This document shows, piece after piece, positions 1-64,000 of a DNA stretch of 64,000 bases. Made by a program: the position numbers and the translations under genes. Position 1 is the stretch's first letter. Each line of letters begins with the position of its first letter. This DNA comes from Rugalucina vietnamica. Its lineage: Eukaryota > Mollusca > Bivalvia > Lucinida > Lucinidae. The stretch is from assembly GCA_964017185.1 (NCBI GenBank), contig OZ024883.1:44446395-44510394 (forward strand), in the 5' to 3' direction. The notes below the pieces were generated by a model. The model saw nothing but the letters and a program-made list of their open reading frames with translations. It made no database searches and was not told where the DNA came from.

Positions 1-141
1 CACAGAAGATGACTAGAAGCTTGACATTTCGTATGTAAGAAGAGGAATCGTACCATCCGTATAGCGAAAACAAAGGCGCTGATCAGCTTCGCAGTTAATG
101 CGAAGCTGATCTGCGCCTTTGTTTTCGCATAGGCAGAAATC
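1..141 (+). repeat. Hairpin MITE family H, copy 1 (cut by window edge)
   Basis: This is the 3' part of a short non-autonomous element seen about ten times in the window. Its core is a long hairpin, GCGAAAACAAAGGCGC on one side and GCGCCTTTGTTTTCGC on the other, around a GATCAGCT...AGCTGATC inner stem (64-129). The family layout elsewhere is GAGCTGC..ATGAGAAAACC, CAGGTCTGACACAAACC, GAGGCTTGAAATTTTGGA, hairpin, then AATTGTTGGTTTTCTCATG. The left end lies outside the window. The right end is overwritten by the next element. It has no coding capacity. Confidence 0.8.
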
Positions 142-146
142 TGTTG

Positions 147-1644
147 TTTTTTAGCTCACCTGAGCCATTAGGCTCACAAGGTGAGCTTATAGGATGGCCA
201 TGATCCGGCGTCTGTCCGTCGTCCGTCCGTCGTCCGTCCGTTGTCCACCATTTTCAAAGATCTTCTTCTCTGAAACCGCTTGGCCAATCAAAGCCAAATT
301 TTATATGAAGCATCTATAGGAAGGCGGAACCAATGTGTTTATAAATAATCTAGGTCACATGACCAAGATGGCCGCCATGCCCATATATGGTAAAAAGCCT
401 TCAAAATTCTTCTTCTCCTGAACCACTGGACCGATTTCAACGAAACTTGGCATGAATCATCTGGGACTAGAGTACTACAAGGTGTTTATAAATTATGACC
501 TTTGGATGACCTTGACCTATTTTACGGCAAGGTCAACATAGGTCGCCCATGCACTTGAATGGGGAAAATTGTTAAAATGTCATTTGAAAGGCAAATCTTG
601 CTGGAAATGGGCAAATGGACTGAAGGTAGGTAATTCTGAAAAAAATTTGGACCCCAGGGGTTGGTCTGCCCTCACCCTGGGGCAATATACATGTATATTA
701 CAAAAATATTCAAAAATCTTCTTCTGAAACCACTTGGCCAATCAAAGCCAAATTTTATAGGAAGCATCTGTGGGAAGGGGGAATCAATGTGTTCATAAAT
801 AATCCAGGTCGCATGACCAAGATGGCCGCCATGCCCATATATGGTAAAAACCATTCAAAATTCATCTTCTGAACCAATGGACCAATTTCAACAAAACTTG
901 GCATGAACCATCGGGGACTGAAGTACTACAATGTGTTTATAAATTATGACCTTTGGATGACCTTTACCTATTTTACAGCAAGGTCAACATAGGTCGACAA
1001 TGCACTTGAATGGGGAAAACTTTTGAAATGTCATTTAAAGTGAAAGTCTTGCAGGAAATGGGCAGTAGGACTGAATATTAATGATTCTGAAAAAAAACCT
1101 GGACCCCAGGGGCTCATTTGCCCCAGCCCCGGGGCATTATACATGTATATTACCATAATATTCAAACATCTTCTCCTCTGAAACCGCTTCGCCAATCAAA
1201 GCCAAATTTCATGTGAAGCATCTATAGAATAAGGGAATCAATGTATATATAAATAATCAAGGTCACATGACCAAGATGGACGCCATGCCCATATATGGTA
1301 TAAACCCTTCAAAAATCTTCTTCTACGGAACCGGTGGACCGATTTCGAAGAAACTTGGCATGAAGCATCGATGACTCAAGTACTACAATGTGTGTATAAA
1401 TCATGACCCTGTGATGACCTTGACCTATTTTAAGGCAAGGTCAACATGGGTTGCCTATGTATTGGAATGGGTAAACTGTTAAAGTGTCATTTGAAGGGAA
1501 AAACTTGTATGGACAGTATATTGATTATTCTGAAAAAATAATGGCCCAAGGGCTTCACCTGCCCCTATACTGGGACTATTTTCTATAACATCCGTATATA
1601 CAGCAGATCTCAGGTGAGCGTTTACAGGACCATTGGTCCTCTGG
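147..1644 (+). mobile_element. Hairpin-ended module element A (three ~455-bp units)
   Basis: It starts with TTTTTTAGCTCACCTGAGCC, which folds with GGCTCACAAGGTGAGC just after it, followed by a GTCCGTCC-type tract. It ends with CAGGTGAGCGTTTACAGG and the small palindrome AGGACCATTGGTCCT. The body is three degenerate tandem units starting near 250, 705 and 1160. Each holds CTTGGCCAATCAAAGCC, CACATGACCAAGATGG and TGACCTTGACCTATTTTA followed by GCAAGGTCAACATAGG. No transposase is visible, so it is non-autonomous or not a transposon at all. Related copies lie at 6350, 32530, 36940, 47456 and the end of the window. Confidence 0.75.
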
Positions 1645-1845
1645 TTTTACAATGCGACTCATTATTGTTAAGGTAGAAAAAATTGTAAGTTTTAGTACTT
1701 TATTTAAGGTAGTCTTCTGTGAATTTTAAGTGGAAAAAGGTTGTTAAGGGAAAAATGTTTTGTAAATGGGCAACAAACTTGGTGTTTCTTGACTCTTCTT
1801 TGTTGAAAAATATTTACAAGTACACCTTTAAAAGAAATAAAGTGA
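1645..1845. other. Unassigned AT-rich spacer
   Basis: I see no gene, repeat family or strong motif in this 200-bp AT-rich stretch between two hairpin termini. Confidence 0.5.
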
Positions 1846-1880
1846 TTTTTTAGCTCACCATTCAGGTGAGCTTATAGGAT
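1846..1880 (+). repeat. Solo hairpin terminus of the AGCTCACC family
   Basis: TTTTTTAGCTCACC followed by GGTGAGCTTATAGGAT matches the start of element A, but the (GTCC)n tract and modules are missing. It is either a truncated insertion or a terminus interrupted by the CAGGGTTGCCAC repeat that follows. Confidence 0.55.
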
Positions 1881-1883
1881 AGG

Positions 1884-2045
1884 GAACAGGGTTGCCACGG
1901 TGAGGGAAAAAAGTCTGGAAAATGATTTTTTTCCAGGTCAGGGAAAAGTCAGGGAATTTGGGTTTGAGTCCGGGAATTTGCAAAAAGTGCAGAAAGTCAG
2001 GGAAAAGTCAGGGAATTTCAAAATTTTCTCAAAAATGATGGTCAA
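1884..2045 (+). repeat. Degenerate AGTCAGGGAATTT repeat
   Basis: It begins CAGGGTTGCCACGG and contains three or four imperfect copies of GGGAAAAGTCAGGGAATTT. CAGGG at the left edge is compatible with a hAT-type end, but no matching right end or duplication is seen, so it is left as an unclassified interspersed repeat fragment. Confidence 0.4.
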
Positions 2046-2099
2046 TATATTATGTATCACTCACTGTCTTAAACAAATTTGAGGCACATTCACTCACTA

Positions 2100-2205
2100 T
2101 ATTACTGGTCAGTATCCAGGAAATAGTAGCTTTGTCCCGACATGACTGAAACTTTGTTGACTGGGATGTTAAACCTGAATACAAACAAAGAAACAAAAAC
2201 AAACA
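2100..2205 (+). repeat. SINE tail-like fragment
   Basis: Contains GTTGACTGGGATGTTAAACC followed by an AAACAAAGAAACAAAAAC tail. The GGGANGTTAAAC motif and simple tail resemble the 3' end of the SINE at 48440-48606. No A or B box is present, so this would be a 5'-truncated copy. Confidence 0.4.
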
Positions 2206-2260
2206 TTATTTTTAAACTTGATTCCATTATCACCCTGTATACCAGTGATGCAACCAAATT

Positions 2261-2422
2261 GCTTACAGTGCATATTGATGCAACATTACTTGACACATGG
2301 CATAAGGGGAGTCTGGTTATTGGAATATGGATTGATTTGCTACAACCTACAGCGCGGCTTACAGTGCATATTGATGCAACATTACTTGACCCATGGCATA
2401 AGGGGAGTCTGGTTATTGGAAC
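2261..2422 (+). repeat. Two near-identical 66-bp direct repeats, 96-bp offset
   Basis: GCTTACAGTGCATATTGATG begins at 2261 and again at 2357, and the match runs through GGGGAGTCTGGTTATTGG in both with about one mismatch. This is a recent local duplication. The 132-codon plus frame across it simply repeats the same peptide in another phase and is not a convincing gene. Confidence 0.85.
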
Positions 2423-2572
2423 CTACAGTGAGGCAAAGAACTTTACGCTGGAGATTGTTGTCAATTTGATCTGGCTTCCAATCACCACACTCCATTTTGT
2501 CATGTGTCATATGATGTTGGATCAATCTTTGCTGTATTAAAGAACAATGGGTATATAGGATGTTATAAAAAC

Positions 2573-2805
2573 AAATGAGCTGCATCATGAGTAAACCAAC
2601 AATGTGATGTCCGAACAGGTCTGACACAAACTGAACAGTAGAAGCTGAGAAAATGGCAAGAGGCTTGAAATTTTGGACTAATAAAGTGGAGGAAATGTAC
2701 TATCCATGTAGGGAAAACAAAGGCGCAAATTTCTGCAAAGCTGATCAGCGCCTTTGTTTTCGCATATGCAAATTGTTGGTTTCCTCATGACTTGGCTCAG
2801 ATAAT
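2573..2805 (+). repeat. Hairpin MITE family H, copy 2
   Basis: A nearly full-length copy. The left end is GAGCTGCATCATGAGTAAACC, then CAGGTCTGACACAAAC, GAGGCTTGAAATTTTGGAC and the hairpin GGAAAACAAAGGCGC...GCGCCTTTGTTTTCGC (2712-2763). The right end is AATTGTTGGTTTCCTCATG...GGCTCA, the reverse complement of the left end. Length is about 230 bp. The inner GATCAGCTG stem is eroded on one side. Confidence 0.8.
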
Positions 2806-2855
2806 TCTGTGTTGTGCTCTGATAGTTATGATTTGTTGTTGATGATATAAAATTG

Positions 2856-3105
2856 TTAAAGGCCTCATCACACATAAGCGAAAATCCCTCAATGCAGACT
2901 TGCGAAGACTTGCGTTTTATTTTGAAAAGAGATTCTTGTTTGTTTGATTTAATGCTTTACGTCCCTTTCAACATCTATCGTTCCCACATGATCATAGCTG
3001 TTGACTGGGACGTAAAGCAATAAATCAATCAAACAAAAACTATTTTTCGCAATTAAACGCAAGTCTGCGTCAAGCGATTTTCGCTTAGGTGTGACGACTC
3101 CTTAA
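2856..3105. mobile_element. Fold-back element T1 (GTCACAC-type termini)
   Basis: The left end TTAAAGGCCTCATCACAC-ATAAGCG and the right end (reverse complement TTAAGGAGTCGTCACACCTA-AGCG) form terminal inverted repeats that continue through GCAGACTTGCG. Inside, a second nested inverted repeat, GATTTAATGCTTTACGTCCC (from 2946) against GGGACGTAAAGC-AATAAATC (3006-3030), surrounds a spacer ending GTTGACTGGGACG. About 250 bp, no coding potential. The GTCACAC terminus recurs at 35577, 49291, 50487, about 63210 and 63775. Confidence 0.75.
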
Positions 3106-3123
3106 TAAATATATTATTTAGTA

Positions 3124-3147
3124 AAATAAAAAAAAAAAAAAAAAAAA
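3124..3147 (+). repeat. Poly(A) tract
   Basis: An uninterrupted run of A of about 20 bases following AGTAAAAT. No adjacent retroposed body was recognised. Confidence 0.8.
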
Positions 3148-3332
3148 GTTTGCCTTATATGTACATCCCAAATGTGCAGAAATGCATATTTAATGAATAT
3201 TTATGTAAAGATTTCATTTTTGCAAGGATGATACTGACCTAGTTACAAACCATGCCAGAAGTATATTACCTGTGAGCAGAAAATAAAATGCATATTGGTG
3301 AGCAGGATAATAACCGCAATGGTAACTGGTCA

Positions 3333-3408
3333 TTTCGGCCCATAACCATTTCGGCCCATGACAATATCGGCCCATAACCATTTCGGCCCATAACCATTTC
3401 GGCCCATA
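3333..3408 (-). repeat. CGGCCCATAACCATTT minisatellite (copy 1)
   Basis: About five units of 15-17 bp, consensus CGGCCCATAACCATTT. The same minisatellite in the opposite orientation occurs at 5742-5832. The flanking CGCAATGGTAACTGGTCATTT matches the reverse complement of the other copy's flank. The minus-strand reading is a repeated MGxxWLWAE peptide forced by the repeat, not a gene. Confidence 0.85.
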
Positions 3409-3545
3409 AATTATTACCATTGCCCTAAATGGAATGTTTACTAAAATAACTTATTCTATATATGTTTTAATATAAACCTGGTTACAAACATGACTTACAA
3501 AGCATGTTTCTTGAATTAGGAAATAAAAAAAAAATCAGTATTAAT

Positions 3546-4306
3546 TAGGGATGTCAACCGCAGTCCGAACGTTCGGACTTTGGATCCCGTACCGAAGTTC
3601 GGATCCAAATTTTAGCGTCCGGACGTTCGCTAAAAAATCAAAATGTCTAATGTTTGGGTAAATTTCCATTATTATATGACAAAAATACGCAGTATCTGCT
3701 TAGCAGAATTTAATACAAAGTGTCAAAGGTCACGGTCTAACAGGTAAAGAGTTAAACGGGACAATGCCGGTCACGAGGAAGCGACAATAAACAAAGAAAG
3801 GATTAAATCTTTTGTTTTCTTTTGAAAACGATGTGATTGACACTTCTCAAGTTTTAAAAATAATAATTATACAGACCGCCGCCCGGCAAAACTACAATAG
3901 ATATGTTTTTGGGATTAAAGAAAACAAGTACATGTACTATGAAATCAAATGCAGATTCTTAAGCTGGCCCGTTTATGCAGAGAATACCATTAAATTTTCT
4001 ACATGTGTAACAACGTCTTACAATTAGTTTTAGCATCATGATGTTTGAATGTAGATAAAATTGCCTAAACTGCATGGCGTTTCGTTTCTGCACCACATCA
4101 ACGGAAACAACGCCAAGCTCAGTAACTCTTGATTATGAATGTACTTTCAAGGGAACACTCGACAAACATCCATTTATGTATGTATATACTGATAAGTATA
4201 TACATACATAAATGGATATCCGAGAAAAAAATGCGAACGTTCGAACCATCCGGATGTTTGTTTCCGAACGTCCGAACCTTAAATCTGACACCAAATGACA
4301 TCCCTA
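3546..4306. mobile_element. hAT-like non-autonomous transposon with 8-bp TSD
   Basis: Bounded by the perfect 8-bp direct duplication GTATTAAT at 3538-3545 and 4307-4314. The ends are inverted: TAGGGATGTCA on the left, TGACATCCCTA on the right. Eight-bp duplications and ~11-bp TIRs fit the hAT superfamily. The subterminal regions carry several CCGAACGTTCGG/CGTCCGGACG palindromes. The 761-bp interior holds one unrecognised 71-codon frame (3812-4027, plus) with no hAT dimerisation motif, so it is treated as non-autonomous. Confidence 0.85.
4168..4219. repeat. 52-bp near-perfect palindrome
   Basis: CATCCATTTATGTATGTATATAC and GTATATACATACATAAATGGATA face each other across TGATAA. It lies inside the hAT-like element near its right end and would form a stable cruciform. 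It also creates mirrored reading frames on both strands, which are not genes. Confidence 0.85.
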
Positions 4307-4319
4307 GTATTAATAATTC

Positions 4320-4740
4320 TAAAGTTTAAAATCGCCATACCATTTCGTTGTTTTACGATGTACATGCCACAGATAATTCATGTTGAAATTAGCAAAAAGA
4401 AACATAATTTTATTTTATCTTTTATTATTTATTCTATATTTCCTTTTTTTCAAAGTAAGTTTTCCTTTAATTAGATTTTAACAAATATGAACCAATATAA
4501 TATCAGTTAATTACTTAATTGTCCCATAAGCTTGGAACTAATCAAGTGCCACAGCCTGGTGAACACAAGCATTTCAAATCAAACTTCAACTGCAATCAAA
4601 ACTGATGTGAATAGTGCCAGCAACTGTCAAAAGTCACTCACATAAGAGTGACATATTCTTCGAAAGAACATTACGAAAACTTGCCCATGCAATAAACAAA
4701 TATTTTTAGCTTTAAATATTGAAACTTTATAGCTGAAAGT
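4320..4740. other. AT-rich spacer, nothing recognised
   Basis: Low-complexity AT-rich sequence with no frames of note and no match to the repeat families seen elsewhere in the window. Confidence 0.5.
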
Positions 4741-4752
4741 CTTTTTTTTTTA

Positions 4753-4960
4753 TATTTTTCTTATTTTTGCTCTAAACATAGATTGTGGGTACACGTTAGA
4801 ACCGCCTCAGCAAAGGCGGTTCTAACGAGTACTCACAATGTATGTTTTGGAGCAAAAATAGGAAAAATAGGTATACCCCTGCATACACCAGTTTTACCAT
4901 ATAAATGTGGGTTTAAGGGTGTAATGGAAATGTTATCCTGGTGAAGAGAACATGATATGG
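4753..4960 (+). mobile_element. Hairpin element P, copy 1
   Basis: A ~116-bp palindrome (4753-4868) with a GC-rich tip, GTTAGAACCGCC-TCAGCAAA-GGCGGTTCTAAC, and arms TTTTTGCTCTAAACATAGATTGTG / CACAATGTATGTTTTGGAGCAAAAA. A tail follows with GTATACCCCTGCATACACC and GTGGGTTTAAGGGTGT. A second copy in the opposite orientation is at 20570-20795. Probably a MITE. The end points and target duplication are not resolved. Confidence 0.7.
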
Positions 4961-5118
4961 ATATTTCCTAGAGGTAAGGTTTTATTTTGTTTTATTTTCT
5001 TTCTTTTTTGTTACGTGCCAGATAAAGAAGTTAATTTAGAGAAAACCAGTATGCAGTTACGGTTCATTAATCGCCATATCGGAGTAGTTACGAATCATTA
5101 AGCACGCTAATCACCAGT

Positions 5119-5119
5119 A

Positions 5120-5158
<39 letters not shown>

Positions 5159-5159
5159 A
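5119..5159 (+). repeat. (TATC)n microsatellite
   Basis: About ten uninterrupted TATC units. Confidence 0.95.
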
Positions 5160-5418
5160 TGTTTAGTTTTTTTTTTTCTCTTTTCAGCCTTGGTCCCGAT
5201 TGACCGTTGGAGTCGACCAGAATTGGCAGGCTGCCACATGCTACTGAAATTTTAATTTTAACTATCGCTTTCAATGTGCTTAAATACTTATAAAGTACTA
5301 AAACACACCCAACCCAAGTTTGAATCATTATAGATCTAGAATTGAAATTGTTGCCATACCTCCATGAGGCCCAAAATCGAAGAGAAAGTCATTTGCAGGC
5401 TCAAAAAACGGCCCTATT

Positions 5419-5584
5419 CAGTGGCGGATCCAGGATTTTTGAAAGGGGGGTTCAAATTTACCAAGGGGGGTTCGTTTTCCAATTGTTATCCATATTTTCT
5501 TAAATTTCTCCATGAAAATGAAGTAATTTGGTTCCAGAGCGGGGTTCGAGTGAACCCCCCGACCCCCCTCTAAATCCGCCACTG
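5419..5584. mobile_element. 166-bp MITE with 5-bp TSD (CTATT)
   Basis: CAGTGGCGGATCCAGGA on the left is matched by TAAATCCGCCACTG on the right. CTATT is duplicated at 5414-5418 and 5585-5589. The interior is G-rich then C-rich (GGGGGGTTC / GAACCCCCC), extending the hairpin. Superfamily uncertain. The element at 9624-9794 shares the GCGGATCCAG core and a 5-bp duplication. Confidence 0.8.
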
Positions 5585-5741
5585 CTATTATTAAATAAAA
5601 CGTGTAACAAAAACCAAATGCAACAAATCAAAAGTCCCTATCCATGAAATAAAATCGACCCTATTTCAAATAAAACTTGTGACGAAACCTTAATGAAACA
5701 AACTGAAAACCAAAAGTCCCTATCTATATATAAAAAAATAT

Positions 5742-5832
5742 GGGCCGAAATGGTTATGGGCCGAAATGGTATGGGCCGAAATGGTTATGGGCCGAAATGG
5801 TCATGGGCCGAAATGGTTATGGGCCGAAATGA
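5742..5832 (+). repeat. CGGCCCATAACCATTT minisatellite (copy 2, inverted)
   Basis: Five to six units of ATGGGCCGAAATGGTT, the reverse complement of the array at 3333-3408, with the matching flank GACCCGGAACCACTGC. Confidence 0.85.
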
Positions 5833-5839
5833 CCCGGAA

Positions 5840-6347
5840 CCACTGCAATGCATACCAGTGAGCAGTTTTAACTGCAATACAAGTGAGCAGTTATAAATGC
5901 AATGCATACCAATGATCAGAGTTATAAAATGCAATGCATATAAAGTGCATTGCATACCAGTGAGCATTGTAAATTCAATACATGCAAGTGAGTGCTATTC
6001 GAACCAGTGAGCAGTCATAAATGCAATGCATAGTAGTGACCATTTAAGAATACATTTCGAACCAGTGAGCAGTTATAAATGCAATGCATAGTAGTGACCA
6101 TTTAAAAATACATTGCATACCAGTGAGCATAGTTATAAATGCAATACATACTAGTGACCAGTTATAAATATATCACATACCAGTGAGCAGTGGTAAATGC
6201 AATGCATACCAGTAAGCAGTGTAATTAATGCAATGCATACCAGTGAGCAACTCAGCAGTTTGTCAGTTACTAAGCATACCAATGCGCATCTATACTGCAG
6301 TGGTTACCAGTGAGCAGTTATAAATGCAATGCATACCAGTAAGTAGA
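5840..6347 (+). repeat. GCAATGCATACCAGTGAGCAG minisatellite
   Basis: A degenerate array of 30-45-bp units built from ATAAATGCAATGCATA and CCAGTGAGCAGT, about a dozen copies of variable length. It directly follows the inverted minisatellite and ends at the start of element B. No coding signal. Confidence 0.8.
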
Positions 6348-6349
6348 GA

Positions 6350-7785
6350 TTTTTTTAGCTCACCTGAGCCGAAGGCTCACAGGTGAGCTTATAGTACACC
6401 CATGCTCCAGCGTCCGTCCGTCGTCGTCATCTGTCCGTCGTCCTTTATTTTCAAAGATCTTCTCTGAAACCGCTTGGCCAATCAAAACCAAATTTTATAT
6501 GAAGCATCTGTAGGAAGGGGGAACCAATGTGTATATAAGAAACCAGGTCACATGACCAAGATGGCCGCCATGCCCATATAGTGTAAAAACCCTTCAAAAA
6601 TCTTCTCCAGAACCAGTGGACTGATTTCAACGAAACTTGAAGCATCGATGGCTCAAGCACTACAATGTGTATATAAATCATGACCCTGTGGTGACCTTGA
6701 CCTATTTTACGGCAAGGTCAACATAGGCCGCTAATGCATTTGAATGGGGAAAACTTTTAAAATGTCATTTAAAGTGAAAGTCTTGCAGGAAATGGGCAGT
6801 AGGACTGAATATTAATGATTCCGAAAAAAATTGGACCCGAGGGGCTCATGTGCCCCTACCCCGGGGCAATATACATGTATATCTCCATAATATTCAAACG
6901 TCTTCTCCTCTGAAATCGCTTGGCCAAACAAAGCCAAATTTTATGTGAAGCATCTGTAGAATGGGGGAATCAATGTGTATATAAATAATCTAGGTCATGT
7001 GACCAAGATGTTCGCCATGCCCATATGGTAAAAATCCCTTCAAAAATCTTCTTCTCCGAAATTGGTGGACTGATTTCAAAGAAACTTGGCATGAAGCATT
7101 GATGGCTAAAGTACTACAATGTGTATATAAATCATGACCCTGTGGTGACCTTGACCTATTTTATGACAAGGTCAACGTAGGTCGCCTATGCATTTGAATG
7201 GGGAAAACTTTTAAAAAGTCATTTGAGGTGAAAATCTTGCAGGAAATGGTTAGTAGGACTGAATATTAATGATTCTGAAAAAAGTTGTACCCAAGGGCTT
7301 ATATGGCCCCACCCCGGGGCAGTTTTACATGTATATTAACATAATATTCAAAAATTTTCTCCTCTGAAACTGCTTGGCCAATTAAAGCCAAATTTTATGT
7401 GAAGCATCCATAGGATGGGGGAACCACTGTGTATATTAATAATTTAGAGCACGTGACCAAGATGGCCGCCATGCCCATATATGGCAAAGACCCTTCAAAA
7501 ATCTTCTCTTGAACCAATAGACTGATTTCAAGGAAACATGGCGTGAAGCATTGATGGCTAAAGTACTCCAATGTGTATATAAATCATGACCCTGTGATGA
7601 CCTTGACCCAGTTTATGGCAAGGTCAGCATGTGTTGCCCATGCATTTGAATGGGGAAAACTGTTAAAATATCATTTGAAGGGAAATCTGCCCCTGCACTG
7701 GGGTTAAATACCATACTATTCAAACATGTTTATTGGTATATGCAGCAGATCTCAGGTGAGCGTTTACAGGACCATTGGTTCTCTG
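6350..7785 (+). mobile_element. Hairpin-ended module element B
   Basis: Starts TTTTTTAGCTCACCTGAGCC-GAAGGCTCACAGGTGAGC followed by GTCCGTCCGTCGTCG, and ends CAGGTGAGCGTTTACAGGAC-CATTGGTTCTCTGG. Three ~450-bp units begin near 6450, 6893 and 7345, homologous to element A, with CACATGACCAAGATGGCCGC, TGACCTTGACCTATTTTACG and CAAGGTCAACATAGG. No transposase is visible. Confidence 0.75.
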
Positions 7786-7790
7786 GTTTG

Positions 7791-8013
7791 GATTCAGTTT
7801 TCAAGATTATTTCATCTCATATGAGACGGGCCAATCAGTAAGTGGGGCAAAAACGTGAGAACCCGGAGAAAAAACACCTGACACACCCGTAAGCAGAACT
7901 TGGCTTGTCTCACATGTGGCCAGAGCGTAGCTCGAGCCCACACCAGACACAGCGTTGAGATGATCGAGTGTTTCAGAAACGGCGTTCTTAAACGCTCGGC
8001 CACAGGGGCCGCC
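7791..8013 (-). repeat. tRNA-derived SINE (family S1), copy 1
   Basis: On the minus strand it reads GGCGGCCCCTGTGGCCGAGC as the A-box region and, about 60 bp on, GGCTCGAGC as a B-box (7930-7938). The body GTGAGACAAGCC, TTCTGCTTACGGGTGTGTCAG and the 3' part ATGAGATGAAATAATCTTGA follow. Two related copies lie at 24727 (minus) and 9930 (plus). The B-box is mutated, so pol III activity is doubtful. It abuts element B. Confidence 0.7.
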
Positions 8014-8171
8014 TAGTAGAGAAAGGAGATCTATGGATAAGATGTAAAAAGTCCCTAAATCTCAGATTTGGGAGGATGAAATTTTCATGTTATGACTGTG
8101 GAGCTGAATTTAGCATTTGTAAGAGAAGAAATATGTACACTTTCGTTTACAGAACAGTTTGGCTGATTTAA

Positions 8172-8469
8172 CACTTTCACTGCCACGCCTCTCAAAAAAT
8201 CAATATATCACTGCCAAGCATATATTTATTTATTTTTTTTATTGATTTATTAGTTAATTTATTAATTATTTTATTTTTAGATATATGCGCATATCATATA
8301 TCACTGAAAAGGCCTTTTTACACTGTAAAATCTGATATAAAATACATTTACCTCCCTTTAAAACTTTCACCTATAACCCGGGACATACCGGTATACCCGT
8401 AAAACGACTACAGTCGTCGGTGGCAGTGAACGGTAAAAACGACTACAGTCGTCGGCGGCAGTGAATGTG
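8172..8469. mobile_element. piggyBac-like MITE (TTAA target)
   Basis: Flanked by TTAA at 8168-8171 and 8470-8473. Termini are CACTTTCACTGCC on the left and GGCAGTGAATGTG on the right. The right end holds a duplicated block, AACGACTACAGTCGTCGG-GGCAGTGAA, with the palindrome CGACTACAGTCG. The TTAA duplication fits piggyBac. The ends do not start CCY, so the superfamily is tentative. Confidence 0.7.
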
Positions 8470-8669
8470 TTAATAGAATCCAGACAATGCAACTAAATAT
8501 TTTCACGACCCACCCCATCTTTGGCAAAATTGAACCATTAGACTTTGAATTGATTTGCATTTGTTTGTCAACAGCAATTTTTAAGCAAACATATATGGGC
8601 TTGTTTGTCACATGAATACTGAATAATGTCCACACATTGATTGTTTATTGTTTTGTATTTTTAAGGTAA

Positions 8670-8756
8670 AGAACCATAAAAACCGTGGCGCTCAAAGGTC
8701 CGTGCGTCGCGAAGGACGAAATGCCATAACGTCGCGCCAATGGCGTCGTTTTCAAG
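8670..8756 (+). promoter_or_regulatory. CpG-dense candidate promoter / 5' UTR
   Basis: A short stretch with about sixteen CpGs between 8670 and 8785 (for example GTGCGTCGCGAAGGACG and AACGTCGCGCCAATGGCGTCG), in otherwise CpG-poor AT-rich DNA. It leads into CAAGATGGCG, which resembles a YY1-type initiator found near animal transcription starts. No TATA box is obvious. It lies in a 590-bp interval without recognised repeats. Confidence 0.35.
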
Positions 8757-8792
8757 ATGGCGTCGGCTGTAGTTGTGCGGTCCGAACACAAG
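8757..8792 (+). CDS. Candidate first coding exon (12 codons, phase 0 donor)
   Basis: ATG at 8757 in good context (CAAGATGG) is followed by 12 codons reading MASAVVVRSEHK and then AAG|GTAAAT, a strong splice-donor match, at 8792/8793. The exon sits in the local CpG cluster. This would suit the start of a plus-strand gene running right. Without a splice the frame runs on to 8942 but turns into low-complexity lysine/arginine-rich sequence. I could not find a matching acceptor exon, and the short peptide is not recognisable. It could be chance. Confidence 0.3.
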
Positions 8793-9308
8793 GTAAATAT
8801 CGACAGAAGCAAAGAAACAGATCGCTTTTATTGTGAATTTACACATACACATTATAATGAGAGAGAGAGAAAAAAAGGTCAAGAAAAAAGTTACGGCGAT
8901 AGTCGAATGCCGTTTCCAATTTATGCATATTTCTTAATTTAAGATTACGAGCATGTGCTTTCGGATTATAGTAGGCCTATAAAACTGGTGACACAAAGAC
9001 ACAAATGCATTTACTGCTATAGAATTTCCAGAAATCTGATGTAAGTTTATATTACGTACACCCATCCATTTCCGACGGCTTTATCGTGTGGACAGTGATG
9101 TGCGGGACTCGAGGATCGAACCCGCCAAAGCCTCATTATTATCATTTATTTATTCATTCTATTCATTCGCCTGATAATTATTTTATTTATCAAATTTTAT
9201 TTATCGAATTTTATTTATCAAATTTTATTTATTTATTTATTCGTGGTGTTTTGTTGACTTCGATCGAGCTTTTACAGTTTCGTGGAAGGAACTTAAGCTT
9301 TGGAATAA
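8793..9308. other. Unassigned region with AT-rich low-complexity tract
   Basis: Contains a GAGAGAGAGA run (8861-8870), a GGATCGAACCCGCC motif (9112-9125) that could be the inverted B-box of an eroded SINE, and a low-complexity TTTATTTATCAAATTTTATTT tract (9179-9241). If the 8757 exon is real, this would be its first intron. Confidence 0.4.
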
Positions 9309-9623
9309 GCCTCTGCATGAGAAAACCAACAATCGGGGTTTAGTTTTAGTTTAAACATATTTTATTCAGATTCACAAATAACATATCATTGGTTAAAGGG
9401 TTAATCGGGGTTTCTGACCAGGTCTGACCTTGGATTAATATTTTTCGAGGTCTGACATAATCCAGATTGTACAGCCACAGAAGCAGGATTATCTTTAAAT
9501 TTTGGATTAAAGTAGGAGAGAAATTGTAATATCCGAGTAACAAAATCAACGGTGCTGATCAGCTGTGCAGTTACTGCATAGCTAATCTGCGCTTTGGTTT
9601 CGGGGCTCGCATATTAGTTGAAA
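9309..9623 (+). repeat. Hairpin MITE family H, copy 3 (interrupted)
   Basis: CATGAGAAAACCAACAATCG starts a family H copy. Extra sequence follows (about 9340-9408), then GGGGTTTCTGACCAGGTCTG, ACAGCCACAGAAG and the hairpin CTGATCAGCTGTGCAGTTACTGC-ATAGC. Its tail GTTTCGGGGCTCGCATATTAG is cut by the MITE at 9624. Confidence 0.65.
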
Positions 9624-9794
9624 CATGCGCGGATCCAGAGGGGGGGGGGACCGGGGGTCCAGACCCCCCCTGGAATTTGAAAATTTTACCTAAAAAAAGG
9701 TATTTTTGGGGGGTTGGACCCCCTCTCATCTGTGACCAAAAAATACCATTTTCGTTGGACCCCCCTCTCATGAAAATTTCTGGATCCGCGCATG
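9624..9794. mobile_element. 171-bp MITE with 5-bp TSD (TGAAA)
   Basis: Termini CATGCGCGGATCCAGA / TCTGGATCCGCGCATG are perfect inverted repeats. TGAAA is duplicated at 9619-9623 and 9795-9799. The interior again has opposed G-rich and C-rich blocks (GGGGGTCCAGACCCCCCC). It shares the GCGGATCCAG core with the element at 5419-5584, so the two are probably subfamilies. Confidence 0.85.
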
Positions 9795-9929
9795 TGAAAG
9801 GTACAGAAAAGAGAGACACTTTTGAAATGAAATTAACGGCTTCTATAATTTAAACGAAATGCGAGTAGGAAAAACAGACCTAATGTATTATATTAAACAT
9901 AATCATCTGACAAAACTGTATCCAGCGAC

Positions 9930-10116
9930 CCATGGTCGATGGTCGAGTGCGCTGATTTTCATTTACACGCTTAACCATTCGATCTTCTCACTGCTGTGTC
10001 TGGTGTTGGTTCGAGCCCCACATCAGGCATGTGATACTAGCCAAATTCTGCTTGCGGGTGTGCCGGATGGATTTTTTCGGGAATCTCCCGTGTTTTTTTT
10101 TTTTTTTTTTTTTTTT
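9930..10116 (+). repeat. tRNA-derived SINE (family S1), copy 2
   Basis: The A-box region is eroded (CATGGTCGATGGTCGAGTGC). The B-box GGTTCGAGCCC is intact at 10008-10018. It continues with TTCTGCTTGCGGGTGTGCCGG as in the other S1 copies, then ends in a run of about 23 T (10094-10116) instead of the usual 3' part. Confidence 0.7.
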
Positions 10117-10560
10117 GCTACACATTCGTTTGTAATTAGTCACGCAAGGGAAAAAATAAAACTATAACAGACACATTATATTCTTTACAAGCAATGGTTT
10201 GACAGAAAGACAGACATTACATCGCATGCATTGCGCGTTTGATGAAATGATAGTACGGTACATGAAACTGAAACTTGACCATAAAATGCACCCATAAAGG
10301 GAAAGGACAAACTTGGTCTCAAATGAAAGCTTATCACCCCTGCTATTGTTTCCCGGTTGTCGTAGCTTTCCAAAAGTGTAGCGTCATATTAGAAAAAGGG
10401 GAGATAACTCCCTACTATAACAAAGCAAGTTTCGACAGACAGTTGTTTCCGTTAGAAAAAGTCATAGAATTATTTTTGGAACAACGTGCATTTCCAAATT
10501 ATGTAATACAAGCATGTATTTCACGGCGATTGGTTGCTGTTTAGGTTCCTTGAACGCCAA
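10117..10560. other. Unassigned region; 89-codon frame not supported
   Basis: Includes an 89-codon plus frame (10275-10544) with no recognisable domain. The phrase ACTTGGTCTCAAATGAAAGC recurs as AACTTGGTCTCATTTTAAAGC at 10863, suggesting the area is repeat-derived. A TTACGTAATATTACGTAA palindrome lies at about 10571-10588. Confidence 0.4.
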
Positions 10561-10899
10561 GACGATGTTATTACGTAATATTACGTAATATACCCATAAA
10601 ATCGTTGTAAATGAATATTTTCAATTTAATTTGCGCATTTCATATACATAGTTTTGAAGCGAATTTTCTTTAGTCGTATAGATAATTTCATAAGCTTTTC
10701 AGCCATACAAACTACGTTTCTCTACAATTTTTATTTATTGAGTTATATCCCTTTGAAGTACGGCATCCCCCTTTAAAACATGCACATTTTAGTGAACAGA
10801 AAATGGGGCGGTACACAAGGAAGACGGACCATAGCTCAGCTGTTTTTTATCATAGGTAACAGAACTTGGTCTCATTTTAAAGCGGAGACATATTTCTGA

Positions 10900-12790
10900 T
10901 ATCGTATGATAAAAATGTAAATTATCTAATTTGCATATTCATGAATTTTAATTAAATCATCAAAATGACAGTACAAATCATAAAAACAATAAATAAACTT
11001 ATTTCATATATACACTCTTACTATGACACATTGTTATTGCACCAATAATACCATTTGACAAAATTGTTGATGTCATGTACATAAATGAAAATTATATTAT
11101 TAGCATTTTCATGAATATTAATGAAAATTTCAAAAATCAGGAAAAACTAGGGGAAAATATTTTGCCATTGAATACTTTGGGGCGGGTAATATGATCTACC
11201 TTGCACTCTTAGACACATTTTTATGGCGGCCAGTTTTGTCAGAAGAATATTAGAATGCCCAAATGTGTTACCTTCAACACTGAACACATTTATATGATGT
11301 AAATATTATAGTTTCCCAACCCACACCGAATGTGATCATAAACAATAGGGGTGTACTTACTCATATACCATCAACATTATTCTCTAGAAGATTATCATTT
11401 TTTCCAATAGTAATACATGGACATAAAACTTTTACATAAATACATATTATTATTCAAATCATTGGTTTTGCATATTCATGAAATTAATAAAACATAAGAA
11501 AATCGGTACAATATAAGGGAATAGTTACAAAGTCACTCGAATCTGAGCTGTTAATAAACATAGAACATTGAAAGTGGTATCTTGTGAATGCTAAGACAAT
11601 GATAGATCACCCTCATGTCTGATATAAAACTAACCTGATTTTCTTCGTCATGAATATTAATGAAAACTTGAAATTGGAGAGAAAAAAATAAAATAAAATA
11701 AACGGGAATATCTACAAAATGACTTGTTTCTCAGCAGCCAAAAACCCTAAAGTGCTGAAACTGGTATCAAGCGATTACTATAGCAAAATTATATCACTCA
11801 ATTCTACAATATCTTAGTCATTTATTTTTTGTTTTAATCAAATCTTTAGAAATTGGAGAAAAATTAAGGGGGTATACCTATATTACCACACCCACCTTGT
11901 CTACTGATATACCCGGAGAGCTGAAATTTGAATAAATTGTTTGCTAGGACACTTGACTATAACCAAATACTAAGAAATATAAATCGGCTGACTAACGTAT
12001 TGTTCAATTGTTAATAAAACTTAAGAGTGTTGAGAAAAATCACTGAAAAATGAAGGGGTATATCAACAAAATCGATTATATTTCAGCTAGTAAAAACCTT
12101 AGATTTTTATGAATGGTACCAAATGATTGCTATAACATTTTCTATAACCATGTAATAAGATATATTGATAAGCTGAAATTCTTGTTGTTTATTTGAATAT
12201 GAAATTTAGATATTAGAGAAAAATCACAGAAAAATGAAGAGGGTATACCAACCAAATCGCTTATATCTCAGCTACCGAACGCTATAGAGTGATGAAAATG
12301 GTACCAAGTACTTGCTAGGACAATGCCCTATATTCATGTAATAAGATATGTAAGCTATTTGACTTTTTTAATGTTCGAACATTAACGAAAACAAAATAGA
12401 TAGAGAAAAAAACGCAGAAAAATGAAGGCGTATGCCAACAAAATCACAAATATCTCAGCTACCAAATGTCTTAGCGTTTGAAAATGGTACAAATTGATTG
12501 CTAGATCAATGTTCTATATCCATGTTATAAGATATATAAATCATCTGAGTATTTGTTGTTCGAATATTAATTGGAACATTACATATTGAAGAAAACATCA
12601 CCAAAAATAGAGGGACTATACCAACGAAATCGCTTATATCTCAACTAGCAAAAAACTTAGAGTGTTGTAAATGGTACCAGGGGATTTCTAATGTGATGCA
12701 CTATTGCCCTGCAGTATGATATATTAACCACTTTAGATAACGTTAAGTGAATGATACGTAAAACATCAGAGAATGTTAACATAACAGAAA
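10900..12790 (+). repeat. AT-rich ~182-bp tandem array, forward arm
   Basis: Degenerate units recur near 10935, 11105, 11470, 11652, 11830, 12010, 12195, 12378 and 12560. Landmarks are TCATGAATATTAATGAAAA, AGAAAAATGAAGGGGTATACC, AACAAAATCGCTTATATCTC-AGC and ATGGTACCAAGTGATTGCTA. The marker AATGAAGGGGTAT is at 12050, 12233, 12421 and 12606 (spacing 183, 188, 185). Identity is lower toward 10.9 kb. No coding potential. Confidence 0.8.
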
Positions 12791-12849
12791 AAAATAAGGT
12801 TGTGCTCAAACAAAATCATTTGTACATTTGTTTTTAACCAATCAATATT

Positions 12850-13359
12850 GTAAATCTGGCCATATGGCAAAGACTAGTAGTCGTAGAAATTATTTGATGC
12901 GATTTTGAATAATATATGGATGTTTACAACTGACAAACAGATGATTTTGTTGGTATACCCATTCAATTTTCCTCGATTTTTCACATATTTTTGTGGTTTT
13001 CATGAAAATTCATGAAGCAAACATTCATATGATCATTAATAAGATTAAATGTGTATAGTGCATTGTCGTAGCTATTATCAAATGCAAAGTCTAATTCTCT
13101 AGGGTTATTACTAGCTAAGATACGTTTGGTTTTATAGGTATACCCCCTTATTTTTTCTGCAATATTTCTCCGATTTCTCAAGATTTTATTCATAGTCATG
13201 AAACGAAAGTCATATGACATATATTTTATAGTGCAGGGCGTATCATATTGTCTATGTCATATTTTATACGTAATATTTTACACCAATTTCAGTACATCAG
13301 ACCTTTTGGTTGCCGAGATACAAGTCATCTTGTAGGTATACCCATTCAATTTTCAAGTT
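12850..13359 (-). repeat. Inverted arm of the ~182-bp array
   Basis: The same units appear reverse-complemented: GGTATACCCATTCAATTTTCC, TTTTCATGAAAATTCATGAA and GGTATACCCCCTTATTTTTTC near 12950, 13137 and 13338. The array therefore changes orientation near 12.85 kb, giving a large imperfect inverted repeat. It resumes after the inserted element (14949 to about 15120). Confidence 0.7.
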
Positions 13360-13361
13360 TA

Positions 13362-14946
13362 CAGGTGCGTTCACTTATTAATATACCCCTGCGATATTCA
13401 TATATAAATTGACAACTTTTCTTGTTTTTGAACAATCGTCACTGACAAGAAATAGACAGCTGGATGAATTTGTTCATACAATATGTTAAGTATGTCTTTA
13501 AATATTTACTCTGTATATAAAACTTCCAGATCGTGTGATATTGTATGCCTAAATTGATAACATAACATATGGAGCCAAATTTTTAACAAAAACTTCTCTG
13601 ATATTCGAGTTTCAAAGATTCCACAAGGAACCATAGTTAATGGTTTGTAATTTTGTTTGTAAATTATGAAAGAATAACCATTTTTGTACTACGGCTGAAA
13701 ATTTGTTGTCTTTATGAGCACTATTTACAAGAGTTACACCCTGATTTTTATTTATTGTACATTTTGGAATTTCATGATAAAGCGGTTATTACAATATAAA
13801 ACTAAGCATATCAGTGTTGTTTTGCAAGAAAACAAATATTCTACTAGGGCGGTTATTCGACCAAAGCTTGCTAGTGGGTTCCTTCGTAAGGTAAGCATGT
13901 CTTAAAGCACTGTGGAGTCACCCATGACTTTTTATTCTGCCAAAACGTGGGTTGGCATTTCATCATACAATTCATGATTGCTTCCTACGCACCGAGGGGC
14001 TAAGTGGGCTAAATTTATTATTGGACAATGACTCACATCTCCTCTTCGTGATATTCCAAACATCTTCTATAGCGATTGAGTCACGGAAATTAACATGCCA
14101 ATAAAGGATGTCAAAATGGTATTTATGCAAAGCAAATGTTCTTTGAAATCATCCCTATTATCGATATTAGAGGAAGGTCTGTCTTTGAATGTCCTGGTGA
14201 TTTCCTTGATTTTATGCCAAACAACAAGAGGATTTAAATATCATGAATATGAGCAGTGAGAGATAGCCTAAGTATGAAAGTTTCTCTGTGAAAGTCCCAG
14301 TCCCCTCTGGTATTCTGTGCCGAGAAACAAACCATGAATGTGTATGATGCAATGGCAACCCACGTTTGGCAGAATACAAAGCCATATGTGACTCCACAGT
14401 GCCTTAAGGCAAGCTTACCTCATAAAGGAACCAACTAGCAAGTTTTGTTCGTAAAACCATCCTGGTGGAATATTAGTTTTCTTGCAAAATAACACTGACA
14501 TGCTTAGTTTTATATTGAAAGAACCGTTTTACCACGAAATTCTAAAATGCACAATAAATGAAAATCAGGGTGTAACTCAGTAAATAGTGCTCATAAAGAC
14601 ACCAAATTTTCAGCCGTAGTACAAAAATGGCTATTCTTTCATAATTTATAAACAAAATTACAAACTATTAAGCATTGTTCCTTGTGGAATCTTTGAAACT
14701 CGAATATCAGCAATTTTTTTGTTAAAAATTTGGCTCCATCTGTTATGTAATCAATTTAGGCATACAACATCATAAGATCTGGAAGTTTTTTATACAGAGT
14801 AAATATTTATAGACCTACTTAACATATTATATAAACAAATTCATCCAGTTGTCTATTTCTTGCCAGTGACGAGTGTTCAAAAACAAGAAAAGTTGTCAAT
14901 TTATTTCTGAATATCGCTGGGGTATATTAATAAGTGAACGCACCTG
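13362..14946. mobile_element. 1.6-kb element with ~600-bp terminal inverted repeats
   Basis: The left arm (13362 to about 13980) starts CAGGTGCGTTCACTTATTAA and is matched inversely by the right arm (about 14327-14946), which ends TTAATAAGTGAACGCACCTG. TA flanks both sides (13360-13361, 14947-14948), as for Tc1/mariner-like insertion. Arms are roughly 85% similar by eye with small indels. The ~345-bp loop has no convincing frame. It is inserted in the ~182-bp array. Long-arm fold-back or non-autonomous DNA transposon. Confidence 0.8.
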
Positions 14947-14948
14947 TA

Positions 14949-15402
14949 TTATCACCAATTTCTGTTTTTCATTAATATTCATGAAATTGAAAATCAGGTA
15001 AGGTTTATATACTACCATAGCATGTATTTGATACTATTTTCAGTGGTCTATGTTTGTGTACAGCCCAGGTAAAATTGTCAGGTCCAAGTATTAATATAAT
15101 ACCAGTCTTAGTAACTTTGTCAATTGTTAATGGAGAATTAGCAATTTAGTAGGTTCACACCGTTCAAACGAATTATATTATGGGTAGAAAATAATGGAAA
15201 ATTTGTAATGTTATGTCATACCAACGTTTCGCTACCAGGGACATACTTTTTACATTTTGGTGGTCCCTCTGAACAATAACAATTTGATATATGTGAGGAA
15301 TCGATCTACAATTATAAGGTAGATTTTATATCCATATACCAGCCCAATCTCTTTAGTGACAGATATTCCATTCCCTGATTAGTCGACGTTTTGATAAATA
15401 TT
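14949..15402 (-). other. Array remnant and unassigned sequence before the gap
   Basis: Begins with the inverted array motif TTCATTAATATTCATGAAATT, so it is the host array continuing after the inserted element. Beyond about 15120 no repeat or frame is recognised, up to the assembly gap. Confidence 0.5.
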
Positions 15403-15602
15403 NNNNNNNNNNNNNNNNNNNNNNNNNNNNNNNNNNNNNNNNNNNNNNNNNNNNNNNNNNNNNNNNNNNNNNNNNNNNNNNNNNNNNNNNNNNNNNNNNN
15501 NNNNNNNNNNNNNNNNNNNNNNNNNNNNNNNNNNNNNNNNNNNNNNNNNNNNNNNNNNNNNNNNNNNNNNNNNNNNNNNNNNNNNNNNNNNNNNNNNNNN
15601 NN
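15403..15602. other. Assembly gap (200 N)
   Basis: Exactly 200 consecutive N, a typical scaffold gap of unknown or nominal size. Any frames spanning it are meaningless. Confidence 1.
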
Positions 15603-15834
15603 GGAGTCTGACGTCTATCTGACGTCCAACCGACGTCAAATGTCTGCTGGGACCTTGGTGGACAAACTGTTTGTCTTGACACTGTGGTGTCACCAAAAAC
15701 ACACCACACCAACAGCAATGCACAAATAAGACCCGTTTGTATGTTATTAACATGTTTGTTTTTCTGAAATAAATATCAATAAGTTATGATAAGAAAAAAA
15801 AATAATAATAAAAAAAAAAAAAAAAAAAAAAAAA
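15603..15834 (+). repeat. Possible retroposed 3' end with AATAAA and poly(A)
   Basis: After the gap, GACGTCTATCTGACGTCCAACC leads to an AT-rich stretch with a polyadenylation-like AATAAA at 15768-15773 and an A-rich run ending in about 28 A (15807-15834). The order body, AATAAA, poly(A) suggests a non-LTR element or processed transcript 3' end whose body lies in the gap. No protein homology is visible. Confidence 0.4.
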
Positions 15835-16221
15835 TGAGCGGAAATAACCTAAACTAATTCAATTTGCTTTCAAAACGTGGAAATAATTAATATACATACA
15901 TACTAAGTGAACGTAGTCTCCGGTTTGAATACAAATATATTTGGTAAAGCATAAGAACCCCTGTGACGAAAAGGGGTCGATCAAAAACTTCGAAAGCGAT
16001 TAAAACGTCGAAGTTAAATCTATTAAAATGCAGAGTCAAGCTGACTTGTTCTATGGGCATACATGATCATCTTCACCAGCATCATCTTTAATTAAATCAT
16101 GGAGAACAACGAATATTTGAAATAATAAGTAATAACGATTTATCTTGTGATTATGTCTCTAAATCATCACACACTCTTTGCAGTCTTAAATTATGTTTTA
16201 TTTTTTTGTTTTTACCTACAA

Positions 16222-16580
16222 CACTGGGTGTTTCCTTGGTCCCGATATTGAAAAGTTTTGTTTGACTTTCTGGTAACGGACATTGTTCTACAACATCAAC
16301 ACAGCAAATCTCCACAAACCAGAGTTGTGAATAACATAAATTGAATATTTATATCAATTCTTAACGAATCAAATACACACTTACTAAATACAATTGCAGC
16401 CAAGGCTCTATTTTATGACTTGAATTTCTTTTAATGACGTCATAAATCATTGACCGAATCTAGGAACTATTGTAGAAAAAAAACCTGATTCCAGTATCAA
16501 ACAATAACCGAACCCTATCGGGACCTATAGTAAAAATCAAACAAAACCTTTTTATATCGGGACCAAGGAAGCACCCAGTG
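16222..16580. mobile_element. 359-bp MITE with 4-bp TSD (ACAA)
   Basis: Left end CACTGGGTGTTTCCTTGGTC and right end GACCAAGGAAGCACCCAGTG are inverted repeats extending through CCCGATAT/ATATCGGG and GTTTTGTTTGA/TCAAACAAAAC. ACAA is duplicated at 16218-16221 and 16581-16584. The interior is AT-rich and non-coding. Superfamily not assigned. Confidence 0.85.
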
Positions 16581-16584
16581 ACAA

Positions 16585-17167
16585 TGTGATTTAATCTCCC
16601 GTGGGGTAGAGGAGGGGGTAATCTAAAACTTGCTTTCTGGATGCATTTTTTAGGGGAGTGGGGAGGGGCAGCATGATCAGAATATATAATTAATTATGGG
16701 GTTAATGGGGGATGGTGGTTATCCTAATAAAGTAGGCATACGTTTCGGATTGTACGCAAAATTTCACATGTTTTTGGTATGCTAAAACTACTGAGTATTC
16801 TTTTGGGTGGCCCATAAGACCAGGTATTTTTGGGGTACAGGGCTGATGACCCTATGCATTTGCAAAAGTCCAGAGTAACCCCCAAAGGTTTTATCTACGC
16901 AATCTTTAGAATATCTTTTAGGTTCGAATTATTAAGCACATTCGTATTCCGTTTGGAAAATCTTGAACGACCCTCACTACTAAATTAATTGCAATCACTG
17001 ATTCAACTTCCGGTATTATTTCAATTGTTGAAATCAGTTTCCTAAAATAAGTTTTTTTTCTCTAACCACAATCGACATAACTACATATGTTCATAAAAGA
17101 TAAAAAGCACTACTGCCACGCAGTAGTTAGTAGTTAAAATAATGGGCAGACGTTTTCGTCTATTTAA

Positions 17168-17222
<55 letters not shown>

Positions 17223-18140
17223 TATAACCTATTTCATACATATTTTACATATTTTATTTTACTACCTTTATCTATATATAGTACAACTGTCTATTTTTAT
17301 TTCCGTGTTTGTAAATATATCATCGATATGACCATAGATTTAGAATATATACTATGTTAAACCGGAAATTTGACATTTCTACGCATCTAGAATTTTAATG
17401 ACAAATACGAGTATAGTGACTGTGTTTCTAATTATACTTAAGCATTTCTAAAGTAAAGGGAAACATGATTAAAATGTGTATATATTGGCGATATACCAGG
17501 CAGTAATTTTTCTACGAAAGAGGTTTCCCTTATTCTGACGCATTTGTCACTGTTCTATATGTTAACAGCGGGAGGGGAAAATTTTATATTCGACGCATCT
17601 TTTACAATGGAAATGTATCTGCTATACATACGAATTGCAAATTAATTGGGTCTTTTAAATGCTAGTAACTGAAGAAGGTATAACTATTTTGTGTATGATT
17701 TAATGTTCGAAAATATATAATGTAAATTCTAAGCTGACAATTATATATATATTTGTATCTATATGTGCATACAATGAATGCTTCAGTTACCATGCTCATT
17801 TGTCATTTTCATCAGTTTATTTTTTTATAGTTTCAAAGTTGAGACTATTGTATAGGTGTTTGTTCATTTTTCATAATCTCAATTTCACAACGGTTGCTTG
17901 ATTGCGAAGTCATATCGAAATTAAAGTTTGACGAACATACTGTTGAGTCAGCGCTTTCGCATCCTATTTTAAGATTTTACCTCGAAACAGCTCGGACAAT
18001 ACAGTCCAACCTGTCTTAACACCTGTATTAAGCAAGCATGTCCCCCATCTGACTAAATACATGTAAATGAACATCTATTAGGCAAGCACCAGTCAGAGGC
18101 CACTAGATTCTGTCCCAATTTTGTCACTAAGCAGCCACTC
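16585..18140. other. Unassigned AT-rich region with long poly(A)
   Basis: No gene recognised. A homopolymer of about 50 A lies at 17169-17220, and the 72-codon frame across it is an artefact. G-rich text (AGAGGAGGGGGTAATC, GGGGAGTGGGGAGGGG) occurs around 16609-16668. Confidence 0.5.
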
Positions 18141-18142
18141 AT

Positions 18143-19193
18143 TATACCCCCCGCAATAACGAAGTTATAAGCGGGGTATAATGTTTTCACGTTGTCCGTC
18201 CGTCCGTCCGCACGTCCGGGTCTCCGTCCGTCCGTCCGTATCACTTTGTTTCCTTAATATCTTGAAACCCCTTGGCCGGAATTTCATGAAACCTTGCACA
18301 CACATACATGTTGATGGGGCAAATATTATGATAAAAGATAAGGGGCTAGGGGCCAGTTCTGTGAGAGTTATTGCCCTTTGTCATTCTTAATGGCTGTGTT
18401 TATAGGCATATGTATAGTGCCTTCATGGGCCGATCAACTCCTACCACAGTTTTCCATGAATAATTCTGAAACTTTACAAATACAATGGAGACATGTTTGA
18501 CATTTGCATGAAGTAGTTTGATAGTGAAAAAATAATTTTTGACAAAATTACAACTGAGAGAACATAGACAATTTTTCATGTTTATTTTCTATTACAGGTA
18601 TGGTAGTGGCTATACGGGCCGATCAACTCCTACCACAGTTTTTGCAGGAGCCATTTGATACTTTGCCACCACAATACAGACACACTGGACATGTGCATGA
18701 AGAAATATTATTTTGGAAAAATAATTTTTAACCAATTTGCAGCTTTGTGAACTTGGACAATTTTTGTGAATTGTTTTCAACAGGGTAGTGCCTATACGGG
18801 CCGATCAACTCCTACCACAGTTTCTGCTGGAACCATTTGATACTTTGCCATCACAATACAGATACACTGGACATGTGCATGAAGAACTATTATTTTGGAA
18901 AAATAATTTTTAACAAATTTACAGCTTTGTGAACTTAGACAATTTTTGTGCATTGTTTTCAACATGGGTTCCATGGTAGTGCCTATACGGGCCGATCAAC
19001 TCCTACCACAGTTTTTGCTGGAGCCATTTGATACTTTGCCACCACAATACAGACACATTGGATATGTGCATGAAGAAATATTATTTTGGAAAAATAATTT
19101 TTAACAAATTTGCAGCTTTGTGAACTTAGACAATTTTTGTGCATTGTTTTCAACATGGGTTCCATGGTAGTGCCTATACGGGCCGATCAACTC
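18143..19193 (+). mobile_element. TATACCCC-type hairpin element with ~190-bp modules
   Basis: Starts with the hairpin TTATACCCCCCGC...GCGGGGTATAATG (18143-18182), then (GTCC)n tracts (18195-18240). The body has tandem units marked by GGGCCGATCAACTCCTACC at 18427, 18616, 18798, 18989 and 19180 (spacing 189, 182, 191, 191). The last two units are nearly identical. The right end is not clear and the match stops mid-unit at about 19193. The terminus equals that of 28788-29806 (inverted there). Confidence 0.7.
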
Positions 19194-19199
19194 GGAGTT

Positions 19200-19560
19200 C
19201 TGGGTCTTTGACCGCATCATACCACCCTAGGGATTATGGCCAATGCGAGCGTCTAAAGATTCTCGTCTCGCTGAAAGAATATCAAATGGCTTGAAATTAA
19301 ACATATTCGTATTCGTACGCACTACATAAGCCTTTATAGTTCACTGGATATTTTCTACTGTTTTGGAGACATTAGATTTAGACGTGTTTTCTTGGATTGT
19401 CCGGAGACATTTTCTAAAGCGAATAAGATAGAGTACGGCCAAAGCTGCGTTAACGTCTGTATGTACACCGGGATAATTAACAAGGGATTTCTAGCGTCAA
19501 CGAAATATGTCCACAGTCCACAACCGTTGGAATATGTCCACGACCGTTTCCAAGACGCCT
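19200..19560. other. Unassigned sequence
   Basis: No coding frame or repeat family recognised between the 190-bp array and the CA repeat. Confidence 0.45.
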
Positions 19561-19566
19561 AGAGTC

Positions 19567-19908
19567 ACACACACACACACACACACACACATACAGACAA
19601 CAGGGGTGTAATGGAGTCTCAGATGTCTTCTATGGGAACTGGAGTCGTACAAAACTAAGGTGTTTTAGGCAATATTAACACTATTTGAATATTAATTGAA
19701 GCTTTTTCATTGCATCTATGATTAATTATACCAAAAATGACAACTGGGTACCATTTTATAGCAACTTTTCTAACTTGCAACTTATAATAGAAAGTGGAGT
19801 CGCAAGTCACATGACCCAAATTCCGAGACTCCAGTTTCTACTATATTCCTAGGACTCCATTTTACATGCATTCTTGCTAAAAGAACACACGTGTGTGTGT
19901 GTGTGTGA
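19567..19908. repeat. Inverted pair of ACTCCAGTT/(TG)n units
   Basis: A (CA)n run (19567-19590) then AATGGAGTC and GAACTGGAGTC on the left face GACTCCAGTTTC, GGACTCCATTTTACATGCAT and a (GT)n run (19884-19908) on the right. Both sides are built from the same unit as the tandem array at 37556-38035, here head-to-head around a ~200-bp AT-rich spacer. Confidence 0.6.
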
Positions 19909-20569
19909 GTGAATATCTTCCTGTCAAACCTTATCAAACCAGATAAATCATCACACTCCATGTACATGTATGTATATGGGTCATTTAAAAATGCACAATT
20001 TAGGTAAAAATATCAATTTTTTTGTACTGTTTTCCAACCTATCTTGTTACTATAACATCTGTAGAACATAAAAAACTCTGAATTTAATCAAATGCAGGCT
20101 TGATCTCTTATCTTCTAAATAATTTTAACAAAATGATTGTGATGTTGACATAAATGCCAATGCAGTTACCATCACACCAACCAATTAGCTGATGACATTT
20201 GTAATTTTTATGTGAAACCTAATAATTCGAGCTTGAATTAACTTTGTTATTCATTTATTTTCTATAAAAATTGATCATACCAAACTTCATTGTAAGGAAC
20301 AGTAATGGCACTGGTAATTGCATTGACATATTGGTAACAACTTTGAAATGTTCAATAAAGATATTAAATTGTGTGTGGTGGTGTTTCGGCACCAAAGATA
20401 CAGAAAATTTATCAAGACTCAATCAGCATAATAGTGGATTAAAGTCATTTACACAATTTATATTGCCAAACAGTGTGCTTCTTTGATTTTTCAATACAGT
20501 TACTATGGTGGTTATCATCCCATTTTGTCTACTCCCCATTTCGTCTACCCAAAGGAGTAACAGACATTC

Positions 20570-20795
20570 ACCAGGGTATTTTGTCGGTGCAATGTATACA
20601 CCCTTAAACCCAATTTTTATGGTAAAATTGGGGTTTATAGGGCTATACATATTTTTCTTATTTTTACTCTGAACAAAGATTGTGGGAAGTCGGTAGAACC
20701 ACAACAGTGAGGCGGTTCTAACTACTTATTGGAACAGCTTCAGTTAGGCGGTTGTAATGTGTATCACAATCTGCGTTTTGAGCATAAATAAGAAC
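20570..20795 (-). mobile_element. Hairpin element P, copy 2
   Basis: The reverse-oriented relative of 4753-4960: CACCCTTAAACCCAATTTTT comes first, then TTTTTCTTATTTTTACTCTG, AGATTGTGGGAAGTCGGTAG, a GGCGGTTCTAAC tip and CACAATCTGCGTTTTGAGC. The GC-rich tip is expanded and less symmetric than in copy 1. Confidence 0.65.
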
Positions 20796-22832
20796 AAGTA
20801 GCCCAAGGGCAACGATTGCTCACCTGAGAGTCAACAAGTACAGTCATTGGACAAAGGAATTGGGGCTTTTACCATATATGGGTATGGTGGCCATCTTGGT
20901 CATGTGACCTTGAAACCCTACTTACATCAGCAGAAGAGCTCTTGTCTGGATTGTGTATCCTCTTTTCTGCCATTTTGGTTCACTTGAAAAAATCATCTGA
21001 CAAGGTCAGGGTCTTATAGTGACCCCCCGGGGTGGGGCCATATTTGACCCCAGGGGCAAGATTGGCAGGATTTATGTAGAGCTCCACATGACAATGTTGT
21101 ATATCAAATATACAAGCTTTGTGTCATGCTGTTGCAGAGAAGATTTTTATATACATTTGTATTTCAATTATAAGTCTATGGTAGATAATGACATGCCTGG
21201 GGTGTGGCCTGTATGGACCCCAGGGGCACCGTTGGCAGCATTTATAAAGAAGAGCATTATACATTGGTCCACACAACATAGAAAAAAGCTCTGGGCCATA
21301 TGGTTTCGGAGAAGATTTTTTAAAGTTTTTCCCATGACGCCCGTATGGGACCCCAGGGGCACGGTTTGCAGGATTTATAAAGAGGACCAGTAAACATAGC
21401 TACACACAAAATATGAAAGCTTTGGGTCTTGTGGTTTCGGAGAAGAAGATTTTTTTACGTTTTTCCCATTGTAAGTCTATGGGAGCTAATGATCCCTGGG
21501 GCGGGGCCCGTATGGACCCCAGGGGCACGGTTGGCAGGATTTATAAAGAGGACCACTATACATTGCTACTGACAAAATATGAAAGCTCTGGGCCTTTTGG
21601 TTTCGGAGAAGATTTTTTTACGTTTTTCCCATTGTAAGTCTATGGGAGCTAATGATCCCTGGGGCGGGGCCCGGGGCCCGTATGGACCCCAGGGGCACGG
21701 TTGGCAGGATTTATAAAGAGGACCACTATACATTGCTACAAACAAAATATGAAAGCTCTCTGCCTCTTGGTTTAGGAGAAGAAGATTTTTTATGTTTTGC
21801 CCATGACCCCCCCCCCACCCGGGGCAGGGCCCATATGGACCCCAGGGGCATGGTTTGCAGGATTTATAAAGAGGACAACTTTACATAGCTACTCACAAAA
21901 AATGAAAGCTTTTGGTCTTGTGGTTTCGGAGAAGATGATTTTTTTAAGTTTTTCTCATGACCAGCACCCCCCCCTGGGGCGGGGCCCATATGGACCCCAG
22001 GGGCACGGTTTGCAGGATTTATAAAGAGGACCACTATACATAGCTACACACAAAATATGAAAGCTTTGGGTCTTGTGGTTTCGGAGAAGAAGATTTTTTT
22101 AAGTTTTTCCCATGACGCCCCCGAGGCGGGGCCCATATGGACCCCAGGGGCATGGTTGGCAGGATTTATAAAGAGGACCACTATACATTGCTACTGACAA
22201 AATATGAAAGCTCTGGGCCTTTTGGTTTCGGAGAAGAAGATTTTTTTACGTTTTTCCCATTGTAAGTCTATGGGAGCTAATGATCCCTGGGGCGGGGCCC
22301 GTATGGACCCCAGGGGCACGGTTGGCAGGATTTATAAAGAGGACCTCTATACATTGCTACAAACAAAATATGAAAGCTCTCCGCCTCTTGGTTTCGGAGA
22401 AGAAGATTTTTAATGTTTTGCCCATGACACCCCCCCCCCCCCCACCTGAGCAGGGCCCATATGGACCCCAAGGGCATGGTTTGCAGGATTTACTAGAAAA
22501 AGTGCCTTGAGAGGCACGTATACCCCCGGCTGGTTACAGCTCCCTCCAACGCCCCCACCCCTCAGCCCACCGCCCCCAATCCAGACATGCTCACTGACAG
22601 TGACACATTAAACCTCAATTCCTGATGAAAGAGAGCGCCCTCAACAAGTAAATCTTATAAATTTGTATTTGCAAAAAACACTGTCTAAAACCATGGAGGG
22701 TGTAGTAGAATGACAGATCTATTTTAGAGCAGTATACAGAGCTGACTTGTATATTTAATCTAGGACTTGATCGCGGACATTGAGGGTCAGGTCCTCGGTC
22801 CTAGATGTAAAGTAGAATGTCATTCTTCAATA

Positions 22833-22835
<3 letters not shown>

Positions 22836-22863
<28 letters not shown>
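22836..22863 (+). repeat. Poly(A) tract
   Basis: A run of about 25 A inside the nested element, just upstream of its first TCCTAGATTTTGACC module. Confidence 0.85.
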
Positions 22864-23580
22864 TAAGATGTCCTAGATTTTGACCTCTAGCCCCACCCTC
22901 AGGGCATGGACCCTAGAGTCTAATGTCATTAGGAACAAGGCAAACCTTATAGAGTACCTTCGGTGCAAGTACGAATCATTTCTAAACATGGTGGTAAAGA
23001 AAAGTAAAGAAATACATTTTTTTTAAAGAAGTTCTAGATTTTGACCACTAGCCCCACCCCCCGCACATGGACCCTAGTGTCTGAACCTTACATGGTACCT
23101 ATGGTCTAAGTATGAATGCTTTCTGATAAAACTGTGTGGATGTCAAGAAAACAGACTTACAGAAAATTTATCATGATATTTATAATATTATAAATAAGTC
23201 CTAGATTTTGACCTCTAGCCCCACCCCCTGGAGATGGTACCGAGCATGGAGTATGAAAGCAAACCCTATAGGGTATCTATGAACTAAATAAGAATACATC
23301 CCTATGATTGTTTATTAAGATATGGACTTCTAGAAGAAACATTAAAATTGTAAACAGCATATTTTAAAGGTGACCTAGATTTTGACCTCCAGCCCTACCC
23401 CCGGGCACGGGCCCTGGGGTCCGAACTCATGGAAACAAAGCAAACCCTATAGGGTACCTATGGTCCAAATATGAATATGGTTTCTGACCATCAGTTCATG
23501 AGATATACACCTCTAGAGAAACTTTAACCAAAACTTTGACGTAAATTCCACGAACGTTCCGGAATTACGAACGAAGAAAC

Positions 23581-23581
23581 G

Positions 23582-23624
<43 letters not shown>

Positions 23625-23625
23625 A
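23581..23625 (+). repeat. (AACT)n microsatellite
   Basis: Eleven CTAA/AACT units near the right end of the nested element, in the position where related elements carry (GTCC)n. Confidence 0.95.
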
Positions 23626-24726
23626 TACGAACGGACGCACGGAAAAGCGAAAGCTATATACCCGTCGGCATAAATGCCGGGGGGTATAATAAAGAGGACC
23701 ACTATACATAGCTACACACAAAAAATGAAAGCTTTTGGTCTTGTGGTTTCGGAGAAGATGATTTTTTGAAGTTTTTCCCATGACCAGCCTCACCCCCCTG
23801 GGGCGGGGCCCATATGGACCCCAGGGGCACAGTTTGCAGGATTTATAAAGAGGACCACTATACATAGCTACACACAAAATATGAAAGCTTTGGGTCTTGT
23901 GGTTTCGGAGAAGAAGATTTTTTTAAGTTTTTCCCATGACGCCCCCGAGGCGGGGCCTGTATGGACCCCAGGGGCACGGTTGGCAGGATTTATTACTGAC
24001 AAAATATGAAAGCTCTGGGCCTTGTGGTTTCGGAGAAGAAGATTTTTTTTATGTTTTTCCCATTGTAAGTCTATGGGAGCTAATGACCCCTGGGGCGGGC
24101 CATTTTTGGCCCCAGGGGCACGGTTGGCAGGATTTATAAAGAGGACCACTATACATTGCTACTGACAAAATATGAAAGCTCTGGGCCTTGTGGTTTCGGA
24201 GAAGAAGATTTTTTTACGTTTTTCCCATTGTAAGTCTATGGGAGCTATCTGTTGCCATGGAAACCAGAGTTCTGATCCAACCTGGCCCAAAACCTAACAC
24301 AACCTTTCCTCCTCCTCAATGATGCTTTAGGTAAAATTTGATCAGGATTGGCCTTGTTGTCTTGGAGATATTCAAGTTTGAAATTGTGGACGGACGCCGG
24401 CTCGACTACTATACTATAAGCTCACCTTGTGAGCCTTCGGCTCAGGTGAACTAAAAAAATATCAAGCATTTTATGCTGAACACTTTCGTTTTTACAGATG
24501 AAAATATTCTTGTTATAACATGATTGTGTTTTTTTACTGATGTAACTTATTTATGGGCATCTTACTACAGATACTTCAGATAGTGATGATGATAAATGGG
24601 TGGTCACCTTTTGAGAAAAAGCTGCTCACTTGGCTTACTGTATGCTGTTTTTGTGTCAGTACTTATTTCATTGGTTCTGATTTAATTTTGGTAGTTTCCA
24701 TCATTGTTTTTTATTATTGGCCTTTG

Positions 24727-24984
24727 TTTTTTTTGTTTTGTTTTTTTATTCAGTTTTACATCCCTTTCAAGCTTTTTCACTCATATCGAGACAAATCAAT
24801 CGGTAGGTGGGGCGAAAACCGGTGTACCCGGGGAAAAACCACCTGACACACCCGCAAGCAGAACATGGCTTGTCTCACATATGAATTCGTGCCCCGTGCG
24901 AGGCGCGAACCCACATCAGTGAGATGATCGAATGATCAAGAGCACTGAAGTCAGCGACCTTAACCACTCGGCCACGGGGGCCGC
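24727..24984 (-). repeat. tRNA-derived SINE (family S1), copy 3, with probable TSD
   Basis: Minus strand: GGCGGCCCCCGTGGCCGAGT-GGTTAAGG is a clear A-box region and GTGGGTTCGCGCC (24902-24914) a B-box, followed by GTGAGACAAGCCATGTTCTGC-TTGCGGGTGTGTCAGGTGG and a tail with AAAGGGATGTAAAACTGAA. CCTTTG flanks both ends (24721-24726, 24985-24990), a likely short duplication. This is the best preserved S1 copy. Confidence 0.8.
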
Positions 24985-25129
24985 CCTTTGGTTTTGTTTG
25001 CCTTAATAATCATTCCTGATCATTACTTACACTTTACCTGATGCTTAGCAAAATTTGATTTAACTGGAACTGTCAGAAAATCTGACTTTAGCCTGCTTCA
25101 GCCTTTATGAAGCCGTAAAAAGACATAGG

Positions 25130-26170
25130 ATCGAACAAATCAGTCAAGGGCAATATCATGAAAAACTAGATCTTATCAATGTTGATGTGGGTTCTGTCAA
25201 TCCATTATAAAGATAAAGAGCAGAAACTAAATTCTGACAGCAATCAAGGGCCATAACTCCAAAACAAATTTGCCAAAAATGATGGCTTATTATCCAACCA
25301 ATCTTCTCATTGTTAATAGGTGAACAAAATGTTTCAAATCTGTCAATAAGTCTCCCCGTACATCATCCATAGAGTAGATTATATTTTCGTTTTGGTCCTT
25401 TGAGATCCGCGAGGGTGTTCTTAGATTTCAAAAATTTATTATCGGTTTACCGAAACTGTGGTATGGCCCATCCATTTTCTCCTAATATGCTCACTGCTCT
25501 TAAAGGATCTCTTTTATTTTCATTCTAAGATATTGAGCAGAAACAAAATTTTGACATAAATCAAGGGCCTCAAATCTGTTACAAACTGGCAATGAATTAC
25601 CCTAACAATCTCAAGGTAGATCTTATCAATGTTGTGTGTACAAATTTTGGTTCAATTCTGTCATTTAATTCTCAAGATATTGAGCTGAAACTAAATTCTG
25701 GCGTCAATCAAGGGTCATAACTATTGTACAATTTTGAAAAAAAAAAAAATCCTGTGTAACAATGCCAAGCTATATCTTTTCAGTCAATGTTGATGTTTGA
25801 ACAAACTTTTGTTCACTTCTGTTGATTCATTCTCAAAATATGGAGCAGAAATAAAATTCTGTTGTCAATTAAGGACCATAACACTGGTACCAAATGAAAA
25901 ATTGTGCCAAAAATCTCAAGCCAGATCTTGACAATGTTGATGTGCATGCAAAACTTGGTTCAATGATGTCAATTCATTCTCAAGCTATTGAGTGGAAACC
26001 GTATTCCAGCACCAAAAAGGACCACAAGGGCAATAACTCTTCCATAAACTTTAGGGAAAATGAAATAACATTGCCATAAAACTATATATGTATCTTGTAA
26101 ATGTTGTGTATGCTTGTAAAGTTTGTAAAATTCTGTCCATTGGTTCGAGAGATATTGATGGTAATGTATC
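25130..26170 (+). repeat. ~155-bp tandem array (AATCAAGGGCCATAACTC type)
   Basis: About six degenerate units with AATCAAGGGCCATAACTC, AGATCTTATCAATGTTGATG, TTGGTTCAATTCTGTCAATTC and CAAGATATTGAGCAGAAAC. It resembles the module inside 28788-29806, but no hairpin terminus was found at either end here. Small frames over it are not supported as genes. Confidence 0.7.
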
Positions 26171-26430
26171 CATGGAATGATGGAACAGCAAAACCACGGA
26201 AGGGCAGGGTGAATCCAGTAAAACCTCACTTTTTCAAAGTGGTGCTCTTTATATTCTATTCTATTCTTTACTTGAAATACTGAATACAACATCAGTGATA
26301 TCATACATTGCAAAGCATACATGACATACAAAATACAACAAAACATAATATACTACATGCAGTAACTGCAAGCACATATTGAATTATGTCAACCCTCATA
26401 AAGTTGTGACTGTAAATCTCAATAAAGTAA

Positions 26431-27170
26431 TTATGAATCTCTTATTTCCAGGGCCTTCAACAGATATTTACTTAGCATCGTTGCCTGGGCCCTATTTCTT
26501 GGGTTAAGTATTAGCTTCAATGTATCATTATCTTTACATAACTTTAATTTATCAATATCAAATTCTTTTAGTAATCTATCCCTAAATGTATCATAAGTTT
26601 TACAAAATAAAATAAAGTGTGATTCACTTTCTACTTCATTGCAAAATTTGCATATTCTTTCTTCCCTTGGGATTTTGGGTCTAGAATACCTGCCTCTTTC
26701 AATATTTAGTTTGTGAGAACTCAGTCAGAATTTAGTGATTATAGAGGTACAGGTTTGCTTAAGATTCAATTTTAAATAGTCTGGGACATTATCATTAAAG
26801 ATAAAAACAGTGGAATATAATTTAAGTTTACTGTCATCATGTAGTCTTAAATTGTTCAAATTATCCTTTGTTTTTTGCATATAAAATTTAGTCAACAATT
26901 TATCAACTGTTTCAGAGTCTAAGAAATTAAAGTTTTCTTTAATACCAGCAGATCTTAATGTTTTTTTTCTAGGCAAGAATACCAAGATTTGCATCCATTG
27001 ATATGTAAGTCTTGATCAGTTTGAAATGCTTTTGATAGTAATCTATTGGTAGGTAAAGTCCTTAGTCTTTCATAATATTTAAACATTTATACATTTTGTT
27101 ATGAGTAAAAGAAACATTGCTGAGAACCAAACACGCATCTGACATTAAATTCTGGTACAATCAAAATAAG
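26431..27170 (-). pseudogene. Decayed non-LTR retrotransposon ORF2 C-terminus (family R1)
   Basis: On the minus strand the C-terminal part of a LINE-type ORF2 protein can be followed from about 27170 to a stop at 26431-26433. Near its end is a zinc-knuckle-like motif, CKFCNEVE..HFILFC, which is common after the reverse transcriptase domain in L1/Tx1-like and some RTE-like proteins. Upstream lie LPTNRLLSKAF and GCKSWYSC, then GIKENFNFLDSETVDKLL. Damage includes an in-frame TGA at 26725-26727 where arginine (CGA) is expected before LSSHKLNIE, a frameshift at an A8 run (about 26961-26968), and another near 27085. No RT catalytic region remains. Clade assignment is uncertain. Confidence 0.75.
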
Positions 27171-27502
27171 CCTATCTGATCAAAGTTGACCTGACCTATC
27201 TTTTGGTTTTAACTTTATTTTGATTGCTGTACATACATAGATATTACAATAGACAATACAATTCAAGGGTCTGACAGAGCCAAAGGCTTGTCCTAAGGTC
27301 ATTTCCTGGCAAGATAGCATAATCTACAAAGTTATGAATGGTCAGAGAGTGATAGGCATAGACAAATTACAATTGTAGGTTAAAACATATCACAAAACAT
27401 TTTGATCAAAGTATTATAACTGAAAGTATAATGACAGACATGGTTTGCTAGAAAAAGAAAGGCGTACCGATGAAACCAGCGAATGCAAACCTATGTGTGT
27501 GT

Positions 27503-27526
27503 CTGAGAGAGAGAAAGAGAGAGAGC
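27503..27526 (+). repeat. (GA)n microsatellite
   Basis: GAGAGAGAGAAAGAGAGAGAG, interrupted once. Confidence 0.9.
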
Positions 27527-27639
27527 AATTCCTGACAAAGCAATTAGCAATCAATCAATGGTACGTTTGAAACACAGAAAGATCAGATGAAAAGCATGGA
27601 TCTGAAAAATAGTTCTTGTACATTTTGAAACAGAATTTC

Positions 27640-28048
27640 ATTTTCAGGATCTGACGAAGACTCTTTGCCGTATAATAGCTCCTATGTAAGCAAGCATGTA
27701 AATATCGTTCTCTTATGTCACCTAAGAACATGGTGTAAGGTTATGGCTTGGACTTTCCAAGGCACCACATTCACATGAAGGGGACAGTACAATAGTTTTG
27801 CTGTATGATGTATGTTTAGTGAACATAATCAAAAGTGTAGAATCTAGCTAATTCGTGAGACAGCATTGAAGTATTCAGGAATTATTTTCCTATTTCTATT
27901 AAGCAATGCTTTAGAGGAGTTAACAGTGCTTGCATTTCTTACTTCATCAGAGAGATTGTTTCAAGCTCTGACTGTAGAGGCTAAGAATGAATTAAAGAAT
28001 AGATTTGTTTGGGTATGAACAGACCCTGGTTTAAACATGATGTTTGAA
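27640..28048 (-). pseudogene. Decayed non-LTR retrotransposon C-terminus (family R2)
   Basis: The minus-strand translation gives FFNSFLASTVRA-stop-NNLSDEVRNAS, where the stop (TGA) replaces the tryptophan of the R-A-W-N-x-L motif common at the end of RT thumb/C-terminal domains in CR1/jockey/RTE-like elements. Downstream, in shifted frames, SCECGALE..SH...C gives a C-x-C-x(n)-H-x(n)-C knuckle, then RERYLHACLHRSYY. There are several stops and at least two frame changes. It differs in sequence from family R1 next door. Its 5' side is bounded by hairpin MITE copy 4. Confidence 0.7.
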
Positions 28049-28050
28049 AT

Positions 28051-28225
28051 GAGCTGCCTCTTGAGAAAACCAACCATGAGGTTTCGACAAGGTCTGACAC
28101 AAACCAGGCTACGCAGCAATAGAAGATGGCTGGAGGCTTGATATTTTGTATTTTGGAAGTAGAGGGATTGTACTATCCATATAGCAAAAACGAGGCGCTG
28201 CTGGTTTTCTCATGCGACGGCTCTA
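28051..28225 (+). repeat. Hairpin MITE family H, copy 4 (hairpin deleted)
   Basis: GAGCTGCCTCTTGAGAAAACC, CAAGGTCTGACACAAACCAG, GAGGCTTGATATTTTG and TGTACTATCCATATAGCAAA are present. It then jumps from GAGGCGCTG to CTGGTTTTCTCATGCGACGG-CTC, so most of the central hairpin is missing, a deletion expected from hairpin collapse. Confidence 0.75.
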
Positions 28226-28369
28226 TTAACACATATACCAGTATTAAAGCTTTGCAGGCTTAATCTTATAGTCAAATTTGCAGAAGTTTATCTCCCCTGA
28301 CCTGATGCCAACCAATGGGGTCAAAAAGTACTATCCATTTGTCGACTACAATGTATTTGCTAATTTGTT

Positions 28370-28846
28370 TTAAACCCAAAGCAGTAGTTTAAGATTAACC
28401 ATAGGTAATGATCTATAAATTGGTTTAAACTTATAGAGAGGTTGTGTCAAAGACCAATTTTTGGGACTGTGACTCCCAGACTTCCACAAATGCCAGCACT
28501 GAGAGACATTAATAACCTTTGTCAGTTGACCAACATAATTTGTGTTAAAGGTATTGAGGGTGCATAACAATCTTGGACTATGTCTGTGGAAAGGTACAAG
28601 TAGGCAAATATCAGGAAAAGGTGCAATCAGAAAAAGATTCCCACTCCAAAAACCGAGGTGGGAAAAAACCAAACCAACAAGCAGGTACTGAAACCAAGAA
28701 AACATTTCATAAGCCAAATGAGCAGCTATTTTCCCAATAGGTGGCCACTCAGTTACCTTAACTAATAAAAGCGCTGCAGGTATGCATGATACCCCGCCAC
28801 GCAAATTTGATTTAGTACAAATGCACAGCATTAATCTACAATACAA
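28370..28846 (-). other. 158-codon minus frame of unknown, probably repeat-derived origin
   Basis: An open frame with VTEWPPIGKIAAH, SHLGFWSGNLFLIAPFPD and VPFHRHSPRLL. It is rich in aromatic and hydrophobic residues and no domain can be named. I have the impression of meeting similar short proteins in predicted gene sets of marine invertebrates, as expected of an interspersed element, but cannot verify this. Its first ~20 codons lie in the inserted element at 28788-29806, so the native frame starts further upstream (near 28786) or was split by that insertion. The frame at 30245-30553 on the same strand may be the other part of the same element. Confidence 0.4.
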
Positions 28847-29806
28847 ACCACATCTTCCAAATATGAACTCCTTAACAAAGTTTGAAGCAAATTGGTCTAC
28901 AGATGCTCAAGACAGCGCCTAAAAACAATATTGTAACATAAATCAAGGGCCATTACTCTGTATTTATTTGACGAAAATTACCAATCTTCAATCCCAAAAC
29001 ACTCCTTCCTGATATAAACTCCTATACAAAATTTGAAAAAAAAATGGTCAATAAATGCTCCAGATAGAGCCCCAAAACAAAATTTTAACGTAAATCAAGG
29101 GCCATAACTCTGTACTTATTTGACAAAATTTTCCCATCTTCAATCCCAAACCACTCCTTCCTAATATGAACTCCTATGCAAGGTTTGAAGAAAATTGGTC
29201 TATAATTGCCCAAGATATAGGCCGAAAACAAAATTTTAATATAAGTCAAGGGTCATAACTCTGTACTTATTCAACAAAATTTACCCATCTTCAATCCCTA
29301 ACCACTCCTTCCTAATATTAGCTCCTATACAAAGTTTGAAGAAAATTGGTCAATAAGTGCTGAAGATAGAGCCCAGAAACGAAATTTTAACGTAAATCAA
29401 GGGCCATAACTCTGTACTTATTTGACGAAATTTACCCATCTACAATCCCAAACCACTCCTTCTTAATATAAACTCCTATACAAAGTTTGAACAAAATTGG
29501 TCAATAAATGCTCAAGATAGAGCACGGAAACAAAATTTTAAAGTAAATCAAGGGCCATAACTCTGTACTTATTTGACGAAATTTGCCCATCTTCAATCCC
29601 AAACCACTCCTTCCTGATATAAACTCCTATACAAAGTTTGAAGAAAATTGGTCAATAATTGCTCAAGTCAGAACACGGAAACGAAGCGCTGACGGACGGA
29701 CAGACGGACGGACGGACAGACAGACGGACGGACGGACACTCGAACGCAAATTTTTTGCGGAGGGTATAACATAATACCCCGCACTTTTTGAAGTGGCGGG
29801 GTATAA
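28788..29806 (-). mobile_element. TATACCCC-type hairpin element with ~151-bp modules
   Basis: Left end ATACCCCGCCACGC; right end GCACTTTTTGAAGTGGCGGG-GTATA preceded by GGAGGGTATAACATAATACC and (GGAC)n tracts (29692-29738). GATACCCCGCCAC and GTGGCGGGGTAT are inverted repeats with TA at the junctions. The body has five units marked by AATCAAGGGCCATAACTCTG (28940, 29095, 29246, 29397, 29548; spacing 151-155). It interrupts the sequence carrying the 158-codon frame. Non-autonomous or of unknown mechanism. Confidence 0.75.
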
Positions 29807-30244
29807 AAATATGAAATCACACATAAGGCACCAACAGCACAAAAATTTTAAACAACAAGACATAAAACAAGAAGAACCACCACAGAAGTATCGACTTGGA
29901 ACGATCAGTAACACACAGTTAGTGGCGGGCTTAAATCGATTTTACATGGCCATAACCTCACCCTCAGCTTCTGCAGTGGTTCATAACATTTAGCTAGTTC
30001 TTCGGTCCTCGTGGTGATTCTCTAACTAGTCAATGAATCATCAAGAACAAACAAATAAATCAAGATAAACATCATGATGAATCAAAAACCAGGACTCACA
30101 GATTCAGTAAGCTGCCCGATGATGGAGATCCCTGGGTGCCGAATAACTTACTAACTTCTGAGCAAAAGAAAAACATCAGTTGGACTCCGGTGGGCCAAGC
30201 AACAGACAAGAAGCTCAGGCCCCAACCAACTAAAATGAATAGCT
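29807..30244. other. Unassigned sequence, probably part of the interrupted host element
   Basis: Lies between the inserted element and the 102-codon frame and has no clear frame of its own. If the two minus-strand frames on either side belong together, this is inter-ORF or decayed sequence. Confidence 0.4.
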
Positions 30245-30553
30245 TTAGGTCGGGGCCATCATAGAGTCTGACGCCCGACCCACCAGAGTGCAATTAAAGA
30301 AGGCAGCATAGTTATCAACCATGATTGGGTTAAAAACTAAGCATGCAAACTGTCGCATAACATTGAAGTTATAACCTATATGTCTGTAACATGTTATGAT
30401 TTTTCTAAACTGAAAAGAAAAATCATTACTTCCTATAAGTTTCTTAAATTTGTATACCAAGTCACCATAAAACTCTGGTTCCGAAAGAATTTTGGACTCT
30501 ATCTGTGGGAAAAGTTCAGGAAATGCGTTTAAAAATACTAAAATTTTTAACAA
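30245..30553 (-). other. 102-codon minus frame of unknown, probably repeat-derived origin
   Basis: The frame includes NAFPELFPQIESKILSEPEF, YGDLVYKFKKLIG, RKIITCYRHIGYN and RASDSMMAPT before the stop. The composition is protein-like (charged residues spaced with aromatics) and AT-rich. No known domain is assigned. As with the 158-codon frame, I suspect a widespread element ORF but cannot confirm it. Confidence 0.4.
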
Positions 30554-31900
30554 ATAATTTTTACAGATGGTTCATACTGCATAGAACAAAAGACAACCAT
30601 GTTTTTCAATATATGTGGGTAGTGTACCCAAAGATATTTTCTCACTGAGAATCATGGTCCACTTTAAACACTGAGAAGTTGCAAAGAAAAGGAAAGAGAG
30701 CCAAATAACATTTCCACTGTGTCTATATGATAGGGCTTAAATTTGCTGCAATGCCCTAGGATGGAAATCTGTCTCCTATGGGAAAATATAATTTATCTTT
30801 TACAAGGGCACTGCATTCTGTCTGTAAAAGACACCAGTGGGGTGTTGTTTCAACATTAATAGTGACCAGTGGGGTGTTGTTTCAACATTAATAGTGAGGT
30901 AAGTATCTTATTTATGCATCAAATCTTATGTGTTATTTAAGAACATAATTATTCTTCTACAGAAAAGACAAAATGCACAGACTACAAACCAAAAAAGCGT
31001 GGTTTCTCTTTACTTTTGTTCAAATTGTAGCCTTCTTGCTCTGTGAGACTGCTAAGTGCTTGTTTATTTTACAAGCACTGAATATCACTGAGTGACTGTC
31101 AACGGAAATATCCAGACAAATTATTTGTTCTGTGGAAAGCATGAACCCCTATACTTACACAAGTTTGCCTGCGTTTTTCATCTGATTCACAGACATGCCC
31201 ACTATAAGGCATAGATAGATAGAGTCTGTTTTTCACAGATAGGGTCAGTTTTCCACAGACAGAGTCCAATATGTTCATGCAACGTGTATTATCATTGATC
31301 TGTTGATGACTTATTTTGGTTTTGATGTTCCATTTGGAATGAAATAATAGATGTCTAAAAATTAAATGTTCAGTGCAAAATGATGTTTGATTTATTAAAT
31401 ATGTCATGAGTATCTTAATTTTGCACAATAGTAAAACTCAACATAGAAATTCACCTTCCAATCTGGCGATTTTCCTCATTCTCATGCATTTTCTGATTTC
31501 TTTACTTTTAAAAGCACATTAGGTGAATCAAGAGTCACGATCTATATAATAATTCACAGAAATTGAGTTCCAAATGTTGCATGCTAAATTTGAACTGTCT
31601 GCCATTTCTTGATTTAAATTCCTTTTCTAGCAGTATCCCGATAAATTCCAACATGTTTTGAAGCAAACTCTGTTGTCCAGCCACAAAAGCGCTTGAAATT
31701 TTGGATTAGAAAGTGACTAGAAATGTCACCTTATACAAGTCACAAGTGATTAGCCTTTTATTGTCACACTACTGGCCTATTATCGGCATACTACTGACAT
31801 GTATGGGCTTTGTCTCTTTCTGTTTTTTTTGGTTTTATCTGTAATTTCATTTCTTGCAGCTCTATCCATTAACCGTCTGAATCAGAATCTGAAAAACAAA
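30554..31900. other. Unassigned region, small tandem duplication
   Basis: CCAGTGGGGTGTTGTTTCAA-CATTAATAGTGA is repeated with a 32-bp offset at 30833 and 30865. The 109-codon minus frame at 31099-31428 has no recognisable domain and is not called. No repeat family is otherwise recognised. Confidence 0.45.
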
Positions 31901-31906
31901 AAACAA

Positions 31907-32130
31907 ATGAGCTGCGACGCGACATAAGAAAACCAGCTTTATGCTTATGTGAAAATAAAGACGCAGATCAGCTGTGCAGTAACTGCACTGCTGATCAGTG
32001 CCTTTATTTTCCATACACAGATATAAGAATGTCTCCACTTCATGAATACTACATTTCAAGCATCTACCTATAATCTTCTGTCGATGCACACCCAGGTTTG
32101 TGTCGGACCTGGACAAAAAACCAAAAGCCG
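31907..32130 (-). repeat. Hairpin MITE family H, copy 5
   Basis: Reverse orientation: GAAAATAAAGACGCAGATCAG-CTGTGCAGTAACTGCACTGC-TGATCAGTGCCTTTATTTTC forms the hairpin (31951-32010), followed by CATTTCAAGCATCTACC, CAGGTTTGTGTCGGACCTGG and AACCAAAAGCCGGTTT. Confidence 0.75.
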
Positions 32131-32275
32131 GTTTACTTGCTTCAAAGAAATCTTGTGTTCATGTGAGCAGAATAGGACATGGAATTAATACATTTTCTAT
32201 CCGAAATCCTCCAACAAAACAAGTAGTCAAAGAGAAATAGTCACCTGACACCCTAAAACATCAATTTTCATAGAT

Positions 32276-32520
32276 CAGAGGACCGATGCTTCTGAGAGCG
32301 CTCACCTAACACATGAACTTTGAGCATTTGCTTACCATGAACAGACAGAACTGCATCAAGTTGATGGGCTTGACGGACCAGAATACTACATACCAAGTTT
32401 CATAGAAAACGACACTGATGTCATTTTCTGTGGGTTTTTACCTATAGATATAAGCATGGTCGCATTTTGGTCATGAGACCATCATATTTGTAAATTTTCA
32501 TTTTCTAGTACCTAGGAGAT
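32276..32520 (-). repeat. Truncated AGCTCACC-family fragment
   Basis: AGAGGACCGATGC...GCGCTCACCT resembles the distal terminus of element D, followed by ACTACATACCAAGTTTCATA and TTGGTCATGAGACC module text, without further units. Confidence 0.5.
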
Positions 32521-33215
32521 TACATAACAAGAGGACCAATGGTCCTGTAAATGCTCACCTGAGAACTGGGATATGCAACCTAAGCTGACCTTGCCATAAA
32601 ATAGGTCAAGGTCATCCAAGGGTTATGATATACAAACTTTGTAGAGCTGTATTCATTGATGCTTCAAGCCAAGTTTCAAAATCAAAGGCCTTCTGGTTCT
32701 GAAGAAGATTTTTAAAGTTTCTTTGCTGTTCATAGTGATGGCGGCCATCTTGGTCATGTGACCTTGACCATTTATATAAACTTTCATTCTCCCTTCCTAA
32801 GAATACTCAACAAGACCTTTGGCTTTGATTGGCCAAGCAGTTTAAGAGAAAAAGATCTTTCTTATGGTAACATACATGTATATTGCCCCGGGGTGGGGGC
32901 AGACCTGCCCCTGGGGTCCTTTTTTTTTCAGAATCATAAATATTCAGTCCATTAGCCCATTTCAATAAAGTTTTTCCTGTAAAATGACATTTTGACAATT
33001 TTCTCCATTCAAATGCATGGACGACCTATGTTGACCTTGCCGTAAAATAGGTCAAGGTCATCCCAGGGTCATGATTTATATGAACTTTGTAGAGCTCTCC
33101 AGAGCTCCTCACTCTGATGCTTCATGCCAAGTTTCAAAATCATAGGCCTTCTGGTTCTGGGGAAGAAGATTTTTGAAGGTTTTTGCTATTTATAGCCATG
33201 GTGGCCATTTTGGTC

Positions 33216-34114
33216 TGAATCTGAATCTGAATAGTTTACTGGTGACACGCCAAATGACATTATTTCACCAGGGGGTTCGGATGGGGGAGAAATTAGTCCC
33301 TTGAACGCACGAGAGAAGCGAACTTGGACACACAATCATCTGACATTTCAGCAGTAGAAAACAGAGAGTCAGGGAGGTCATTCCAGTCCCTGATAGTCTG
33401 GGGAAAGAAACTACATTTATAGGCCTCTATACTAGCAGATGGAAGCTGAAATGCCTTGGAGTGACTATTTCTACAACGCCTAGTCTTTGGGATAAGGTCA
33501 TCTGTAGGTATTCTGGCTTTATCCTTCAGACCTTTGTATAGTAATATAAGTCGATTATCCGTCCTCCTTTTCTTGAGAGATTCCCATTTGAGTTGTTCAA
33601 GAATGCCAGTCATACTACCTTCCTCGAAAGTATAATTCCTAGTTACAAATCTAGCGGCACGATTCTGTACCTTCTCCAATTCCTCCTGGAGGCATTTAGT
33701 ATGAGGATCCCAAACAGAACTTCCATATTCCAGGACTGGGCGCACCAGACCTTTATAAGCTGCTTCTTTAACATCTTGGGGGCAAGAAAATAAGTTTCTC
33801 CTCAAGAATCCAAGTGTTCTGTTGGCTTTAGTACAGATATTATTGATAAGGGTATTCCACTTGAGGTCATTTGTAATTGTTACACCTAGATATTTAATGC
33901 TATCAACATTTTCCAATACCGTTCCCTGGAGGGTGTACGAGGCTTCAATTTTATTTATCCGCTTATTTGTCAGCTGCATCATGTTGCATTTGACAGGTTG
34001 AAATCTCATGCCCCATTTTCGGGCCCAGCTCCCTAAAAGGTCAATGTCTTTCTGAAGTTTCAATGTATCTTCTACTGTTCTAATTTCACGGTAACAAACA
34101 CAGTCATCAGTTTA
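33216..34114 (-). mobile_element. 5'-truncated non-LTR retrotransposon with TSD
   Basis: Inserted in element D with TTGGTC duplicated at 33210-33215 and 34115-34120. In the element's own orientation the 3' end is a short (ATTCAG)n tail (CTATTCAGATTCAGATTCA on the minus strand), with no poly(A). The 5' truncation falls exactly at the reverse-transcriptase catalytic motif. Simple-repeat tails and truncation are typical of CR1/L2/jockey-like target-primed insertion. Confidence 0.9.
33293..34111 (-). pseudogene. Reverse transcriptase C-terminal fragment (non-LTR, CR1/jockey-like)
   Basis: The open minus frame begins, directly after a junction stop, with TDDCVCYREI: the two aspartates of the RT palm motif C (normally F/Y-A-D-D) are the first residues kept. 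The thumb and C-terminal region follow with DLLGSWARKWGMRFQPVKCN, IKYLGVTITNDLKW, RPVLEYGSSVWDPH, VQNRAARFV, RRTDNRLILLYKGL and IRDWNDLP, and a TAA stop at 33293-33295. About 270 codons are intact without frameshift, so the insertion is fairly young. Missing are the endonuclease domain and the fingers and most of the palm, so it cannot encode an active enzyme. No start codon is needed, and the TTG at 34061-34063 is just an internal leucine. Confidence 0.92.
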
Positions 34115-34786
34115 TTGGTCATGTGACCTTAACTTTTTATATTAACTTTCATTCCCCCATCCTAAGGATACTACATAAAAAATTGGCTATGATTGGTTGA
34201 GCAGTTGCTGAGAAAATTAAGTTTAACATTTAATTTGTAAATGACCTTTGGTCAAGGTCAAGAAATGACCTTGACCTTTAATACTCACATCACTTCAATA
34301 GCTCAACATGTTGTCTGTATCTACAAACTTTCAGGCCACTGGCTACAAAACTTCCTGAAACTTTCAATGTTTTCACATTTTTTCATTGAAAAGCCTTTGT
34401 AACCAAAATTGACCTTGCCGTAAAATAGGTCAAAGTCAACCCAAGGTCATGATTTATATAAACTATGATGGGCCAGAGTCCCCAATGCTACATACCAAGT
34501 TTCATTGAAATTGGTCCACCGGTTCCAGAGAAGAAGATTTTTTTATGGTTTTTACCATATATGGGCATGGCGGCCATCTTGGTGATGTGACCTGGATCAT
34601 TTATATAAACTTTTGTTCCCCCTTCCTAAGGATGCTCCACAGCATTTTGACTTTGATTGGCCCAGTGGTTTCAGAGGAGATCTTTGAAATTGTGGACGGA
34701 CGACGACGATAGACGACGGATGGATGCCGGAGCATGGCCATCCTATAAGCGCACCTTGTGAGCCTTCGGCTCAGGTGAGCTAAAAA

Positions 34787-36040
34787 TATGGCTAAAATGG
34801 AACATTGTTTTCTGCGAAAAACCAAGTTTTTAATTATGATATTTGAGGAGGCTCCAAACAAATTTCCATGGGTAACTAAACCAGCAATTTTTAACATTTA
34901 CTCTGCCTTCTCCCCAATCAAAATCAGGTGACTGACACAGAAAAGGGTGGCGAATTTCTGTACGTTACCAAAGATATGGGCCTCTAAAAGGAGATCAAAA
35001 CAATATTTCTTTGCAATATTATTAATCCTTTAATCACTTGTTAGCACCCCACTTCCTTTGACAACTCCTACCCTGTTCCCCTAGGATGTTTCCCACTTAA
35101 TTTGTATGCAACTCCATTTGACCTTGCCATAAAGTATGTCGAAATCATCCCAAGATCTTATCTTAATAAGGCTGGAGTCCAAAATGCTATGTAAAGTTCA
35201 AGAACATGTGACTTAATGATCTTGAGATGATCACAATGAAATCACTCTGTACCCTTTTTTCACATTTAAAGGCAAGTGTGAATTTAGTCTAGGTAATCCA
35301 AAGGTCATCATTTATATACTCCTTAGCTACATTCCCTGATGCTACATGCAAAATATCAAGAACATAGTACTTTGGCTTTTTGAGAAAAATATTTTAACAA
35401 GGCTCCAAACTCAGCAGGGATACAATTTTGACAACAGGGACAAGCTAGGCCTCTAAAAAATGAAAATCAAGAAGGCAGCCAAATACTCAATGGCTCCACT
35501 TATAATCAAGCTATATTTTGTTGATTTGTTGAGGCCCTTGAGTGTTAGAAGCTGAGAGACCTTGTCATTTAAGGTTTAAGGGCCTGTCACACACAAGTGT
35601 GGACTCCAACATGCTACGAGTAAGTGCAAGTTATAACTTGCCCCATGTCTCCACTAATTGCCATGAGTTAAAGAATCTTGTTAAAAAGTACCCTACAATT
35701 TGCATGAGACATGCCTATGAATTTGACGGCAAAATATCAGTAGATTACTGCGAATTCATAAAAATTATAACAACACTTGTATAAGTTCTGCAATATGAGT
35801 ACGAGATGGGCACAACATTTCTGCCAATTTTCTACAAGTTGTTGCATGTATGTAAGAGTTCTGCATGACAATTCATCAGTCACTACAAGTTAACTACAAT
35901 ATACTGTGACATGTATACCAGATAAGTATGACAGCGTAACGGTCATCCTTGACTTAACATGATACCAAACAACTTCAATGCATTTTAGAATAAATAAAAG
36001 TGCTTTTGGTGTACACATGTATGTGCATTATCATATTTAT
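34787..36040. other. Unassigned degenerate repeat region
   Basis: Scattered module-like text (TGACCTTGCCATAAAGTATG, AAGGTCATCATTTATATACTC) suggests old AGCTCACC-family copies to about 35400. At 35577 TTAAGGGCCTGTCACACACAA resembles the left end of the GTCACAC-type elements, but no matching right end was found. The 80-codon frame at 35542-35784 is not supported. Confidence 0.45.
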
Positions 36041-36715
36041 TTCTAAGTCTGTGACCTTGACCTCAAGGTCACTTAAGTGGGTACAGATGGAACAGCATAA
36101 AATTTCTGACCACTATCTGGCAACAGGCATAGTATCAACAAGATCAATCCACATGTTCACGAGATACAGACTTCTCAAAACTTAAACATAAAATCTGAAG
36201 TCCGTGACCTTGACCTCAAGGTCACTGAGGTAGGTTGGGATGGTACAGCATAAAATTTCAAACCAACAACAGGCATAGTATCAACTAGATCCATCCGAAA
36301 GATTTCTAAAAACTTTAACCAAAAATGTTGACATAAAATTTCTAAGTCCATGACCTTGAGCTCAAGGTCACTGAGGTGAGTCAGGATGGTACAGCACAAA
36401 TCTTCAGACCAATGATTATAATAACAGGCATAGTATGAACTAGATCCATCTACAAGTTCAAAAGATATAGACTTCTAAAAACGTTAATCAGAAACTTAAA
36501 CATAAAATTTCTAAGTCTGTGACCTGGGTCAGGATGGTACAGCATAAAACTTAAGACCAATATCTAACAACAGGCAAAGTATCAACTTAATCCATCCACA
36601 TGTTCAAGAGATATAGACTTCTAAAAACTTCAACCAAAAACTTTAAAATTTGATGCAGACGTCGACAAGACTGCAATAGCTCTTCCTGTACTTTCGTACA
36701 GGCGAGCTAAAAAGG
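36040..36715 (+). mobile_element. Module element E1 (GACCTTGACCTCAAGGTC modules), left end lost
   Basis: About four ~150-bp units marked by TGACCTTGACCTCAAGGTCA at 36054 and 36207; the 36351-36370 version TGACCTTGAGCTCAAGGTCA is a perfect 20-bp palindrome. The units share GGATGGTACAGCATAAAA and AAGTTCAAAAGATATAGAC. It ends with GACTGCAATAGCTCTTCCTG-TACTTTCGTACAGGCGAGCTAAAAA, a hairpin (CCTGTAC/GTACAGG) just before GAGCTAAAAA. The GAGCTGTCGC start is absent. Confidence 0.7.
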
Positions 36716-36939
36716 TTCTGAATTTTATGGCTATGGTTCAGCACCTTTTAGAGCATGTACCTGGCTTGTCATTGAGCTCTCTGTAACATGGGTAATGTAT
36801 CTGGTAATCATGGCAATCAGGAGACATTAAGCAAGGGATGACTCTCTTCCTCCACTCCATCTTTGTTGCTTATGCCAATGTCCTTGAAAATAGAAGACAG
36901 CCTGTACAAAGAGTCAATATTTGTATCAGGCCGATTATA

Positions 36940-37558
36940 GGCCTTCTGGTTCTGGAGAAGATTTTTAAAGTTTTTTGCTATTTATACATGTAGCCATGGC
37001 AGCCATCTTGGTCATGTGACCTAAACCATTCATATAAACATTCCTTCCCCCTTCCTAAGGATGCTCCACGTGAAGTTTGGCTTTGACTGACCAAGCTGTT
37101 TCAGAGAAAATGTTTCAATATTACGATGATATACATGTATTTACCCCAGGGGCAGGGGCAGACAACCCCTGGGGCCAAAGTTTTTACATAAACATAAATA
37201 ATCTTGCCATTTGCTCATTCCCAGCAAGCTTTTAGCAATAAAATGGCATTTTCTCATTTTTTCGCCATTCAAATGAATTGGTGACCTAAGTTGACCTTGT
37301 CAAAAATAGGTCAAGGTTGAAGGTTTTTGCTTTTTATAGCCATGGCTGCAATCTTGGTCATGTGGCCTTGACCATTTATATCTTTTTGTTCCCCCTTCCT
37401 CACGATATTCCAAATGAAGTTTGGATTTGATGGGTCAAGGGGTTTCAGAGGAGATCTTTAAAATTGTGGACAGACGGATGGACGACGATGACGGACAGCG
37501 GAGCATGAGTATCCTATAAGCTCATCTTGTGAGCTTTATGGATCAGGTGAGCTAAAAA
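36940..37558 (-). mobile_element. Module element F (truncated AGCTCACC family)
   Basis: One and a half units (GGCAGCCATCTTGGTCATGTG near 36988, then TTGGTCATGTGGCCTTGACC near 37353), then GGACAGACGGATGGACGACG and the hairpin CTCATCTTGTGAGC...TCAGGTGAGCTAAAAA. The distal palindromic end is missing. Confidence 0.65.
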
Positions 37559-38035
37559 TGAGCCTCCAAATTGTACTATTCGTGTTTGTTTGTATGCATA
37601 GTAAGACTCCACTTTCACCTAAAAAGTATGAATGTGTGTGTGCGAGTCTCTGTGTATATGTATGTATAAAAATGGGACTCCAGTTTGTACTGTTCATGTT
37701 TGTCTGTATGCATGGTAAGACTCCACTTTCACCTAAAATGTATGAATGTGTGTGTGTGAGTGTCTCTTTGTGAATGTATGCATAAAAATGGGACTCCAGT
37801 TTGTACTATTCATGTTTGTTTGTATGCATAGTAAGACTCCACTTTCACCTAAAATGTATGAATGTGTGTGTGTGTGTGTGAGTCTCTGTGTGTATGTATG
37901 TATAAAAATTGGACTCCAGTTTGTACTACATATTCAATATTCATGTTAGTTTGTATGCATAGAAAGACTCCACTTTAATCAAAAATGTATGAATGTGTGT
38001 GTGTGTGTGAGTCTATGTGTGTATGTTTGTACAAT
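37556..38035 (+). repeat. ~118-bp tandem array with (TG)n
   Basis: Four units of ATGGGACTCCAGTTTGTACT, TTTGTATGCATAGTAAGACTCC, CACTTTCACCTAAAATGTATG and AATGTGTGTGTGTGAGTC, spacing about 114-120 bp. It starts immediately after the GAGCTAAAAA end of element F, and one more partial unit follows element E2 at 39003. Repeated methionine-rich frames are artefacts of the period. Confidence 0.85.
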
Positions 38036-38040
38036 ATAAA

Positions 38041-39005
38041 AGAGCTGTCGCAGGACAGCGTAGCTCGCCTGACTTGTGCTTTGCCCCAAAATCTATCAAA
38101 ATCTATGACCCATGACTTTGACCTCAAGGTCACTCAGGTGGGTCGTGATGGTACAGCATAAAACTTAAGACCAATATCTATAAATATGCAAAGTATCAAC
38201 TTGATACAGTACATGTTCAAGAATTATAGACTTATAAGTTTAACCAAAACTTACAAACTTTCCAAGTCTGTGACCTTGACCTCCATGTCATAAAGGTGGG
38301 TAATAAAAACTAATAATGGTACTGCATAAAACTTGATACCAATACCTATCAACCTGCAAATTATAGACTTGATCCATCAACATGTTCAGGAGATATAGAC
38401 TTATAAAACTTTAACCAAAAGCTTAACACAAAATTTCATAGTCTGTGGCCTTGACCTCAATGTCACCCAGGGTGAATCATGATGGTATAGCATAAAACTT
38501 CAGACCAATATCTACCAACATGCAAAGTATCAACTTGATCCATCATTATGTTCAAGAGATACAGACTTAGAAAGATTTAACCAAAAGCTTTACACAAAAT
38601 TTCCAAGTCTGTGGCCTTGACCTCATTGTCACCCAGGGTGAGTCCTGATGGTACTGCATACAACTTCAGACCAACATGCATAGTATCAACTTGATCCATT
38701 AACATGTTCAAGAGATAGACTTATATAAACTTAAACCAAAAACTTTAACACAAAATTTCTGAGTCTGTGACCTTGACCTCAAGGTCACCTAGGGTGGGTC
38801 ATGATGGTACTGCATAAAACTTCAGACCGATATCTACCAGCATTCAGAGTATCAACTTGATCCATCATCATGTTCAAGAGATATAGACTTATAAAAACTT
38901 AAACCAAAAACTTTAACATTTGAGCAACGCGGACGCGAACGAGAATGCCGATGCCAGGGTGACTGCAATAGCTCTTCCTGTACTTTCGTACAGGCGAGCT
39001 AAAAA
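38041..39005 (+). mobile_element. Module element E2, both termini present
   Basis: Left end AGAGCTGTCGCAGGACAGCG-TAGCTCG is a hairpin (GCTGTC/GACAGC). The body has five units of 156-174 bp with TGACCTTGACCTCAAGGTCA (best at 38768-38787) and CATGATGGTACTGCATAAAAC, then a GCGGACGCGAACGAG tract. The right end is GACTGCAATAGCTCTTCCTG-TACTTTCGTACAGGCGAGCTAAAAA. It interrupts the 118-bp array at an A-run, with AATATAAA on the left and AAAAATGGGACTCC on the right. No protein is encoded. Confidence 0.8.
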
Positions 39006-39052
39006 TGGGACTCCAGTTTGTACTCTGCATGTTTTAGCCTTAGGCCTACAAT

Positions 39053-39165
39053 ATATGAGCCGCTACTTGACAAAACAAACAATGTCATTTACGACACAAA
39101 CAAGGCTGTGCAGCCACAGAAGATGGCTAGAGGCTGGAAATTTTAGATAATTTAGAACAGTCAGA
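39053..39165 (+). repeat. Hairpin MITE family H, copy 6 (5' half)
   Basis: ATGAGCCGCTACTTGACAAAA, ACGACACAAACAAGGCTGTG-CAGCCACAGAAGATGGC and AGAGGCTGGAAATTTTAGAT; the hairpin and 3' half are absent. Confidence 0.7.
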
Positions 39166-40260
39166 AGTTTGGCACAGTTTCTTCAGCGCAATCATGGAAA
39201 AGTTAGAAACTGAAAGTTAAGAATGATTTTATTCTGTTTATTGGGAGTTAGAGATTGAAATAGATCAGCTCTAGCAGTGAACTGTTGATAATAATTCACT
39301 GTAAGTCAGTTGTACCCAGATAAATCACTCCTGAAGCAATACCTGTTTATTTAGTTTTGGCTGTTGTAGGGCATGTAAAATAAGTTTGGTCCCTTTTTCA
39401 TGCCTCTCAGGTCCTATCTCTGTTACAGCAGGCTCTGGAATAGACACAGTTAAAATGAATTATAAACCTCATTTTACTGAGTAGACTTGCCTATCATTAT
39501 ATACCAAGCGTCAATGAGAAGTTACCACCAAAATTTTGATATTTTGAAAATATAAAATTTCTTTCAAAAATTTAAGATCAATTCACGATTCTGGTCAGCC
39601 ACAAATCAATATACAGTATTGACATTAAACAGTTCAACTAGCCCTGGATCTATCGTGCATGTAATGCACATTTTGAAAATTTTGAGAACTAGAAAACCCT
39701 ATTTTCATGAATCTTCATGCCTTTTTATGCCTCTAACACCCTAATTGAAAGCGCCACCAAATTCGTTCAAAATTTTTCATTGGCTTGTGGAATAGAGGAC
39801 CCAAATTTCCGGTAGTACACAAATTTTGCATTTCTATATACATTTCAATGGAAGCTTCTGATATTTGTCAAGGGGTACATATCTTTTCGGCTGTGATGAG
39901 CAAAGTTTTCAATAGCAATGATGGATGGCACTCTCTGCCATGAAAATGATTGCTGAAGTATCAGCAGTTGTATTTTCAGAATGAATCAAATTTTCATGTT
40001 AATTGAACCCGATTCACTGGTAACTTTTCATTAACACTAAGTATAATTTGGGTGAGTCCACTTAAAGCATGTAAAACTAGTTAGGTCCCTTTCTTTTGCC
40101 TCTCTGCTCCTATCGCTGTTACAAAAGGGTAAATAAAGAAGATTAACCCTTTTTTGACAAATGGATTTTCTCACCATTATCATTTGGAGGAGTCCAATTT
40201 CATATTTAGGGGTGCTAGGCATGATTTTTTATTTCCATCCCAGTTTTTGATGAAATTTCG
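39166..40260. other. Unassigned region with a 60-bp direct repeat
   Basis: GCATGTAAAATAAGTTTGGTCC at about 39373 and GCATGTAAAACTAGTTAGGTCC at about 40068 begin two similar ~60-bp blocks that continue through CCTCTCAGGTCCTATCTCTG and GTTACA. About 695 bp separate them. They could be remnants of an older tandem or a terminal direct repeat. No gene is recognised. Confidence 0.45.
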
Positions 40261-40264
40261 TTAA

Positions 40265-40331
40265 GCAAACAGAATAGCCCCAGATGTGACGCCGCGTTCT
40301 GCAGCATCACATCTGGGGCTATGCTGTTTGC
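40265..40331. repeat. 67-bp hairpin, 25-bp arms
   Basis: GCAAACAGAATAGCCCCAGA-TGTGA and TCACATCTGGGGCTATGCTG-TTTGC pair at 24 of 25 positions around a 17-nt GC-rich loop. No obvious associated element. It might be the core of another short MITE. Confidence 0.85.
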
Positions 40332-40369
40332 CCATGCCCCACAAAAAAGGATGCCAGGCTTAAATGAGT

Positions 40370-40480
40370 TAATTATTCACTCTTTCTTTTATCACAACAA
40401 AGGAAAATGGCTGATCAGATCTGCCCCTATGTTTTCACACTTGCAAATTGTCGGTTTCTCATGCAATAGCATGAGAAATG
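40370..40480 (+). repeat. Hairpin MITE family H, copy 7 (3' half, degenerate)
   Basis: CACAACAAAGGAAAATGGCTG-ATCAGATCTGCCCC, then TTTTCACACTTGCAAATTGTC-GGTTTCTCATGC. The 5' half is missing. A partial unit of the 118-bp repeat (ATGGGACTGCAGTTTGTATA) follows. Confidence 0.6.
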
Positions 40481-41042
40481 GGACTGCAGTTTGTATAATT
40501 CATGTTTGTTTGCATGTATGTTCCAAGGAAAGTTTTATGTTCATTTTAAGCCTACATTATATATCTGAGGCCCAACCTACAGGTATTTTGAGGAGGAAGA
40601 TAAGTTGTGAATTTTAATCACCCTATTAAGCGCAAAGAATGCAGTATTATACCATTACTTATACACTGTATACACCATAGTTATAATCATTTTCATGGTA
40701 GATATCCAAATTTGGTTTGAAACTGACAAAATGCAAGAGTTTGCTTTGCTAAGTGTTATCCATCCAAACCTTACAATTTTGAGTTCCGATGGGTATCCAT
40801 CTTGGAATAGACTGCTAAGTGCAAGCCTGCCGCATAACGTTAACCAGTTTAAGTCTATATTCTTATCCATGAACGAGTGGCGCACTTGCATCAGAGAACA
40901 GCCATAGTTTAGAAACATTTTCATGACAAAAAATCCATGAAAATAATGTTCAGAAAGTGAGATGAGATTGTACATAGCTTGCAAAAGGTTGTTGCGAGTT
41001 GCAAGCATCTTCAACTTCAAATCAATGTTACATTTTTATCTA

Positions 41043-42073
41043 CGTAGGTTGTTCGGAAAGTTCGTGTAATTGTGCCATATCTCTCATAATTTTCATCCAT
41101 TGCACCGGAAAGTTGTTGTGCGTGAACTTCCACTTATTCTTAACTGTTGATAGGAAAAAGAAAGAAAAGTGACCATAGAAACCGAAAATACAGGTTGTCG
41201 TGGCAACGTCATCATCAGTACCCGGAGCAGTCCGAAAAATATCACTTTTTTAAACAAAGTCTTAAAGAAATCAACTTAATTTCTGACTGTTTGCTCATTG
41301 CTAGAAAAGCACGTAATCGTCTTGTAATATTTCAACGACATAGCATTGTTTCCTGAAAATTTAAAGTCAATTGGATGTTCCACAAAGAAGTTATGGTCCT
41401 TTATTGCGAGGGTTGTATGGGGGAACCATGACTTCGAACTGTGTCGTTGCGTTGCAAAAGATTATTAACTTCTGTATTTGCTTCATAAACACACACACAG
41501 AAACACTTTTAAAGTTAAATTAGATGGTAAAATAAACTGGAAAACTATGAACAATAGTTCAACATTTATGTACAAATTGTTCGCATGTTTTAAGAGTGGA
41601 ATAAAAGAAACTGGCGGCAATTTTAGAAGCAACCATCCGGCAGTGGAATTGTGTTCCATTCAGAATTGCGAAAAATTGGATGATTCAGCGGAGAATATTA
41701 GAAAAATAGACTCAGGGAGCTGTATCACCACATACTGATACTGGTTACGAAAACTTATAACAAAAGAATGGACAGACACATTAAATGCGTAGATATGGTT
41801 GGTGTTTATGCTGAGAAAGTGTGATCATCGCCAACTGGATTAAAATAAAATTTGACGTTTTCGCAACGTCATTTTGACGTTGGCGTGCTCCGGGTACCCA
41901 TACCTCACCTTTTTGTAATGAACATATTTTTATTATGTCTTTGTGAATCATCTTGGTTTTCACAGCATTTATAGAGGACATGTTGAAGTTAAATTAGGTA
42001 TGTTTCTTTTTGTATTACTATGAATATTAATTGAATGATCAAACAATTTTTCGAACTTTCCGAACGCCCCTCG
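41043..42073. mobile_element. Mariner-like non-autonomous element (TA target)
   Basis: TA at 41041-41042 and 42074-42075. Left end CGTAGGTTGTTCGGAAAGTT-CGTG; right end reads, inverted, CGAGGGGCGTTCGGAAAGTT-CG. GGAAAGTTCG-type TIRs next to TA fit the Tc1/mariner superfamily. A second inner inverted pair (GGCAACGTCATCATCAGTACC near 41200 and GGGTACCCATA preceded by AACGTCATTTTGACGTTGG near 41870) gives a fold-back. No D,D(D/E) transposase was found in the ~1 kb interior; frames at 41147-41356 and 41478-41738 show no recognised motif. Confidence 0.7.
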
Positions 42074-42446
42074 TATAACAAAAACTTACTTGGAAAGATA
42101 TCTTAACATTCTTTAATTGTCTGCTCAACTCTTTCCTTCTTTTGTTCATCAGTCCTGAAGCAAGAAAAACATCATGATAAAATTAACAGTAAACTAATTT
42201 GTTTTGAAAGTGCAAGTGATTTATTTTCACGAGAAGAATTGACGAAAATAAATCACCATAAAAATCCTATTTTGACATACTGCACATTATTGATCATTAT
42301 TCTTACATACGGTACACGAAAATGATTCCCAACAAAAATATTAATCGCGACAAAATTGAAAATAGTTTGGTTAACCCTGAGTATTATTATAATTTTTAAT
42401 ATGATTGTTAATACCATGCTAAATTTCCTTGCTTAATTTGTTATCT

Positions 42447-42670
42447 GAGCTGCCGCATAAGAAAACCAACAAAATGTATAGGCAAAAACAAAGGCGCAGA
42501 TAAGTTGTGCAGTCACTGCACAGCCGATCAATGCCTTTGTTTTGGCTACACTATCCCTCTCCTACTTAAATCTAAAATTTCAAGCTTCTAGCCCACTTCT
42601 GTGACTGTACAGCCTGGTTTGTGTGGGATCTGTTTAAAAACCACATCGGTTTTCTAAGGGCACGGCTCAT
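42447..42670 (-). repeat. Hairpin MITE family H, copy 8
   Basis: Reverse orientation and nearly full length: GAGCTGCCGCATAAGAAAACC, hairpin CAAAAACAAAGGCGCAGATA...GATCAATGCCTTTGTTTTGG (42483-42544), then ATTTCAAGCTTCTAGCCCAC, ACAGCCTGGTTTGTGTGGGA, TCGGTTTTCTAAGGGCACGG-CTCATTTC. Confidence 0.8.
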
Positions 42671-43528
42671 TTCATTTCTAGGAGCTTTTACTTGTTAGAA
42701 ATCCCTAAACATTTTAGATATTTCCAGACTTAAAGTATTCAAAGAGAACACAATATTCAACAAGAACACCTTTAAACCAAAAGCTCTAATCACAGCAAGC
42801 ATTTTGGTACAAATTCCAGAAATAAGCCACTTATATAAATTATGTTTCAATATTAATTATGCATTTGTAATTAGAGCTGCATGACGTCATAAAGCCTCAT
42901 GAATATCCAAGATGGCTGCCTAAAAACATTAATAGAAGAATATTCAAATCAACAAAACTTTCTTAAATTTCATCTAATTTTGATCAAACTTTGTATCATA
43001 CTTTCATGGAGACATGTACATAAATTTAAGATGCATTTTACTTCAACCTTGCCTTTCCCTTCAAACTTAAGAACAATATCAAAGAGAAAGAAATGTGTTA
43101 CCTTGGGGGATCTGTATCATGGAATAAAACATCTGAAATACAGTATGATTACTTTGATTCAGATTTTGGAAGATACTGTTAATAAATTTGTTTTCACAAG
43201 TTATTCATTTTTCGTGATTTTCTTGAGGAATTGTGATTTTCAAAAGAAAGATGGACTGATAAAAAGTTCCATTTTTATATACTTTACATTTTGTATAGGC
43301 CAGTTCTACAATCAGCAAAATTCGTCATGAGTACCCTTGGAGACAAAATCCCAAAATTTAGTAGCCGCTAAAATAAATTGAGTCCCAGGCAGGCCAAACA
43401 TATGCAGTTAACCAAAACTTAGTGCACATACTTGAACCAGCAAATGACCTAAAGCTGTGGTAGTTACAGAATTTCCTGACTAGCTTCAAAGAAAGAATTT
43501 CTGCCATACTCGGGATCCTAACTGATAA
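42671..43528. other. Unassigned region; 143-codon frame not supported
   Basis: TGCATGACGTCATAAAGCC at 42880-42898 contains a CRE-like TGACGTCA, followed by CCAAGATGGCTGCC. An AT-rich 143-codon plus frame runs 42899-43330 (its first codons are MNIQDGC) with no recognisable domain and a composition expected of AT-rich noncoding DNA. It cannot be called a gene from sequence alone. Confidence 0.35.
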
Positions 43529-43719
43529 ATGAGCTGCAATGCAAGAAACCAAGTCTTCGGGATTTCTGACCAGGTCTGGTACAAACCAGCCTGTACAGTC
43601 ACTGAAGAAAGTTAGAAGCTTGAAATTTTGGATTTAAGGACGGATTTAGCAAAAACAAGGGCACTGACTGAACAGTAACTGCACAGCTGATCTGCACTTT
43701 TGTTTTCGCATCGTCAATA
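43529..43719 (+). repeat. Hairpin MITE family H, copy 9
   Basis: GAGCTGCAATGCAAGAAACC, TTTCTGACCAGGTCTGGTAC-AAACCAG, GAAGCTTGAAATTTTGG and a partial hairpin CAGTAACTGCACAGCTGATC-TGCACTTTTGTTTTCGC. Its right end is replaced by element E3. Confidence 0.75.
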
Positions 43720-43849
43720 AGAGCTGTCGCAGGACAGCGTGCTCGACTGCTTCTGACCTTTGTCAAACATTAGGCCAAACCCGACCGGTAACCCAAAGCA
43801 TTATGCTCATACATCTTTTTGCCTTGATGCCATAAGGCAAAATCACTGA

Positions 43850-45260
43850 ACCATGAAAGTTAACTATAACTACCTAAGATTTAAAGGTCTCACTCATATT
43901 GTGAAAGAAGTGTGTTCACATACCAACTCAGTGCCAAGACACAAGGCAAAATCACTGAACCGTGAAATAAGGTCACACTGACCTATAAGTATTTCAGGGT
44001 CAAAGCCTCAAAGGTCTAGTGATACTTACTCATAATGAGAAAGAAATATGATCATATACCCATTCAGTGTTGAGATATAAAGCAAAATCACTGAACCATG
44101 AAATTAGGTCATAGTGACCTATAAGTATGTTTGGGTTAAAGGTCTGGTCATACTCATTCATAATCAGAAAGAAGTATGAAAAAATACCAACTGAGTGTCG
44201 AGATATAAGGCAAAATCACTGAACCATGAAATTAGGTCACAGTGACCCAGGAATACTTTACGGTCAAAGGTCTTGTCATACTCATACATATCGTGAAAGA
44301 AGTATGTTCATATACCAATTGAGTGCCGAGATATAAAGAAAAATCACTGAACCGTGAAATAAGGTCATATTGACCTAGGACTACTTTAGGGTCAAAGGTC
44401 TTGTCATACGCAAACATAGTGTCAAAGAAGTTTGTTCATAAACTACTTGAGTGCCGAGATATAAGGCAAAGTCACTGAACCGTGAAATTAGGTCATAGTG
44501 ACCTATAAGTATATTGGGGTCAAAGGTCTGGTCATAATCACTCATAATCTGAAAAAAGTTTGAAAATATTCCAATTGAGTGTCAAGATGTAAGGCAAAAT
44601 CACTGAACCGTGAAACTAGGTCACAGTGACCTAAGACTACTTCAGGGTCAAAGGTCTTGTCATACGCAAGCATACTTTGAAAGAAGTTTGTTCATAAACC
44701 ATTTGAGTACCGAGTTATAAGGCAAAATCACTGAACCGTGAAATTAGGTCACAGTGACCTATAAGTATATTGGGGTCAAAGGTCTGGTCATACTCACTCA
44801 TAATCTGAAAAAAGTATGAAAATATACTAATTGAGTGTCAAGATATAAGGCAAAATCACTGAACCGTGAAATTAGGTCACATTGACCTAGGACTAATTCA
44901 GGGTCAAAGGTCTTGTCATACGCAAACATACTTTGAAAGAAGTTTGTTCATAAACCATTTGAGAACCGAGATATAAGGCAAAATCACTGAACCGTGAAAG
45001 TAGGTCACAGTGACCTATAAGTATATTGGGGTCAAAGGTCTGGTCATACTCACTCATAATCTGAAAAAAGTATGAAAATATACTAATTGAGTGTCAAGAT
45101 ATAAGGCAAAATCACTGAACCGTGAAATTAGGTCACAGTGACCTATAAGTATATTGGGGTCAAAGGCCAGGTCGTACTAACTCATAATCTGAAAGAAGTA
45201 AGAAAATATACTAATTGAGTGTCAAGATATAAGGCAAAATCACTGAACCATGGAAAGTAG
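43850..45260 (+). repeat. 128-bp array with oestrogen-response-element-like palindromes
   Basis: Units share GGCAAAATCACTGAACCGTG, AAATTAGGTCACAGTGACCT, GGGTCAAAGGTCTGGTCATAC and ATTGAGTGTCAAGATATAAG. The palindrome AGGTCA-nnn-TGACCT starts at 43970, 44106, 44234, 44362, 44490, 44618, 44746, 44874, 45002 and 45130, exactly 128 bp apart from 44106 on. Nine are perfect in both half-sites; the 44234 copy ends TGACCC. The consensus with spacer CAG equals the classical inverted-repeat-3 oestrogen response element. Whether any receptor binds is unknown. Confidence 0.9.
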
Positions 45261-45378
45261 GTCAACCGACCCTTACCGTCATGACACACAAGTCAGTGTC
45301 ACAAAGTCAAAAGACGAACGACCAACCATCTTCCTAAGTTGTTTCTATTAAGAAATAAAAAGAAAAAAAATTCGGGGA

Positions 45379-46060
45379 GTTCTAGATTTTGACCTCTAGC
45401 CCCGCCCCCCTGACTCCGACCCAGAGGTCCGATGTCATGGAACCTAAAGTGTATGAAGTATGAATGCTTTATGATAAGTTGTTGTCAAGATATGGACTCC
45501 TTGTAAAAGTTACATAGCAGTACATCTATTTTTTACAGTGTTCTAGTTTTTAACCTCCAGCCCCACCCCCCAGGCATGGTCCGAGAGACCCTATGCCATG
45601 AAATGAAACTCAACCCTACAGGGTACCTATGGTCCGAGTATGAAAGCCCTCTGATAAAAAGTTTTCAAGATATAGACTTCTAGAATACTATATCACAGAA
45701 AAGCCATTATTATTAATGGTGTTCTAGATTTTAACCTCTAGCCCCACCCCCTGGCATGGACCCAGGGATCTGATGCCATGGAATGAAAGCCGACCCTACA
45801 GGGTGTCAATGGCCCAAGTATCAATGCTTTCTGATGAGTGGTTGTCAAGATATGGACTTCTAGAAAACTTTAACATAAGAATTGCCATTTTTGAAGGTGT
45901 TCTAGATTTTAACCTCCAGCCCCACCCCCTGGTCTGGACCCAGGGGCCCGATGCCATGGAATGAAAGCTAACCCTACAGGGTATCTATGGTCCAAGTATG
46001 AATGCTTTCTGATGAGTGGTTGTCAAGATATGGACTTCTAGAAAACTTTAACGCAAGTGT
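45379..46060 (+). repeat. ~175-bp module array (TCTAGATTTTGACCTCTAGC)
   Basis: Four units beginning near 45379, 45539, 45720 and 45899 with CCAGCCCCACCCCCTGG, GGACCCAGGGGCCCGATGCC-ATGG, CCCTACAGGGTACCTATGG and TTGTCAAGATATGGACTTCTAG. The same module fills the nested element at 22870-23540, which has different termini. Confidence 0.85.
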
Positions 46061-46061
46061 G

Positions 46062-46126
46062 ACGCGCACGCGCACGGGAACGCGCACGGGAACGCGCACG
46101 GGAACGGGAACGGGAACGGGAACGTG
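46062..46126 (+). repeat. GC-rich (GGGAAC)n / (GCGCAC)n tract
   Basis: GACGCGCACGCGCACGGGAAC then repeats of GCGCACGGGAAC and four GGGAAC units. It occupies the slot between module array and terminal hairpin that holds (GGACGC)-like tracts in E2 and (GGAC)n in 28788-29806. Confidence 0.9.
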
Positions 46127-46454
46127 GACGACCGGGGTGACTGCAATAGCTCTATGCACTTCGTGCAGTCGAGCTAAAAATCCTGTGTAATCATGGTGCG
46201 GCTCAAATTTTTAAATGCTAAGAAAGGTACACTGATTACTATGCTGACAATCACTTTTTTATCTTTGATTCTTACCCTCTAATAATTTTATCAGACCAAC
46301 CAGTCTATGTTCTTGAGTGACTTGTTCTATTTTCATCCCGATGTACCAGTCTAGATATAATGACTCAAGTGTGGTCTTGACAAACATACGAGCAGTCAAC
46401 AATAGATGATGGCACCAGGCAGGAATGTCGTTCACAAATCGAGCTGAAACAAGT

Positions 46455-46690
46455 TAGCCTGTGCGTGAAAAAAACAACAATTTGGTTTCCGACCAGGTCT
46501 GACACAAACCAAGCTGTACAGTCACACTGAAGCAGGCTAGAATCTAGAAATTAAAGATTTAAGAAGGAGGATTGTACTATCTTTGTAATGAAAACAAAGG
46601 CGCTGATCAGCTGTGCAGTTACTACACAGCTGATCTGCGGCTTTGTTTTCGCCTATGCAAATTGTTGGTTTTCTCATGCACAGGCTCAGA
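46455..46690 (+). repeat. Hairpin MITE family H, copy 10
   Basis: AGCCTGTGCGTGAAAAAAACA, CCGACCAGGTCTGACACAAACC and the intact hairpin GAAAACAAAGGCGCTGATCA-GCTGTGCAGTTACTACACAG-CTGATCTGCGGCTTTGTTTTC (46589-46650), then AATTGTTGGTTTTCTCATGC-ACAGGCTCAGATCG. The flanks ATCGAGCTGAAACAAGT (about 46438) and ATCGAGCTGAAACAAGTGATC (46689) repeat directly, suggesting a target duplication of about 17 bp or an earlier local duplication. Confidence 0.8.
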
Positions 46691-46857
46691 TCGAGCTGAA
46701 ACAAGTGATCGATAGTATGCTTCATTTCACACACAAAGACATTTTGTATATACAAGAGCCTTAAATTTCAAAATCTTTGACACTCTTTTCCCTTACTCAC
46801 GTGGACCCAACTGTTAATCATGATTATTGATGCAATGTGGAATGTTAATGCATGCTA

Positions 46858-47172
46858 TTATGAAGTTTCATATGCGTCGGCGATATTGTTACGAATGTGA
46901 CGTTCCACATTCTCTGCCCTTGGACGGTAAGTACCACGTTTTGCTCTCGTGAAAATAAGCAAAGCCGAGTTTACAAAATCGGCGTCCACTATGATCTGCA
47001 AAATTCTTCTATGTTCCAACTTAAAGTCAATCGAATACTTACGGCACTTGTGTTTTTCAGCTAATGGTTTATAAAGTTGACAGGTAGATACAACAATGCC
47101 CCGAAAACTCATTACATTCTTAAATTCCGCTTGTTTTTCTTTGTCTTGGCCGTAAACTAAGAAGTATAACAC
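46858..47172 (-). CDS. Unidentified 104-codon open frame (possible exon)
   Basis: The minus frame has protein-like composition with mixed charges: FKNVMSFRGIVVSTCQLYKPL, KHKCRKYSIDFKLEHRRILQI, FTRAKRGTYRPRAENVERH, ending ADAYETS-stop at 46858-46860. The first codon is GTG, not ATG; the frame stays open upstream to about 47187, just past a TTTCTATTAAG tract that could be a weak splice acceptor. It lies in a stretch free of recognised repeats. The family is unknown. It may be a terminal exon, a decayed gene piece, or chance. A frame this long in AT-rich DNA is unlikely but not impossible by chance. Confidence 0.35.
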   Translation of the reverse strand: MLYFLVYGQDKEKQAEFKNVMSFRGIVVSTCQLYKPLAEKHKCRKYSIDFKLEHRRILQIIVDADFVNSALLIFTRAKRGTYRPRAENVERHIRNNIADAYETS

Positions 47173-48439
47173 AGTCCTTTGGGTGTCTTAATAGAAATAT
47201 GTATCCAAATGGCTTTGTAAATGCTCATTTATCTACTGAGCGTAAAAAACAGTAAGATAAGCATCTTTTGTATGCATTGAAGACGAAGGTACGTACTACC
47301 AGAATGAGTCATGGAAGAATTAGCATTTTGTTGTGCTCTTTCAAAAGTTATTTACGTCAATGCAGAAGCATTTAACGAGTGCCATATTGCATGGAATATT
47401 TTCCTTGGAAAACATGTACTTCGTTGAGTGAGCTTTAAAGCATATGCCACTTTTATAAGCTCACCTGAGCCGAAGGCTCAAAAGGTGGGGCTTATAGGAT
47501 GGCCATGCTCTGGCGTCCGTCCGTCGTCCACAATTTTAAACGATCTTCTCCTCTCAAACCGCCAGGCCAATCAAAGCCAAACTTCATGTGGAGCATCCTT
47601 AGGAAGGGGGAACGAAAATTTATATAAATGGTCCAGGTCACATGACCAACATGGCCGTCATGCCCATATATGGTAAAAACCATAAACAAACCTTCTTCTC
47701 TGGAACTGGTGAACCGATTTCAACCAAACTTGGTATGCTTTTGGGGCTCTGGCCCAGCATAGTTTATATAAATCATGACCTTTGGTTGACCTTGACCTAT
47801 TTTACGGCAAGCTCAATTTTGGTTACATAGGCTTTTCAATGGAAAAAAAGTAAAAGCATTGAATTTTTCAGAAAGTTTTGTAGTCTGTAACATGAAAGTT
47901 TGTAGATACAGACAGCATGTTGAGCTAATGAAGTGTTGTGAGCATAAAAGGTCAAGGTCACATCTTGACCCCGGCCAAAGGTCATTTACAAATTAAATGT
48001 AAAACTTAATTTTCTCAGTAACCAATTGACCAATCAAAACATTTTATATATAGTATCCTTTGGGATGGAGGAACAAAAGTTTATATAAACGGTCACGGTC
48101 ACATGACCAAGATGGCCACCATGCCTATAAATAGCAAAAACCTTTTAAAATCTTCTTCTCCAGAACCAGAAGGCCTATGATTTTGAAACTTGGCATGAGG
48201 CATCAGGAGGAGCAGCTCTACAAAATTTATATAAATCATGGCCCTGGGATGACCTTGACCTATTTTACAGCAAGGTCACCAAAGGTCGCCCATGCATTTG
48301 GATGGATAAAATTGTCAAAATGTCATTTGAAACCAAAACCTTTATGGAAATGGGCAAATGGACAGAAGATTTATGATTCTGAGAAAATGGACCCCACGGG
48401 CAGGCCTGCCTCCACCCCGGGGCAATATACATGTTTATT

Positions 48440-48606
48440 GATTGATTGATTGATTGGGGTTTAACGTCCCACCAACAGCTAAGGTCATATGGAGACGGGA
48501 CCTCAGTTTATAGTCTCAATCCGAAGGACTGGAGAAGCCTGGGATCGAACCTGCGACCCCTGGTTTACAAGGCAAGTGGCTTAACCACTGCGCCACGGAG
48601 GCTTCT
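48440..48606 (-). repeat. tRNA-derived SINE (family S2) with 8-bp TSD
   Basis: TGTTTATT is duplicated at 48432-48439 and 48607-48614. On the minus strand the SINE reads AAGCCTCCGTGGCGCAGTGG-TTAAGC (A-box), CAGGTTCGATCCCAGGC (B-box), a short body, then GGTGGGACGTTAAACCCCAA and an (ATCA)n tail. The pol III boxes look intact. The GGGACGTTAAACCC tail motif is characteristic of tRNA-SINEs I associate with molluscs. One of the youngest insertions in the window. Confidence 0.9.
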
Positions 48607-48609
48607 TGT

Positions 48610-49171
48610 TTATTAATTAACTTATTAGTATACAGTATAGTACTTATACAGAGAATTTGGTCTGTGTCATACTGGTGATGTGTTTTTTTTCGTATAGTCT
48701 ATACTGGATTTCACCTTGACCTAATACAGCTGACCTCGCACTAATACGGTTGACCTCGTATCTATATGGATTGACCTGCTATCTATATGGAAATCCCTAC
48801 ACCTGATTGGTCAAAATTCACGTGCAAGGTCACGTGCCGCGTTGAATGTGTTGAAACAAAAACAATGACGGCAATTCAGCCGATCGAGTGAAATAGTGAA
48901 CAAAGAAGCAAAAATCATGTCAGCATCTTTGAAAAGAATGTCAGACATGGGCGCTAAGAATGGCCAAGGTATGCTTGAGGTGCTAGCGGATGATATGGGT
49001 CGATATGGACTTTTGACAGTTAATTAATAAAAATCTCATTAATAAAGTTGTTTCGTATTATACCAGTTACAGGTCCTCGGTCAGCTTATTGGACCTCGGC
49101 CTTCGGCCTCGGTCCAATACAGCTGACCTCGGACCTGTAGCTGGTCCAATAAGAAATAACTTGATTAATAA
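48610..49171 (+). mobile_element. Short element with captured exon-like sequence
   Basis: TTATTAATTAACTTATTAG on the left and, inverted, TTATTAATCAAGTTATTTC on the right form ~19-bp imperfect TIRs. Near the right end is a strong hairpin ATTGGACCTCGGCC-TTC-GGCCTCGGTCCAAT (49087-49119) flanked by CAGCTGACCTCGG. The left half has repeated TTGACCTCGTATCTATATGG and TTGACCTGCTATCTATATGG. Between them is a CCAAT/E-box-rich stretch and an ATG frame with a splice-donor-like end (48917-48968). Confidence 0.55.
48917..48968 (+). other. Exon-like frame, 17 codons plus donor site
   Basis: AATCATGTCAGC starts a frame, MSASLKRMSDMGAKNGQ, followed by CAAG|GTATGC at 48968/48969, a good donor. Upstream within 140 bp are TGATTGGTCA (CCAAT box) and two CACGTG-like/CACGTGC motifs (48827-48840). 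This is the layout of a promoter plus first exon, here inside a small TIR element. It may be a captured host 5' end, the element's own gene remnant, or coincidence. Confidence 0.25.
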
Positions 49172-49290
49172 CATTATAATATTATCATAATATTCAAAGA
49201 TCTTCTTCTATGAAACCGTTTGGCCAATCAAAGCCAAACGTAATGTGGATCATTCTTAGGAAGGGAGAATGAAAGTTTATATAAACGGTA

Positions 49291-50487
49291 ATAGCTCTGT
49301 CACACATTCACGTATCAGCGGCGTATCGCTCACGTATCTATGAAAATGTCGATACGCCGAGGTCTGAGCCGTATTTTGCTCGAGAGACGTATGTACCACG
49401 TACGTGTGACGTTCCTGCTACGTTCCTGTGGCGTATCCGTGACGTATCTGTATTCGTATGGAATTTCACTTTCGTATGTACGGCGTATCAATGCGTATGT
49501 GCTACGTACGTGTGACGTATGTATGGCGTATGAAGTGTACGCGTGAGGTATCTACGGCGTATGTACTACGTTCCATTCTTATCTGCGGCGTATCTGTTCT
49601 GTACCAATTGCTTTTTAATACCTATGAGAACAAACGGTTGTGTTCACTTTGTTCATGCAATTCGCACATTATAGTTATCAATTATCAGAGGTCGAAGATG
49701 CCACCGGAGAAATCTAGATAATCTAGATTAACACCGAAGACAAGAAAAAAACGAGGTTGTGGTGGTGGTGGTGGTCGTGGTGGTTTGGGAACATCTTCAA
49801 GCTCTCCATCCTGGTCGTAAGACCACATGAACAAAGACTGACACCAAGCGTAGCCATGAAAGAACCCTGCACGACACACAGAACCGTGAGAAACATCTGA
49901 TCCATGGCTTCGGAAAAACGAAAACATACATAAAGAAGCATTAAGATTCTCTTGGAACGCCACAAAATATTCCAAATACTCCTTATACGTCACACGTACT
50001 CCACAGCAGCGAAACGAACGTAGCACATACGTAGTACATACGCCATTGATACGCGAGATACGCCACAAGTACGTCGCTGATACGCCGTAGATACGAAAAG
50101 ACATTCGAGGATACGCCACACATACGTAGCAGATACGAAAGGTACGCTGTACATACGTCACGGTTACGTGGCATGTTAACCGCTACGTACGTGTGGCGTA
50201 TCAGGAGTATGAGCTACGTATCTACGACGTACCTGCCACGTTGCTTTCGTATGTACCACGTATGTGTGACGTATGTACAGCGTATCGGACCTGCTACGTA
50301 CGTGCTACGAATTTTTAAGTGCACACATAAAAAAACGTAGCACCTCGGCGTATGAGGAGTATGAGCTACGTATCGAAGAGTATGAGCTACGTATGCCCAC
50401 GTATCTAGGACGTACGTGTGACGTACCTTTTGTATCTCGATACGCCGTAGATACGTGAGCCGATACGCGAATGTGTGACAGCCCTAT
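49291..50487. mobile_element. CGTATG-rich fold-back element, GTCACAC termini, TA target
   Basis: Ends ATAGCTCTGTCACACATTC on the left and, inverted, ATAGGGCTGTCACACATTC on the right. TA is duplicated at 49289-49290 and 50488-50489 in element G. Both arms (about 49310-49600 and 49985-50470) are packed with 10-25-bp degenerate repeats built on CGTATG, ACGTACGTGTGACGT, GATACGCCGTAGATACG and similar, arranged inversely. The ~390-bp middle (49600-49985) is unlike the arms, with a GGTGGTGGTGGTGGTCGTGG tract. Frames across the arms (68, 87 and 158 codons) are repeat-driven. Confidence 0.75.
49685..49985 (-). other. Unique interior of the fold-back element, open minus frame
   Basis: The minus strand is open across the whole interior: YLEYFVAFQENLNASLCMF, then HGYAWCQSLFMWSYDQDGEL and a proline-rich stretch PKPPRPPPPPQPRF, ending NLDYLDFSGGIFDL-stop at 49685. 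The plus strand across it has several stops. It could be a captured exon or gene fragment. No family is recognised, and polyproline from GGT repeats can arise by slippage. Confidence 0.35.
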
Positions 50488-50606
50488 TACATGGCTAAGA
50501 TGGCCGCCATGCCTATAAATATCAAAAACCTTAAAAAAATTCTTCTCGAGAACTAGAAGCCTATGATTTTGAAACTTAGCATGAAGCATCACGGAGAGAA
50601 GCTCAG

Positions 50607-51268
50607 TGGCTTCTCCTGGGGATTCGTATGAGCGAGCTTCTCCCGATTCCGAGATTTTTTTTCGCGATTTTTTTGCTTTTTAATGTCTTCTGGGTGATTT
50701 TACACCCCTCAAAAAAAATTTGTCCCGGGGCGGACCCCAGACACAGAACGACCCCAGATCTCCAGCCGACCGTAAATATTTACGGTTGGACCGCGTATGG
50801 AAAATTGGAAAAAATCCGATAAGTGCTCACGAATTATGATCGATACTTATACCTGTGGTAGCCTACACCCAGGTCTACAATCATACAAAATTTCGTGTTT
50901 GTATCGCCAGTTGTTACGACGAAACAGTCGAAAAAACGAAAATCGGCATTTTTCTGGGGTTTCTGGGATTTTTCCGGATTTTGGCTTCACATGGTTCTGT
51001 CAAATTTGAAACGCTAAAAATGCACCAATTGGTCGAAATAGATAATACAATGTTCCTGAAACACATTTATACTATGAAAGAGGTTGTGGGGGTGGTTATG
51101 TGGGTTGGGGTGGGGTATTGGTGAGGTATAGTGGGGTATGGTATGTGGTGGGCTGGGTGCGAACAAAATTTCAATTACATGTATGTAGCGAAAACGGTTT
51201 CTCTAGGCAAAAGCGACTTATTGTTTAGACGAAAATGGTGCTTGTGAAATCAATTACCTTTCATAAAC
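50607..51268. other. Unassigned sequence before the minisatellite, G-rich tract
   Basis: No family recognised. An 89-codon plus frame (50855-51124) reads KFRVCIASCYDETVEKTKIGI and then a Trp/Val/Gly-rich end created by a G-rich tract (51081-51160: GGGGGTGGTTATGTGGGTTG and GGGTGGGGTATTGG). The tract has four or more G-runs and could form a G-quadruplex on the plus strand. Origin unclear. Confidence 0.4.
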
Positions 51269-54200
51269 AACGCCTTAGATAGCCAGGGCATGCAGTACCA
51301 CAAGAAAGCAAGGTTTGAGATAGCCAGGTGAAACAGAACCTAGCTCAGTCCACGCCTGGGATGGCCTGGGCATCAAGTACCTGAGAAAATGGCTTCTTTG
51401 ATAGCCAGGAAAACAACACCCGGAGAATACGGTGTCTGGGATAGCCAACAGAAAATATACCTGAAAAAATACGGCGTTCCGGATAGCCTGGCGATCCAGC
51501 ACCTGACGAATATGGTGTCTGGGATAGCCAAGTAACACGGTACCTGAAGAAAACGACGTCTGGGATATTCAGGTGAAACAGTGCCTGTGGTAAAACAGTT
51601 CCTATGGTAAAACGGCACGTTCTATTGCCTAGGCATCCAGTGTCTGGTGAAATCAGCGTCCGGGATAGCCGGGGTATCCATCATATGGAAAATAGGGCGT
51701 CTGGGATAATCATGGGATCAAGCATATGCAGAAATACGGCACCTGCGCTAGGTGAATCAGTACTTAGAGTAATCGGTGTATGGGATAGCCTAGTCAACGA
51801 CTGTCTGGTGAATACAGCGTTTGGGATAGCCCGGGATTCCAACACCAGAAAAATACAGCGTCTGTGATAGCCAAGGAGAGGGGGGGGGGCAGTACCTGGT
51901 GGTAACGACGTCTGGGATAGCCAGGGGACCTTGTTCCTGGAGGTAACGGCGTCTGGGATAGCCAGGGGGCCAAGTACCTGGAGGAAACGGCGTCTGGGAT
52001 AGCCAAGGGGCCAAGTACCTGGAGGCAACGACGTCTGGGATAGCCAGGGGGCCCAGTACCTGGAGGTAACGACGTCTGGGATAGCCAGGGGGCCCAGTAC
52101 CTGGAGGTAACGACGTCTGGGATAGCCATGGGACCTTGTTCCAATAGGAAACGGCGTCTGGGATAACCAGGGGACCCAGTACCTGGAGGAAACGGCGTCT
52201 GGGATAGCCATAGGACCCAGTACCTGGAGGTAACGACGTCTGGGATACCCAGGGGACCCAGTACCTAAAGGTAACGACGTCTGGGATAGGCAGGGGACCT
52301 TGTTCCTGGAGGAAACGGCGTCTGGGATAGCCAGGGGGCCCAGTACCTGGAGGTAACGACGTCTGGGATAGCCATGGGCCCAGTTCCTAGAGGTAACGAC
52401 GTCTGGGATAGCCAGGGGGCCCAGTATCTGGAGGTAACGACGTTTCGGATAGCCAGGGGACCCAGTACCTGGAGGAAACGACGTCTGGGATAGCCAGGGG
52501 GCCCAGTCCCTGGAGGAAACGGCGTCTGGGATAGCCAGGGGGCCCAGTACCTGGAGGTAACAACGTCTGGGATAGCTAGGGGGCCCAGTACCTGGAGGAA
52601 ACGGCGTCTGGGATAGCCAGGGGGCCCAGTACCTGGAGGAAACGACGTCTGGGGTATCCATGGGAACCAGTACCTGGGTCTGGGATAGCCATGGGACCCA
52701 GTACCTGGAGGAAACGGTGTCTGGGATAGCAAGGGGGCCCAGTACCTGGAGGTAACGACGTCTGGGATAGCCAGGGGGTCCAGTTCCTGGAAGAAACGAC
52801 TTCAGGGATAGCCAGAGGGCTCCGTACCTGGAGGGAACGGCGTCTGGGAAAGCCAGGGGACCCATTACCTGAAAGTAACGACGTCTGGGATAGCCAAGGC
52901 GCCCAGTACCTGGACGAAACGACGTCTGGGATAGCCAGGGGACCCACTACCTGGATGTAACGACGTCTGGGATAGCCAAGGGGCCCAGTACCTGGAGGCA
53001 ACGACGTCTGGGATAGCCAGGGGGCCCAGTACCTGAAGGAAACGACGTCTGGGATAGCCAGGGGGCCCAGTGCATGGAGGTAACGACGTCTGGGATAGCC
53101 ATGGGACCTTGTTCCTATAGGAAACGGCGTCTTTGATAGCCAGGGGACCCAGTACCTGGAGGAAACGGCGTCTGGGATAGCCATAGGACCCGGTACCTGG
53201 AGGTAACGACGTCTGGGATAGCCAGGGGACCCAGTACCTGGAGGTAACGACGTCTGGGATAGGCAGGGGACCTTGTTCCTGGAGGAAACGGCGTCTGGGA
53301 TAGCCAGGGGGCCCAGTACCTGGAGGTAACGACGTCTGGGATAGCCAGGGGGCCCAGTTCCTAGAGGTAACGACGTCTGGGATAGCCAGGGGGCCCAGTA
53401 TCTGGAGGTAACGACGTTTCGGATAGCCAGGGGACCCAGTACCTGGAGGAAACGACGTCTGGGATAGCCAGGGGGCCCAGTCCCTGGAGGAAACGGCGTC
53501 TGGGATAGCCAGGGGGGCCAGTACCTTGAGGTAACAACGTCTGGGATAGACAGGGGGCCCAGTACCTGTAGGAAACGGCGTCTGGGATAGCCAGGGGGCC
53601 CAGTAACTGGAGGAAACGACGTCTGGGGTATCCATGGGACCCAGTACCTGGGTCTGGGATAACCATGGTACCCAGTACCTGGAGGAAACGGCGTCAGGGA
53701 TAGCCAGGGGGCTCAGTACCTGGAGGGAACGGCGTCTGGGAAAGCCAGTGGTCCCATTACATGAAAGTAACGACGTCTGGGATAGCCAGGGCGCCCAGTA
53801 CCTGGACGAAACAACGTCTGGGATAGCCAGGGGACCCACTACATGGAGGAAACGACGTCTGGGATAGCCAGGGGGCCCCAGTACCTGGAGGTAACGACGT
53901 CTGGGATAGCCAGGGGGCCCAGTACCCGAGAGAACGACGTCTGGGATAGCCAGGAGACCCAGTACCTGGAGGAAACGGGTTCTGGGATAGCCAGGGGGCC
54001 CAGTATCTGGAGGAAACGACGTTTCGGACAGCCAGGGGGCCCAGTACCTGGAGGAAACGACGTCTCGGATAGGCAGGGGACCCAGTCCCTGGAGGAAACG
54101 ACGTCTGGGATAGCCAGGGGGGCCAGTACCTGGAGGTAACAACATCTGGGATAGACAGGGGGCCCAGTTTCTGGAAGAAACGACTTCAGGGATAGCCAGG

Positions 54201-57200
54201 GGGCTCAGTACCTGGAGGGAACGGCGTCTGGGAAAGCCAGGGGACCCATTACCTGAAAGTAACGACGTCTGGGATAGCCAGGGCGCCCAGTACCTGGACG
54301 AAACGACGTCTGGGATAGCCAGGGGGCCCAGTATCTGGAGGAAACGACATTTCTGATAGCCAGGGGGCCCAGTACCTTCAGGAAACGACGTCTGGAATAG
54401 CCAGGGGGCCCATTACCTGGAGGTAACAACGTCTGGGATAGCCAGGTGGCCCGGTACCTGGCGGTAACGACGTTTGGGATAGCCAAGGGGCCCAGTACCT
54501 GGAGGTATTGACGTTTGGAAAGCCAGGAGACCCAGTACCTGGAAGAAACGACGTCTGGGATAGCCAGGGGACCCAGTACCTGGAGGTTAAGTCGTCTGGG
54601 ATAGCCAGGGGCCCCAGTACCTGGATGTAACGACGTCTGGGATAGCCAGGTGGCCCATTACCTTGAGATTACGACCTCTGGGGTAGCCAGGGGGCCCAGT
54701 ACCTGGAGGAAAGGGCATCTGGGATAGCCAGGGGACCCAGTACCTGGAGATAACGACTTCTTGGATAGCCAGGGGACCCAGTTCCCGAGGGAACTGCGTC
54801 TTGGATAGCCAGGGTGCCCAGTAACTGGAGGAAACGACGTCTGCGATAGCCAGGGGACCCAGTACCTGGAGGAAACGACGTCTGGGATAGCCAGGGGGCC
54901 ATTACCTGGAGGAAACGACGTCTAGGATAGCCAGGGGACCCAGTACCTGGAGGAAACGGCGTCTGGGATAGCCAGGGGGCCCAGTACCTGGAGGTTACGA
55001 CGTCTGGGATAGCCAGGGGGCCCAGTTCCTAGAGGTAACGACGTCTGGGATAGCCAGGGGGCCCAGTATCTGGAGGAAACGACGTTTCGGATAGCCAGGG
55101 GGCCCAGTACCTGGAGGAAACGACGTCTGGGAGAGGCAGGGGACCCAGTCCCTGGAGGAAACGGCGTCTGGGATAGCCAGGAGGGCCAGTACCTGGAGGT
55201 AACAACGTCTGGGATAGACAGGGGGCCCAGTTCCCGGAAGACACGACTATAGGGATAGCCAGGGTGCTCAGTACCTGGAGGTAACGACGTCTGGGATAGC
55301 CAGGGGGCCCAGTTCCTAGAGGTCACGACGTCTGTGATAGCCAGGGGGCCCAGTATCTGGAGGAAACGACGTTTTGGATAGCCAGGGGGCCCAGTACCTG
55401 GAGGAAACGGCGTTTGGGATAGCCAGATGGCCCAGTACCTGGAGGAAACAACGTCTTGGATAGCCAGGGGGCCCAGTACCTGGAGGAAACGGCGTCTGGG
55501 ATAGCCATGGGGCCCAGTACCTGGAGGAAACGACGTCTGGGGTATCCATGGGACCAAGTACCTGGAGGAAACGGCGTCTGGGATAGCAAGGGGGCCCAGT
55601 ACCTGGAGGTAATGACGTCTGGGATAGCCAGGGGGCCCAGTTCCTGGAAGAAACGACTTCAGGGATAGCCAGGGGGCTCAGTACCTGGAGGTAACGACGT
55701 CTGGGATAGCCAGGGGACCTTGTTCATGGAGGTAACGACGTCTCGGATAGCTAGGGGGCCAAGTACCTGGAGGAAACGACGTCTGGGATAGCCAAGGGGC
55801 CCAGTACCTGGAGGCAACGACGTCTGGGATAGCCAGGGGGCCCAGTACCTGGAGGTAACGACATCTGGGATAGCAAGGGGGCCCAGTTCCTGGAGGTAAC
55901 GACGTCTGGGATAGCCATGGGACCTTGTTCCTGGAAGAAACGGCGTCTGGAATAGCCAGGGGACCCAGTACCTGGAGGAAACGGCGTCTGGTATAGCCAT
56001 AGGACCCAGTACCTGGAGGTAACGACGTCTGGGATATCCAGGGGACCCAGTACCTGGAGGTAACGACGTCTGGGATAGGCAGGGGACCTTGTTCCTGGAG
56101 GAAACGGCGTCTGGGATAGCCAGAGGGCCCAGTACCTGGAGGTAACGATGTCTGGGATAGCCAGGGGGCCCAGTTCCTAGAGGTAACGACGTCTGGGATA
56201 GCCAGGAGACCCAGTACCTGGAGGAAACGGCGTCTGGGATAGCCAGGGGGCCCAGTATCTGGAGGAAACGACGTTTCGGACAGCCAGGGGGCCCAGTACC
56301 TGGAGGAAACGACGTCTCGGATAGCCAGGGGGCCAGTACCTGGAGGTAACAACATCTGGGATAGACAGGGGGCCCAGTTTCTGGAAGAAACGACTTCAGG
56401 GATAGCCAGGGGGCTCAGTACCTGGAGGGAACGGCGTCTGGGAAAGCCAGGGGACCCATTACCTGAAAGTAACGACGTCTGGGATAGCCAGGGCGCCCAG
56501 TACCTGGACGAAACGACGTCTGGGATAGCCAGGGGGCCCAGTATCTGGAGGAAACGACCTTTCGGATAGCCAGGGGGGCCCAGTACCTTCAGGAAACGAC
56601 GTCTGGAATAGCCAGGGGGCCCATTACCTGGAGGTAACAACGTCTGGGATAGCCAGGTGGCCCGGTACCTGGCGGTAACGACGTTTCGGATAGCCAAGGG
56701 GCCCAGTACCTGGAGGTATTGACGTTTGGAAAGCCAGGAGACCCAGTACCTGGAAGAAACGACGTCTGGGATAGCCAGGGGACCCAGTACCTGGAGGTTA
56801 AGTCGTCTGGGATAGCCAGGGGCCCCAGTACCTGGATGTAACGACGTCTGGGATAGCCAGGTGGCCCATTACCTTGAGATAACGACCTCTGGGGTAGCCA
56901 GGGGGCCCAGTACCTGGAGGAAAGGGCATCTGGGATAGCCAGGGGACCCAGTACCTGGAGGTAACGACTTCTTGGATAGCCAGGGGACCCAGTTCCCGAG
57001 GGAACTGCGTCTTGGATAGCCAGGGTGCCCAGTAACTGGAGGAAACGACGTCTGCGATAGCCAGGGGACCCAGTACCTGGAGGAAACGACGTCTGGGATA
57101 GCCAGGGGGGCCATTACCTGGAGGAAACGACGTCTAGGATAGCCAGGGGACCCAGTACCTGGAGGAAACGGCGTCTGGGATAGCCAGGGGGCCCAGTACC

Positions 57201-60200
57201 TGGAGGTTACGACGTCTGGGATAGCCAGGGGGCCCAGTTCCTAGAGGTAACGACGTCTGGGATAGCCAGGGGGCCCAGTATCTGGAGGAAACGACGTTTC
57301 GGATAGCCAGGGGGCCCAGTACCTGGAGGAAACGACGTCTGGGAGAGGCAGGGGACCCAGTCCCTGGAGGAAACGGCGTCTGGGATAGCCAGGAGGGCCA
57401 GTACCTGGAGGTAACAACGTCTGGGATAGACAGGGGGCCCAGTTCCCGGAAGACACGACTATAGGGATAGCCAGGGTGCTCAGTACCTGGAGGTAACGAC
57501 GTCTGGGATAGCCAGGGGGCCCAGTTCCTAGAGGTCACGACGTCTGTGATAGCCAGGGGGCCCAGTATCTGGAGGAAACGACGTTTTGGATAGCCAGGGG
57601 GCCCAGTACCTGGAGGAAACGGCGTTTCGGATAGCCAGATGGCCCAGTACCTGGAGGAAACAACGTCTGGGATAGCCAGGGGGCCCAGTACCTGGAGGAA
57701 ACGGCGTCTGGGATAGCCAGGGGGCCCAGTACCTGGAGGAAACGACGTCTGGGGTATCCATGGGACCCAGTACCTGGAGGAAACGGCGTCTGGGATAGCA
57801 AGGGGGCCCAGTACCTGGAGGTAACGACGTCTGGGATAGCCAGGGGGCCCAGTTCCTGGAAGAAACGACTTCAGGGATAGACAGGGGGCTCAGTACCTGG
57901 AGGTAACGACGTCTGGGATAGCCAGGGGACCTTGTTCCTGGAGGTAACGACGTCTCGGATAGCCAGGGGGCCAAGTACCTGGAGGAAACGACGTCTTGGA
58001 TAGCCAAGGGGCCCAGTACCTGGAGGCAACGACGTCTGGGATAGCCAGGGGGCCCAGTACCTGGAGGTAACGACATCTGGGATAGCAAGGGGGCCCAGTT
58101 CCTGGAGGTAACGACGTCTGGGATAGCCATGGGACCTTGTTCCTGGAGGAAACGGCGTCTGGTATAGCCATAGGACCCAGTACCTGGAGGTAACGACGTC
58201 TGGGATATCCAGGGGACCCAGTACCTGGAGGTAACGACGTCTGGGATAGGCAGGGGACCTTGTTCCTGGAGGAAACGGCGTCTGGGATAGCCAGAGGGCC
58301 CAGTACCTGGAGGTAACGATGTCTGGGATAGCCAGGGGGCCCAGTTCCTAGAGGTAACGACGTCTGGGATAGCCAGGGGGGCCCAGTATCTGGAGGTAAC
58401 GACGTTTCGGATAGCCAGGGGACCCAGTAACTGGAGGAAACGACGTCTGGGATAGCCAGGGGGCCCAGTCCCTGGAGGAAACGGCGTCTGGGATAGCCAG
58501 GGGGGCCAGTACCTGGAGGTAACAACGTCTGGGATAGCCAGGGGGCCCAGTACCTGTAGGAAACAGCGTCTGGGATAGCCAGGGGGCCCAGTACCTGGAA
58601 GAAACGACGTCTGGGGTATCCATGGGACCCAGTACCTGGGTCTGGGATAACCATGGGACCCAGTACCTGGAGGAAACGGCGTCAGGGATAGCCAGGGGGC
58701 TCAGTACCTGGAGGGAACGGCGTCTGGGAAAGCCAGGGGACCCATTACCTGAAAGTAACGACGTCTGGGATAGCCAGGGCGCCCAGTACCTGGACGAAAC
58801 AACGTCTGGGATAGCCAGGGGACCCACTACATGGAGGAAACGACGTCTGGGATAGCCAGGGGGCCCCAGTACCTGGAGGTAACGACGTCTGGGATAGCCA
58901 GGGGGCCCAGTACCCGAGAGAACGACGTCTGGGATAGCCATGGGACCTTGTTCCTGGAAGAAACGTCGTCTGGGATAGCCAGGGGGCCTAGTACCTGGAG
59001 GAAACGGCGATTTTGATAGCCAGGAGCCCTAGAACCTTGAGAAAGCATCGTCTGGGATAGCCATCGGCCCAGCACTGGGATGAAACGTAGTCTTGCATAG
59101 CCAGGGGGCCTAGAATCTGGATAAAACTGCGTCTGGGATAGCCAGGTGCCCGGTACCTAGAGGAAATGGCATCTGGGATAGCCAGGGGTCCAGTAACTGG
59201 AGGAAACGGCATCTGGGAGAGCCATGGGCCCACTACCTGGAGGAAACGGCATCTGGGATAGCCAGAGGCCTAGTTCCTGGAGGAAACAACATTTGGAAAA
59301 TCCAGGGCCCGAGTATCTTAAGAAATCGGCGTCTTGGACAGCCACGGGGGTAATGCCTGGAGGAATCGGCGTCTGGGTTAGCCAGGGGACCTAGTACCTG
59401 GAGGAAACGGCGTCTGGGATAGTCATGGGGCACAGAACCTGGATAAAAATGCAATTGGTATAGCTATGTGCTTATAACCTGGAGGAAACGGCTTCTGTGA
59501 TAGCAAGGGGGCAATACATGGAGCAAACGGCGTCTGTGGTAGTGAGTGGGCCTGCTTAGTGGAGATAACGGCATCTGAGAATGCCAGGGGGAAACTGGGT
59601 CTGGGATAGCCAGGGGACCAGAACTTGGACGAAACGTCGTCTAAGATAGCCAAGGGGGGCAGTAACTGGAGAAAACGGCGTCTTTGATAGCCACGGAACC
59701 TAGAACCTTGAGAAAACTGCGATTGGGATAGCTATGGGGCTTAGTTCCTGGAGGATACGGCGTCTTTGATAGCCGTGGTGCCCAGTAACTGGAGGAAACT
59801 GCGTCTGGAATAGCCAGGGGGCTTAGTACTTGGAGGAAACCGCGTCTAGGATAGGCAGGGGCCTAGTACCTGAGGAAACGGCGTCTATTATATCCAGTGG
59901 GACCTAGTACCTGGAGGAAACGGCGTCTGGGATAGCCAGAAGGCCCAGTAACTGAAGAAACGTCGTCTGGGATAGCCAGGGGCCTAGTACCTGGAGGAAA
60001 CGGCGATTTCGATAGCCAGGAGCCTTAGAACCTTGAGAAAGCATCGTCTTGGATAGCCATCGGCCCAGCACTGGGATGAAACGTAGTCTACCATAGCCAG
60101 GGGGCCTAGTATCTGGAGAAAACTGCGTCTGGGATAGCCAGGCGCCCGGTACCTGGAGGAAATGGCATCTGGGATAGCCATGGCCCAGTATCTGGAGGAA

Positions 60201-61970
60201 ACGGCGTCTATGATATCCAATGGGACCTAGTACCTGGAGGAAACGGCGTCTGGGATAGCCAGGGGGGTTCAGTAAATGAAGAAACGGCGTCTACTACCTT
60301 GAGAAAGCAGCGTCTGGGATAGCCAGGGACCCAGCACCTGGATGAAACGTTTTCTAGTATAGCCAGGGGGGCCTAGTATCTGAAGGAAACTGCGTCTGGG
60401 ATAGCCAGGGGCCCAGTACCTGTACGAAACGGCGTCTGGGAGAGCCATGGGCCCAGTACCTTTAGCAAATGGCGTCTGAGATAGCCAGAGGCCTAGTTCC
60501 TGGAGGAAACGACATTTGAAAAACCAGGGCCCCAGTATCTTGAGATAGCCAGGGGACCCAGTACAACAAGGAAACGGCGTCTAGGATAGTCAGGGGCCTA
60601 GTAGCTGGAGGAAACGGGCGTCTGGGATAGTCAGGGTGGCCCAGTACATAGATGAAATGGTATCTGTGATAGTTAGGGTGTCCCGTTCATGGAGGAAACA
60701 GCGTCTGGGGTAGCAAAGAGGCCTAGTAACTGGAGGATACGGCATTTAGGTTAGCCAGTGGGTACAGTACCTGGAGGAAACGGCGTCCATGGTAGCCAGG
60801 GACCCAATATCTGGAATAAGGGGCGTCTATGATAGCAAGGGAGCCTATTTCCTGGAGAAAAATGCGATTGGGATAGCCATTGGGCCTAGTATCTGGAACA
60901 AACGGCGTCTGGGATAGCCAGAATGCGCAGTACATGGAGGAAACGGTGTCTGACATAGCAAAGGGGCCTAGTTCCTTGAGGAAACGGCGTCTGGGTTAGC
61001 CAGGGACCTAGTACCGGGATAAAACAGCGTCTTGGATAGCCTAGTAACTTGAGGAAACGGCGATTTCGATAGCCAGGGAGCCAAGTCCCTTGATAGAATA
61101 GCGTCTGGGATAGCCAGGGTCCCATCACCTGGATGAAACGGTGTCTAGAATAGCCAATGGGCCTATTACCTGTAGGAAACTGCGTCAGGGATAGCCAGGG
61201 GGCCAGTACGTGGAGAAAACGGCGTCAGGAATAGCAAGGGTCGCAGTACATGGAGGAAACGGTGTCTTGGATAGCAAGGGCCCAGTATCTGGAGTAAATG
61301 GCGTCTTGGATAGCCAGGGGGCATATTGCCTGGAGAAATCGGCGTCAGCGATAGCCAAGGGGGCAGTACCTGGAGGAATCGGCGTCTGGGATAGCCAAGG
61401 GTGCAGTACCTGGAGGAATCGGCGTCTGGGGTAGCCAGGGGCCTAGTACCTGGAAGAAACGGCGTCTGGGATAGCCAGGGGCCTAGTACCGGGATAAAAC
61501 AGCGTCTTGGATAGCCTAGTAACTTGAAGAAACGGCGATTTCGATAGCCAGGGGGCCAAGTTCCTTGATAAAATAGCGTCTGGGATAGCCAGGGTCCCAT
61601 CACCTGGATGAAACGGTGTCTAGAATAGCCAATGGGCCTATTACCTGTAGGAAACTGCGTCTGGGATAACCAGGGGGCCAGTACGTGGAGCAAACGGCGT
61701 CAGGAATAGCAAGGGTCGCAGTACATGGAGGAAACGGTGTCTTGGATAGCAAGGGCCCAGTATCTGGAGTAAATGGCGTCTTGGATAGCCAGGGGGCATA
61801 TTGCCTGGAGAAATCGGCGTCTGCGATAGCCAAGGGGGCAGTACCTGGAGGAATCGGCGTCTGGGATAGCCAAGGGGGCAGTACCTGGAGGAATCGGCGT
61901 CTGGGATAGCCAGGGGGCCTAGTACCTGGAAGAAACGGCGTCTGGGATAGCCAGGGGCCAAGTAACTGAG
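51269..61970. repeat. 10.7-kb minisatellite, 41-bp unit, ~260 copies
   Basis: The consensus unit is ACGACGTCTGGGATAGCCAG followed by GGGGCCCAGTACCTGGAGGTA or ...GGAA (41 bp). The core (about 51890-58990) is homogeneous. The left edge (51269-51880) and the right part (58990-61970) are more divergent, with ~40-bp variants. Each unit can form CCAGG...CCTGG and holds the palindromes GACGTC and GGGCCC. Larger duplications with offsets of about 475-485, 973-996, 2212 and 4988 bp lie on top. Minus-strand frames up to 426 codons exist only because no phase of the unit has a stop. No splice sites or start context suggest a gene. Confidence 0.97.
54141..58350. repeat. Tandem pair of ~2.21-kb higher-order blocks inside the minisatellite
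   Basis: Markers such as AACATCTGGGATAGACAGGG (54141 and 56351), AGTTCCCGGAAGACACGAC-TATAGGG (55230 and 57442), CCAGGGTGCTCAGTACC (55259 and 57471) and CAGGGGACCTTGTTC (55711 and 57923) recur at an offset of 2210-2212 bp, i.e. 54 units. One unit is lost later (the offset becomes 2171 near 56081/58252). This marks a recent unequal-crossover duplication. Confidence 0.85.
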
Positions 61971-62750
61971 TAAACCAAAGAAATCTACACACCTGATTCT
62001 TCGGGTGCATTTTGTGGATTTCTTATACCGTTTCTCAGAAGAATCATTTCCTATAATTAGGTAGAACTGAGTTTGTGGGCCAGTTGACAAAAGTTACAAA
62101 ATCATCAATAATGACAAATAATTGACTGAAGCTGAAAACTTGCATGATATAATACATAAACTATACTTAATTATGCAATAGATCAGCGTATTCGCTGTCT
62201 ATTTTAGTGATTACGCTACCATGCATACCAGAATCGAAACAAACAAATTGTCACTGTCAGTAATTTTGTTTGTCGTGAGTAGTAGAAATATATATTATGA
62301 TGGGTTACTTTTTTGAGATTCATTTCAATCTTGTAACAGTAAGTCTCCCATAACAAGTTCTCAACAACTTTTCATTTCTCAAAAATGTAATTATTTGATA
62401 TACTGACAATAGGCAGCATATTGTCGAATCTACCTGCTTGAATTTTCAGTTACCTTTGATATTCGATTTGGTATAAGCATATTTTGAAAAGGTGACTTTA
62501 ATATTCAACAATTCTTTGACACTTCATATAATATTATATATAGGGCCATTAAATATGAGCTTTGAAGGCAGCCAGTTCTTACAAAAAATGTTCTCTGGAC
62601 AAGCGATAATTTAAAGTGAATACAATTTAGACATACGCCCAATTGCGCAATTTGTTTTCGGTTGAGTATATTATTTTGATGCTTCTGTGTGGCTATTTAA
62701 TCCTGAACACAGTCCTTGTTCCTTCCATTTTTATGTATAAAATCCCGAAT
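61971..62750. other. Unassigned AT-rich region
   Basis: After the minisatellite ends in GTAACTGAGTAAACC the sequence becomes AT-rich with ACACCTGATTCTTCGGGTGC near the border and an ATATAATATTATATATA tract (62527-62542). No gene or repeat family is recognised. Confidence 0.5.
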
Positions 62751-62754
62751 GCTG

Positions 62755-63215
62755 ACCAATGCGCTAGGCGTAAGTTGCGCATACGCTGAGTACGTTCTTC
62801 GCACGTTTAACATACGCTGCATACGCTCCAAGTACGCTGCTCGTAGGTTGGTAATACGTTATGCATACGCTTCTCATACGCTAAACAAAACTCCAGGTGG
62901 GCTTTAGCGTATGGCAACGTATGCGAACGTATGAGTAACTTACAGGTAACGTTCATGAACTTATGCATAACGTGTTCGTTGCGTACGCCTAACTTATGAG
63001 TAACGTATTATCAGTACGTTGGCATACGTTGGAAATTTTGTGCATGCACAAAATTTCTTGGCGTGCACGACGTACGACAATGTATGCCAGCGTACTGTAG
63101 CGTATACGTAACTTATGCAAAACTTATGCCGAACGTATGCAACGTACACCAACGTATGGACAAAATATCTCATACGTCGGCATACGTTGGCGCTATACGC
63201 TGTGGTGTGAGCACC
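62755..63215. mobile_element. Second CGTATG-rich element with central 26-bp palindrome
   Basis: Packed with degenerate 10-12-bp repeats (GCATACGCTG, AACGTATGCG, AACTTATGC, CAACGTATGG) that change orientation near 62890. The perfect 26-bp palindrome GAAATTTTGTGCA/TGCACAAAATTTC sits at 63032-63057. The right end is CTGTGGTGTGAGCACCCCTTA, i.e. TAAGGGGTGCTCACACCACAG inverted, similar to the GTCACAC termini elsewhere. The left end is not resolved (between 62750 and 62770). Same architecture as 49291-50487 but different repeat units. Confidence 0.6.
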
Positions 63216-63768
63216 CCTTAAAGTGCGGTCCAATGCGTGTTTAAACATGCGCTTTAACTGCAATTAGTAGCGACAGTTAAGAGCATTAAAGTACTCGTCA
63301 GTAGAATAAAATCAGTCACGTATGTTTATACACACCTCGCTTAATGCCATGTTCAAATAGGCGGGCTGAACACTACGTAACGTAACGTCAAATCGACTAA
63401 AACGTCGAAATTTGCTGAAAATGAATGCAGAATTATTTTTAAAATATCGCATGAAAGATTGGTTTATGAACTTTAACGTCATGCAAATCAAAACATAAAA
63501 AGATGTATTCTGACATAAAAAAATAGGATTCGGAACAGAAGACGTATGGCTTTTTATCTAAAAATCGTGAGTGTTACATTTTTTTAAGATCCGGACAATT
63601 TTGTGTTTTGATCATTTTTATTTCTTAATCGAATTTATTTTCATAAAGCGTGAATGTGCATTTAATGAACTAAATGTCCATATAAAAATTCAGTAATTTT
63701 CTATTTTTGTTGTATGACCCTGAGCCTGACATTTTCGGACCCCACAAACGAGATACAGATGTGTCTCT
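63216..63768. other. Unassigned AT-rich region
   Basis: No gene recognised. AACGTCAAATCGACTAAAACG-TCGAAAT (63385-63412) resembles AAGCGATTAAAACGTCGAAGT near 15995, so a dispersed element fragment is likely. Confidence 0.4.
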
Positions 63769-63840
63769 AATAAAGGGGTCGTCACACCTATGCGAAAGTC
63801 CCTCAACGCAGACGTGCGTTAAGTTGCGAACTTGAGTTCA
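63769..63840 (+). repeat. Left end of another GTCACAC-type element
   Basis: ATAAAGGGGTCGTCACACCT-ATGCGAAAGTCCCTCAACGC-AGACGTGCG matches both ends of T1 (2856-3105) through about 50 bp. The right end is not seen before the window stops. Confidence 0.7.
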
Positions 63841-63954
63841 TCAACATTCTGAGACTTGAAAATTGCTAGATGCAGACAATTAATGGAAGCAATGAAGTTA
63901 AGTCAATGTCATTACTTGTCCTTAACCCAAGGTCATTGAAATATCAAAATTAAG

Positions 63955-64000
63955 TCACAATTTCAAAGCTCTTCTTCTTTGAAACTGCTTGGCCGATCAA
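63955..64000 (+). mobile_element. Start of another AGCTCACC-family module (cut by window end)
   Basis: CACAATTTCAAAGCTCTTCTTC then TTGAAACTGCTTGGCCGATCAA matches the module start in elements A, B and G. Confidence 0.65.

Follow-up and report, generated by a model that had tools for sequence, protein, structure and literature searches.

The genome of the lucinid bivalve Rugalucina vietnamica carries one tandem module, designated M178, with two unrelated classes of termini, belonging to element families which we call T1 and T2. The presence of the same module with different termini had been proposed from a sequence-only reading of a 64,000-nucleotide stretch of contig OZ024883.1, here called the window, and it is now seen genome-wide. 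Direct observation covers both families with their ends and target sites, as well as the array that they share and the constancy of its arrangement. The further proposal, that tandem cassettes are exchanged between terminus classes, stands insofar as M178 occurs in T1 and T2, but frequent or recent shuffling is unsupported because module and ends were fixed in two combinations at 22/22 loci. The opposite pattern, with each module always linked to a single terminus, was rejected, since M178 occurs in two families, the 3' end RF_GAGCT is found with both M166 and M128 arrays, and one locus, L033, is composite.

One module in two families of elements

The module of about 165–180 bp was present, as first read, in four units both in element E_A (family T2) and in element E3 (family T1), and the termini of E3 and of E_A (CTAG at 22493, TATAA at 23689) lie where they had been placed (Table 1). 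Cross-identity between the units of the two sites is 0.58–0.755, and Smith-Waterman alignment of the arrays scored 314, where 60 shuffles averaged 22 (z 118). The first array of E3, M128, yielded no significant match to M178, in agreement with the earlier reading that the two are unrelated.

Table 1. Repeat elements of the window and their parts
Feature	Position	Strand	Remarks
E3 (family T1), Helentron-type HINE, two arrays	43716..46180	-	order same in 14/14 T1 copies; inserted in A run
E3 3' end (RF)	43716..43750	-	subTIR GCAGTCGAGC, palindrome GCTGTCCTGCGACAGC, TCTTATT
M128 array of E3	43843..45264	-	profile count 11 units; AGGTCAnnnTGACCT palindrome present 10 times (<=1 mismatch)
M178 array of E3	45382..46056	-	four units; phase of either edge matches E_A
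ACGCGC/ACGGGA microsatellite of E3	46062..46124	-	
E3 5' end (LF)	46139..46180	-	TTTTTAGCTCGACTGC subTIR and hairpin
E_A (family T2), TATACCCC element, non-autonomous rolling-circle-type	22493..23689	-	nested in M155 array
E_A 3' end	22493..22531	-	subTIR GCCGGGGGTATA, palindrome GTGCCTCTCAAGGCAC, TTTTT, CTAG
M178 array of E_A	22873..23531	-	four units, last truncated beside microsatellite
AACT microsatellite of E_A	23578..23624	-	
E_A 5' end	23657..23689	-	TTATACCCC(C)CGGC subTIR and complementary IR (hairpin)
E_D	38041..39005	-	RF palindrome as E3, array M166, matched but different subTIR pair; nested in 116-bp-period array
M166 element without RF end	36039..36713	-	5' part only
TATACCCCGCC element, M151 (AATCAAGGGCC) array, GACG microsatellite	about 28787..29805	-	putative boundaries
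Degenerate M151-type array	25130..26242	-	likely decayed LF hairpin at 26224-26242
TATACCCCCCGC 5' end, GTCC microsatellite, M191 array	18142..19195	+	no 3' end seen by eye
GCTCACC-type element, M155 array	20802..24459	-	split by E_A; ends by eye
GCTCACC-type element, M454 array	147..1648	+	ends by eye
GCTCACC-type element, M454 array	6351..7789	+	ends by eye

A 20-mer from M178 has 20,071 matches across the 1.09 Gb genome, and its reversed control 2. Sampling among the first matches listed yielded 22 distinct loci, 14 of T1 and 8 of T2 and of no other family, each with four M178 units and none with an M178 array outside these families; the one other case met, L033, carries a single M178 unit and has GAGCT ends as well. 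The consensus sequences of T1 and T2 match the 20-mer (<=2 mismatches) three and four times, respectively, and a rough closure of 3 x 2,627 T1 junctions plus 4 x 2,964 T2 5' ends gives 19,737, compared with the 20,071 observed. For the 100 exact M178 matches listed on contig C1, an exact T1 LF lay downstream on the same strand in 51, an exact T2 LF in 21, both in none and neither in 28. The distance to the T1 LF was 692–778 bp in 48/51 and 907–936 bp, about one extra unit, in the other three, while that to the T2 LF was 579–630 in 18/21, the rest being 252, 1691 and 1848. Unit number varies to some extent, with four units in nine, three in two and two in one of 12 T2 loci drawn by their 5' end. 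Array identity is high inside the families (0.963 for 15 T1 copies, 0.927 for 9 T2 copies) and about 0.70 between them.

Ends and target sites

The T1 plan consists of the RF GAGCTGTCGC, the M128 array, four M178 units, a microsatellite and the LF GAGCT, with A/T runs as insertion sites. T1 comprises a few thousand copies, E3 among them. The RF core 20-mer of E3 has 8,099 matches genome-wide (<=2 mismatches; control 0) and its LF 4,215 (control 0), at a limit of <=3 mismatches which also lets in the sister LF carried by part of the M166 elements. The two arrays lie 141–152 bp apart in all 14 T1 copies (13 genomic and the window copy), and 12 of the 14 have their own RF_GAGCT. An A-rich tract is common to the spacer of E3 and the T2 region left of the array (p 0.004); it is of low complexity and no claim is based on it. 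The subTIRs at the two ends (GCTCGACTGC/GCAGTCGAGC), the 5' inverted repeat forming a hairpin, and the 3' palindrome GCTGTCCTGCGACAGC near the end were all found, the last wherever an RF was present (12 copies, with one altered base in L023) and with a folding z of only -1.0. Insertion agrees with the T-rich or TT pattern of HINEs, without target duplication. Spanning matches to empty sites were obtained for 7 of the 12 T1 copies tested; the junction is an A-rich run in L014, L016, L023, L026 and E3, and L009 and L022 were too gapped for use. The exact insertion base is ambiguous because A runs at the termini had been removed before the flanks were joined.

T2 comprises about 3,000 copies, including the element at 22493-23689, and the 5' end of E_A has 2,964 genome-wide matches (<=3 mismatches; control 0). 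Its plan combines 5' TT and 3' CTAG ends, the latter preceded by a hairpin and TTTTT, with four M178 units and insertion mostly between A and T. Read 5' to 3', E_A starts at 23689 (TTATACCCC) and finishes at 22493 in CTAG; no reading frame of at least 150 aa is listed within it. The T2 consensus was made from 9 copies. The E_A-type 3' end is present in 9/9 of the copies shown, with L024 reading CTTG, and the 5' end folds with a z of -4.4 for the family sequence. At the empty site of E_A, intact M155 units at 21807-21926 and 21967-22081 align to the joined flanks without a gap at the junction.

When T2 is compared with the HINE plan, the subTIRs, the 5' inverted repeat and the 3' palindrome are all present, but insertion at TT or in T runs is not seen (9 copies tested, spanning matches in 3). 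Two sites show insertion exactly between A and T, those of E_A and of L013 against L010, and the weaker third, L015 (82% identity), is flanked by G and T and shows a gap of one base where the flanks meet. The 5' neighbour is A in 6/9, G in 2/9 and T in 1/9, and the 3' neighbour is T in 9/9. Of the canonical Helitron features, a 3' CTRR, a palindrome about 11 bp inside and insertion between A and T occur with exceptions (CTAG in 8/9, palindrome 9 bp inside), and 5' TC is replaced by TTATACC in 9/9. T2 is Helitron2/proto-Helentron-like on the definition drawn from the account in PMC4067079, having asymmetric terminal inverted repeats, palindromes at both ends, 5' TT and 3' CTAG, and insertion between A and T at the two exact sites, with exceptions among copies.

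Mixed combinations extend to other elements. Twelve RF_GAGCT loci, which reach only 1.5 kb and stop before the LF of M128 elements, divide equally between M166 (6/12) and M128 (6/12). L033 is a third composite: between its GAGCT ends a single M178 unit stands together with M166 and a 146-bp array, in a new arrangement. The subTIR pairs change together, being CTCGACTG/CAGTCGAG in T1 and CTCGCCTG/CAGGCGAG in M166 elements, and mismatched pairs occur in L031 (one base) and for the RF of L011/L035 (one element). Nesting is common: E_A lies in M155, E_D in a 116-bp array, and T1 copies have entered arrays of M166 and of M155.

The sharing of AATCAAGGGCC modules by two other window sites was borne out, 25130-26175 matching 28830-29690 with an own-array profile E of 3.5e-12. 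The start previously given for the second element, 28788, is probably some 20 bp short, since a reading by eye would place the 3' palindrome further left. The array at 25130-26170 had been described as lacking termini, which is only partly right; its appearance is that of a decayed element, not of a free cassette, with a likely decayed LF hairpin of the same type at 26224-26242 (score 21, reached by 4/500 shuffles).

We do not claim that all arrays belong to one deep superfamily of modules, relations being weak or absent outside M155/M454, which own-array profiles relate with a best E of 5e-8 (best decoy 0.7). M178 and M166 are weakly related (profile E 3.8e-4 one way, 0.013–3.7 in other directions; Smith-Waterman z 10.3 and 4.8), as are M178 and M155 (E 4e-3 to 5e-2, decoys 0.4–5.7). 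A 96-unit M178 profile placed both pieces of M155 and M166E above all shuffles that gave a match, and M166D, M151, M191, M128, M454, M7 and M186 not above shuffles, against a null that is partial because matchless shuffles were not counted. Iterated profiles drifted and were left out of this comparison. Pattern scans of viral contigs gave 0 matches.

Origin of the shared cassette

The occurrence of the same four-unit block between unrelated ends suggests that element interiors can pass between transposon lineages. Taken as a whole, the observations are probably best explained by transfer of a cassette between the T1 and T2 lineages, followed by fixed amplification. T1 and T2 are non-coding elements with the anatomy of rolling-circle transposons (Helitron superclass), moved presumably by Rep/helicase proteins encoded elsewhere. 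An internal cassette, comprising the M178 array and probably the border between array and microsatellite, would have passed long ago between two rolling-circle lineages, likely by recombination or template switching while copying inside repetitive DNA, and each new combination of ends and cassette would afterwards have been amplified as a fixed unit. The exchange looks old. We infer the rolling-circle movement, the autonomous partners and the mechanism, number and direction of the exchange events. At least 150 Helitron_like_N domains scored among the matches listed (409 first-look candidates), many within open reading frames longer than 2,000 aa, and none in 14 control genomes. In 10 Helitron_like_N loci of 3.4–3.6 kb, too short to span whole elements, the searched end motifs were absent and no autonomous element with T1 or T2 ends was found.

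In the unit-by-unit pairing (E1-A1 etc.) the identity pairing ranks 2 of 24, and a tree of 36 of the 96 units separates the A from the E units by a branch supported at only 55/79, so that what passed may have been either a finished four-unit array or fewer units that then expanded in parallel. Grouping of unit A4 with units E3 and E4 is compatible with the tree test but not established by it (AU p 0.275).

Among the alternatives, we give the most weight, though clearly less than an even chance, to the idea that T1 arose when two elements with GAGCT ends, one carrying M128 and the other M178, fused or recombined, T2 sharing the M178 part only. Oyster elements with two consecutive arrays are described in PMC7492417, RF_GAGCT is common to the M166 and M128 families, and the composite L033 lies between GAGCT ends; against this, the inter-array spacer of E3 holds no remnant of the 5' end (LF) of T1, E_D, T2 or E_B (p 0.61–0.95). 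T1 may have been founded by an ancient fusion.

It is rather unlikely that T1 and T2 each captured the same pre-existing satellite and expanded it separately. Capture of satellite units is among the models put forward for oyster HINEs in PMC7492417, identity within the A units equals that between A and E units (0.701 vs 0.699), and the unit tree is compatible with separate A and E clades. Nevertheless, T1 and T2 share the orientation to the ends, the start CTAGATTTTGACC, the truncation point AACTTTAAC beside the microsatellite and the usual unit number, and at the 22 sampled loci M178 arrays were confined to these families; the one further case, L033, is GAGCT-ended too.

Descent from a single ancestral element whose ends diverged beyond recognition is very improbable: the module homology is indeed old, at about 30% divergence, but within each family the ends are near-invariant and the arrays more variable, the end regions of T1 and T2 align only at microsatellite-like GAACGG words, and the target sites differ (mostly between A and T vs A/T runs). 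That E3 as seen today results from one element landing by chance inside another is scarcely credible and was rejected, because the sampled M178 loci fall in stereotyped families; frequent as nesting is in this DNA, M128, a spacer of about 142 bp and four M178 units recur in 14/14 T1 copies (the M128 array being itself interrupted in L019 and L027), and E3 has a matched subTIR pair at its two ends.

Known relatives and implications

In the earlier reading the architecture could not be matched to a named transposon class, but its subTIRs, 5' IR, microsatellite, central array and 3' palindrome fit the published HINE/Helentron plan (PMC7492417, PMC4067079). T1 fits the non-autonomous Helentrons (HINEs) known from oysters. 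As described in PMC7492417, Cg_HINE of Crassostrea gigas shares with the present elements a 5' subTIR with complementary IR, a microsatellite, a 3' subTIR with palindrome, a central satellite-like array of 138–181 bp units and T-rich insertion without target duplication; 2/11 elements have two consecutive arrays, and group 2 has related ends with unrelated arrays. In that account, however, a monomer cluster goes consistently with one flank pair, whereas here one monomer family has two unrelated pairs, and the T2 pair differs in ending with CTAG and inserting mostly between A and T. T2 resembles proto-Helentron-Pi of Phytophthora, given in PMC4067079 as having 5' TT, 3' CTAG and insertion between A and T, but that element is about 14 kb and coding, whereas T2 is about 1.2 kb and also has subTIRs. 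By description rather than sequence, the DINE-1/HINE elements of Drosophila and mites (PMC4067079) and the Pearl elements of bivalves (via PMC7492417, PMC5139131, PMC11136912) share the overall arrangement of ends, a microsatellite and central repeats, and differ from T2 in target site.

The review PMC12628747 reports for C. gigas that a single element can hold different array types and that one type of array can be common to different Helitrons, the latter of which lowers our claim of novelty. The shuffled loci as presented there are complex, truncated or tandemised, in contrast to the intact, fixed, high-copy families found here, and it is the intact, high-copy sharing of one array across two end types that is new. 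No literature was found combining 'ATGAAACTTGG' with bivalves, or an estrogen response element with transposable elements and bivalves.

Whereas in C. gigas a repeat family was reported as tied to one end pair, here it is not, with thousands of marker matches for each of the two intact families T1 and T2, whose target sites differ. The open question of how Helentrons acquire their arrays becomes testable, as the breakpoints, direction and age of the swap might be recovered from related genomes. There is a bearing on the origin of satellites too, because a cassette able to change vehicle can outlast its own transposase. More tentatively, the internal tandem cassette may evolve as a unit in its own right, travelling as a passenger between rolling-circle lineages of different end-recognition and target chemistry, one of Helentron type and the other of the 5'TT/3'CTAG type; we hold this a little less doubtful than before because L033 joins three module types between GAGCT ends. 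If true, ends and cassettes would be two separately inherited halves, the cassette outliving any one transposase.

A module shared by two families of elements

The window, judged from its HINE-type repeats to be eukaryotic and mollusc-like, is crowded with tandem arrays, and one module of about 165-180 bp (M178) occurs in two elements with different termini, E3 and E_A, which represent families T1 and T2, respectively. The two M178 arrays align with a score of 314, against a mean of 22 (sd 2.5) for 60 dinucleotide shuffles, while M128, the module of the first array of E3, gave no match to M178 in the array-to-array comparison. The sequence-only reading was thus right that both elements carry the same module and that the first array of E3 is unrelated to it. 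Single-strand folding backs the 5' hairpins of the E3 and E_A types (z -2.3 and -4.4) and supports the 3' palindromes less clearly (z -1.0 and -2.3).

Elements, arrays and other repeats of the window
Feature	Position	Strand	Description
E3 (T1)	43716-46180	-	5' to 3': TTTTTAGCTCGACTGC 5' end with hairpin, ACGGGA-type microsatellite, M178 array, ~142-bp spacer, M128 array, 3' subTIR GCAGTCGAGC, palindrome GCTGTCCTGCGACAGC, TCTTATT
E_A (T2)	22493-23689	-	5' to 3': 5' end TTATACCCC(C)CGGC with complementary IR, AACT microsatellite, M178 array, stretch of ~320 bp with no long repeat listed, 3' subTIR, palindrome GTGCCTCTCAAGGCAC, TTTTT, CTAG
M178 array, E3	45382-46056		Four units
M178 array, E_A	22873-23531		Four units
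AGGTCAnnnTGACCT region of M128 array, E3	43970-45144		Units carry AGGTCAnnnTGACCT
M166 units	36039-36650; 38080-38925		Some with TGACCTTGACCTCAAGGTCA, an inverted AGGTCA-type half-site pair (by eye)
M186 arrays	11541-13355; 13360-14948		Oppositely oriented, beside 637-bp inverted pair
637-bp inverted pair	13360-13995; 14314-14948		89%
Insertion within M454 element	33215-34115		Encodes weak similarity to reverse transcriptase (PF00078, E 1.5e-4, under the curated cut-off)
~1.2-kb repeat	49285-50489		TACGTA-like words abundant, inverted ends CTGTCACACATTC...GAATGTGTGACAG, splits M454 unit (by eye)
tRNA-like dispersed repeats	48450-48610; 24765-24985; 7799-8013		By eye; no tRNA found by ARAGORN
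Minisatellite	51265-61975		10.7 kb, 41-bp units, higher-order unit 123 bp (41 codons)

Allowing ≤2 mismatches, the M178 20-mer TCTAGATTTTGACCTCTAGC was matched 20,071 times in the 1.09 Gb assembly and the reversed pattern twice. Copies with the exact 20-mer were sampled on a single contig, C1, as twenty 8-kb regions at the first matches more than ~20 kb apart and eight 3-kb loci; six of the latter duplicate places already sampled, so that the 28 rows comprise 22 distinct loci, 14 of T1 and 8 of T2, with L007 and L014 apparently lying within one tandem duplication. Four M178 units are present in all 28 rows. The M128-to-M178 distance is 141-152 bp in 14/14 T1 copies (13 genomic, L007 being left out, and the window copy), and 12 of these have their own 3' end with palindrome (RF), the exceptions being too short (L008) or interrupted (L027). 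M178 is present in all 12 loci that were selected through the T2 5' end (four units in nine, three in two, two in one), and 11 have the T2 3' end; five of them (L042, L044, L045, L046 and L048) are elements of the first sample.

A listing of 100 exact M178 matches on C1 had the exact 5' end (LF) of T1 downstream in 51 cases, of T2 in 21, of both in none and of neither in 28, and the five sampled from the last group (L007, L014, L020, L024 and L027) were each T1 or T2. These matches are not all separate elements, since 14067661 and 14067818, 157 bp apart, share one LF. With three TCTAGATTTTGACCTCTAGC matches per T1 consensus and four per T2 consensus, the genome-wide counts of 2,627 T1 junctions and 2,964 T2 5' ends predict 19,737 matches, near the observed total, a closure that is rough owing to the mismatch limits. 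M178 arrays are estimated at 5,600 copies. At C1:1889678-1892169 (L008, L039, L040) two T1-type elements lie head to tail with ~40 bp between them, and close by, T1 copies at 1878420 and 1884751 apparently form a tandem duplication of 6.3 kb.

Combinations of modules and termini

The 20-mer of the T1-type 3' end (RF_GAGCT) has 8,099 genome matches (control 0). Twelve loci extending 1.5 kb from RF carried M128 in six cases and M166 in six, and they are not independent because L037 and its neighbour L038 are almost identical, and L039 lies next to L040. The subTIR beside the shared palindrome varies with the module and is paired at the opposite end (CTCGACTG with CAGTCGAG, CTCGCCTG with CAGGCGAG), the pair being mismatched in L031 and in the L011/L035 element.

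A third arrangement, again between GAGCT ends, occurs in L033: RF_GAGCT is followed by M166 (three units), a 146-bp repeat (about five units), a single M178 unit and the LF core GACAACAATAGCTC, where the sequence examined stops short of the LF subTIR. Its M178 unit is diverged (E 6.6e-26), has the same orientation and adjoins a microsatellite; the 146-bp repeat had no match among the window module profiles used. Taken together with T1 and T2, these loci imply that a single end is combined with several sets of modules and a single module with two ends. L033 suggests that modules have also recombined among GAGCT-ended elements.

Classification and origin of the shared array

For T2, spanning matches to empty sites were found for 3/9 copies. 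The joined flanks fit empty sites for E_A, in further units of M155, and for L013, where L010 supplied the site; in both the junction is gapless, at A|T, and nothing is duplicated. A weaker match (82%), that of L015, has a one-base junction gap and reads G|T. The base flanking the 5' end is A in six of the nine copies, G in two and T in one, and the base flanking the 3' end is always T. For T1, with spanning matches for 7/12 copies, insertion was in A-rich runs in L014, L016, L023, L026 and E3, L009 and L022 being too gapped for use; terminal A runs were trimmed before the flanks were joined, so that the run is placed and the exact insertion base is ambiguous.

The ends, absent duplication and target preference of T1 and T2 are consistent with rolling-circle elements. 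T1 agrees with a non-autonomous Helentron (HINE) in the features that could be tested; T2 does not show the HINE feature of T-run insertion. Its 5' TT, 3' CTAG and A|T target, along with asymmetric inverted repeats, match it to the description of proto-Helentron-Pi (PMC4067079). The sequence-only reading could match the architecture to no named class, a view superseded by these assignments. Helitron_like_N matched at least 150 places among 409 candidates, many within open frames over 2,000 aa, and autonomous Helitrons are therefore probably present in the genome.

Mean identity of the M178 arrays is 0.963 within T1 and 0.927 within T2, and about 0.70 between them; L015, L020, L021 and L027 are among the diverged copies. 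When 36 of the 96 units were placed in a tree, every unit position was set apart by a branch (starred support 7/8; E4 83/82), which argues that the arrays spread as intact cassettes. T2 units are no closer among themselves than to T1 units (0.701 vs 0.699); the tree did not recover the sequence of duplication and family split, and the pairing comparison did not bear out a unit-by-unit pairing of T1 with T2. T1 and T2 carry one and the same cassette, alike in orientation and phase, and this is best explained by an old exchange of internal sequence, the main rival being independent capture of M178 by each family. Under such an exchange, the segment would have passed long ago between two rolling-circle lineages, and T1 and T2 would then have amplified separately.

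Elements of the same plan are described for C. gigas in PMC7492417, among them elements with two arrays and elements whose ends are related although their arrays are not; a monomer cluster is reported there to be consistently tied to one flank pair. A 2025 review reports the same array type across different Helitron elements of that species (PMC12628747). New here is the clean, high-copy sharing of an array across two end types.

Other repeats and hormone-response-like sites

The M186 arrays with their inverted pair are perhaps a foldback element, and the ~1.2-kb repeat resembles a foldback or TIR element; the tRNA-like repeats are probably SINEs. Long minus-strand reading frames cross the minisatellite because its higher-order unit equals 41 codons; these are frames only, any gene there being putative.

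The M128 units of E3 and of T1 loci L008-L026 carry AGGTCAnnnTGACCT, which matches the estrogen-response-element consensus. The window holds 10 such sites at ≤1 mismatch, nine of them perfect, compared with 0 in 20 shuffles, and T1 copies hold 6-11 perfect sites in the sequence examined, the interrupted L027 having only one. T1 may spread many estrogen-response-element-like sites.
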